From positions 1 to 44,435 of the forward strand of contig JAKQLJ010000049.1 in the NCBI GenBank assembly GCA_029567195.1: DNA of 44,435 nucleotides, written 5' to 3'. Shown one piece after another: positions 1 through 44,435 of this stretch. The position numbers were made by a program, and so were the translations under genes. This stretch comes from a bacterium (lineage in GTDB: Bacteria > Patescibacteriota > Minisyncoccia > Moranbacterales > UBA2206). How positions within the stretch are numbered: position 1 is the first letter of the stretch; every line of letters begins with the position of its first letter. The notes beneath the pieces were generated by a model, which did not search any database, had not been told where the DNA came from, and saw nothing but the letters and a program-made list of their open reading frames with translations.

Positions 1-166
1 TAACGGTGTTTATAAGATTAGGAATCAAATCATAACGTCTTTTTAACTGCACATCGATGTCACTCCATGCTTCCTCTACCCGGTTTTTGAGCTTGATAAG
101 GCCGTTATAGACAGCAATGACCCACAAAATGAGCACTACTACTATAATTAATAGTATCCACGCCAT
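1..166 (-). CDS. LemA family protein, N-terminal part (runs off the window edge)
   Basis: Reverse-strand translation from ATG at 166: [55 protein letters not shown], the LemA TM segment plus [23 protein letters not shown] motif. Not in the ORF track because it is truncated. Confidence 0.85.
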
Positions 167-313
167 TTTTTTGTTTTCCGCCTATTCCCCTATTAGGCCG
201 GATTAATTTATTACTTATTAATACGCTTTAATTTTAACATTTTGGTCACATAAGGCAAATATCTGATATTTATGCTACAATGTTAATGTAAAATTTATTT
301 AAATAATAAAAAT

Positions 314-754
314 ATGATTAATATATCTTCTTTTTACATATTTTTAATTCCGATATTTGTTGGCGTTGTCGTGCAAGCCACTAAATTTGTTGTTTATTCT
401 TTTAAACACGGTTGGAATATCCGTTATGCCATGACCCACGGCCATATGCCTTCGGCCCATACCGGATTTATTACCGCCCTGGTGACTTCTGTCGGCTATT
501 ATGAAGGTGTTGATTCCGGCGCCTTTGCCGTAGCCGTAGCCGTAGCTATTATCGTTGTTGATGATGCCGCCCGACTTCGCGCTTATATGGGAGACCAGGG
601 AAGATATCTGAATATGCTTATAAGGCAACTAAATATAAATGAAGATCAATTTCCTCGCCTCAAGGAAAGGATGGGCCACCGGATTAGCGAAGTGATCATT
701 GGCGGAATTTATGGATTTCTCTTAACTATGGCTTTAATCAAATTACTGGCTTAA
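314..754 (+). CDS. Divergent PAP2 / acid phosphatase-vanadium haloperoxidase-related membrane protein (DUF212-like)
   Basis: QATKFVVYSFKHGWNIRYAMTHGHMPSAHTGFITAL...VDDAARLRAYMGDQ...LKERMGHRISEVIIGGIYG is typical of the family. Confidence 0.85.
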   Translation: MINISSFYIFLIPIFVGVVVQATKFVVYSFKHGWNIRYAMTHGHMPSAHTGFITALVTSVGYYEGVDSGAFAVAVAVAIIVVDDAARLRAYMGDQGRYLNMLIRQLNINEDQFPRLKERMGHRISEVIIGGIYGFLLTMALIKLLA

Positions 755-778
755 TTTTTATTAAATAAGCCGGTACTG

Positions 779-813
779 AAAATCCTCGTTTTTTACGAGG
801 ATTTTATTTTTTT
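779..813. terminator. Rho-independent terminator between convergent genes
   Basis: AAAATCCTCG-TTTTTTA-CGAGGATTTT followed by a T-rich tract. Confidence 0.8.
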
Positions 814-843
814 ATAAGTCCAACTTTTACTAATTACGCTTTG

Positions 844-2130
844 CTAATTACAATTCTTTAATTCTTCCAGTATCACCTTTTTATCATTCCAGGGAATCAT
901 TTTTGTTCCCACCATCATTGTTTCCTCCGCTCCTTTTCCGGTAACAGCAATAAAATCGCCAGCACTGGCCAATGCGAGAGCTTTTTTTATGGCTTCTCTT
1001 CTGTCTAAAATGCGCCAAAAATTTTCGCCTTCTTTTTTGTTTTTTATGCCGGCCGCCACTTCGTTAATAATTTGCATCGGATCTTCATTATACGGATCTT
1101 CATTGGTGACAATTATGAAATCGGCGTATTTATCGACAATTTCTCCCATCATCGGCCTTTTTCCTCGGTCTCGATCGCCGCAAGAGCCGAACACGGAAAT
1201 AATTCTTCCATCATTTTTTATCTGACTGATCAATCCGTAAAATTTCTCCAACGAATCCGGCGTTAACGCATAATCAATAATGATATTAAGATTTTTATCA
1301 TTTGGCACGCTTTCCATTCTGCCCGGAATGATTTTTATCTTTTCCAGGGATTTTGCCATATTTTCAAGGCTTATTTTTTCCGAAATTCCCACGGAAATAG
1401 CCGCCAGAGCATTCTCAATATTGAATTCTCCCGGGATATTAAGATGGAATTTTTCACCTTTTATTTCAAATTCCGATCCGCTTGTTGCCGTTTCTAAATT
1501 TTCCGCTTGAACTATTTTTATTCCTCCGCAATCAAATTTTGAGCAATCCATTTCTTTTTTGGTGTAGCCGTATTTTTCTTTTATTTTATATAGAAGATAA
1601 TCTCTTGGCTTCTCCATCTCCAAATTTACCACCGCCACCTTTGATTTTTCAAACAACCGGTATTTGGCCAGTCTGTATTCATCCATTGTTTCATGATAAT
1701 CCAAATGTTCTCTGGTCACATTGGTAATCACCGCTGTTTTATAATCCACACCCCAAACTCTATACTGATCCAGAGAATGAGATGAAGTTTCCAGCACCAG
1801 ATATTGGCATTTTTCTTCCACTGCTTTTTTAATGAATTTTTGAAGAGAAAAACTGCTGGTTGTCGTAAATTTTGTCTTATTAACCCACTCTTTTTCACCT
1901 AATTTAAAATTGATAGTGGAAGCCATCGCCACTTTTTTGCCCGCTTCTTCCAGAATTTTACTAATCATCTGGCAAGTGGTAGTTTTGCCGTTAGTTCCCG
2001 TTACGCCAATGACCGTTATTTTTTTGGAAGGAAAGCCATAAAAAACATTGGCCAAGACAGCTTGGAATAAGTGGTAGTAATTTTTGATTTTTTTCGGCAC
2101 AAATAATTTTATCTTTTGCATAAATTCCAA
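844..2130 (-). CDS. murE: Mur ligase family protein, MurE-like (UDP-MurNAc-tripeptide synthetase)
   Basis: GVTGTNGKTTT P-loop, TTSS..L, LETSSHSLDQ, NVTREHLDYHETMDEY, IIDYALTPDSLEKFY, FGSCGDRDRGKRPMMGEI, GKGAEE. Confidence 0.85.
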   Translation of the reverse strand: MEFMQKIKLFVPKKIKNYYHLFQAVLANVFYGFPSKKITVIGVTGTNGKTTTCQMISKILEEAGKKVAMASTINFKLGEKEWVNKTKFTTTSSFSLQKFIKKAVEEKCQYLVLETSSHSLDQYRVWGVDYKTAVITNVTREHLDYHETMDEYRLAKYRLFEKSKVAVVNLEMEKPRDYLLYKIKEKYGYTKKEMDCSKFDCGGIKIVQAENLETATSGSEFEIKGEKFHLNIPGEFNIENALAAISVGISEKISLENMAKSLEKIKIIPGRMESVPNDKNLNIIIDYALTPDSLEKFYGLISQIKNDGRIISVFGSCGDRDRGKRPMMGEIVDKYADFIIVTNEDPYNEDPMQIINEVAAGIKNKKEGENFWRILDRREAIKKALALASAGDFIAVTGKGAEETMMVGTKMIPWNDKKVILEELKNCN

Positions 2131-2155
2131 TGGTAAACTGAAAATGGAAGATATT

Positions 2156-3217
2156 TTATTTCACAAAACTTTTTACTCTTTGCAAAGCCCTGTATATCCT
2201 ATATTTTCCTGAATTTATTATAATATCGTAACTTCCCGGAAAATTTTTAGGCCTGGTGTTTGGCGAAAATCCCAACTTAAATCTGGTAATTCCCTTCCAT
2301 GTGTTTTGTGCTATGTGTTCCGAGCTATGTGATTTTATTCCTCCCAAATCATATTTCTCGCAACCCAATTTTTTAGCATCCTTGATTTGCTGCCATTGAA
2401 GGAGATATGGCGCCATAACGTTTCTGTATTCATCATCTGAAGCGCCATGAAGATAGATGCAGGTTTTATCATAAAATATTACAATATTGGCCGCAATAAC
2501 TTTCCCTTCATATTCGGCGGCATAAATTTTAAGCATTTCGCCGGGAATAATCTCTATCATTTTTCGATAGTAACTTTCCGGATGCACTGTTATTTTATTA
2601 CGTTTCGCCATTACTCTCGTCAGCCGCAAAAAATCATCTATATATTTATTGTTCATTGTTCCTTGTTCGCTGACCACCAAAACCCCCTTCTTTTCTGCCA
2701 GCCTTATGTTATACCGCGTCTTCGGTTTCATTCCAGCTAAAATTTCTTCTTCTGGTTTTGTGATATCAATAATAAAAAGCTCTTTCGGCTGCATATCATG
2801 CGGCGCTTTAGAAATTTCATATTTTGTATTCTTTTTTATCTCTTCCAGCATTTCTTTCGTTTCCGGATCAATTCGAATCCAGCCAGCCGAATTTTCCTTC
2901 GCTAAATCAATCAAACTCTCATACTGTTCATTGTTCATTGATCCTTGTTTATTGATTATTGGTCCTCGTGGGATATAAAAATATTTACCCACTATTGGAA
3001 GCTTATGTTCAATGACATTGGCCCAAAATTCAATTTCCCCTTCTCCCTTATAAGGAGAAGGTGCCCGAAGGGCGGATGAGGTAGAAAAAACATTATACGT
3101 CTTTCTCCCCACGCTTTCCTGAAACTTTCGCCATTCTTCGGATTGCAAAAAATCCCTTTCTAAGAATTTGGGACTTGAGGCTTTTTTTTGAAAATTATTT
3201 TTATTTATATCAGACAT
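2156..3217 (-). CDS. FemA/FemB/FemX-like peptidoglycan interpeptide-bridge aminoacyltransferase, with repeat-derived in-frame segments
   Basis: LQSEEWRKFQESVGRKTY..., EHKLPIVGKYFYIPRGPI, GMKPKTRYNIRLAEKKGV, YLHGASDDEYRNVMAPYLLQWQQIKDAKKLGCEKYDLGGI, WKGITRFKLGFSP. Confidence 0.9.
   Translation of the reverse strand: MSDINKNNFQKKASSPKFLERDFLQSEEWRKFQESVGRKTYNVFSTSSALRAPSPYKGEGEIEFWANVIEHKLPIVGKYFYIPRGPIINKQGSMNNEQYESLIDLAKENSAGWIRIDPETKEMLEEIKKNTKYEISKAPHDMQPKELFIIDITKPEEEILAGMKPKTRYNIRLAEKKGVLVVSEQGTMNNKYIDDFLRLTRVMAKRNKITVHPESYYRKMIEIIPGEMLKIYAAEYEGKVIAANIVIFYDKTCIYLHGASDDEYRNVMAPYLLQWQQIKDAKKLGCEKYDLGGIKSHSSEHIAQNTWKGITRFKLGFSPNTRPKNFPGSYDIIINSGKYRIYRALQRVKSFVK
2301..2335 (+). repeat. Heptad array, GTGNTAY-type, inside the FemAB-like CDS
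   Basis: GTGTTTT GTGCTAT GTGTTCC GAGCTAT GTGATTT. Confidence 0.8.
2647..2674 (+). repeat. Heptad array, YAYTGNT-type, inside the FemAB-like CDS
   Basis: TATTGTT CATTGTT CCTTGTT CGCTGAC. Confidence 0.8.
2922..2963 (+). repeat. Heptad array, YAYTGNT-type, inside the FemAB-like CDS
   Basis: TACTGTT CATTGTT CATTGAT CCTTGTT TATTGAT TATTGGT. Confidence 0.85.
3037..3083. repeat. REP-like palindromic element inside the FemAB-like CDS
   Basis: CCTTCTCC-cTTATAA-GGAGAAGG inverted repeat, then GCCCGAAGGGC hairpin and GGATGAGGTAG; translated as STSSALRAPSPYKGEGE. Confidence 0.75.
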
Positions 3218-3327
3218 TACTTATAAACTGAAATATTATTTATTATTTATCATCCCGGAATAATAATCATTCTAAGAAAATTTTATTTTTTTGTTCGTCA
3301 TCTTGAGGATGGCTTATTTCCATATTC

Positions 3328-3373
3328 GTCATCCAGAGGACTCCGACGTTACGTCGGAGGACGAAGGATCTAT
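3328..3373 (+). repeat. Palindromic element, left copy, flanking the GIY-YIG gene
   Basis: GTCATCCAGAGGA-[CTCCGACGT T ACGTCGGAG]-GACGAAGGATCTATT; perfect 9-bp stem at 3341-3359. Confidence 0.8.
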
Positions 3374-3390
3374 TTTGTTATTCAGCAGAC

Positions 3391-3672
3391 TTACAAACTA
3401 TTATATAAATCCAGCCATTCGGGATTTTCTTTTTCGATTAAATCTATTTTCTTTTTTCTAGACCAGCCCTTTAGTTCTTTTTCTCTTTTTATGGCAGTTG
3501 GCATATCTTCAATCAATTCATAATAAACCAGTTTATCTATATTATATTTTTTAGTAAAGCCTTCTATCAATTTTTCCTTGTGTTCCCAGACTCTTCTTCT
3601 AATATTGCTAGTCACGCCAATATATAAAGTCTTGGAATAATTTGTCATAATATAAATGCAAGGTTGCTTCAT
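3391..3672 (-). CDS. GIY-YIG nuclease family protein
   Basis: CIYIMTNYSKTLYIGVTSNIRRRVWEHKEKL...KYNIDKLVYYE...AIKREKELKGWSRKKKIDLIEKENPEW: single-domain GIY-YIG pattern. Confidence 0.95.
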   Translation of the reverse strand: MKQPCIYIMTNYSKTLYIGVTSNIRRRVWEHKEKLIEGFTKKYNIDKLVYYELIEDMPTAIKREKELKGWSRKKKIDLIEKENPEWLDLYNSL

Positions 3673-3699
3673 TGTTTTTGAGCTGAAAATAGCTCTCGG

Positions 3700-3739
3700 T
3701 AGATTCTTCGCATCGACTTTGGTCGATGCTCTGAATGAC
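3700..3739 (-). repeat. Palindromic element, right copy, inverted relative to the left copy
   Basis: Reverse complement reads GTCATTCAGA-[GCATCGAC CAAA GTCGATGC]-GAAGAATCTA; perfect 8-bp stem at 3710-3729. Confidence 0.8.
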
Positions 3740-3772
3740 GATCTGAATGACGAGAGGTAAGATTATTATTTT

Positions 3773-4357
3773 TTACTTCTTTCCCAAATTCTTGAGAGCC
3801 ATTTTTATTCTCGCCCCTAAATCTTTAATATCAGCCGGAACCGATTTTAGAGCGTCTCTTGCTTCCGTCACCGAATAGCCCATGGTCATCAACGCCTCCA
3901 CCGCATCAGAATCAGAGATCACTTCCTCTTTTTCTCCGCTTGTCATATCCGCCACTTTGTTTCTCAGCTCCAAAATGACCCTTTCGGCCGTTTTTTTGCC
4001 AATACCGGAAACACGCGTCAAAATTGACGGATCTTCGTTCAAAATGGCCGTTCTTATGGTTTTCGGAGCGGCAATGGACAAAATCCCCATGCCTGCCTTC
4101 GGGCCGATGCCGGAAATGGAAATTAGAAGCTCAAACATATCAAGTTCTTCCGGTGATAAAAAACCATACAGCGCCAGAGTGTCTTCTCGGACATAAGTGT
4201 GAATAAAAAACTCAACCGGTTCTTTACTGCTGCTCAGTCCTGCCACTTTGCCAAAAGTATAAACGCTTAAATATACCTTGTATCCGATGTTGTTAACGTC
4301 CAATACGGCATAGTTATCCCTTAAATATTCAATTTTGCCTCTTAGTTTAGCGATCAT
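3773..4357 (-). CDS. ruvA: Holliday junction branch migration protein RuvA
   Basis: MIAKLRGKIEYLRDNYAVLDVNNIGYKVYLS..., VREDTLALYGF, LLISISGIGPKAGMGILS, RVSGIGKKTAERVILELRNK. Confidence 0.97.
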   Translation of the reverse strand: MIAKLRGKIEYLRDNYAVLDVNNIGYKVYLSVYTFGKVAGLSSSKEPVEFFIHTYVREDTLALYGFLSPEELDMFELLISISGIGPKAGMGILSIAAPKTIRTAILNEDPSILTRVSGIGKKTAERVILELRNKVADMTSGEKEEVISDSDAVEALMTMGYSVTEARDALKSVPADIKDLGARIKMALKNLGKK

Positions 4358-4533
4358 ATTGATAATTCTATTCTAGCATTTTACTTTTTTTATTAAAAGC
4401 GTCAGCGACTTGCCAAAAAACGCAAGGCATGATAAAAGTAATAAGTATTAAATCACACTAACCAACGCGAATTTAACACTAATAATCACAAATAAATTTG
4501 AGAAAAATTAGTGTCAATTAGCGATTTATTCCC

Positions 4534-4803
4534 ATGCCAATCAAAAAATCCGCTAAGAAGTACATGCGCGTAACCGGACGCAAAACGGAAAAAAATCGAA
4601 AAATCCGAGGATCTTTTCGAAGCGCTATAAAAATGACCAAGGAAGCTGTGGCCAAGGGGGACGCAAAAGCCGCCCAGGAATCTTTGAAAAAAACCATGAA
4701 AGCGCTCGACAAAGCCGCCCAAAAGAAAGTCATCCATAAGAATACGGCAGCCAGGACAAAATCAAGATTGAACAAAACAGTGAAAGCTTTGGTAAAAAAA
4801 TAA
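4534..4803 (+). CDS. rpsT: 30S ribosomal protein S20
   Basis: MPIKKSAKKYMRVTGRKTEKNRKIRGSFRSAIK...KKTMKALDKAAQKKVIHKNTAARTKSRLNKTVK. Confidence 0.95.
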   Translation: MPIKKSAKKYMRVTGRKTEKNRKIRGSFRSAIKMTKEAVAKGDAKAAQESLKKTMKALDKAAQKKVIHKNTAARTKSRLNKTVKALVKK

Positions 4804-4820
4804 TTTTGTACCGAAAAACA

Positions 4821-4852
4821 AAAAAGCGCCCCGTTTTTCAGGAGCGCTTTTA
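4821..4852. terminator. Hairpin terminator downstream of rpsT (convergent with holA)
   Basis: AAAAAGCGC-CCCGTTTTTCAGGA-GCGCTTTT. Confidence 0.75.
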
Positions 4853-4868
4853 TATTTGCAAAATTTGT

Positions 4869-5834
4869 TTATATTTCTGCGATAAATTTATCCAGCGCTA
4901 ATTTTATATCTATCTTTCCGGTTTTTATCTCGGTGTCCAAATCTCCCAGTTTTTTATAAATATTTGTCAAATCAACTAAGCTAAAATTTCTGAGTTGCCC
5001 GAAACTTTTTTTGATAACAAAAGGATGAAGCTTGGTGATTTTTCCTATTTCATATTCATTCATATTTCTTTCCTTTAAATCGGCAACTTTTAACAAATTC
5101 CTGAACTGATAAAGAAACATTGAAAAAATATAAAAGGGATCTTCGCCCTGTTCCATATGCCGATAAAGAAGACTAAGCGCTTCTTTTTTATTTTTGTTAC
5201 CCAACGCATCAATGGTAAGAAAAATATTACTGCTGATATTAGCTTTTACCAGCATCTCCACGTCTTTTTCTCCTATCATCCGTCCGCTGGAAAAATTGAC
5301 TAATTTTTCCAATTCCCCGTCGAGAACATAAATATCATTGCCGGCAAAAGCCAGAAGAAGAGAAAGTGCGCCTTTGGAAATGCTCCCGTTTTTATTTTTC
5401 TCTTTTATTCTTTTAACAATCCATTGTTCAAGTTTCAGCCCGTTAAGTTTTTCAAATTCCTGTTTTTTGCTGTTTTCTGCTAGAAATTTAAACAGAACAT
5501 TGCTTTTTTTGGGCGCATTTTCTTCCCTAAAAACCAGCACCAGATCTGAATTAGCGATCACGCTTTCTTTATTTCTTTTTAAAAATTCAAGCAATTCTTT
5601 TTGATTTTCAGCTGCGCCGTTGGAAATGATATTTTCCACTATCACCAATCTTTTCGGCGCTAGCAAATTGGGCGTTCCTAAAACATTTATAATTTTTGAC
5701 GCCTGTGTTTTTTCTTCACAGTCAAAAGAAGACAAGCCCGAACCGGACTTGTCACTAGCTAAATATTTTTGTTTTATTTCTTTCAGTTTTTGGCGAGAAC
5801 GAAAAGTGTCCTCGCCGTATAAAAATATAACCAT
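4869..5834 (-). CDS. holA: DNA polymerase III subunit delta
   Basis: MVIFLYGEDTFRSRQKLKEIKQKY..., LFREEN, LLAFAGNDIYVLDGELEKL, FLTIDALGNKNKKEALSLLYRHMEQGEDPFYIFSMFLYQFRNLL. Confidence 0.93.
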   Translation of the reverse strand: MVIFLYGEDTFRSRQKLKEIKQKYLASDKSGSGLSSFDCEEKTQASKIINVLGTPNLLAPKRLVIVENIISNGAAENQKELLEFLKRNKESVIANSDLVLVFREENAPKKSNVLFKFLAENSKKQEFEKLNGLKLEQWIVKRIKEKNKNGSISKGALSLLLAFAGNDIYVLDGELEKLVNFSSGRMIGEKDVEMLVKANISSNIFLTIDALGNKNKKEALSLLYRHMEQGEDPFYIFSMFLYQFRNLLKVADLKERNMNEYEIGKITKLHPFVIKKSFGQLRNFSLVDLTNIYKKLGDLDTEIKTGKIDIKLALDKFIAEI

Positions 5835-5852
5835 CGGTCACATTTACGCTAA

Positions 5853-5908
5853 GTGTTATGTGCTATGTGTTACGTGTTATGTGATACGTGCTATGTGATA
5901 TGATTTAT
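5853..5908 (+). repeat. Heptad array, GTGNTAY-type, between holA and the DUF3048 gene
   Basis: GTGTTAT GTGCTAT GTGTTAC GTGTTAT GTGATAC GTGCTAT GTGATAT GATTTAT; reaches the DUF3048 stop codon (5905-5907). Confidence 0.9.
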
Positions 5909-6999
5909 GCCGCCGGCGTCCATCTGAGAGTTTGTCCCGGTTCTAAGACTTCCACCCAGATTTGTCCGGGAACAAATTTCACTTCTTGCCCGTTTTCATC
6001 AAGCATCATCAGTTTAGATTCTATTCTTGATTTATCCTTTTTCCAGGTACCCTTCATTTCCTTGCCATTCATATAATAGTAAGCTTCCCCGGAATCGGAA
6101 GTGTCATACCACGGATCTCCCAGTTGGACATTATTATATTGCCCTTCAATTTGTTCAGAGACCGCCATCAGAACCACCACATTTTTAGGAGCATGCCTCT
6201 TGCCATTATTCCTATCGGTGTCCGCCACATTGCCCCAAGTTCGAAGGTAAGTATTAGACTCTTTGTCATAATCGTATTCCGCTGCAAAAGGACCAGGAAA
6301 AGCTACCCGAAGATGACCGCCATTTCCCCTCTCTCCCGTTGCTGGCTCAGCCTGGTGGGGATAACCAGAAAATTTTCCTTCCATTCTATACCCAAAAGCC
6401 TTCGCTCCTTCGATGATTTTGGAAAATTTAGCATAGCCACTGTCAACTCCCCGAGACATTCCCTCTTTTCGGTAACAATAATTGACGGCTGATTTTCCGG
6501 CATCACCATTACAATTCATATTATCAATAATGCCGCTGTTTAATCTGTCTTTAAATTCAGGAATATCCGATCTTCCCCAGTGGACAAAAATGGCATCCAT
6601 TCCTTTAGCCAGATGAACAAAATCGTGACGAGCGCTTCTCATTGATCCGACATCATCCGGATCGCCGCAGACATAAACACCCATAAGCCTGGTAATGGTG
6701 GCGGTAATTACCGGCATTTCAATAACCATATCAGCATCGGAAAAACCGGCCGCTGGTCTTGCCGGAACATCAGCCGGCTGCATAACCGCAATTGGACGCC
6801 TGTTCCAATTGGAACAAGCAAGACCGGAAATAGGACTGACATCTCCAGTGTTAGCCGGCTCGGAACTTTCTTTGGCCGGATCTTTGTTAACATTTATCTG
6901 TTTGCCTGTTTTCGTTTCGGATCGGGAAAAATAATATATTCCCCCTCCCGCGATTATTGCCACAAGAAAAGCAATAAAAATTTTTTTTGAAACACTCAT
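5905..6999 (-). CDS. DUF3048 domain-containing (YerB-like) membrane-anchored protein
   Basis: N-terminal TM, RPIAVMQPADVPARPAAGFSDADMVIEMPV..TRLMGVY...VGSMRSARHDFVHLAKGMDAIFVHWGRSD...GQIWVEVLEPGQTLRWTP. Confidence 0.85.
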   Translation of the reverse strand: MSVSKKIFIAFLVAIIAGGGIYYFSRSETKTGKQINVNKDPAKESSEPANTGDVSPISGLACSNWNRRPIAVMQPADVPARPAAGFSDADMVIEMPVITATITRLMGVYVCGDPDDVGSMRSARHDFVHLAKGMDAIFVHWGRSDIPEFKDRLNSGIIDNMNCNGDAGKSAVNYCYRKEGMSRGVDSGYAKFSKIIEGAKAFGYRMEGKFSGYPHQAEPATGERGNGGHLRVAFPGPFAAEYDYDKESNTYLRTWGNVADTDRNNGKRHAPKNVVVLMAVSEQIEGQYNNVQLGDPWYDTSDSGEAYYYMNGKEMKGTWKKDKSRIESKLMMLDENGQEVKFVPGQIWVEVLEPGQTLRWTPAA

Positions 7000-7035
7000 G
7001 AGTTAGAAATTATTAATTATAAACTTTATTAAAAA

Positions 7036-7893
7036 TTATTTTTGACATTTTTCACAATAAAAAACACTTCTTCCTCCTAATTTTATTCGCTTCACTATTG
7101 TAGCACATTTTGGACATTTTTGTCTCTCCCTTCTATACACTTTTAAAGCTTTTTGAAAACTCCCCGGCGCGCCGGAAGTGTCACGATAATCGCTATCCGA
7201 TGTTCCTCGAAGTTTTATGGCCTTTTTTAGCACCCTAAAAACCGATCTATATATTTTTTTCTTTTCCCCTTCACCCAGATCGCCAACTGTTTTTACGGGA
7301 TCAATTCCGGCGTCATACAAAATTTCACTGCGATAGATATTGCCTATTCCGGCCATAAGATTTTGATCCATAAGGACAATCCCGATCGGCGCTTTTTTTC
7401 TTTTTCCCAAAATATCATCAAATTTCTTAAAAGTAAACTTCTTATCAAAAACATCCGTTCCGACAATTTTTATATCCTTATAATTTTTTATATTATTGGT
7501 TTCCAAAAGAACAATTTTGGCAAATTTGCGCATATCAGAAAATTCCAGAGTTTTATTTTTTCCCAACGTCCAAATGTGATGGATATATTGATTTACTTTG
7601 TCGGAAAAATATTTTTGAGATTTGAGATTTGAGATTTGAGATTTTACCAACAAGTGTCCTGTCATTTTGAGATGAATATAAATCGTTTTTCCGCCCGAGA
7701 GATCAATAAACATATTTTTTCCAATCCGATGAGCACCTAAAATTTTTCTTCCTGTTATTTCACTCTTAAACTTTTTTATAGTTGTATTTTTAACAGCGCT
7801 TGGCGTATCAGACCAAAAATCGGTGATGACGTCACCTTTTATTTTTTTGTTCAAATCATCAGTAATAGTTTGGACTTCTGGCAATTCCGGCAT
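7036..7893 (-). CDS. mutM: Formamidopyrimidine-DNA glycosylase
   Basis: MPELPEVQTITDDLNKKI, HLKMTGHL, DMRKFAKI, MAGIGNIYRSEILYDAGI, C-terminal CPKCATIVKRIKLGGRSVFYCEKCQK zinc finger. Confidence 0.97.
   Translation of the reverse strand: MPELPEVQTITDDLNKKIKGDVITDFWSDTPSAVKNTTIKKFKSEITGRKILGAHRIGKNMFIDLSGGKTIYIHLKMTGHLLVKSQISNLKSQKYFSDKVNQYIHHIWTLGKNKTLEFSDMRKFAKIVLLETNNIKNYKDIKIVGTDVFDKKFTFKKFDDILGKRKKAPIGIVLMDQNLMAGIGNIYRSEILYDAGIDPVKTVGDLGEGEKKKIYRSVFRVLKKAIKLRGTSDSDYRDTSGAPGSFQKALKVYRRERQKCPKCATIVKRIKLGGRSVFYCEKCQK
7617..7644 (+). repeat. Four perfect GAGATTT heptads inside mutM
   Basis: GAGATTT x4, translated on the minus strand as KSQISNLKSQ. Confidence 0.9.
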
Positions 7894-7897
7894 ATAT

Positions 7898-7937
7898 TAG
7901 CTTGCTAGTTAATTAGCTTTTTAGCTAATTAGTGCGC
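7898..7937 (+). repeat. Octad array at the 3' end of the four-helix-bundle gene
   Basis: TAGCTTGC TAGTTAAT TAGCTTTT TAGCTAAT TAGTGCGC (TAG every 8 bp); includes the gene's stop codon (7925-7927). Confidence 0.85.
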
Positions 7938-8284
7938 ATACTACAAATAATTTTATTCAACATTTTCATAATTTCCAGTAACAACGAATCGACAGTCGAA
8001 AAGTCAAGATGTCCTGTCTTCTTCAATCTTTTTGCTATTTCTATTTGAGTTTCAAGCTCAGCACCAGAAGCATAGGCAATACGCAAGAATTGCAAAAAAT
8101 CCTTTCTTCTTCCTCGATACCTGCCTTCAGCGATATTGGAAGGAATAGAAATGGCCGATCTCCGAATCTGGGACGTTAATCCAAAAACCTCTTCTCGCGG
8201 AAACTCATCAGTTAAATTGTATATTTCTGTAACTAAATCCATCGACTTCTGCCAGACAACCAACTCCTTGTAAGAATGTAACAT
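7925..8284 (-). CDS. Four-helix bundle protein (S23 / 23S rRNA intervening-sequence protein family)
   Basis: YKELVVWQKSMDLVTEIYNLTDEFPREEVFGLTSQIRRSAISIPSNIAEGRYRGRRKDFLQFLRIAYASGAELETQIEIAKRL. Confidence 0.95.
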   Translation of the reverse strand: MLHSYKELVVWQKSMDLVTEIYNLTDEFPREEVFGLTSQIRRSAISIPSNIAEGRYRGRRKDFLQFLRIAYASGAELETQIEIAKRLKKTGHLDFSTVDSLLLEIMKMLNKIICSMRTN

Positions 8285-8291
8285 TTATATT

Positions 8292-8339
8292 AAAGCTAAC
8301 CAATTAAAAAGCTAGTAAGCTAGTTAACTAACTAACTAG
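8292..8339 (-). repeat. Octad array, inverted relative to the 7898 array, upstream of the four-helix-bundle gene
   Basis: Reverse complement: CTAGTTAG TTAGTTAA CTAGCTTA CTAGCTTT TTAATTGG TTAGCTTT; includes the polA stop codon (8336-8338). Confidence 0.85.
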
Positions 8340-11035
8340 ATTTCACCCCAATTGTCCCCGATTTTTACGTCTACCAGCAACGGAACACGAAGATTATAAG
8401 CCGATTCCATAATATCTTTTACTTTTTTTGCCACCGCTCCAGCCACTTTTTCTTTGGTCTCTAAGATGATCTCGTCATGAATTTGAAGGATCATCCGGAC
8501 ATCCGGATTATTCTCGTATTCTTCATATATCTTTAGCATGGCTATTTTTACAATATCCGCGGAAAGTCCCTGAATCGGCATATTGATAGCCATCCGTTCC
8601 GCGGCGTTGGCCACCATAAAATTAGGAGAATTTATTTCCGGCAATATTCGTCGCCGGCCAATTTCCGTCTCGACGTATTGATTTTTTTTGGCAAATTCCT
8701 TCGTCTTTCTTATATAATCAGCCACCCCCGGAAAACGATTGAAATATTCGTCGATAAATTTTTTGGCCTCATCTCTGTTAATATTCGCCGCTTGGGAAAA
8801 TCCAAAAACACTCATTCCGTATATCACTCCGAAATTAAGAGCTTTGGCTGAACGTCTCATTTTTTCCGTAACTTGGGAAAGTGAAACTTTATAAACTTCC
8901 GCCGCTGTTGCCCGATGAATGTCTACGCCTCCGTGAAATAATTCAATCATTTTTTTATCTTCGCTCATATGCGCCACAACGCGAAGGTCTATCTGCGAAT
9001 AATCTGCTGCCACCAATTTCCAACCCTCTTCCGCTTCAAAGGCTGTGCGCAAAAGTTGTCCGATATCAGTTCTTATCGGGATATTCTGCAAGTTAGGTTC
9101 CGACGATGATAGTCGGCCAGTAGCTGTTACAGCCTGATTGAACGAAGTATGAATACGGGAATGCTCATCAACCAAAAGAGGCAAGGCATCAAGATAAGTG
9201 GATTTGAGTTTAAAAATTTCCCGATATTCTTCAATTTTTTCTACAATTTTATGTTTATCCTTTATTTTTTGCAGTTCCGCTGAAGCCGTTGAATATCCGG
9301 TTTTTCCTTTTTTTATATCTGCGTTTGAAATCCCCAAATCAACAAACAATATGTCAGCCAGTTGCCGGGAAGAATTGATGTTAAAATCTTTTCCGGCCAA
9401 TTCGTAAATGGCTTTTTCTAAATTTTTAATTCTTTTATTTATTTTTTCTGCTATGCCTCTAAAAATAACCGTATTTAGTTTTATGCCCCACGTTTCCATG
9501 CCTGCTAAAACCTTAATCAGTGGCATCTCCAGATTTTCAAAAACTTTCTTCAAGTTACCTTCAGTTTTTTGGTTTTTGGCGATTGCTTCAATTTTTTCGC
9601 GATAAATTTTTTCCAAAGCCAGAAAATATTCAGCCATCTGGCACACTTTTTGAGCTGCTTCTTGAGCGGATTCTATTTCCAATCCCAATTGCCCCTTCTT
9701 TTTTTCTTCAATTATTTCTTCGCCCAATTCCTCTAAGACCAAATTGGATAATTCTATTTTTGACCCCGGATTCAAAACATAAGCGGCCAATAGCACATCA
9801 GCACCCAGACCCCTGAGATTTATGCCATGATTTTTTAGAGTTTCTAAATCGCCTTTGAGATCATAGCCGATTTTTTTGATTTTGCTGTCTTCTAAAATTT
9901 CCCTTAAAAAAGGCATATTTTCCCGGGAAATAGGGACGTAGTATGACTTTCCCGAAACGACAGAAAAAGCTATCCCTTGCGCTTCCTTTTTAAGGATATT
10001 TTCTCCGATTGTTTTTATCCTAATGGCTATTTCTTTTTTTTCCGCTATCTCTTTGGCAATTTTTTCCAGTTTTTTTCCTTCTACTATTTCACATGTTGAT
10101 TTTTTAATAGCCTTATCATTTCTAAATTCATTTTTCTCCCGCGGATTTGAATCGGTTCCGGGCAGTCTTTTTATCAGACTGAAAAATTCTAAATTTCTTA
10201 AAAGTTCGATTAATTTTTCTCGATCAAAATCATGAGTTTTTGCTGCATCAAAATCCAACTTGACTGGAACATCAAGCTTAATGGTCGCCAGTTGCTTGCT
10301 TTGTATCGCCTGCATTTTGTCCCGCTCCAGTTTCTCCTTTGTCGCTCCTTTTATTTCACCAAGATTTTTATATATGCTTTCCAAAGAGCCGTATTTTTTC
10401 AAAAGTTCGCAAGCCGTTTTTTCACCAATACCCTTCACGCCCAAAATATTATCAGACGGATCGCCACGAAGCCCTTTAAAATCAATTAATTGTTCCGGCT
10501 TTAATCCATAACGCTCAAAAACCGAATCTTCATCATAGAGAACTGAGTCGGTCAAACCGCGCCGCATGGTATAAACAAAAGTCTGGTCGCTAACAAGCTG
10601 TAAAGTATCCAGATCTCCAGTCACAATTATATTTTCAATTCCGTCCGGAGGCGGATTTTTTTCCGCCTGTTTTACCACCGTGCCGATAACGTCATCCGCT
10701 TCAAAGCCTTCTTTTTCCAAAATGGGAATATTAAAAGCGCGCACTATTTCTTTTACGCGCGGAATTTGCAAATATAATTCATCAGGAGCCTTAGTCCTTG
10801 TCGCCTTGTAATCTTTATATTCGATATGCCTAAAAGTCGGGCCGGCCAAATCAAAAGTGGCGATGATATAATCCGGCCGAAATTTGGAAATGACATTCAG
10901 AAGAGTGGTAGTAAAACCGTAAACCGCATTGACTAATTCGCCTTTTTTGGTCGTTAGCGGCGGCATGGCATGAAAAGATCGGTGGATTATGGCATTGCCG
11001 TCGATAAGAACCAGTTTTTTAGCTTTTTTTCCCAT
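8336..11035 (-). CDS. polA: DNA polymerase I
   Basis: N-terminal 5' nuclease (LIDGNAIIHRSFHAMPPLTTKKGELVNAVYGF), degenerate 3'-5' exo region, family A polymerase (RTAF..DYSQIDLRVVAHMS, RRSAKALNFGVIYGMS, QIHDEIILE). Confidence 0.98.
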   Translation of the reverse strand: MGKKAKKLVLIDGNAIIHRSFHAMPPLTTKKGELVNAVYGFTTTLLNVISKFRPDYIIATFDLAGPTFRHIEYKDYKATRTKAPDELYLQIPRVKEIVRAFNIPILEKEGFEADDVIGTVVKQAEKNPPPDGIENIIVTGDLDTLQLVSDQTFVYTMRRGLTDSVLYDEDSVFERYGLKPEQLIDFKGLRGDPSDNILGVKGIGEKTACELLKKYGSLESIYKNLGEIKGATKEKLERDKMQAIQSKQLATIKLDVPVKLDFDAAKTHDFDREKLIELLRNLEFFSLIKRLPGTDSNPREKNEFRNDKAIKKSTCEIVEGKKLEKIAKEIAEKKEIAIRIKTIGENILKKEAQGIAFSVVSGKSYYVPISRENMPFLREILEDSKIKKIGYDLKGDLETLKNHGINLRGLGADVLLAAYVLNPGSKIELSNLVLEELGEEIIEEKKKGQLGLEIESAQEAAQKVCQMAEYFLALEKIYREKIEAIAKNQKTEGNLKKVFENLEMPLIKVLAGMETWGIKLNTVIFRGIAEKINKRIKNLEKAIYELAGKDFNINSSRQLADILFVDLGISNADIKKGKTGYSTASAELQKIKDKHKIVEKIEEYREIFKLKSTYLDALPLLVDEHSRIHTSFNQAVTATGRLSSSEPNLQNIPIRTDIGQLLRTAFEAEEGWKLVAADYSQIDLRVVAHMSEDKKMIELFHGGVDIHRATAAEVYKVSLSQVTEKMRRSAKALNFGVIYGMSVFGFSQAANINRDEAKKFIDEYFNRFPGVADYIRKTKEFAKKNQYVETEIGRRRILPEINSPNFMVANAAERMAINMPIQGLSADIVKIAMLKIYEEYENNPDVRMILQIHDEIILETKEKVAGAVAKKVKDIMESAYNLRVPLLVDVKIGDNWGEI

Positions 11036-11084
11036 ACCACCAGTATACTAAGCGGAAAAATTTATGGCAATAAAGATGTCTTTT

Positions 11085-11429
11085 TTAATAACCGCGAAAA
11101 AATCTTATTCCCCAGAAAAACAAAATGCAGAGAAAAAGACCGAGAAGAGAAAAACAAAAAATGCGCCAAGCCACGGAAATTCTACTTTCTTCTCCTCCCG
11201 CAGTCGCATAAAGAATGGCGAATATAAAAAATCCGAAAATAGAAAGTACGCCAATCCCTCCAAAAATCAGTTCAAGAAAACCAAAGAATAAGTGCGAGGT
11301 AACGGAAGGTGAGAGAATTTCTTTTTTCTTCGGCATGTCTCTAAATTGAGCAAAAGCCACCTGAAAATTAAGAAAAAATAAATAAAGCAGAATTAGCGTT
11401 TTCTTCATATTCGTTTCTTTTAACTGCAT
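11085..11429 (-). CDS. Small secreted/membrane protein, signal peptide plus two TM segments (VirB2/T4SS-pilin-like topology)
   Basis: KKTLILLYLFFLNFQVAFAQ signal, then two hydrophobic segments around ATAGGEESRISVAWR. Confidence 0.5.
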   Translation of the reverse strand: MQLKETNMKKTLILLYLFFLNFQVAFAQFRDMPKKKEILSPSVTSHLFFGFLELIFGGIGVLSIFGFFIFAILYATAGGEESRISVAWRIFCFSLLGLFLCILFFWGIRFFRGY

Positions 11430-11435
11430 TAAACT

Positions 11436-11461
11436 AAAGCAGGCGTTTTACGGCCCGCTTT
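11436..11461 (-). terminator. Possible terminator downstream of the cyclophilin gene
   Basis: Minus-strand AAAGCGGGC-CGTAAAAC-GCCTGCTTT (one G-U pair); weak T tract. Confidence 0.4.
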
Positions 11462-11478
11462 AAAAATTTAAAAAAATA

Positions 11479-12216
11479 TTACTTTTCCAAAAGGGAAATG
11501 TCCTTAATGATTATTTCTTCCGTTGGCCGGTCATTGGCGCCGGTTTTGACATTTTCTATTTTTTCCACCACTTCAATGCCGGAGATTACTTCTCCAAAAT
11601 CAGTGTGCTTTCCATCGAGCCAGGGAGTAGCCTCGGCCGTTACGATAAAAAATTGGGAACCATTGGTGTTTGGTCCGGAATTAGCCATAGCCAATGACCC
11701 TTTTATCAGTTTATGCGCGTTTATTTCATCTTTAAAAGCATATCCCGGTCCGCCAGTGCCATCATTTTTAGGATCTGCGTCTTTAGAAAGAGGATCGCCG
11801 CCTTGAATCATAAAACCTTTGATCACTCGATGAAATTTAGTGCCGTCGTAAAAATTATTTTTAGCCAGTTTCAAAAAATTGTTAACCGTTACAGGCGCTT
11901 CGGTTCCATAAAACTTAACTTTTATATCCCCCAAATTGGTTTTGATTAATGCCACGCTAAATTTTTTGGCTAAATCACTGTCACCACTTTCTTCTTCCAG
12001 AGCATTGGTTAATTTTTCATTTTCCTTATTGACTGCATCTTGAATGTTGTCCTGGGCTTTTTTATTAACATCAACCATGCCAGGAATGTAGCCGCCCGGA
12101 TCGGACACGGGATTGGGAATTTGATTTTCCATTTTTGTTGCTTCCTGCTTATCGCCACATCCGCAAAAGATAGTAGCGATCAGAAGAAATGAAATTATTA
12201 TCGTTATTTTTCTCAT
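11479..12216 (-). CDS. Cyclophilin-type peptidyl-prolyl isomerase, predicted lipoprotein
   Basis: Lipobox-like [63 protein letters not shown]...[26 protein letters not shown]. Confidence 0.95.
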
Positions 12217-12233
12217 AATAATTTATTTAATGA

Positions 12234-12686
12234 TTATTTTAAAAATTTAAAATTTTTAAATCTTATTTTTCTTTTGTTTTTATCCAACCACTCAAATTCA
12301 ACTTCAAGCGCGCTTTGGGGAATTATCTCAGAAATTTTTTCTGCCCATTCGATAATAATAATATTGTTTTTATTTTTTACAATCTCCTCCCAGCCTAAAT
12401 CAATAATATTTTGGGCGTTAACCCGATAAGCATCAATATGGTAAATTTCGCGAAACGGCTTTTTTCTTCCAATTTTATATTGTTTCATTATCAAAAAAGT
12501 CGGGCTGACAAAAGGACCTTCGGCTCCCAGACCCCTCAAAAACCCCTGAGCAAAGGTTGTTTTTCCCGCTCCCAAATCGCCAGAAAGACAAACAACCTCC
12601 CCGCCTTTCATTTTTTTGGCCATTTTTTCCCCCAATTTCTGGGTTTCTGATGATTTTTCAGTTATCAGTTCTTTTTGCATATGCAT
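12234..12686 (-). CDS. tsaE: tRNA threonylcarbamoyladenosine biosynthesis ATPase TsaE
   Basis: VVCLSGDLGAGKTTFAQGFLRGLG...VSPTFLIMKQY...IYHIDAYR...IIIIEWAEKI. Confidence 0.95.
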   Translation of the reverse strand: MHMQKELITEKSSETQKLGEKMAKKMKGGEVVCLSGDLGAGKTTFAQGFLRGLGAEGPFVSPTFLIMKQYKIGRKKPFREIYHIDAYRVNAQNIIDLGWEEIVKNKNNIIIIEWAEKISEIIPQSALEVEFEWLDKNKRKIRFKNFKFLK

Positions 12687-12742
12687 CTATATTAATATAG
12701 AAACCCGCAAATCCACAAATTAACCAAAAATATAGTCTCCTT

Positions 12743-12770
12743 TTTAGCTTTTAGACTTGAAAATTTGACA
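12743..12770 (+). repeat. Heptad array, TTNARMY-type
   Basis: TTTAGCT TTTAGAC TTGAAAA TTTGACA. Confidence 0.6.
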
Positions 12771-12822
12771 CACTCTTTTTTTCTTGCTACTTTAATTAAC
12801 CAATTCTTTTTAATTTTTTATT

Positions 12823-12843
12823 TTCAACCTTTAGCTTTGAAAT
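12823..12843 (+). repeat. Heptad array, TTNARMY-type, ending at the DHH-family start codon
   Basis: TTCAACC TTTAGCT TTGAAAT, then ATG at 12844. Confidence 0.65.
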
Positions 12844-13977
12844 ATGGCTCTTGAACCCCAGGAACAATTCAAGAAATTTTTAGATAATTCCAAGGAAATT
12901 CTTGTCCTTATCCCAGAAAATCCCAGCAGCGACGCTGTTGGCAGCGCCTGGGCTCTTTACTTTTTCCTGGAAAAAAGAGGGCATTTTCCCACCATCGCTT
13001 TTTCCAACAACCTCTCTCCAAGGTTTGGCTTTTTGACCAAACCAGACCGAATGATTGCAGAAATTTCTGGCGCCCGAGATTTTGTTCTTTCCTTCGACAT
13101 AGCCAGAAACAAAATAAAAGAAATACGTCACGAAGAAAAGGACGGGAGATTCAATATTTATCTTACTCCGGAAAAAGGTTCCATAGATCCACGAGATTTT
13201 TCTTTTATTCTGGCTAAATTTAAATATGACCTTATTATAGTTTTAGATTCCCCTGATCTTGAAAGCTTGGGAAAACTTTATAACTCCAATACGGATCTCT
13301 TTTTCGAAGTGCCGGTGATAAATATCGATCACAGGAGCAATAATGATAATTTCGGACAGATTAATCTGGTAGATGTCACTGCTTCTTCTTGCTCGGAAAT
13401 CGTGGAAAGAAACCTGAAAAATATTGATGAAAATCTGATCGATAAAAATATCGCCACCTGCCTTTTGGCCGGCATTATCGGCGCCACCGAAAGCTTTCAG
13501 AAAAAAAACACCACTCCGCGCGCGCTCTCTATTTCTGCCGCCCTTATGGACAAAGGCGCCGACCAGCAGGAAATTGTTCGCTGGCTCTACAAAACCCATT
13601 CCTTAAGCCTTTTGAAACTCTGGGGAAGATCTATGGCCAAACTTAACTGGAATACCGATCTCAAATTGGCCTGGACAAAATTAACCGTTGAGGATTTTGT
13701 GCAAAGCCGAGCAAAAATAACCGACATCGGATTAATCTTAGAAAAACTTCAGGAAAATTATTCGGAAGGCAAAATATTTATGACTACCTACAATGACACG
13801 CCTATGTCTTCTATGGTGGTTATACGAGCTGTCGACCGAGAAATTTTGAATAATATTTATATTAATTTCGGCGGAGAAATAAAAAAAGACGTATTGGAGA
13901 TAAAAACAGAAGAGAAAGATTTGGAAAAAGTAGGCAAAAGTATGGAAGAAAAACTGAAATCAGTTCTTGCTGTTTAA
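12844..13977 (+). CDS. DHH-superfamily phosphoesterase-like protein with altered motifs
   Basis: ILVLIPENPSSDAVGSAWALYFFLEKRGH (motif I-like), IIVLDSPDLES, VINIDHRSNNDNFG (DHR where DHH is usual), TCLLAGIIGATESFQ. Confidence 0.8.
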   Translation: MALEPQEQFKKFLDNSKEILVLIPENPSSDAVGSAWALYFFLEKRGHFPTIAFSNNLSPRFGFLTKPDRMIAEISGARDFVLSFDIARNKIKEIRHEEKDGRFNIYLTPEKGSIDPRDFSFILAKFKYDLIIVLDSPDLESLGKLYNSNTDLFFEVPVINIDHRSNNDNFGQINLVDVTASSCSEIVERNLKNIDENLIDKNIATCLLAGIIGATESFQKKNTTPRALSISAALMDKGADQQEIVRWLYKTHSLSLLKLWGRSMAKLNWNTDLKLAWTKLTVEDFVQSRAKITDIGLILEKLQENYSEGKIFMTTYNDTPMSSMVVIRAVDREILNNIYINFGGEIKKDVLEIKTEEKDLEKVGKSMEEKLKSVLAV

Positions 13978-14002
13978 CAAAACAATTCATATTTACCACG
14001 TC

Positions 14003-14026
14003 AAAGGCTGTGAAGCCTTTTTTTAT
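14003..14026 (+). terminator. Rho-independent terminator
   Basis: AAAGGCT-GTGA-AGCCTTT followed by TTTTA. Confidence 0.75.
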
Positions 14027-14150
14027 TTCCTTCTTTTTGTGTTAAAATATCATTGACCGACGGAAAAATTTATTTGATATGAATTATCAAAAACAAAATT
14101 AATCCGGATAAAAATAAAGGCAACTATAAATTTTAGTTTGAGCAATAGAC

Positions 14151-17100
14151 ATGATAAAGATAACCAAAAAACAACCCATACAAAAAGACACGGAAAAAGA
14201 GCTAGAGACCAGAAAAATAATTTCCAAGTTCCGCCATCAGGAGGAAGAGGAACAGGCTTCTGCCCTGGCATCTTCTCTGGGTTTTTCTTATATGGACACC
14301 AATCTTGTCCCGATAAGCGAGGACAGCATGAGACTTCTGACCGAAGAAGAGGCCAGAAAAAACAATTTGGTGGTTATCCAAAAAATTTCCAAAAATGTTA
14401 GCGTTATTTCCACCGATCCCACCAAAAAAGAAACGGCCGAATTCATAAAACTTCTTTCTCAGGAAAAAGGCTGGCAGATAAAGCCCTTCGTTGTTTCCCG
14501 ATCTAATATGCTTCTGGTTCTGGAACGATATAAAAAAATTGTTTTTTCGGAAATTCTTGACCAGATGAGTCTTCATTTGAGCGGTGAGGAACTCAAAAAA
14601 TTTGAAGAGGAAATGAAAGACCTCCTGACCCTGAAAGCCAGAATAAACGAACTGCCAGTAACTCAGGTATTAAGCATCATTATGGCCGGAGCGACAAAAC
14701 TGGGCGCTTCTGACGTCCATCTTGAACCCCAGGAAAAAGAATTTCGCTTGCGTTATCGAATCGACGGAGTGTTACAGGACGTGGCTTTTCTGCCTCTTAA
14801 TGTTTATAAAAACATCATCACCCGCATAAAAATAATGAGTGGGATGAAAATAAACCTAAGAGACATCGCTCAAGACGGAACTTTTCAGGTAACTTTGGGC
14901 GAGAAAAGGATTGACACCCGCGTTTCCGTTATTCCGGGAAATTTCGGCGAATCAGCCGTTATTCGTATTCTTGATCCGGAATCAATTCGGGTAACTTTGG
15001 ATAAATTGGGAATGACCGGTCTAGCTTATGAAATGATCCAGAAACAAACCGATGCTCCAAACGGCATGATTCTCAACACCGGACCAACCGGATCCGGAAA
15101 AACCACCACCCTTTATGCCATAATCAATAAACTCAACAGTCCGGACAAAAAAATCATTACCATTGAAGACCCGATCGAATATGAAGTAACTGGAATTTCC
15201 CAGACCCAGGTGGAAAAATCAAGGGGCTACACTTTCGATACCGGCCTTCGGGCAATCGTCCGCCAGGATCCAGACATCATTCTGGTCGGAGAAATCCGAG
15301 ATGACGAAACAGCCGATATTGCCGTTAATTCCGCTCTTACCGGACACTTGGTGCTTTCCTCGCTTCACACCAACAATGCCATCGGTGCCATTCCCCGCCT
15401 TATTGAACTTGGAGTAAAACCCTCCCTTATTTCCCCTTCCGTAAATGCCACTATCGGGCAAAGATTGGTGCGCCGCCTTTGCGACTGCAAAGAATCTTAT
15501 GTTCCTGCCAAAGAATCCATCGAATCACTCAAAAAAATTCTCTCCATTATTTCTCCTAAAGCCAAAGTGGAAATTCCAAAAAATATTGAAAAACTTTACC
15601 GCGCCAAAGGCTGCCCGAAATGCAACGGTTTGGGATATAAGGGACGAATAGGAATTTTTGAAGTTTTTGTTATTAACGAAGAAATTGAAAAATTAATCCT
15701 GAACTTGGCCGGAGAAACAGAATTAACTGTGGCGGCTTTGGAAGCAGGAATGATAACCATGCTTCAGGACGGCATATTAAAAGCTCTCTCTGGAATCACG
15801 TCCATTGATGAAGTGCGCCGAGTCACCGGACAAGGAGAATTTTTGGAAGCTATTTATGAAAAATTAATGGCTCAGACTTTGGGCCGATCGGTGGTAGTAA
15901 ACAATGATCACTATCAAAAAGCTAAAGCCACTATCAAAAATTTCAAAAAATTCCAGGAAACTATTGCCAAATCAAAAAGCACCAATATCAATGAAATATT
16001 ATTCGCCGCAGCGGCCATTCTTGGCACCGGAGACATTCATATCGAACCGGGAGAAAAGGATGTCAAAATAAGATTTAGAATTGATGGCATTCTTCAAGAC
16101 GTGGTTTCTGTTCCGCTCAATGAATACCCGAATTTATTGGGAAAAATAAAACTTCTCTCGGGAGTAAAGACAGAAGTGCGACAAGGAGTGATAGACAGCC
16201 GTTTTTCTATCAAATTCGACGAAGACATAAAAGATGTCAAAGAAAGATCGGTTGATGTCCGTGTTTCCATAATCTTAGGCGGTTATGGGGAAACAGTAGT
16301 AATGCGGCTTCTTTTCAAATCAACGCTGGAATACGATCTGACAAAACTGGGCATCAGAGAAACAAATTTAAAAAAGATTATGCATGAAATTTCTAAACCT
16401 AACGGCATAATCCTCAACACCGGACCGACCGGCAGCGGAAAAACCACTACCCTTTATTCCGTTCTTCAACACTTAAACAAACCAGAAGTAAAAATTATTA
16501 CCGTGGAAGATCCTATTGAATATCAGATGGAAGGAATCTTGCAAACTCCGGTCAATGAAAAAGAAGGTTATACTTTTGCTAATGCCCTCCGCCAGCTCCT
16601 TCGTCAAAATCCAGACATTATGATGATTGGAGAAATTCGAGATAATGAAACTGCTCAAGTGGCTGTTCAAGCCGCCCTTACCGGACACCTGGTGCTTTCT
16701 ACCATTCACACCAACAACGCTGCCGGTGCCGTTTCCCGTATGGTCAATATGGGCGTGGCTCCGCAGGATGTAGCCACCTCTGTCAATGCTTTTATCGCCC
16801 AAAGGCTGGTCAGAAGACTGTGCGACTGCAAGAAAAAAATTAAAATCAGTCCGGAAGAAGACAAAAAAATAAGCGCAGCCATAAAAACCATTTCTCCCAA
16901 GGCTGGCGTTACTATTCCCAAAACCGATTATATTTACAAACCAAATGGATGTGAGAAATGCAACGGCCTTGGTTACAAGGGTCAAATGACAGTAAGTGAA
17001 ATTTTTGAAATTTCCCGTGATATTCAGGAAATGATTACTAGCGGCGCTATCACTAACGACCTTCAAGACAAGGCGGTAGAAAACGGAATGCTCACTATGT

Positions 17101-17174
17101 CTCAGGACGGAGTTATCAGAGTCCTGGAAGGCGACACCACGCTTGATGAAGTGGAACGCGTGACGGATTTATAA
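14151..17174 (+). CDS. Tandem PilB/GspE-type ATPase, two complete T2SE ATPase modules in one polypeptide
   Basis: Two copies each of GPTGSGKTTTLY, (I/V)EDPIEY, (V/I)GEIRD, LHTNNA/IHTNNA, RLVRRLCDC...C.KCNGLGYKG; one N-terminal T2SSE_N-like domain. Confidence 0.95.
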   Translation: MIKITKKQPIQKDTEKELETRKIISKFRHQEEEEQASALASSLGFSYMDTNLVPISEDSMRLLTEEEARKNNLVVIQKISKNVSVISTDPTKKETAEFIKLLSQEKGWQIKPFVVSRSNMLLVLERYKKIVFSEILDQMSLHLSGEELKKFEEEMKDLLTLKARINELPVTQVLSIIMAGATKLGASDVHLEPQEKEFRLRYRIDGVLQDVAFLPLNVYKNIITRIKIMSGMKINLRDIAQDGTFQVTLGEKRIDTRVSVIPGNFGESAVIRILDPESIRVTLDKLGMTGLAYEMIQKQTDAPNGMILNTGPTGSGKTTTLYAIINKLNSPDKKIITIEDPIEYEVTGISQTQVEKSRGYTFDTGLRAIVRQDPDIILVGEIRDDETADIAVNSALTGHLVLSSLHTNNAIGAIPRLIELGVKPSLISPSVNATIGQRLVRRLCDCKESYVPAKESIESLKKILSIISPKAKVEIPKNIEKLYRAKGCPKCNGLGYKGRIGIFEVFVINEEIEKLILNLAGETELTVAALEAGMITMLQDGILKALSGITSIDEVRRVTGQGEFLEAIYEKLMAQTLGRSVVVNNDHYQKAKATIKNFKKFQETIAKSKSTNINEILFAAAAILGTGDIHIEPGEKDVKIRFRIDGILQDVVSVPLNEYPNLLGKIKLLSGVKTEVRQGVIDSRFSIKFDEDIKDVKERSVDVRVSIILGGYGETVVMRLLFKSTLEYDLTKLGIRETNLKKIMHEISKPNGIILNTGPTGSGKTTTLYSVLQHLNKPEVKIITVEDPIEYQMEGILQTPVNEKEGYTFANALRQLLRQNPDIMMIGEIRDNETAQVAVQAALTGHLVLSTIHTNNAAGAVSRMVNMGVAPQDVATSVNAFIAQRLVRRLCDCKKKIKISPEEDKKISAAIKTISPKAGVTIPKTDYIYKPNGCEKCNGLGYKGQMTVSEIFEISRDIQEMITSGAITNDLQDKAVENGMLTMSQDGVIRVLEGDTTLDEVERVTDL

Positions 17175-17186
17175 AAAAGTCTAAAT

Positions 17187-17221
17187 TATAAGTTTGAAAT
17201 TTAAACTTTAGCCTTTAACCT
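17187..17221 (+). repeat. Heptad array, TTNARMY-type, upstream of the M23 gene
   Basis: TATAAGT TTGAAAT TTAAACT TTAGCCT TTAACCT. Confidence 0.7.
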
Positions 17222-17233
17222 TAAGAGAATAAT

Positions 17234-17719
17234 ATGGAAACCAAGAACAAATATTATTTACCTATTAAATTATCTCCGGATGTTACCGTGACTTATGAAT
17301 CTTCTCCCGCTCATAAACAAGAATGGCTCCGGGATGCTGTGGATTTTTTAACCCCGATCGGGACAGAAGTTCTCTCAGCGCTCGACGGAGTTGTTTCATT
17401 TGTAAAAGACGATTCGGATATCGGAGGAGATACTGAGGATTTTGATCAATATGGAAATTTTATCGAAATCAGACACGCCAATGATGAATTTTCCATCTAT
17501 GAACATCTGCAAAAAGGCGGATCGCTTGTGAAAGTTGGAGATAGCGTCAAGGCTGGACAAATCATCGGCTATTCGGGAAAGACCGGATGGATAGGCGGCC
17601 TCGGCCCGCATATTCATTTCGACGTACATAAATATTGGGGAGAGGGATTGAATGATTATAACAGCCTGAAAATAAATTGGACCACTCCGCCGCCAAACAA
17701 GGAAAATTTATATTTGTAA
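17234..17719 (+). CDS. M23 family metallopeptidase (LytM-like)
   Basis: DAVDFLTPIGTEVLSALDGVVSFV...YGNFIEIRHANDEFSIYEHLQKGGSLVKVGDSVKAGQIIGYSGKTGWIGGLGPHIHFDVH. Confidence 0.9.
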   Translation: METKNKYYLPIKLSPDVTVTYESSPAHKQEWLRDAVDFLTPIGTEVLSALDGVVSFVKDDSDIGGDTEDFDQYGNFIEIRHANDEFSIYEHLQKGGSLVKVGDSVKAGQIIGYSGKTGWIGGLGPHIHFDVHKYWGEGLNDYNSLKINWTTPPPNKENLYL

Positions 17720-17731
17720 AACGTTTACTTC

Positions 17732-17764
17732 AAATAAAAAAATAGGACGAACAAATGTCCGTCC
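17732..17764 (-). terminator. Minus-strand rho-independent terminator
   Basis: Minus strand: GGACGGAC-ATTT-GTTCGTCC (one G-U pair) followed by TATTTTTTTATTT. Confidence 0.8.
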
Positions 17765-18031
17765 CGAGGCGAGAGTATTTCCGCATCCCGCCTATTGTTT
17801 ACTGCTCACTGATTATTGATCATTGTCTTTGCACTAATATGCAGGCAAGATCCGGAACTAGGAGCCCCGGGAAAGAAACAACATCGAGGAACGATCGAGC
17901 CTAGACCCAATACGCCCATATCTTGAAAAAAGTTTCCATAATTGAGGACAAAAGATAGAAGCCCCCAATTTGCCTGCAACTTACTGCTAGCCATTGCGTA
18001 TATCCTATAATTTTCGGAATTTACGCTATGA
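17765..18031 (-). ncRNA. Putative structured ncRNA of unassigned family (6S-like overall layout is one possibility)
   Basis: Minus-strand promoter TTGACA-17 bp-TAAGAT (18066 to 18038), long-range helix GCAGTAAGTTGCAGGCAA / TTGCCTGCATATTAGTGC (17987-17970 with 17848-17831; 15 of 18 positions pair), hairpin at 17768-17792, and terminator at 17732-17764. Confidence 0.6.
17793..17827 (+). repeat. Heptad array, YAYTGNT-type, within the ncRNA region
   Basis: TATTGTT TACTGCT CACTGAT TATTGAT CATTGTC. Confidence 0.85.
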
Positions 18032-18037
18032 CAGGAT

Positions 18038-18066
18038 ATCTTAGCATAACTTCCAATTTTTGTCAA
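18038..18066 (-). promoter_or_regulatory. Sigma70-type promoter for the putative ncRNA
   Basis: Minus strand TTGACA - 17 nt - TAAGAT. Confidence 0.6.
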
Positions 18067-18113
18067 ACAGTGATAAAATTAAGCATGAAGGGAAGAAAAG
18101 AACTAGCCCAAGA

Positions 18114-19190
18114 ATGATAATCTTAACAAAAGACCCCATGATAACGGAAAGCAGCCAAAATATAAAAAACGACTCGACAGTAAAAGGAAACCTTCGTGAT
18201 GAAGAGGATTTTGTTTTGGATAATACTCTTCGCCCTCAAAATTTCCTGGAATATATCGGTCAGGAAAAAGTGAAGAAAAATCTTGATATTCAGATTCAGG
18301 CAGCCAAAAAAAGAAAGGAACCGATTGAACACGTTCTTCTTTATGGTCCGGCAGGTTTGGGAAAAACCACTCTAGCCAATATTATTGCCCGCGAAATGAA
18401 TGTCAACATAAAAACCACTTCCGGTCCGGCTATTGAAAAAGTGGGTGATTTCGGTTCGATTCTCACTAACCTCTCCGACGGAGACATTCTTTTTATCGAT
18501 GAAATTCACCGACTGAACAAAACTATCGAAGAAATACTTTATCCCGCCATGGAAGATTTCAAGCTCGATATTATCATCGGAAAAGGCCCTAGCGCCCGGA
18601 CTATTCAACTGGATCTCCCCAAATTTACCTTGATTGGCGCCACAACAAAACTTGGCTCTCTGTCCAATCCTCTCCGAAACCGTTTTGGAGCGGTGCATCG
18701 TTTGGAATTTTACACCAACAAAGAAATTGAAAAAATTATCAAGAGATCAACCAGAATTTTAGACGTAACAGCAGATCAAACCGGCATCGAAAAAATTGCC
18801 AGTTGCGCCCGCCAGACTCCCCGAGTAGCCAACAGACTTTTGAAACGCGTCCGGGATTATAGCGAGATTAAAGACCATAAAATAATAGATGGCATTGTCG
18901 CCAGAGAAGCTTTGGATATGATTGATGTTGATCATATGGGACTGGAACCGGCCGATAAACAAATTTTGAAAACTATAATTGAAAAATTCGGCGGAGGCCC
19001 CGTGGGATTAAACACCATTGCTGCCGCTATTTCCGAGGAAGTAAAAACCATAGAGGACGTATACGAACCTTATCTTATTCAAATTGGTTTTTTAGCCAGA
19101 ACGCCAAGAGGAAGAATGGCCACTGAAAATGCTTACAACCATTTGGGAATAACTCCGCCAAATAGCGGACAGAACAATAAATTATTATAA
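18114..19190 (+). CDS. ruvB: Holliday junction helicase RuvB (ORF track opens at TTG 18060; ATG 18114 or 18138 is more plausible)
   Basis: [57 protein letters not shown]...[24 protein letters not shown]...[18 protein letters not shown]. Confidence 0.97.
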
Positions 19191-19197
19191 AAACAAA

Positions 19198-19425
19198 ATG
19201 CTATTTTTAATCTTAGCTCTATACGCCATACTAGTCATCCTTTTCATTATCACTGCTTTTTTCATCGTCTATCATTTGTCTAAATACTCCCTCAATTCTT
19301 CTCTTAATAAAATAATGCTTCCGATTTTTATTATTCTTTCCGCTCTCCTTCTTCTTTCCAATGTTCTTCTTTTTTTCTCCATCAACTGGAACAGCCTCCT
19401 AAGAAATCTGCCTGTTTCTTTTTAA
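19198..19425 (+). CDS. Small membrane protein, two TM segments
   Basis: 75-aa ORF with two hydrophobic segments, 8 bp after ruvB and before the PH-domain gene. Confidence 0.5.
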   Translation: MLFLILALYAILVILFIITAFFIVYHLSKYSLNSSLNKIMLPIFIILSALLLLSNVLLFFSINWNSLLRNLPVSF

Positions 19426-19441
19426 ATATTAAAATAATGAG

Positions 19442-20032
19442 ATGCCTGATTTTACACATTATCACTTTTTAGGCCAAAAACCCAACGAAAAAATTCTTTT
19501 GGTTGTTCACCGCCATTGGTTTAACATTCTGAGCCAATTTTTTGTGGTGTTTTTGATGCTGTTTCTTTTTATCGGCACTTATCTTTACCTTCCTCTTGTT
19601 TTTTCTTCGCTTTCCAACCCGATAAACGCCGACTTGTTTTATTTTTTAGAAAATCTTTTCTTTATGTTTGTCTGGATTATTTTTTTTCTTATCTGGGTGG
19701 ACTATTATTTTGATGTTTGGATCGTTACCGATCAACGAATCGTCAATATAGAACAAAAGGGTCTTTTTTCCAGGGTAGTGAGTGAACTGGAGCTGGAGAA
19801 CATTCAGGATATTACCACTGATGTCCACGGAGTTATCCCCACCTTCCTGAATTACGGTAATCTTTTCGTTCAAACGGCCGCTGAAAAAGAAAGATTCATC
19901 TTCCGCAATATTCCCGATCCTTACGGAGTAAAGGATTTAGTAATGAATTTGCAAAAAACTCGTGAGCACAAAGAGGAAGAACAATTTGGCGAGCTTATCA
20001 GAAAAAAAGTCCATCATAATGAAATAGGATAG
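19442..20032 (+). CDS. Bacterial PH domain (YdbS/bPH2-like) membrane protein
   Basis: Two TM segments then VWIVTDQRIVNIEQKGLFSRVVSELELENIQDITTDVHGVIPTFLNYGNLFVQTA. Confidence 0.85.
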   Translation: MPDFTHYHFLGQKPNEKILLVVHRHWFNILSQFFVVFLMLFLFIGTYLYLPLVFSSLSNPINADLFYFLENLFFMFVWIIFFLIWVDYYFDVWIVTDQRIVNIEQKGLFSRVVSELELENIQDITTDVHGVIPTFLNYGNLFVQTAAEKERFIFRNIPDPYGVKDLVMNLQKTREHKEEEQFGELIRKKVHHNEIG

Positions 20033-20057
20033 GCAAAAAAACTAAAAAATAAAGGAG

Positions 20058-21539
20058 GTGAAAAATAAAAACAAAGGAGAATTTTATTTTTTATGCGCGC
20101 TAGTGGTTATAGCTAGCGTTTTTATTTTCTTTAAAATCTCCCGGGCGGAAACAAATTTAAAGTTTTCCAAAATCCAATATGGCGGAGGAGAAGGAAGGCC
20201 AGATGAAGATTTTATTACCATTATTAACCGCTTTAGTGAACCGATAAATCTTAAGGGCTACCGCCTGGTAAAAAGATCCGCCAAAGCTACGCATGACACT
20301 ACTATAAAATCATGGACTGCTGATACTTTGGTTTCCCCTGATAGTTTTTACACCTGGGCCAATAGTAAAAATGGTTTTGCCGAAAGCATCAAGGCCGACG
20401 TTTCCACCACTCAGACCATAACCGAAGGTAACGGCATTGCCCTGAGACTGGGCAAAGAAGACGAAGGAACTATAATCGATAGCGTCAATTGGAAAGAAGG
20501 AGGAGTAGAAGAAAAAATTCCAGAATCCGATAAATCTGCGGGAATCAATATAAAAACGGACAAGGAAATTTATCCTAACATTTATGCCAATTTCAAAGTC
20601 GAATATTCCGGCGCCACTTCGGCCACAAAATATACTTGGAATTTTGGCGATGGTCACAAAAGCTATAAACAAAAAACCCGCCATAAATATAACAACGAGG
20701 GAAAATACCAAGCGAGCGTTACAATCAGGGGCGACAAAAGCGCTATCAAAAATTTCGAGCTGGAAGTCAAAGATTTTAACGCGCCTAAAGTAAAAATAAC
20801 CGCCATTGTCCCCAATCCCAAAGGCAAGGATTCCGGCGAATACATTTTAATCCAGAATAAATCCAAGAAGAAGATAAATCTTCTGAACTGGAGCATCGCC
20901 ACCGGCTGGAAAAATTTATACAACCATCCGATCAAAAAAGATTTTGTGATAAAAAAAGGAGAGACAAAAAAACTTACTAAAAAAATTTCCCTCTTTACCC
21001 TAAACAACACTAAAACCAAACTGGAACTTCGCACTCCTTCGGGAGAAGCGGTTCAAAAAATTAAATATAACCGGAAGAAAGATAAAATTGAAGAAGACGA
21101 AATTTTTGAAATATCCGGAAAAAAATGGGAGTGGAATAAACCGCCAACGGATACAAAGAAAGAGCCGGAAAATAAAAAAATTAATAATGCCGCGGAAAAT
21201 CCTATCTCCTCTTCAGAAAAACTTAAAGCTGAAACAGAAAATAATTCAGAGGAAAATAAAAAAAATATGATCATTACTCCTCAATCGGAAATAGATGCCG
21301 CTATCGGAAAATTCACAAAAAATTCAAGATGGGAAGGTAAAAAATCGGCCCAACTGCAACTAATCGCCTACGGAACAAATATAAGCATGCCAACTAATTT
21401 GCCCAACAACCAGGGAATGGTTCTGGGAATCTATGCCGAAAAAAAATTTGAAAAAGAAAAACATTGGACCAAAAAACTATCTGGTGACTGGTGGAAAAAA
21501 ATCAATTTTGGATTGAATTGGTGTTTGAATAAAATATAA
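20058..21539 (+). CDS. Secreted protein with lamin-tail (LTD), PKD and second LTD-like domains
   Basis: LKFSKIQYGGGEGRPDEDFITIINRFSEPINLKGYRLV (LTD); TKYTWNFGDGHKSYKQKTRHKYNNEGKYQASVTI (PKD); KITAIVPNPKGKDSGEYILIQNKSKKKINLLNWSI (LTD). Confidence 0.8.
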   Translation: MKNKNKGEFYFLCALVVIASVFIFFKISRAETNLKFSKIQYGGGEGRPDEDFITIINRFSEPINLKGYRLVKRSAKATHDTTIKSWTADTLVSPDSFYTWANSKNGFAESIKADVSTTQTITEGNGIALRLGKEDEGTIIDSVNWKEGGVEEKIPESDKSAGINIKTDKEIYPNIYANFKVEYSGATSATKYTWNFGDGHKSYKQKTRHKYNNEGKYQASVTIRGDKSAIKNFELEVKDFNAPKVKITAIVPNPKGKDSGEYILIQNKSKKKINLLNWSIATGWKNLYNHPIKKDFVIKKGETKKLTKKISLFTLNNTKTKLELRTPSGEAVQKIKYNRKKDKIEEDEIFEISGKKWEWNKPPTDTKKEPENKKINNAAENPISSSEKLKAETENNSEENKKNMIITPQSEIDAAIGKFTKNSRWEGKKSAQLQLIAYGTNISMPTNLPNNQGMVLGIYAEKKFEKEKHWTKKLSGDWWKKINFGLNWCLNKI

Positions 21540-21776
21540 AAAATAGAAAAATTCCAGAAACTGAAATCAAGGATTAATATAATTTTAAAAAAATTTATTT
21601 TTATGTGACACAATTTATAATTATTGTTCCTTATCATTGCAGTTATTTCCCTTGAAAATCACCATATAAAATGTTAGTCTTTAAGTGATGAATTTATTTA
21701 AAGCATTAAAACTGATAAAGCTAACTTTTAGCTCAACAAGCAAAACGATTTAACAGTTTTGACCTTCAAGACCCAT

Positions 21777-22487
21777 ATGTCTGGACACTCACATTTTGCC
21801 GGAATAAAACACCGCAAAGGAATAAATGACGCCAAAAGAGCGCACATTTTTACCAAACTTTCCAAGCCCATTACTATTGCCGCTCAAGAAGGCGGAGGAA
21901 ATCCTGATACCAATTTCAAACTAAGAATGGCCATAGATAAAGCGCGCCAGTTTAATATGCCGAAAGATAATATCGATCGGGCGATAAAGCGGGGAACCGG
22001 AGAAATGAAAGGAGATCAGATTGTGGAGATAATTTACGAAGCCAAGGGGCCGGGTAATGTCTTGATGCTTATAAAATGCACTACCGATAACCGAAACCGG
22101 ACTGTTTCTGAATTAAAAACAGTTTTCAATAAAATAGGCGGAAAGATGGGAGAAGCCGGCAGTTCCATGTGGAATTTTGATCAGGTGGGCAGCATCATAA
22201 CCGAAATTGACAATGATATAGAAGAAATGGAGCTTTTAGCTATTGATGCCGGAGCTAAAGATACAAAAATAGAAGAAGAAAAATTAGTTATTTTTACCGA
22301 TCCCAAAGATCTTCAAAAAGTAAGAAATAACTTGAATCAAAAGGGCATAAAAATTATGGAAGCTGGCTTGGTTTTTATCCCCAAAAACACCGTAGAAATA
22401 GACAAAGAAACCCGCCTTGATTATGAAAGATTGCTTGAAGCGCTTGATGATCAGGATGACGTGGATGATATATATGATAATCTATAA
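21777..22487 (+). CDS. yebC: YebC/PmpR family transcriptional regulator
   Basis: MSGHSHFAGIKHRKGINDAKRAHIFTKLSKPITIAAQEGGGNPDTNFKLRMAIDKARQFNMPKDNIDRAIKRGTGE. ATG 21777 preferred over TTG 21759. Confidence 0.96.
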   Translation: MSGHSHFAGIKHRKGINDAKRAHIFTKLSKPITIAAQEGGGNPDTNFKLRMAIDKARQFNMPKDNIDRAIKRGTGEMKGDQIVEIIYEAKGPGNVLMLIKCTTDNRNRTVSELKTVFNKIGGKMGEAGSSMWNFDQVGSIITEIDNDIEEMELLAIDAGAKDTKIEEEKLVIFTDPKDLQKVRNNLNQKGIKIMEAGLVFIPKNTVEIDKETRLDYERLLEALDDQDDVDDIYDNL

Positions 22488-22493
22488 CAAAAA

Positions 22494-22521
22494 GCAGTGA
22501 ACAATGAGCAAAGAGCAATAA
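22494..22521 (-). repeat. Heptad array, YAYTGNT-type, minus orientation
   Basis: Plus strand GCAGTGA ACAATGA GCAAAGA GCAATAA; reverse complement TTATTGC TCTTTGC TCATTGT TCACTGC. Confidence 0.75.
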
Positions 22522-22544
22522 AGACAGAGAGGATTATTGTTTTT

Positions 22545-22579
22545 TGTTGATCATTGATCATTGATTATTAATCATTGAT
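22545..22579 (+). repeat. Heptad array, YAYTGNT-type, overlapping the ruvC start codon
   Basis: TGTTGAT CATTGAT CATTGAT TATTAAT CATTGAT; the ruvC ATG is at 22578-22580. Confidence 0.85.
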
Positions 22580-23066
22580 GCGAGTTTTAGGCATTGATCC
22601 AGGCACCGCTACTACCGGTTGGGCAATTACAGAAATTAAAAACGGCTGTCTATGCCCTGTTGCTTATGGCCATATCAGCACCCAAAAAGGCAAAAGCGAA
22701 GAAGAGAGGCTTCTAGAAATATCGCGTGATTTGGAAAAAATAATTGATCGCTACAGGCCGACCGAGGCGGCAGTGGAAAAAATATTCTTTTTTAAAAATC
22801 AAAAAACTGTAATTGCTGTCGCCCAAGCCAGAGGCGCTGTTCTATTGACATTACACCGAAAAAAAGTTAGAATATTCAGTTATACTCCTCTTCAAATCAA
22901 GCAGGCGTTAACCAGTTACGGCCGAGCTGAAAAAAAACAGGTCCAGCTGATGACAAAAAGTATCCTGAAACTCAGTGCCCTTCCTAAACCAGATGACACA
23001 GCCGACGCTATCGCTGTTTCCGTTTGTCATTTAAACAGCAGAAAATTATTAGACCTAATAAAATAA
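22578..23066 (+). CDS. ruvC: Holliday junction endonuclease RuvC
   Basis: MRVLGIDPGTATTGWAI, AAVEKIFFFKNQKTVIAVAQARGAVLL, KQALTSYGRAEKKQVQLM, DDTADAIAVSVCH. Confidence 0.97.
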   Translation: MRVLGIDPGTATTGWAITEIKNGCLCPVAYGHISTQKGKSEEERLLEISRDLEKIIDRYRPTEAAVEKIFFFKNQKTVIAVAQARGAVLLTLHRKKVRIFSYTPLQIKQALTSYGRAEKKQVQLMTKSILKLSALPKPDDTADAIAVSVCHLNSRKLLDLIK

Positions 23067-23075
23067 CTTATATTT

Positions 23076-23750
23076 ATGATTTATGTAAACGAAATTGGCA
23101 CTTATGCCAGCTCCATCGTTAGTTTTTTTATTTTCGAAGGTGTGCCTTATGAAACCGTGAAACTTATATTGATGTTACCCATTATCGCCACCCTGATTGC
23201 CTTTTTCCGTCAAGTGGTAGGCATCAAGGCTTTCGGTATTTATACGCCGCTAATTATAACCTTTGCTTTTCTCGCCACCAATGGGCTCAAATACGGCATA
23301 GCCATCTTTATATCGGTCATTTTTATGGGCATGCTAATGCGTTTTGTTTTAAAACCCTTTCGCCTACTTTATCTTCCCCGGGTGGCCATCATGCTTACAG
23401 TTGTCTCCATTTTGATCTTGGGCGTTTTAACTTTCGGCGGCAACATGAGAAGAACGGGATTGGCTTCCGTTTCCATTTTCCCCATTCTTATAATGATTAC
23501 TTTAGTGGAAAAATTTATTACGGTTCAAATTGAAAAAGGCAATAAAGCGGCCTTGGTTTTGGCGATGGAAACTTTGTTTATCTCCATATTGGGATTTTTT
23601 ATTGCCAGCTCTCCTTTTTTGATCCGGCTGGTCATCACTCACCCTTGGGTTATTCTTCTAACCATCCCCGTGAATATAATTTTGGGCAAATGGACCGGGC
23701 TTAGAATAAGCGAGTATTGGAGATTTAAAGAAATTATAAAAAAGATGTAA
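23076..23750 (+). CDS. Multi-TM protein resembling the 7TM half of 7TM-transglutaminase-like proteins
   Basis: VKLILMLPIIATLIAFFRQVVGIKAFGIYTPLIITFAFLATNGLKYG..., multiple TM helices; sits directly before ATP-grasp/retropepsin genes. Confidence 0.75.
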   Translation: MIYVNEIGTYASSIVSFFIFEGVPYETVKLILMLPIIATLIAFFRQVVGIKAFGIYTPLIITFAFLATNGLKYGIAIFISVIFMGMLMRFVLKPFRLLYLPRVAIMLTVVSILILGVLTFGGNMRRTGLASVSIFPILIMITLVEKFITVQIEKGNKAALVLAMETLFISILGFFIASSPFLIRLVITHPWVILLTIPVNIILGKWTGLRISEYWRFKEIIKKM

Positions 23751-23816
23751 GCGCAAAATATTAGACAAAAAACCTTCCAAATTTTTTGTTGGGTATTCTA
23801 TGCTACTGATCGTGCG

Positions 23817-25247
23817 ATGTTTATGTTTAGTTATATAAAAAAAAGCAGGAAAATTCTCGGCATGAACTCAAGAAATCTTGAGTATATTCGGGCTTACAAT
23901 TTAAAAGAAAACCGCGTTTTGGCTGATGACAAGCTTTTGAGCAAACGCGTCCTTAAAAAAAATGGTATAACGGTGCCAGACCTGATCGCTAAAATAAAAA
24001 ACCATGATGAATTGGAAAAATTTGACTGGCAATCGCTTCCTGCCAGCTTTGCCCTAAAACCTAATCGCGGCTTCGGCGGAGAAGGCATAATTGTAGTTTA
24101 CGGGAAAAAGAAAGAAAGGGATGATGCATGGATCAAGGCGGACGGAAGTTTGATTACTATTGAAGATTTAAAAACCCACATTAGAAATATTCTGGATGGT
24201 TCTTTCTCCTTGGCCGGAACACCGGACATCGCTTTTTTTGAAGAAAGATTAAGACTCCTAAAACTTTTTAAGCCTTATGCATATAAGGGAATCCCGGACA
24301 TTCGAGTTATCGTTTTTAATAAGGTTCCTGTCATGGCCATGATGAGAATTCCTACTCGAGAATCCCAAGGCAAAGCCAATCTTCAACAGGGGGCTATTGG
24401 CGTAGGGATAGATCTGGCCTCCGGCATCACCACCACTGCCGTTCTGGGGAAGGGCAAACTCATTGACTATGTTCCCGGCACTCGAATGCTTCTTTCCGGA
24501 ATAAGAATTCCTTTTTGGAATGATATTTTAGATCTCTCCGTTCGCGCCCAAATTATTTCCGGTCTTGGATATCTGGGCACTGATATCGCCATAGACAAGG
24601 AAAATGGCCCGGTCATTGTAGAGCTTAACGCCCGTCCCGGCCTCTCTATCCAAATTGCCAATCTGGCCGGACTCAAAGAAAGACTGGAAAGAGTGGAGAA
24701 TATAAAAATTAAGACTCCCAAAAGAGGAATCTCTTTGGGCATGAATCTTTTCGGTGGCGAAGTGGAAGAAGAAGTAGAGGAAATTTCCGGCAGAAAAGTA
24801 ATTGGAACGGTAGAAAAAGTGAGGCTAATAGGAAAAGAAGAGAAAGAAATCGAAGTGGAAGCCAAAATTGACACCGGCGCCGGGCTTACCTCCATTGACA
24901 CAACGTTAGCCAGAGAACTGGGTTTTGGCAAAACCATAGACGAATTTCAAAAACAAGAATTTCCCGCGGATATATCTACAGAAGAAGCCAGAATGCTAGA
25001 TAGCAAAGAAAAACAAAGATTATTAAAAGAAATTCCTGATATTGTTGATACGGCCATTATTCGCTCTTCTCACGGAACATCTTATAGACCTATGGTCAAA
25101 ATTGCTTTTATTATGAATGACGTAAAAATAACAGCCAAAGCTTCTATTATTGACCGCTCAAACCTCAAATTTCCCATTATCATAGGTAAAAAAAATTTGG
25201 GAAAATTTTTAATAGACGTAAACAAAATAATAAATTTATCAAAATGA
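23817..25247 (+). CDS. RimK-related ATP-grasp ligase fused to a retropepsin-like (RimB-type) protease domain
   Basis: ATP-grasp: LLSKRVLKKNGITVPDLI, FALKPNRGFGGEGIIVV, DIRVIVFNKVPVMAMMRIPT, VIVELNARPGLSIQIANLAGL; C-terminal: IEVEAKIDTGAGLTSIDTTLARELGF...SSHGTSYRPMVKI...PIIIGKKNL. Confidence 0.88.
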   Translation: MFMFSYIKKSRKILGMNSRNLEYIRAYNLKENRVLADDKLLSKRVLKKNGITVPDLIAKIKNHDELEKFDWQSLPASFALKPNRGFGGEGIIVVYGKKKERDDAWIKADGSLITIEDLKTHIRNILDGSFSLAGTPDIAFFEERLRLLKLFKPYAYKGIPDIRVIVFNKVPVMAMMRIPTRESQGKANLQQGAIGVGIDLASGITTTAVLGKGKLIDYVPGTRMLLSGIRIPFWNDILDLSVRAQIISGLGYLGTDIAIDKENGPVIVELNARPGLSIQIANLAGLKERLERVENIKIKTPKRGISLGMNLFGGEVEEEVEEISGRKVIGTVEKVRLIGKEEKEIEVEAKIDTGAGLTSIDTTLARELGFGKTIDEFQKQEFPADISTEEARMLDSKEKQRLLKEIPDIVDTAIIRSSHGTSYRPMVKIAFIMNDVKITAKASIIDRSNLKFPIIIGKKNLGKFLIDVNKIINLSK

Positions 25248-26206
25248 AGAAAAAAACAATAGTGGTAATTTACTATGGCGATGATTGGACAAATAAAATT
25301 CCCCTTCAAAAAGCCCTTCCAACAAAAACATCTTTCGAAGATTGGCATGAGCGTGGATTAAAAAGCAATTGCCATCTTTTTCGAGCCAGTATAAAATGGT
25401 ACGACGATAAAAAAAATGTATTCGAAAAAGCTTGGGCATACAGAAACAAAAAATGGATAAAAGTCAGCGGTCCGATAAAGCCGGATATGATTTTTGATAA
25501 AATTGCCGGAAAAAGAAATTATGAATTATTGGACAAAAAACTAAAGATCTGTGAAAAAATTAAGGTGTTTAATTATCCTCTTTTTCGAACAATACTAGAC
25601 AACAAATTATCCCAATATGTCTTCTTACAAGAATTTATGCCCAAATCCTACTTGGCAACCAATGAAAAAGAGCTAAAAGCCGTAACAGCCAAAATTTCAA
25701 CAACCAAGATTGTAATTAAGCCCCTGTTCGGGTCAGGAGGTTTTGGCATCATAATTGATGAAAAAACAAAAGCCCTCCGCCATAAATTCCAGTTCCCCGT
25801 GCTTGTCCAAGAATTTATCAACAGCCGGCGTGGTATTCCCGGTTTTTCCAGACAGAAAGAATTAGCCGATTTGCGTATGGTATATATGAATCATAAGCTT
25901 ATCTACGCTCTTTCCAGAATAGCCAAAGAAGGATCTCTTTTTACAAATTTTCATCAAGGAGCTACGGCAATATTGGTTCCCAAAAAATTTATCCCCCGAA
26001 AAGCAATGAAGACAGCGAGCAATATCGTTAAAAAACTTTCCGTTTTTCCGGAAGCTAATTATTCCCTTGATTTTATTTTTACCGAAAAAGAAAAACCCCT
26101 CCTGATCGAGATGAACACCACTCCCGGTTTTGATCTTCTTAATATTGTGGGAAACGAAAAAATAAAAGAAAGGAATTTTCAAGAGCTTCTGGACATAATA
26201 AATTAA
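25244..26206 (+). CDS. Second ATP-grasp ligase (RimK-like)
   Basis: PDMIFDKIAGKRNYELLDK, IVIKPLFGSGGFGIII, VLVQEFI, ADLRMVYMNHKLIYALSRIAKEG, YSLDFIFTEKEKPLLIEMNTTPGF. ATG overlaps the previous TGA (ATGA). Confidence 0.85.
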   Translation: MKKKTIVVIYYGDDWTNKIPLQKALPTKTSFEDWHERGLKSNCHLFRASIKWYDDKKNVFEKAWAYRNKKWIKVSGPIKPDMIFDKIAGKRNYELLDKKLKICEKIKVFNYPLFRTILDNKLSQYVFLQEFMPKSYLATNEKELKAVTAKISTTKIVIKPLFGSGGFGIIIDEKTKALRHKFQFPVLVQEFINSRRGIPGFSRQKELADLRMVYMNHKLIYALSRIAKEGSLFTNFHQGATAILVPKKFIPRKAMKTASNIVKKLSVFPEANYSLDFIFTEKEKPLLIEMNTTPGFDLLNIVGNEKIKERNFQELLDIIN

Positions 26207-26210
26207 ACCA

Positions 26211-27251
26211 ATGCTAAAGAATAGAAAATTAAGAATAGCCATGGTGGCTCCCCCTTTTGGCGATAACGGCGGCCCGGAAATTGTTACTCAAAATTTAACA
26301 GATGCTCTTCTACGTCTTGGGGCTGATGTCACACTTTTCGCTCCGGCCGATTGGAAAACAAAAGCTCAACATGTGCCGACATTGGAACAAAGCCTTTGGA
26401 ATATGAAAAACTTTGCCCTCCAGGACAAAGTTTCAAGAAGAAATTTGATAATATCGAGTCAAACAAAAGTCCTGAGTTACCAGGATAAGTTTGACATAAT
26501 ACATCTTCATTCCCAAAAATATGCTTATACGATTGCAGCCAGTGCAAAAATTCCTTGTGTACTCTCCTTTCACAACAAAATAAATGAGGACCTTTTTTGC
26601 CAGCTCAAAAAAACTTCAATTTTCACCGTTTCTCTATCAAATTCCCAAAAAGGACTGCTAAAAACTTCGGCTATGATTTATAGCGGCATCCCCCTAAACA
26701 ATATCGTTCCCTCTTTTGATTCAGGAAAGTATCTTATTGCTATTGGAAGGCTGGCTGAACAAAAAGGAATAGATACGGCTATTCAAATAGCCAGAAAAGC
26801 CGCAAAGAAGCTTCTTATTTTTGGAAGAATTGGAAATTCTCAAGAACGTCAACATTATTTTAATAAAAAAATCAATCCCTTTATTGATGGAAAAAATGTC
26901 ATTTATAAAGGGGAAGTCTCCAATAAAGAAATTTATAAATATTTACGAGACGCCGAAGCTCTTCTTTTCACCATAAAAAGGCCGGAAGTTTTTGGCCTAG
27001 TCGCCATAGAAGCTTTAGCGTCTGGGACGCCTGTTATTGGAACAAAAATAGCCCCCTTGCCAGAATTTCTTATAGATCCCAAGACATCTTTTCTGTCGAA
27101 TAATCTAACTGAGCTTATATCAGCAGCAAAAAAACCAGAAATTCTGTTTGATAGAAAGAAGTGTCGTCAATACGCGGAAAATAATTTTGATAGCTTGGTT
27201 ATGGCTAAAAAATATCTAAAGCTTTACAAAAAAATACTTAAAACAACGTGA
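26211..27251 (+). CDS. Glycosyltransferase family 4-like
   Basis: RIAMVAPPFGDNGGPEIVTQNLTDALLRLGADVTLFAP, YLIAIGRLAEQKGIDTAIQIARKA, KRPEVFGLVAIEALASGTPVIGTKIAPLPEFL. Confidence 0.93.
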   Translation: MLKNRKLRIAMVAPPFGDNGGPEIVTQNLTDALLRLGADVTLFAPADWKTKAQHVPTLEQSLWNMKNFALQDKVSRRNLIISSQTKVLSYQDKFDIIHLHSQKYAYTIAASAKIPCVLSFHNKINEDLFCQLKKTSIFTVSLSNSQKGLLKTSAMIYSGIPLNNIVPSFDSGKYLIAIGRLAEQKGIDTAIQIARKAAKKLLIFGRIGNSQERQHYFNKKINPFIDGKNVIYKGEVSNKEIYKYLRDAEALLFTIKRPEVFGLVAIEALASGTPVIGTKIAPLPEFLIDPKTSFLSNNLTELISAAKKPEILFDRKKCRQYAENNFDSLVMAKKYLKLYKKILKTT

Positions 27252-27263
27252 ATTAAATGACTT

Positions 27264-27292
27264 TTGAAAAAATACTTGATTTATAGTAAAAT
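27264..27292 (+). promoter_or_regulatory. Sigma70-type promoter upstream of the PBP1A gene
   Basis: TTGAAA - 17 nt - TAAAAT; start codon at 27325. Confidence 0.55.
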
Positions 27293-27324
27293 AATAGCTG
27301 CCCACATAACTACAAAAAAAATTT

Positions 27325-29862
27325 ATGCCACAAATTTTCTCACCTCAAAAATACCGTGAAAAAACAAGTCGCTTTAAATTTAATTGGAAAAAAATAGGAA
27401 AATATCTGGGCTATTTAATTTTAACCGGTTTTCTTTTTGTAGCCGGTATTTTTTTATTTTTCTATAAAGATCTGCCCAGTCCCGGAAAACTCAATGATCG
27501 GGTAGTGGCGGAATCAACCAAAATACTTGACCGTTCCGGAGAACACGTCCTTTATGAAGTGCACGGCGAGGAAAAAAGAACCCAAATTCCTTTCTCTGAA
27601 ATGCCCGATACTATTCGTTATGCCACCATTGCCCTGGAAGACAACGAATTTTATTCCCACCACGGCATAAAATTAAGTTCTATCATACGAGCTGTTTTTA
27701 AAGACGTGCTGAAGGGTGGCCGAGCCCAGGGAGGATCAACCATTACCCAGCAACTCATAAAACATTCCATGCTCTCCTCGGAAAAAACTTTTACCAGAAA
27801 AATCAAAGAGGCCATTTTGGCCATAGAGCTGGAACAAAAATTTGAAAAAGACGAAATTTTAGCTATGTATCTTAACGAAATTCCCTACGGCTCCAACGCT
27901 TATGGCATTGAAGCGGCATCCCAAACCTTTTTCGGGATTCATGCCAAAGAATTAAACCTAGCCCAATCTGCTCTCCTAGCTTCCCTGCCTCAGGCTCCCA
28001 GCTACTACTCACCTCATGGTTCTCATCCGGAAGATTTGAAATATCGCCAGGAGCATGCCCTAAAAAGAATGGCAGAACTAGGCTATATTACTCCTGAACA
28101 AGCGGAAGAAGCCAAAGATGTAGATATTTTATCTCAAATCAGTCCCCATATGGAAAATATTAGCGCTCCCCATTTTGTGATGTATATCAAAGAATATTTG
28201 GAAAAAAAATATGGCCAGGAAGCAGTAGAACAAGGAGGACTCAGGGTTTATACCACTCTTGACTGGGATAAACAAATGATGGCGGAAAAAGCGGTTCGGG
28301 AAGGAGCGGAAAAAAACAAAAAATATAATACGGAAAACGCCGCTCTTGTCGCTATGGATCCTAAAACAGGCCAAATTTTAGCTATGGTAGGATCCAAGGA
28401 CTATTTTGACACAACGATCGACGGCCAGGTAAACGTGGCTATTCGCGATCGCCAGCCGGGATCCTCTTTCAAGCCTTTTGTTTATCTCACTGCTTTTCAA
28501 AAGGGCTACACGCCGGAAACCATGCTTTGGGATGTAGATACCAATTTTTCCACTGATGATGGCAAAGAATATAACCCAAAAAATTATGACGGAAAAAATC
28601 GAGGCCCCTTGCAAATGAAAGATGCTTTAGCTATGTCCCTAAACGTCCCGGCGGTTAAAACGCTTTATTTGGCTGGGGTTAAAAATGTTCTGGAAAATGT
28701 CCATAAAATGGGAATTGCCACCCTAAACGACCCTGATCGCTATGGACTTTCCTTGGTTTTAGGCGGAGGCGAGGTAAAACTGCTGGAGCACGTCAATGCT
28801 TTTTCCACTTTGGCTACCGGAGGAGTTTACCATAAAAAAGTAGCTGTTTTAAAAATTGAAGACAATAAAGGAACAGTATTGGAAAAATACGAAGCCAAAG
28901 AAGGAGAAAAAGTTATCGAAGAAAAACATATCGCCATGCTTGATTATATTCTTTCCACCAATGAATTAAGAGCTCCTGTTTTTGGCGATAATAATCCGCT
29001 TAAATTTGACAACCGTCCGGTAGCGGCAAAAACCGGAACTACCAATGAATGGCGCGACGGTTGGACAATGGGCTTTACCCCATCCTTGGCCGTGGGTGTT
29101 TGGGCCGGAAATAATGATAATTCCCCGATGGCCCAAGGCGCTGACGGCGTTTATGTCGCCGCTCCCATCTGGAGAAATTTTATGGATCAAGCGCTTAAAA
29201 ATTACAGCGTGGAAAATTTCCCCAAATACGAAAAAGAAGAAACAGGAAAAGATATTTTAGATGGAAAATTTTCAGGAAAAGATGAACTGGAAGTATGTGA
29301 AATTCCCGACGAAGATGATGAATATTGCCTGGCTAATGATTCTTGTCCGGATGACACCAAGGATAAGAAAAAATTTACCCAGACTCATTGCATCCTTTAT
29401 TATGTGGATAAAGACGATCCTCGGGGAGAAAAACCATCCGATCCGGGAAAGGATTTGCAATATAACAACTGGGAAAAAGCGGTTAGAAATTATATCAAGG
29501 AACATAAAAAGGAATTCTCCGATTCTGATGCTCCAACCGAAGAATGCAAGCCGGAAGACTTTGGTGATGATAATAAAGACCTCGATATCAAAACAACTGT
29601 TTCCACCCCTTCTGATGGCGCTACTATCACATCTTCTCCTTTCACTATAAGCGCCAGTGCTGTTTCCGGTTATAAAATCAAAAAAATGGTTATCACTGTT
29701 GATGGTGAAGAGGTAAAAACAAGCAATGACAGCTCGATTTCCTATTCCTACTCCGTTCCTGATGACAAAAAAACCTCTTCCATTAATATTGTAGTATCGG
29801 CTACCGACAAAAAAAACAAGAAAGACAATGACAAATTGACAGTTACAATGGACATTCCTTAG
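27325..29862 (+). CDS. Class A penicillin-binding protein (PBP1A-type) with Cys-containing acidic tail and Ig-like C-terminus
   Basis: GT51: ALEDNEFYSHHGIK..., GGSTITQQLIKH; transpeptidase: QPGSSFKPFVYL, SLNVPAV, AKTGTTNEWRD; C-terminal Ig-like repeat. Confidence 0.96.
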   Translation: MPQIFSPQKYREKTSRFKFNWKKIGKYLGYLILTGFLFVAGIFLFFYKDLPSPGKLNDRVVAESTKILDRSGEHVLYEVHGEEKRTQIPFSEMPDTIRYATIALEDNEFYSHHGIKLSSIIRAVFKDVLKGGRAQGGSTITQQLIKHSMLSSEKTFTRKIKEAILAIELEQKFEKDEILAMYLNEIPYGSNAYGIEAASQTFFGIHAKELNLAQSALLASLPQAPSYYSPHGSHPEDLKYRQEHALKRMAELGYITPEQAEEAKDVDILSQISPHMENISAPHFVMYIKEYLEKKYGQEAVEQGGLRVYTTLDWDKQMMAEKAVREGAEKNKKYNTENAALVAMDPKTGQILAMVGSKDYFDTTIDGQVNVAIRDRQPGSSFKPFVYLTAFQKGYTPETMLWDVDTNFSTDDGKEYNPKNYDGKNRGPLQMKDALAMSLNVPAVKTLYLAGVKNVLENVHKMGIATLNDPDRYGLSLVLGGGEVKLLEHVNAFSTLATGGVYHKKVAVLKIEDNKGTVLEKYEAKEGEKVIEEKHIAMLDYILSTNELRAPVFGDNNPLKFDNRPVAAKTGTTNEWRDGWTMGFTPSLAVGVWAGNNDNSPMAQGADGVYVAAPIWRNFMDQALKNYSVENFPKYEKEETGKDILDGKFSGKDELEVCEIPDEDDEYCLANDSCPDDTKDKKKFTQTHCILYYVDKDDPRGEKPSDPGKDLQYNNWEKAVRNYIKEHKKEFSDSDAPTEECKPEDFGDDNKDLDIKTTVSTPSDGATITSSPFTISASAVSGYKIKKMVITVDGEEVKTSNDSSISYSYSVPDDKKTSSINIVVSATDKKNKKDNDKLTVTMDIP

Positions 29863-29907
29863 AAATAATTTCTTCGACTTACCAATTTAAAAGATTATTA
29901 ACATTGT

Positions 29908-30726
29908 ATGACCGTGTTTCAAGCTATCATATTGGGCCTTGTCCAGGGCTTGGGCGAGTTTCTGCCCATTTCTTCTTCAGGGCATTTGATTATCGTCCCC
30001 TGGCTTTTTAATTTTCCCGATCCGGGATTGGCTTTTGACGTAGCTTTGCATCTTGGAACACTCCTGGCTGTTTTTGCCTATTTTAGAAAAGATTGGGTAA
30101 GAATAATAAAGCTGGCGATAAGTAGAAAAAAAAGAGACCGCTTCGATCATACGGCTTTTTTTCAGGAAAAATATAATAAAAATCTCCTTTGGTTGCTTAT
30201 TATTGCTACTATTCCCGGAGTAATTGCCGGATATTTCCTGGAAAATTTAGCCGAAACTTTTTTTAGAAACCCCCTGCTGATTGCATTTACTTTTGCCACC
30301 TTGGGTTTTCTTCTTTATTTGTCTGATAAAAAAGCACAAAAAAACAAAGATTTGAAAACTATTTCCGCAAAAGACGCCTCCATAATCGGCCTTTTTCAAG
30401 CTCTGGCAATTATTCCCGGAGTATCCAGAGCCGGCGCCACTATCACTTCCGGGTTATTTTTAGGTTTCGACCGGGTAAGCGCCGCCAAATTTTCTTTTCT
30501 CCTCTCCACTCCTATCATTTTTGGCGCCACAGTCTTAAAATTCGGCGATTTTATAAAAGCTGCCGGATGCATTGAGGTGTTGGGTGTTTTAACAGCAATG
30601 GTAAGCGGTTATTTTGCCATTTGGGGACTAATAAAACTAGTAGAACGGGCCAGCTATAAAATCTTTTTTTGGTATAGGTTATTGTTTGCTTTAATTATTG
30701 TCGTGTTTTGGTTTTTCCGCTTATAA
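29908..30726 (+). CDS. uppP: Undecaprenyl-diphosphatase UppP
   Basis: IILGLVQGLGEFLPISSSGHLIIVPWLF...FDVALHLGTLLAV...GLFQALAIIPGVSRAGATITSGLFLGFDR. Confidence 0.97.
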   Translation: MTVFQAIILGLVQGLGEFLPISSSGHLIIVPWLFNFPDPGLAFDVALHLGTLLAVFAYFRKDWVRIIKLAISRKKRDRFDHTAFFQEKYNKNLLWLLIIATIPGVIAGYFLENLAETFFRNPLLIAFTFATLGFLLYLSDKKAQKNKDLKTISAKDASIIGLFQALAIIPGVSRAGATITSGLFLGFDRVSAAKFSFLLSTPIIFGATVLKFGDFIKAAGCIEVLGVLTAMVSGYFAIWGLIKLVERASYKIFFWYRLLFALIIVVFWFFRL

Positions 30727-30755
30727 ACACCTGCTTTAAACAATTTTTATCCGTT

Positions 30756-30784
30756 AAAAAACAGCTTTTTTTCAGCTGTTTTTT
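30756..30784. terminator. Bidirectional terminator between convergent uppP and the DUF721 gene
   Basis: AAAAAACAGCT-loop-AGCTGTTTTTT. Confidence 0.85.
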
Positions 30785-31059
30785 GTTTTTAATCTTTCAA
30801 TGGTTCCCTCTCCCAGCTCTTTATTCATTTTTCTAATTATTTTTTCTCTATTAAGCCAAAGTTCCGATGACCAGGCGGCCGATTCACAGCGAACAAAAAG
30901 AGTTTTGTTTTTAAAAAAATCAAATTGGAATTTAATCGCTCCTATATTGCCAAATTCCTCTTTTATTGTTTTGGAAAAAATATAAAAAATATCTTTTTCT
31001 GATAAGGTTATATTTTTTAAATTTTTTCTCTTATTCAATAAAAATTTCAAATCTTTCAT
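30772..31059 (-). CDS. DUF721 / DciA-like protein
   Basis: KTLFVRCESAAWSSELWLNREKIIRKMNKELGEGTIERLKTK; located downstream of dnaN. Confidence 0.75.
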   Translation of the reverse strand: MKDLKFLLNKRKNLKNITLSEKDIFYIFSKTIKEEFGNIGAIKFQFDFFKNKTLFVRCESAAWSSELWLNREKIIRKMNKELGEGTIERLKTKNS

Positions 31060-31117
31060 ATTTTCACATTTTAAAAAAACAAGGAAAAAATTATTTGGTT
31101 TTCCAAAAAACCTCCAT

Positions 31118-32275
31118 TTAAGCCTTTATAGGCATAACAATATACACAAAATCGCCCAAAACTTCTCCCGTTTTTTCATTAATTTCACAAATAGCTACCG
31201 GGGTTGATTCACTATTTAAAAGAATAGCAACTTGAGAGGTGGAAACAGTGTTGATCCCATCCAAAAGATATTTAGAGTTAACTATTATTTCCTGAGATGG
31301 TCCTGAAACGTCAAAATTAAGTTCTGTGGAGTTTTCTCCCACCTCCACACTCTTAGCGCCTATAAAAACTTTTTTTGCTTCTGAGTCAATTTTTAATGAG
31401 ATTTCACTACCTTTGCCGGCCGCGAAAACACTAGCCATTTTTACCGCACTTTGAATTGTTTTTTTGTCTCCCACTACCCTGGTGTTATATTTTTTCGGCA
31501 TTATATGTTTATATTCCGGATATTTGCCGTTAATAAGCCTGGAAACCAATATAGTGCCATTGGTTTCAAAAAAAATCTGTCCATCTTCTATGGCCATCCT
31601 TACTTCACCTTCTGTGTCCGCAGAAATTATCCGATTAAGCTCTATTAATGTTGCTGCAGGAATAATTATATTGTTCTTTTTTTCTATAAACAAATTATAA
31701 ATAAGCGTATTGCAATTTTTTTTATCAATCATTAATTTATGCTCCACCAAACGAAAACTGTCCGTAGAAGCAAAAAATAACTCGTCTTTTTCTAAAATAA
31801 GATTAACTCCTGTGAGCTCCGCTCTTGCCTCATTTAGGGCTGTCGCCACCATTACTTTGGATAAAATATTTTTTAATTCAATACTGGAAATATTTAACAA
31901 AAATTCTGTATTTTTTTTAGGAATAAGCGGAAAATCAGAAGCAGGAAGACCTTTTATCACCGCTTTAACTGCTCCGCTTTTTATTTTCAGATTTTGCTCA
32001 GAAATTTCCAATAAAACACTGTCATTAAAAGGCAAATTAGTGGAAAAATTACTTAAAAATCTAGCGGGAATGGTTATTTTTCCCTCCTTTTCTGTTTTAG
32101 CGCTTATTTTTACCACCACCCCTATTTCTAAATTGGTGGCAGATAATTTCAAAAATCCCTTTTCTGCCTCTAATAATATATTATTTAATATGGGAAGGGT
32201 GTTTTGTTTTGCCACCACCCTCTCTGAGTTATAAATAGCTTTTTTAAAATTATCTTGTGTGCAGATTAATTTCAT
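31118..32275 (-). CDS. dnaN: DNA polymerase III subunit beta (sliding clamp)
   Basis: MKLICTQDNFKKAIYNSERVVAKQNTLPILNNILLEAEKGFLKLSATNLEIGV...TEVRMAIEDGQIFF...LINGKYPEYKHIMP; C-terminal YVIMPIKA. Confidence 0.96.
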   Translation of the reverse strand: MKLICTQDNFKKAIYNSERVVAKQNTLPILNNILLEAEKGFLKLSATNLEIGVVVKISAKTEKEGKITIPARFLSNFSTNLPFNDSVLLEISEQNLKIKSGAVKAVIKGLPASDFPLIPKKNTEFLLNISSIELKNILSKVMVATALNEARAELTGVNLILEKDELFFASTDSFRLVEHKLMIDKKNCNTLIYNLFIEKKNNIIIPAATLIELNRIISADTEGEVRMAIEDGQIFFETNGTILVSRLINGKYPEYKHIMPKKYNTRVVGDKKTIQSAVKMASVFAAGKGSEISLKIDSEAKKVFIGAKSVEVGENSTELNFDVSGPSQEIIVNSKYLLDGINTVSTSQVAILLNSESTPVAICEINEKTGEVLGDFVYIVMPIKA

Positions 32276-32339
32276 ATGTTTATATTATAATCTTTTAATT
32301 TATATAATATTATTGTTTATTATTAGTATTGTCTGTTTC

Positions 32340-32390
32340 TGTGGATAGGTTAATATTTTGGCTTAAATAAGGCAATAATTGTGTTGATAA
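32340..32390. promoter_or_regulatory. DnaA-box-like sites between dnaN and dnaA
   Basis: TGTGGATAG (32340-32348) and TGTTGATAA (32382-32390) in very AT-rich DNA. Confidence 0.55.
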
Positions 32391-32543
32391 CTACTGAATA
32401 ATATTATTTTTTTGATTTATTATATTTGTGTTTGTTTTTATGAAAAGTAATTTTTTAAATAATATTCCCCAGTAAATAATTTTCAAAAGAATGACAATTT
32501 ATAGCTTTTTGAGGTGCTTTATATACAAGAAATCCACAATTTA

Positions 32544-33911
32544 TTAGATTATAGTATATAATTGGTCTTTTAAAAAATTAATTTCCTCTAATATTTTTTC
32601 ATCTTTTTTGGTAATTTCCGATATTTTTTCAAAAGCATGAATGGCGGTGGTATGGTCTCTTCCTCCCATCTTGCTGCCAATTCCCGGATAAGAATATTGA
32701 AGCTCTGTTCTCATTAGATACATGGCGATTTGACGCGGCTTTACCACCTCTTGCTTGCGGTTTTTAGCCACTAAATCGGACGGATCTATATCATAAAACT
32801 CAGAAACCACCTTGATTATGTGTTTATGGGTAATGCCTTTCTTTTTTCCGCTAGAAATAAGCTCGGAAAGTATTTGGGAAACATATTCCGGGGTGACGGT
32901 TTGTTTGGTAAGTTGAGCTGAAACTAAAACCCGGTTTAAGGCGCCCTCCAGCTCTCTAATGTTGTTTTTAACGTTTGTGGCGATAAATTCAATGGCTTCA
33001 TTGCTGATAGGTATGGTTTCATCAGCGACTTTTTTGCGTAATATGGCCATTCTGGTTTCAAAGTCTGGTTTTGAAACATCAGCAATCATTCCCCCTTCGA
33101 AACGAGAACGAAGCCTTTCTTCCAGAATTTGAATGGCTTTTGGTGCCCTGTCGGAGGAAAGGACTATTTGTTTGTTGAGTTGGTAAAGATGGTTAAAAAT
33201 ATGAAAAAATTCTTCCTGAGTTTTTTCTTTTCCAGAAATAAACTGGATGTCATCAATGATAAGAAGATCTATTTTTTGGTAATATTCTTTGAATTCATGT
33301 ATTTTTTGGTTTTTTATGGAATCGATCAATTCGCTGGTAAAACGTTCAGAAGTTATGTATTTTACCTTAAAATCAGGATTATTTTTGAGTATTTCGTTGC
33401 CGATTGATTGGATAAGGTGAGTTTTTCCCAAGCCCACGCCGCCATAAATGAAAAGAGGGTTGTAAATACGGCCCAAATTCTGAGAAACAGCAAAACAAGC
33501 GGCTTTGGCTAGTTCATTGCTTCCTCCGACAACAAAATTGTCAAAAATATAGCGAGGATTCAGATTGCTTTCATGGCCTGACGCGGTTGTTTTTTGAAAA
33601 TCCAGTCTGGTTTTAGGCGGGGCAATGATGGCATCAACTGACGGCTCTCTTGATACGGACTCTTTATTGGTGGCTATAACACAAGAAACTGATTTTATAT
33701 CTTCCTGAAAATTGCGCAGAGCTCTTAAAATATGAAGATTATATTTATTTTCCAACCATTCCTTAGCAAAGCCATTGGGCACATTAATAACAATCTGACC
33801 ATCTTTATTTGATAAAATGGATGTGTTTTTAAACCAAGTTATAAAATTAGCCTTAGAGATAGACAGTTCTATTTCTCCCAAGGCTGATTGCCACAATTCT
33901 TCATTGGTCAT
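32544..33911 (-). CDS. dnaA: Chromosomal replication initiator DnaA
   Basis: NPRYIFDNFVVGGSNELAKAACFAVSQN...NPLFIYGGVGLGKTHLIQSIGNEI...DLLIIDDIQFISGKEKTQEEFFHIFN...GGRDHTTAIHAFEKI. Confidence 0.98.
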   Translation of the reverse strand: MTNEELWQSALGEIELSISKANFITWFKNTSILSNKDGQIVINVPNGFAKEWLENKYNLHILRALRNFQEDIKSVSCVIATNKESVSREPSVDAIIAPPKTRLDFQKTTASGHESNLNPRYIFDNFVVGGSNELAKAACFAVSQNLGRIYNPLFIYGGVGLGKTHLIQSIGNEILKNNPDFKVKYITSERFTSELIDSIKNQKIHEFKEYYQKIDLLIIDDIQFISGKEKTQEEFFHIFNHLYQLNKQIVLSSDRAPKAIQILEERLRSRFEGGMIADVSKPDFETRMAILRKKVADETIPISNEAIEFIATNVKNNIRELEGALNRVLVSAQLTKQTVTPEYVSQILSELISSGKKKGITHKHIIKVVSEFYDIDPSDLVAKNRKQEVVKPRQIAMYLMRTELQYSYPGIGSKMGGRDHTTAIHAFEKISEITKKDEKILEEINFLKDQLYTII

Positions 33912-34006
33912 TTTTTTGTTATTTTAGCTGGTTTTTAACGATGCGGGAAACGAAAGCTTGAGTAAAAAAAGTATAGCACAGTAAGAATCGAGAAGTCCAA
34001 GTTTTT

Positions 34007-34100
34007 TGTGGATAATACTGTTGATAAGGTGTGGGGTTGTCAATAAGTCGAGAAATTGTGAATAAACACTAATATTATAATAATCGATAATTAAAAATGC
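34007..34100. other. Putative oriC: DnaA-box cluster plus AT-rich segment between dnaA and rpmH
   Basis: TGTGGATAA (34007-34015), TGTTGATAA (34019-34027), TGTCAATAA (34038-34046), TGTGAATAA (34057-34065), same orientation, followed by TAATATTATAATAATCGATAATTAAAA. Confidence 0.8.
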
Positions 34101-34250
34101 AAATCAAAGATTTTCCAAAAAGCCTCAAAAAACAATCGGGAGAGCCGTAAATTGACTTTCCTTCCATTGAATGATAAACTTTTAATTAATTGTTATTAGT
34201 TTAATTTTGATTTTTGGCTTTATTTAAAAGCCATAGTCATACTCAAAAAA

Positions 34251-34388
34251 ATGAGCCAGACATATAAACCAAAAAGCACCAGAAGAAAAAGAAGACACGG
34301 TTTCAGAAAAAGAAACAGCACCAAAAATGGTCAAAACGTGCTTAAAAGAAGAAGAAAAAAAGGCAGAAAAAAGCTGACCAGAGTTTAG
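34251..34388 (+). CDS. rpmH: 50S ribosomal protein L34
   Basis: [45 protein letters not shown], 45 aa; absent from the ORF track because of its length. Confidence 0.97.
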
Positions 34389-34415
34389 TTTTTAATAAGT
34401 CCGAGTATATTAAAA

Positions 34416-34763
34416 ATGCTCCCTCGAAAAAACAGAATTACAAAAAAAGATGATTATGATGCGATTTATCGCTACGGGAAAGTGTTTTTTTCCGAATGGC
34501 TGACATTAAAAGCGAAAAGAAATAATAGTGAAGACACCAGAGTAGGAATAGTAGTTGGCTTTAAATTTTCCAAAAAAGCCGTAGAAAGAAATAATATGAA
34601 AAGGCAGTTGAGGGAAATTTTCAGGAAAAAGCTGGATGAAATGGAAAAAGGATTCGATCTGGTCATAATAGCAGGCAAAAAACGAGAAAAAGAAACAGTG
34701 AACATAAAAAAAACACAGGAAATCACAGATAAACTATTGAAAAAAGCTAAAATAATTAAATAA
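34416..34763 (+). CDS. rnpA: Ribonuclease P protein component
   Basis: MLPRKNRITKKDDYDAIYRYGKVF...VGIVVGFKFSKKAVERNNMKRQLREIFR...GFDLVIIAG. Confidence 0.95.
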   Translation: MLPRKNRITKKDDYDAIYRYGKVFFSEWLTLKAKRNNSEDTRVGIVVGFKFSKKAVERNNMKRQLREIFRKKLDEMEKGFDLVIIAGKKREKETVNIKKTQEITDKLLKKAKIIK

Positions 34764-34781
34764 TAATTTTTTTAAAATAAA

Positions 34782-35552
34782 ATGGGTTTTTTGTTTAACG
34801 CTTTTATTTATCAGCCTATTTATAATCTTTTGGTGCTGGTTTATAATATTATCCCTTTTCATGATTTTGGCATCGCCATTGTTATTGTGACTATTTTGAT
34901 TAAATTTTTGCTCATTCCTCTCAGCCGAAAACAAATAGAATCACAGAAAAAAATGCAGGAAATGCAGCCTAAAATCAAGGAAATTCAGCAAAAGTATAAA
35001 AATGATAAAGAAAAACAAAGCAAAGCCCTGATGGAGTTTTATAAGACTAATAAGGTAAACCCTTTTTCCGGTTGTTTGCCCCTTATATTCCAATTAGTCT
35101 TTTTGATTGCTATTTATAGGGTCCTCTTTAATATTTCCAATGCTGGATTGGTAGTGGATGGTAATGGATTATATCCGTTTGTTTCTAATCCGGGACAGAT
35201 AAATCAATATTTCTTAGGCATTGTAGATCTTTCAAGGGCCATTGATCTTAAGGCTATTTCTTTTTCCAGTCTTCCTCATCTGATTTTGGTTGTTTCGGCG
35301 GCTGCCTTGCAGTATTTTCAAACCAAGATGCTTATGAAAAAGCAAAAACCGGCAAAAGAGGCGGCTAAAGACGATTTTTCTCATATCATGTCCCAGCAAA
35401 TGCTTTATTTGGGACCGCTACTAACTCTTTTTATAGGTATAAAGTTTCCAGCCGGCCTGGCTCTTTACTGGTTAGTTTCTACGGTTTTTATGATAGCGCA
35501 GCAATTTTATCTGGAAAAAAAGGAAACGTCTGCCGTGGGAGTAAAAAAATAA
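34782..35552 (+). CDS. yidC: Membrane protein insertase YidC
   Basis: FGIAIVIVTILIKFLLIPLSRKQIESQKKMQEMQPKIKEIQQKYKNDKEKQSKALMEFYKTNKVNPFSGCLPLIFQ. Confidence 0.97.
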   Translation: MGFLFNAFIYQPIYNLLVLVYNIIPFHDFGIAIVIVTILIKFLLIPLSRKQIESQKKMQEMQPKIKEIQQKYKNDKEKQSKALMEFYKTNKVNPFSGCLPLIFQLVFLIAIYRVLFNISNAGLVVDGNGLYPFVSNPGQINQYFLGIVDLSRAIDLKAISFSSLPHLILVVSAAALQYFQTKMLMKKQKPAKEAAKDDFSHIMSQQMLYLGPLLTLFIGIKFPAGLALYWLVSTVFMIAQQFYLEKKETSAVGVKK

Positions 35553-35603
35553 GAGAGTTGAATTTTCTATCCAACACAACGACTAATATCTTAATTTAAA
35601 TAT

Positions 35604-36092
35604 ATGGACAATAAAGAACAAGAGAAAAATCAGGAAGAAAAGCTGGAGGGAATAGTTGGAGATTTTGTAAAGAAGATGGGCTTTGATTGTGAAGTGGAAG
35701 CAAAAAAACAAAAAGAGGATGATAAGGAGATGATCATTTGTAATATTAAGACGACTGATTCCAATTTTTTAATTGGCCAATACGGGGTAAATCTTCAATC
35801 CCTGCAGCATATAGTGAGAATAATTGCCAGAAAAAATGGCTTTGACGAGATAAATTTTATTTTGGATGTTAACTCCTATCGCCAAGAAAGAAATGATTCT
35901 ATAATGAAAATGGCCAAAAATTTAGCCGATGAGGCGATAGCAGAGAAAAGAGCGGTGGTTTTAAGGCCGATGTCTCCTTATGAACGTCGACTTGTGCATA
36001 TGGAGCTTTCCAAGAATGACCAGATAAAAACGGAAAGCATCGGGGAAGGCGAAGACAGAAGAGTGGTGATAAAGCCGGCCAACCTCGTTTAA
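35604..36092 (+). CDS. Jag/KhpB-like KH-R3H RNA-binding protein
   Basis: FLIGQYGVNLQSLQHIVRIIARK (KH), DVNSYRQERNDSIMKMAKNLADEAI...VVLRPMSPYERRLVHMELSKNDQIKTESIGEGEDRRVVIKP (R3H). Confidence 0.93.
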   Translation: MDNKEQEKNQEEKLEGIVGDFVKKMGFDCEVEAKKQKEDDKEMIICNIKTTDSNFLIGQYGVNLQSLQHIVRIIARKNGFDEINFILDVNSYRQERNDSIMKMAKNLADEAIAEKRAVVLRPMSPYERRLVHMELSKNDQIKTESIGEGEDRRVVIKPANLV

Positions 36093-36129
36093 TATGGAAA
36101 AAAATAAATAAACCCTTAATTGTTTTTTT

Positions 36130-37572
36130 ATGCGGGTTGCCAGAAAAATAGCTTATAATGTGGTGGTTAGCAGTGTGGCAAAAGTGCTGGCTACTGTTTT
36201 AGCCCTGGTTTCTATCGGGCTTATTACGAGATACTTAGGAAAAGAAGGTTTTGGAAATTACGCGACAGTGCTCGCGTTTTTCTCTTTTTTTGGAGCTCTT
36301 TCAGATTTAGGACTATATTCCATTTCTACTCGGGAAATTTCCCGTCCTGGAGCTGATCAGGAGAGAATAATGAGCAATATGTTTACCATAAGAATTATTT
36401 CTTCCCTGGTTGTCCTGGTTATTTCTCCTGCCATTGTAATATTTTTTCCATACCCAATCGAAGTAAAATACGGAATTGTAGTGGCCGCCGCCGCATATCT
36501 CTTTTCTTCTGCTTACCAGATATTAAACGGTGTTTTTCAAAAAAATCTGGCTATGGACAAGGTGGCTATTTCGGAATTGGCCGGAAAGGTGCTTCAGGTT
36601 ATTATAATTTTTTTAGCCATAAAATTTGAACTCAGTTTCGGTTGGGTTATCTCTTCCCTGCTTTTTTATATGATTTTTAGTTTTATTTTGGTATTCTTCT
36701 GGTCCAGGCGTTTTGTGAAGATAAGACTGAGGTTTGATTTTTCCTATTGGAAGAAGTTTTTGAAAGAGTCTTATCCGGTGGGCATTTCTGCCATTGTTAT
36801 TTTTATGTATTTCAAGCTGGATACCATCCTTCTTTCTGTGATGAAAAGCAGTGCTGATGTGGGAATTTATAGTGCAGCCTACAAAGTTCTGGAAAATATC
36901 ACTTTTTTCCCTTCTATGATTATGGGTCTTATTTTCCCGATTATGTCGCAAAGCATCTTTGCTGATCGGGAAAAATTTAAGGATGTTTCCAATAAAACAT
37001 TCAAGATTTTTGTGTTGACCATCGTTCCTCTCATTGTGGGCACTCTTTTTCTTTCAGAGGGAATAATAAGCCTTATTGGAGGAGCAGGCTTTTCGGAATC
37101 GGCGGCGGTTTTGGAAATTTTGGTTTTTGCTCTGGCGCTCATATTCTTTGGAAACTTTTTTAATTCCATAATGATTGCCGGCAATCTGCAAAAAAAATTA
37201 CTTTTTGTTCTTTCGGGCGCGGCTATTATTAATATTTCTCTCAATTACCTTTTTATTCCCCGCTTTTCCTATTTCGGGGCGGCTGGCATATCGGTTATCA
37301 CAGAAATGGTAGTGGCGGGGATTGGTTTTGTGGTGGTTTATAAGAATCTTAAATATAAGCCAGTCTTGGAAAATTGGGCCGGAATCTTTTTTTCTGGCTT
37401 AGCAATGGCTGTTTTTCTTTTCTTTTTTCAAAATCAGAATTTCTTTGTGGTTGGAGCGGCCAGCGTTTTAGTTTACGGACTGTTTTTGTGGATTTTTAGG
37501 GCGGTAAAAACAAATGAAATAACCTCTATAATAAGCAGAAAAGGGGTGGAAGAATATGAACAAATTGCCTAA
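36130..37572 (+). CDS. Polysaccharide flippase (Wzx/MOP superfamily)
   Basis: Multi-TM; VLALVSIGLITRYLGKEGFGNYATVLAFFSFFGALSDLGLYSISTREISR. Confidence 0.92.
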   Translation: MRVARKIAYNVVVSSVAKVLATVLALVSIGLITRYLGKEGFGNYATVLAFFSFFGALSDLGLYSISTREISRPGADQERIMSNMFTIRIISSLVVLVISPAIVIFFPYPIEVKYGIVVAAAAYLFSSAYQILNGVFQKNLAMDKVAISELAGKVLQVIIIFLAIKFELSFGWVISSLLFYMIFSFILVFFWSRRFVKIRLRFDFSYWKKFLKESYPVGISAIVIFMYFKLDTILLSVMKSSADVGIYSAAYKVLENITFFPSMIMGLIFPIMSQSIFADREKFKDVSNKTFKIFVLTIVPLIVGTLFLSEGIISLIGGAGFSESAAVLEILVFALALIFFGNFFNSIMIAGNLQKKLLFVLSGAAIINISLNYLFIPRFSYFGAAGISVITEMVVAGIGFVVVYKNLKYKPVLENWAGIFFSGLAMAVFLFFFQNQNFFVVGAASVLVYGLFLWIFRAVKTNEITSIISRKGVEEYEQIA

Positions 37573-38419
37573 GGTCTTTATTGTTATTCTTAATTACAAC
37601 GGGAAAAACGTTCTTATAGATTGTCTGAAGAGCGTTTTTAAAATTGACTATCCTGAGTTTCAGGTGTTGGTTGTGGACAATAACTCGGGGGATGGCTCTT
37701 TTGAAGCGGCCAGGGTAGCTTTCTCTAAGTGCATTTTTATCAAAAATGAAGAAAACGTAGGTTTTTCTGCCGGAAACAATATCGGCATAAAATATGCCCT
37801 GGAAAGAGCGGCAGATTACATTTTTCTTCTTAATAATGATACCGAGGTAAAAGGAGATTTTTTGTCTAAGTTGGTTGCGGTGGCGGAAAAAACACCATCC
37901 GTTGGCCTTGTCAGTCCGATCATTTTTAAGGACAAATCTTCGAATGTCTGGTTTTCTGGAGGGAAAATCGATTGGCTGAGAATGAAAACCAAACACGATA
38001 AAAATATTTTTAAAAATACTCCTTATAACTCCGATCTTATAACCGGCTGTGCGATGCTGGTAAAGGCAGAGGTTTTTAAGCGCATCGGACTTTTAGACGA
38101 GGACTTTTTCCTTTACTGGGAAGATACGGATTTTAGCTATCGGGCCAGGAAGGCCGGTTTTTTAATCGTGGTAGCGCCGGAAAGCTTTGTTTGGCATATG
38201 GAAAATAGCAATGTTTTAAATAAGAATAAAATTTATTGGTTGGTGATATCGGGACTCATATTTTTTAAAAAAAACACTCCTCTCTGGCTGAAACCGTGGA
38301 TTATGTTTTATGTTCTGCTTAGAAAAATAAAAAATAAACTGGATAGGAAATACAAAAAAAATGAAATAGCGGAAATGGTGAAGAAGGCTTATGATGATTT
38401 TAAAATAGCGGGCTTTTAA
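37556..38419 (+). CDS. Glycosyltransferase family 2
   Basis: VFIVILNYNGKNVLIDCLKSVFKIDYPEFQVLVVDNNSGDGS...ENVGFSAGNNIGIKYAL...FLLNNDTEVKGDFL...EDTDFSYRARKAGF. Confidence 0.96.
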   Translation: MNKLPKVFIVILNYNGKNVLIDCLKSVFKIDYPEFQVLVVDNNSGDGSFEAARVAFSKCIFIKNEENVGFSAGNNIGIKYALERAADYIFLLNNDTEVKGDFLSKLVAVAEKTPSVGLVSPIIFKDKSSNVWFSGGKIDWLRMKTKHDKNIFKNTPYNSDLITGCAMLVKAEVFKRIGLLDEDFFLYWEDTDFSYRARKAGFLIVVAPESFVWHMENSNVLNKNKIYWLVISGLIFFKKNTPLWLKPWIMFYVLLRKIKNKLDRKYKKNEIAEMVKKAYDDFKIAGF

Positions 38420-38422
38420 CTC

Positions 38423-39208
38423 ATGCAAAATTTAAAAAAAATCTCAATAGTAGTGGTGAATTTTAAAAGCAAAAAGCATTTGGAAAAATGTCTTTTTTCT
38501 TTGGAGGAAAAGATAAGGCCTTGTATGCCGATAGAGATTATCATAGTCAACAATGATGAAAAGGAAAATCTGGACAGTTTTTCTTTGCGGGAAAATGTGA
38601 TTGTTGTTTCTCCCGGTAAAAATTTGGGTTTTGGCGCGGCAAACAATCTGGGAGCCAAAAAAGCCAGCGGAGAAATACTTCTGTTTTTAAATCCGGATAC
38701 GCAGGTGTTATCCGATAATATCTCCAAGATTTTGGAAGAATTTAACAATATCAATCTGGGTGCTTTGGGTCCGCGACTTTTGGATAAAAATAATAAAATT
38801 CAGGAATGGTCAGCCGGAAAAGAAATGAATTTCTGGCGCTTAATTTTAAATAACTTGGGATTTAAAACCGGCAAGAAAATCTGGGAAAGTGAGAAAAAAA
38901 CGAAAGCTGATTGGGTGGCGGGAACGGCCCTGTTTGTGAGACGCAATTTATTTTTGTCTCTCGGCGGGTTTGACGAAGGATTCTTTATGTATTTTGAAGA
39001 TATGGATCTGTGCAAAAGAATAAGGAAAGCCGGAAAATATATTTTATACCATCCCCACTTCTCTATTTGGCATTTGGGAGGAGAAAGTTATGAGGACAAA
39101 AAAAGCCAGAAAAAGGATTATTATGTCTCCCAGGATTATTATTTCCAAAAGCATTATGGGAAAATTCAAGCAAGCCTAGTGAAATTTATGAGAATAATTT
39201 TTATATAA
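38423..39208 (+). CDS. Glycosyltransferase family 2
   Basis: ISIVVVNFKSKKHLEKCLFSL...GKNLGFGAANNLGAKKASGEILLFLNPDTQV...GFDEGFFMYFEDMDLCKRIRKAGK. Confidence 0.96.
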   Translation: MQNLKKISIVVVNFKSKKHLEKCLFSLEEKIRPCMPIEIIIVNNDEKENLDSFSLRENVIVVSPGKNLGFGAANNLGAKKASGEILLFLNPDTQVLSDNISKILEEFNNINLGALGPRLLDKNNKIQEWSAGKEMNFWRLILNNLGFKTGKKIWESEKKTKADWVAGTALFVRRNLFLSLGGFDEGFFMYFEDMDLCKRIRKAGKYILYHPHFSIWHLGGESYEDKKSQKKDYYVSQDYYFQKHYGKIQASLVKFMRIIFI

Positions 39209-39223
39209 TTATCAGTCAAAATG

Positions 39224-39254
39224 AAAACCACCGGCATTAAGTCGGTGGTTTTTT
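39224..39254. terminator. Bidirectional terminator
   Basis: AAAACCACCG-GCATTAAGT-CGGTGGTTTTTT. Confidence 0.85.
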
Positions 39255-39297
39255 ACTGTCAAAGTAATCCGTCTCGGGCGGTTTTTGAAAGAAAAAT

Positions 39298-40287
39298 TTA
39301 ATCCTCTGCCAATATATAAGCAAACATTAAGGGAGCAACAATGGTAGCATCGCTTTCTATTACGAAACTCGGAGTTTCTTTATGAATTTTTCCCCAGGTT
39401 ATTTTTTCATTGGGAACTGCTCCGGAATATGAGCCGTAAGAGGTGGTTGAATCGGATATCTGGCAAAAATATCCCCAGAGCGGATAATCTTCTCTCAAAT
39501 CTTGATTGATCAGAGGGACGGTGCAAATAGGAAAGTCTCCGGCAATTCCACCGCCAATTTGGAAAAAGCCTATGGAAGCATCTTTAGAATTTTTCTTATA
39601 CCAGTCTATTAAAAAAATCATTGCTTCCAGACCGCTTTTTACCACATTGGTGCTGGAAACTTCTTTTCGGATAGCAGCAGCGACCAGGACATTTCCCGTA
39701 GTGGAATCTTCCCAGCCGGGAACGATAATGGGTATATTTTTTTCTTTAGCGGCTAATACCCATGAATCCTTAGGGTCAATCTGGTAATCAGAAACTGGAA
39801 TTTCATTTTCCAATAATTGGTAAATGAATTCGTAAGGAAAAAATCGCTTTCCTTCCCTGTCGGCTTTTTTCCATAAGTCAATAAGTTTTCTTTCTGTTTT
39901 TCTCATAGCTTCCTCTTCCGGGATGCAAGTGTCTGTAACGCGGTTGAGCTTTTTTTCTAATAATGACTCCTCGTCTTTGGCTGATAAATATCGATAACCG
40001 GGCACTCTTTCATAATGATCGTGGGCTATTAAATTAAAAACATCTTCTTCTAAATTGGCTCCAGTGGAACAAATTATTTGAACTTTGTCATTTCTTATCA
40101 TATCTGCTAAGCTTATGCCTAATTCTGCCGTGCTCATTGCTCCGGCTAAGGTTATCATCATTTTCCCGTTTTTTTTCATGTGGTTGGCATAGGCCAAGGA
40201 AGCGTCTTTAACTACGGCGGAATTGAAGTGGCGGTAATTATGATCAATAAAATCATGCACAGCTTTTAGCTGTTCTTTTGTGTTCAT
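39298..40287 (-). CDS. Deoxyhypusine synthase-like protein
   Basis: MMITLAGAMSTAELGISLADMIR, IICSTGANLEEDVFNLIAHDHYERVPGYRYLS, IIVPGWEDSTTGN, GGGIAGDFPICTVPL, SYSGAVPNEKITWGKI. Confidence 0.92.
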   Translation of the reverse strand: MNTKEQLKAVHDFIDHNYRHFNSAVVKDASLAYANHMKKNGKMMITLAGAMSTAELGISLADMIRNDKVQIICSTGANLEEDVFNLIAHDHYERVPGYRYLSAKDEESLLEKKLNRVTDTCIPEEEAMRKTERKLIDLWKKADREGKRFFPYEFIYQLLENEIPVSDYQIDPKDSWVLAAKEKNIPIIVPGWEDSTTGNVLVAAAIRKEVSSTNVVKSGLEAMIFLIDWYKKNSKDASIGFFQIGGGIAGDFPICTVPLINQDLREDYPLWGYFCQISDSTTSYGSYSGAVPNEKITWGKIHKETPSFVIESDATIVAPLMFAYILAED

Positions 40288-40412
40288 TCCTTTTTCTGTT
40301 TTTAGAAATTATAATTTTATTATAATGCCATAACGATTAAAATGGCAAGAGCTTTTTCTTGTTTTCGGGACTTAAATTCGCTATTATTAGGATAATTAAA
40401 AAAGTAAAAATT

Positions 40413-41675
40413 ATGTTTCAATTATTCTGTTTTTTGGTCCTGTATCTTCCTTTCCAGTTAGCTCTTAATCCGGCCTCCGGAGTGGATTTGGCTTCCATCA
40501 GAGTGGCCATTCTGGCTGTCTTTTTGCTTTGGCTGGCTGAAGGACTAAAAAAAAGGAAAATCACGATATATGGCGGAATTATTCCCTTTTTCCTTTTAAG
40601 TTTCCTTTTTTTGGGGGTTATTTCTGTCTTTTGGGCCCAAAATCTGGAATGGTCAGGGAGAAAGTTAATGTTTCTTTTTTCCATTTTCCCCGTCTATTTT
40701 GTAGCCGGCGCTGTTATAAAAAATAAAGAAAAAGCGCTAAAAGTCATAAAAATGTTGATTTGGGGAGGAACGACCGCCGCTATTTTGGGAATTTTCCAGT
40801 TTGCCGCCCAATTTGTCTGGGGACTGGACGGCATATATAATTTTTGGGCCGAGTATGTTATTTGGCCATTTTTGGGAGAAAGTTTTTCCCGGGCAGTCCT
40901 GGAAAATCCTTCCTGGCTGGTCAATATTTCCGGCCGGACTTATCTTCGGGCCACGGCCATCTTTCCCGATCCTCATATGTTTTCCTTTTTTTTGGGACTG
41001 CTTATTCCCTTGACAATCGGCGCCTATCTTGAAAAAAGAAATAAAACATACCTATTTTCCTTCTTTGTTTTGCTCTTAGCAGACATCCTTACTTTTTCCC
41101 GGGGAGGATATTTGGGACTAACAGCCGGAATTTTGTTTTTAATTTTTATATTTTGGAAAAAAATAGCCCGGAAATTCAGGTTATTTCTGCTCGCTCTTAT
41201 TTTTTTGGCCGTCTTGGCGTTACTCATTCCCAGTCCCGTTTCCAGCCGGTTTCAGTCCATTTTTAATTTTCAAGAAGGATCCAATAAGGGCAGAATGGAA
41301 ACTTGGAAACAAGCGGCAGAGGTGATATGGAATAATCCAATCATGGGTGTAGGTATTGGAAATTACCCGCTGGAAATAAAAGCCACGGCTGATTACAGAG
41401 AGCCTATTTATGCCCATAATACCTATCTGGACATAGCGGCGGAAACCGGATTAGTCAGCCTTCTTTTTTGGCTTTTGGTTTTGGGGACGGCGCTGGCAAC
41501 TTTTTTGAAAAAAGCCCGTAGAAGTCCCCTGTTTTTGTTTTGTGCGTTAAGCATCATTATTTTTTCCGCTCATTCTCTGGTGGAAACAGCCATATATTCT
41601 CCTGTGGTTTTAACTTTATTTTTAATTATTCTTAGCTTTAGCGGCATAAAAGAAACGGATGAAAAAAATATTTAA
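40413..41675 (+). CDS. O-antigen ligase/polymerase-like membrane protein (ORF track opens at TTG 40359; ATG 40413 preferred)
   Basis: Multi-TM with ADILTFSRGGYLGLTAGILF and NPIMGVGIGNYPLEIKATADYREPIYAHNTYLDIAAETGLVSLLFW. Confidence 0.88.
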   Translation: MFQLFCFLVLYLPFQLALNPASGVDLASIRVAILAVFLLWLAEGLKKRKITIYGGIIPFFLLSFLFLGVISVFWAQNLEWSGRKLMFLFSIFPVYFVAGAVIKNKEKALKVIKMLIWGGTTAAILGIFQFAAQFVWGLDGIYNFWAEYVIWPFLGESFSRAVLENPSWLVNISGRTYLRATAIFPDPHMFSFFLGLLIPLTIGAYLEKRNKTYLFSFFVLLLADILTFSRGGYLGLTAGILFLIFIFWKKIARKFRLFLLALIFLAVLALLIPSPVSSRFQSIFNFQEGSNKGRMETWKQAAEVIWNNPIMGVGIGNYPLEIKATADYREPIYAHNTYLDIAAETGLVSLLFWLLVLGTALATFLKKARRSPLFLFCALSIIIFSAHSLVETAIYSPVVLTLFLIILSFSGIKETDEKNI

Positions 41676-42816
41676 ACTGAAAAATTTAATATTTCTGATT
41701 GTCTTTCTTCTTCCGAGCTATCTTATCAGGTTTCATCCGGGATCGGCTTCTTTTAATCTACTGGAAGTTCTGATTGCTCTGGCCTTCTTGTGGTGGCTGT
41801 CAAAAGCTGAAAAAAACAGGATTTTAAAATTGTTTTTTGAAAACAAAAAATATTTGTTGGCGGTTGCTTTTATCATCTCCGGCCTTTTTATTTCTGCTTT
41901 TAGCGGCGGAAATTGGCGGTTGGGGCTGGGCGTGATAAAAGGCTGGTTTGTTTTTCCGCTCATTTTTATTTTGATTGCTGTTGATACTTTGGATGACGAA
42001 GGCAAGATAAAATTAATAAAAACCTATTATTTATCGGCTTTTTTTATCTCTCTTCTTTCTCTCGGTTTTCTTTTTTTGGGGAACCTAACTTATGATGGGA
42101 GGTTAACGGGAATTTTTAATTCACCAAACTATCTGGCCATGTATATAGCTCCAGCAATTATAATTGCCAGGCATTTAGGGTTCAAAAAACCATTTGTTTA
42201 TTTTTCCTCGGCGATCTTGCTTTTGGCATTGTTTTTTACTTATTCTTATGCTTCCTGGATGGCGGCGGCCGTTTCTTTGGCTATAGTTTTTGGACTGGAA
42301 AGAAAAAATATTAAAAGAAATATGATAATTTTTTTGATGATAATTATAACAGCCTTGTTTTTACTAAAAAACACGGAAAAATTCAATGATCTTATAAACC
42401 TTAGCGAGCGGTCATCCTTTGAATCAAGGAAAATGATCTGGAGAACAACTGGCAAAATTATTTCTGATAACTGGCTTTGGGGCATCGGACCGGGAAATTT
42501 TCAGGGAAAATATTTGGAATACCAAAAATATTATCCGCCCTATTTGGAATGGGCGGTTCCCCATCCGCATAATATTTTTCTTACTTTTTGGCTGTATGGC
42601 GGAATATCGGGAATTTTTGGATTTTTGATGTTGCTGTATTTTTGGGCAATAGATATGTTTAAGATAGAAAAAACTCATACCTTCTTTTATGTTTCCCTGG
42701 GAATAATGCTTTATATTCTTTTTCACGGGCTTGTTGACACCACTTATTTTAAAAACGACCTGGCGTTTATTTTCTGGCTGGCATTTTTAGCAGTAATCAA
42801 AACTCCATCTCGCTAG
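41659..42816 (+). CDS. Second O-antigen ligase/polymerase-like membrane protein
   Basis: Multi-TM with GIFNSPNYLAMYIAPAIIIA, RKMIWRTTGKIISDNWLWGIGPGNFQGKY, AVPHPHNIFLTFWLYGGISGIFGF; overlaps the upstream gene by 17 nt. Confidence 0.88.
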   Translation: MKKIFKLKNLIFLIVFLLPSYLIRFHPGSASFNLLEVLIALAFLWWLSKAEKNRILKLFFENKKYLLAVAFIISGLFISAFSGGNWRLGLGVIKGWFVFPLIFILIAVDTLDDEGKIKLIKTYYLSAFFISLLSLGFLFLGNLTYDGRLTGIFNSPNYLAMYIAPAIIIARHLGFKKPFVYFSSAILLLALFFTYSYASWMAAAVSLAIVFGLERKNIKRNMIIFLMIIITALFLLKNTEKFNDLINLSERSSFESRKMIWRTTGKIISDNWLWGIGPGNFQGKYLEYQKYYPPYLEWAVPHPHNIFLTFWLYGGISGIFGFLMLLYFWAIDMFKIEKTHTFFYVSLGIMLYILFHGLVDTTYFKNDLAFIFWLAFLAVIKTPSR

Positions 42817-42829
42817 CGAGATGGAGTTT
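42800..42829. terminator. Perfect 30-bp palindrome containing the stop codon; probable bidirectional terminator
   Basis: AAACTCCATCTCGCT|AGCGAGATGGAGTTT followed by a T-rich stretch; TAG stop at 42814-42816. Confidence 0.85.
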
Positions 42830-42859
42830 CTATCTTTTTGTTTTTCTTTTTCAGCTTTA

Positions 42860-43996
42860 TTATAAGCTGATTCTGTATATTTTGCCATCCACTTTATTGG
42901 TAAAAAACAGGATACTTTCATCGGAATTGAGAAAGGGATGTGAGGCATCGATTTTGTCGTCGATTTTGCTGATATCGATAATTCTTGTTTTCTCTCCGGT
43001 GGTAATGTCTATTTTCCAGAACGTGTCGGTGGTAATTACTTTACCTCCCTCGTATTCATTGGGAAGAACGGCGTTGTTTGATATGCCTCCGGGAAGGGCA
43101 TAATAGATGGTTTTGTTATCTTTCGACCAGACACATTTGGAAACAAAAGTGGGAACGCCGATATCTCTGAATTCCCCGCCATTATAATTGATTATTGCCG
43201 AATTCATTCTTGATCCTCCCTCTTCGTCCACGTAACTCAAAAGAGCGTAGGTTCCGGCATCATTCCATAAATAATCAGCTCCGAATTTTCCGCCGAACAA
43301 TTTTTTTCTTTCTCCTGATATGACAGGCACCGATTCAAGGGATGTTTCCGTGAAAGAATCCGGATAATTCCAAAAGGAAACCAAGCCGCTTTTTGGAACT
43401 TGGGAAACGGACACTTTTCTATAATCTATGTCAGCCAGATTTTTCCATTCCGTGCCGTCAGGATTGGAGATATTAAGAGTTCTTTTTTTGCTTACCGGAT
43501 CAAAATGTTTGTAAAAAATCTTATTGCTATTGGCCTGCCAGGCAATTTCGTCAACATTTTTTTTGATGGGCATTCCGGTTTTGGTTTCATAGTCATAATA
43601 GAAAAACTGAACTTCTCCGTTTGTGCGGACGAATTTGGTTATAACCTTGTTTTTATCCGGAGACCAGATAACATCTTCCAAACCAATCAATTCTTGATCG
43701 GAAATGGCGCTTTTTCCCATTCCTTCAAGATCGATTTTGAAAACCTTGCCCGTTTGTTTAGAATAGTATTTTATGAAATTACCGTCCGGAGTAAAAACAG
43801 GGGCAATGACTGCCTCGTCGGTAATGGCTTTGATGTTTGGCTGTTCTTTTGTTATCGGAGTGGTGATTTTTTCTGTGTCATTTTCCTCTGTTTCGGAGGA
43901 ATTTTTTTTGAATGATAGGTTATAAACGCCCCAAAAAAGGAGGGAGATAAAAAGAATAAGAAGCGACAGAAAAAATATTTTTTTGATTATGGTCAT
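42860..43996 (-). CDS. Membrane-anchored TolB/WD40-like beta-propeller protein
   Basis: N-terminal TM; repeats such as APVFTPDGNFIKYYSKQTGKVFKIDL, DVIWSPDKNKVITKF, CVWSKDNKTIYYALPGG, HPFLNSDESILFFTNK. Confidence 0.75.
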   Translation of the reverse strand: MTIIKKIFFLSLLILFISLLFWGVYNLSFKKNSSETEENDTEKITTPITKEQPNIKAITDEAVIAPVFTPDGNFIKYYSKQTGKVFKIDLEGMGKSAISDQELIGLEDVIWSPDKNKVITKFVRTNGEVQFFYYDYETKTGMPIKKNVDEIAWQANSNKIFYKHFDPVSKKRTLNISNPDGTEWKNLADIDYRKVSVSQVPKSGLVSFWNYPDSFTETSLESVPVISGERKKLFGGKFGADYLWNDAGTYALLSYVDEEGGSRMNSAIINYNGGEFRDIGVPTFVSKCVWSKDNKTIYYALPGGISNNAVLPNEYEGGKVITTDTFWKIDITTGEKTRIIDISKIDDKIDASHPFLNSDESILFFTNKVDGKIYRISL

Positions 43997-44026
43997 TTTT
44001 AAAAACGATTGATAATTGTTGCCTAT

Positions 44027-44435
44027 TTACGTTTTACATTGCGCTTTGCAAGATCTTGTGGTGGACATGTCCCAGTGATTACCTTCCCGTGCATAACAAG
44101 CGCCGCTTGGAGCTTGATAGCAGGCAGCACCATCACTGCGGGTGCCTGTGCGGGAATAATTATTTGGAATCCATGCATCATTGCAAGAATTGGGGTTGAA
44201 ATCAAACTTACATCCGTTCTGGTGGGTGCAGGTACTGCCCGTTTTATGAGTGCCACTGGTGCCGCTGGTGATGTAGGTTTCGCATCCGGATGCCCCTTTA
44301 AATTTGCACATTTCACTAACTGCTACATCCTGGACGCCATTTAGCGTGTTAACATTGGCAGCGTCAACGCCGCATTTATCCAGGGCTTGTTTGGCCTCTG
44401 TTCCATTCATACCAGTTCCGTTCGGGTCTGGATTG
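44027..44435 (-). CDS. Cysteine-rich, probably secreted protein (3' portion; frame stays open to the window edge)
   Basis: ...NPDPNGTGMNGTEAKQALDKCGVDAANVNTLNG...CKFKGASGCETYI...CTHQNGCKFDF...SCNDAW...ACYQAPSGACYAREGNHWDMSTTRSCKAQCKT; 11 Cys. Confidence 0.6.
   Translation of the reverse strand, partial: NPDPNGTGMNGTEAKQALDKCGVDAANVNTLNGVQDVAVSEMCKFKGASGCETYITSGTSGTHKTGSTCTHQNGCKFDFNPNSCNDAWIPNNYSRTGTRSDGAACYQAPSGACYAREGNHWDMSTTRSCKAQCKT

Follow-up and report, generated by a model that had tools for sequence, protein, structure and literature searches.

Tandem arrays with a constant seven-base step and changing unit sequence in spacers and protein loops of Patescibacteria

The STRR sequences of heterocystous cyanobacteria are dispersed tandem heptamers with a few fixed consensuses, and they belong to one group of organisms. 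Rickettsia palindromic elements are conserved palindromic sequences of ~100–150 bp that are found in spacers and, as small in-frame DNA inserts, where conserved proteins tolerate them. According to Mrazek et al. (2007, as cited in PMC4679880), heptanucleotides are the commonest class of long simple sequence repeat (LSSR) in most repeat-rich genomes, and a slippage mechanism involving a 7-nt contact of the polymerase has been put forward for them, again as that source relays it. TAACTGA direct repeats have been described in Beggiatoaceae, Cyanobacteria, and Bacteroidetes (MacGregor 2015, PMC4679880), and the P6b loop of the Nostoc tRNA-Leu intron carries degenerate heptanucleotide repeats, with two unit classes at the one site (Costa et al. 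2002, as cited in PMC3488679). Heptamer repeats as such are therefore already known, and so, from Borgs, are arrays that arise independently within genes. Full-text searches of a limited literature collection found no paper on heptamer or heptanucleotide repeats in the candidate phyla radiation.

The window, i.e., the whole 44,435-nt stretch that was analysed, is the complete contig C52 of a draft genome of 829 kb in 54 contigs (87% complete). Its genes include femX, ruvA, holA, fpg, polA, tsaE, a pilB-like ATPase, ruvB, yebC, and ruvC, and no Rfam elements were found in it. Judging by its small size and its gene content, the genome is probably that of a patescibacterium. Periodicity was scored by measuring self-match runs at each lag, with a cut-off of ≥11 for the window and ≥13 for a 442-kb sample of the genome; the expectation given for a tract is the number of positions of the same length that reached its count of lag-7 matches in the dinucleotide-shuffled window. 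Six lag-7 segments reached the cut-off in the window, whereas 100 shuffles averaged 0.17 and never gave more than one, and the remaining lags gave 0–2 segments except for 14 and 21, both multiples of seven. The first-pass annotation had listed 11 tracts as strictly 7-bp periodic, a description that suits five of them clearly; three are borderline, two are at chance level, and one (2301–2335) is weak.

The tract of the GAGATTT type, at 7617–7644, is perfect (21/21 lag-7 matches, expected 0.00), as is the full array at 7614–7644 on the minus strand (31/31 nt at period 7), which lies in a loop of fpg/mutM near residue 84 and has AAATCTC as its unit on the coding strand. Between fpg and a gene at 7925–8284, positions 7896–7932 hold a repeat with a period of 16 nt (ATTAGCTTGCTAGCTA); that gene adjoins polA and encodes a stand-alone protein of the 23S rRNA-intervening-sequence type (PF05635). 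The GTGNTAY type stands at 5853–5908 (37/49, expected 0.00), where an array of what we call the ACRTAAC family (5850–5902; score 21, 7.9 copies) fills the spacer between a DUF3048 gene and holA, and the same family is present in three further stretches of this genome (L022, L023, and L090). Its other proposed member, 2301–2335 in the 3′ part of femX, is weak at lag 7 (16/28, expected 61) and better described by the period of 14 that TRF assigns; it looks like a decayed relative of the holA-side array, with 88% identity to 5853–5885 over 33 nt. Only one tract of the TTNARMY type is periodic, 17187–17221 (20/28, expected 0.00), in a degenerate array (17176–17222, score 12.5) in the spacer between pilB and an M23 peptidase gene, and the other two, 12743–12770 (13/21, expected 64) and 12823–12843 (8/14, expected 883), are not above chance.

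Two tracts of the YAYTGNT type are clear, 2922–2963 (26/35) and 22545–22579 (22/28), each with an expectation of 0.00. The other three, 2647–2674 (15/21), 17793–17827 (19/28), and 22494–22521 (15/21, opposite strand), are borderline when taken alone, with expected values of 1.4 to 4.4, and fit an AACAATG family that is found elsewhere in the genome. Both femX arrays of this family are on the minus strand: 2645–2668 (score 12) covers residues ~184–191 (EQGTMNNK), and 2925–2961 (score 15) covers residues ~86–98 (IINKQGSMNNEQ). The tract at 17793–17827, with its TTG strand on the plus strand, lies downstream of the M23 peptidase gene, whereas that at 22494–22521, on the plus strand, is the inverted partner of a minus-strand array at 22534–22579 (score 16.5) that runs into the ruvC start codon, abutting and overlapping the ATG at 22578–22580. 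In this and other stretches (L082 16958–17038, L085 9699–9772, and window 22494–22579), neighbouring arrays were inverted more often than direct, by 10 pairs to 3, which are small numbers; mutual inversion suggests that hairpins could form.

The excess at lag 7 extends well beyond the window. In the 442-kb sample, 29 segments scored ≥13, compared with 0–1 in shuffles and with 0–4 at every other lag between 4 and 13, and this genome-wide scan was a check that had been proposed beforehand. Related genomes gave the same result: the excess recurs in 20-kb stretches of 20 relatives and in stretches from across the phylum, at densities ranging from 0–2 arrays per 100 kb (G003 and G030) up to 28 (G184). 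Three copies of the degenerate unit AAATTNC were present in 45 of 287 phylum genomes, and three copies of the reversed pattern in only one of the 287. AACAAWG in three copies is rarer in the phylum (3/287 genomes), and it was found in at least 116 stretches from many phyla, including Bacteroidota, Cyanobacteria, Chloroflexi, Planctomycetes, and CPR, among others; in 150 kb of E. coli K-12, no such arrays were detected. The phenomenon is thus phylum-wide, with many units at a constant 7-base step, and a common generating process behind one fixed period and several unit sequences, as the first reading had suggested, gains support from the scans of both the genome and its relatives. Chance, composition, or faulty assembly is hardly credible as the source. 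The two chance-level tracts and the weak one speak for it, and the scarcity of perfect arrays longer than 34 nt, an upper limit that may partly come from short-read assembly, could be counted with them; yet arrays are also present in single-contig genomes, and arrays inside the genes of conserved enzymes do not interrupt the reading frame. Chance was rejected for the entire class on the strength of the shuffles, the other lags, the reversed pattern, and E. coli, and it was retained as the explanation for the tracts at 12743 and 12823.

Orthologous sites repeat the period and the position of an array, but not its sequence. Most relatives have 7-bp arrays in the loop of fpg around residue 84, with a different unit in nearly every one, and some relatives have no array there at all. 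Two loops of FemX follow the same pattern: orthologs of the 2645–2668 site have other arrays or none, and the loop of 2925–2961 has other units in L307, L308, L321, L323, and L325. One loop of glutamate dehydrogenase (GDH) contains arrays with different units in all three sampled members of one family, and upstream of ruvC, arrays of other units are present in 6 of 28 relatives and absent from the rest. Comparing orthologous loci for presence or absence had been suggested at the outset, and at all of these sites the arrays either differ in unit or are missing. Enzyme names were checked against Pfam for fpg and femX, and against solved structures for GDH, GluRS, and Fpg; the others were read from sequence.

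Array turnover may not always lengthen the gene. The GluRS loop of the window's genome holds an array but equals in length the loops of two relatives (L354 and L355) that have none, indicating that turnover in place or replacement occurs besides addition; however, fourfold sites are saturated between these genomes, so an older array that decayed in the other two may also be the explanation. An array in a MiaB gene (G035) is identical in two congeners of 84% and 81% nucleotide identity, and there the flanks, too, show local conservation, so that the case agrees with selection and with homogenisation alike.

Noncoding DNA has about eight times the array density of coding DNA (0.38/kb vs. 0.05/kb), bearing in mind that gene calls for their placement came from our own codon model and are approximate. 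Nevertheless, 76 of 241 arrays, about one-third, lie within called genes, and many of these fall in familiar enzymes, namely fpg, femX, gltX, glutamate dehydrogenase, and miaB-, uppS-, argS-, and pcrA-like proteins. Relative to the closest solved enzymes, the array region of GDH is an insert of eight residues, and the GluRS array falls within residues 58–83, a stretch that cannot be aligned to them; in-frame insertion at tolerant protein sites is seen, by comparison with relatives and solved enzymes, in the fpg, femX, and GDH loops. Seven and three are coprime, and consequently a unit devoid of stop words can be read through in all frames, whereas one that contains a stop word presents it in frame once per 21 nt. 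Sense-strand stop words are found in 27 of 78 coding units, as against 63% per strand in spacers. In units that have one, the copy that falls in frame is changed: in both femX arrays of the window an in-frame CAA TGA has been altered to CAA GGA, the same change being found in a gene at L012 19701–19732. In one genus, concatenated heptamer arrays with several different units, together with a terminator-like hairpin, make up nearly all of the spacers, and such composites recur at several loci (L226 7834–8235; G172:C1 50.1–50.5 kb and 65.4–65.8 kb; ~40 places in G064).

Positions relative to genes, together with the turnover of units, bear on the idea that a DNA- or RNA-binding protein binds the arrays by recognising motifs phased at 7 bp, for instance in translation control as was proposed for the TAACTGA repeats. 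We consider this very improbable. A few arrays do abut start codons, as at ruvC in the window, similar heptamers exist in several phyla, and some conservation of phase persists at lag 35 (a match fraction of 0.58 vs. ~0.3). However, the distribution of the 72 arrays in co-directional spacers is flat (a start lies within 10 nt of 19 arrays, and a stop within 10 nt of 27), and no start-codon bias was found among them. A 7-bp recognition system is made less likely still by the differences in unit between orthologous sites, by the frequent lack of an array there, and by the many arrays within protein loops. The suggestion of a common 7-bp-phased recognition in the first-pass annotation is accordingly not supported: orthologous units differ, start codons are not preferred, and about a third of the arrays are in coding loops.

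The internal structure of the arrays fits a local origin. Within arrays, the match fraction declines with distance: it is 0.77 at lag 7, a value inflated by segment selection, then 0.70, 0.66, and 0.61, and finally 0.58 at lag 35, with ~0.3 off phase; unit similarity that decays along the array is expected from local duplication followed by mutation. The earlier statement that these are not slippage microsatellites is therefore not supported, because perfect arrays are common and units become less alike with distance. Perfect arrays are not evenly distributed in size: 27 are of 30–34 nt, 3 of 28–29 nt, 20 of 22–27 nt, and one is longer, and the peak at 30–34 nt (4.3 to 4.9 units) is common to coding and noncoding DNA. 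A peak of this kind is not what simple geometric slippage should produce, and it counts against the explanation that we favour, a recurrent and largely sequence-independent duplication by seven nucleotides, as does the GluRS loop that gained an array but no length. As to the peak, contraction above five units balanced by mutational decay below four is one possibility. A frame-driven seed to which exactly 21 bases were added was also considered as the cause of this size class, but it is insufficient, as noncoding arrays peak in the same way and the GluRS array added no length.

Arrays within one genome also resemble each other. Identical units make up 5.9% of within-genome pairs but only 0.9% of between-genome pairs, and each genome has several unit clusters and no single fixed unit. 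In one genome (G013), two loci, a spacer and a gene, have a composite of 57 nt in common at 93% identity, its phase break included. Sharing of units and this composite imply that copying between sites is needed, and that purely independent birth is insufficient. They could also be taken to mean that the arrays are mobile, i.e., that a pre-formed array of ~30–34 nt is copied from another place in the genome to sites that tolerate it, as with Rickettsia palindromic elements, the heptamer structure being a property of the element. This we regard as unlikely, though it deserves more weight than the other alternatives. The 6.5-fold higher sharing of identical units within genomes, the 57-nt composite, and the narrow size class of perfect arrays agree with it, as do arrays of the TTGGAAA type, 30–32 nt long, which G035 has at several loci, both coding and noncoding, and the use of the same FemX loops by other dispersed short inserts. 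Set against this, units differ between orthologous loops, the GluRS array came without a gain in length, and 27 of 31 array–array matches in G000 are confined to the heptamer tract and do not share ends; a terminal motif, a target duplication, and an enzyme were looked for, and none was found. As to the inserts, femX of the window carries a further dispersed in-frame one at ~3034–3079 on the minus strand (SALRAPSPYKGEGE), and FemX proteins from L304, L306, L318, L322, and L325 have ELVSGS..KQVQHD, PAQAGIQ.., and HPERSGAEAQD.. inserts at loops that also hold heptamer arrays. Inserts of the SALRAPSPYKGEGE type resemble RPE-type elements, and the tolerant sites that they mark are those of the arrays.

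We judge it somewhat better than an even bet that the arrays result from recurrent, largely sequence-independent tandem duplication and homogenisation in steps of seven nucleotides, of a slippage type, combined with copying between arrays and filtered by the reading frame. A nascent strand would slip by 7 nt, during replication or by template switching, adding units and homogenising those already there, and point mutations would later decay the array into a degenerate but still phased form such as those in the window. Arrays would survive at places that can vary in length, namely spacers and protein loops, with the proviso that in the loops the reading frame has to be preserved overall and any unit with an in-frame stop must be altered. 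Arrays of like unit would copy or exchange sequence within a genome, leaving a few unit families to dominate each one. The period, its recurrence over the phylum, different units at the same site, decay with distance, unit sharing within genomes, and frame filtering are observations; the slippage step itself, the enzyme, and the reason for a step of seven we infer from them. Rather improbable, in our estimation, is a dedicated, hitherto unrecognised DNA-synthesis activity that writes perfect arrays of ~4.5 units (30–34 nt) and of almost any sequence, sometimes replacing sequence at constant length, and that would thereby mould spacers and protein loops in Patescibacteria and several other phyla; one candidate would be a repair polymerase that works reiteratively in steps of 7 nt.

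If recurrent duplication by seven nucleotides is the right explanation, the replication or repair machinery would have, over a large part of the bacterial tree, a mutational signature in the form of a fixed and largely sequence-independent step, and the process would be reshaping both spacers and the loops of essential proteins. Since orthologous loops amount to natural replicate experiments, the old question of the dominance of heptamers among mid-length bacterial repeats becomes testable. For annotation, segments of the KNQKSKIKNQK type in such proteins would be mutational inserts, and heptamer arrays in spacers would not by themselves be evidence of a regulator.

The conceptual likeness to STRR that was noted at the start is borne out, but STRR have few, fixed consensuses within one group, whereas here units turn over at the same site across a phylum. 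Rickettsia palindromic elements are comparable in their in-frame insertion at tolerant protein sites, as in fpg, femX, and GDH, but their element sequence is conserved, and the present arrays share only a period, with no common element between sites. The property that defines heptanucleotide LSSRs, 7-nt tandem repeats in excess of both chance and other unit lengths, was found in the genome and its relatives; as far as the account in PMC4679880 goes, LSSRs are exact repeats in scattered genomes available in 2007, whereas ours are mostly degenerate and variable in unit, one-third are in genes, and independent arrays at orthologous sites are a feature of the present set. The Nostoc P6b loop, in the description cited in PMC3488679, similarly has degenerate heptamers in a tolerant loop whose length varies with repeat number, but it is a single RNA locus in which the repeats pair into a hairpin, whereas many loci, mostly protein loops and spacers, are concerned here. 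TAACTGA repeats too are many short, dispersed heptamer arrays of 2–6 copies with no link to gene function (PMC4679880), and several of the phyla that bear them also hold AACAAWG arrays; they differ in having one fixed unit and lying mostly just upstream of start codons, as opposed to many units and no such bias. Borg tandem repeats are alike in being independent in origin, recently formed, A-rich, located in both spacers and genes, and translated into peptide repeats (PMC9879509), and independent formation at orthologous genes is evident here as different units at the same loop. Their unit length varies, however, and is divisible by three within genes, whereas the unit described here is of seven bases even in genes, and its peptide repeat is therefore seven residues for every three units.
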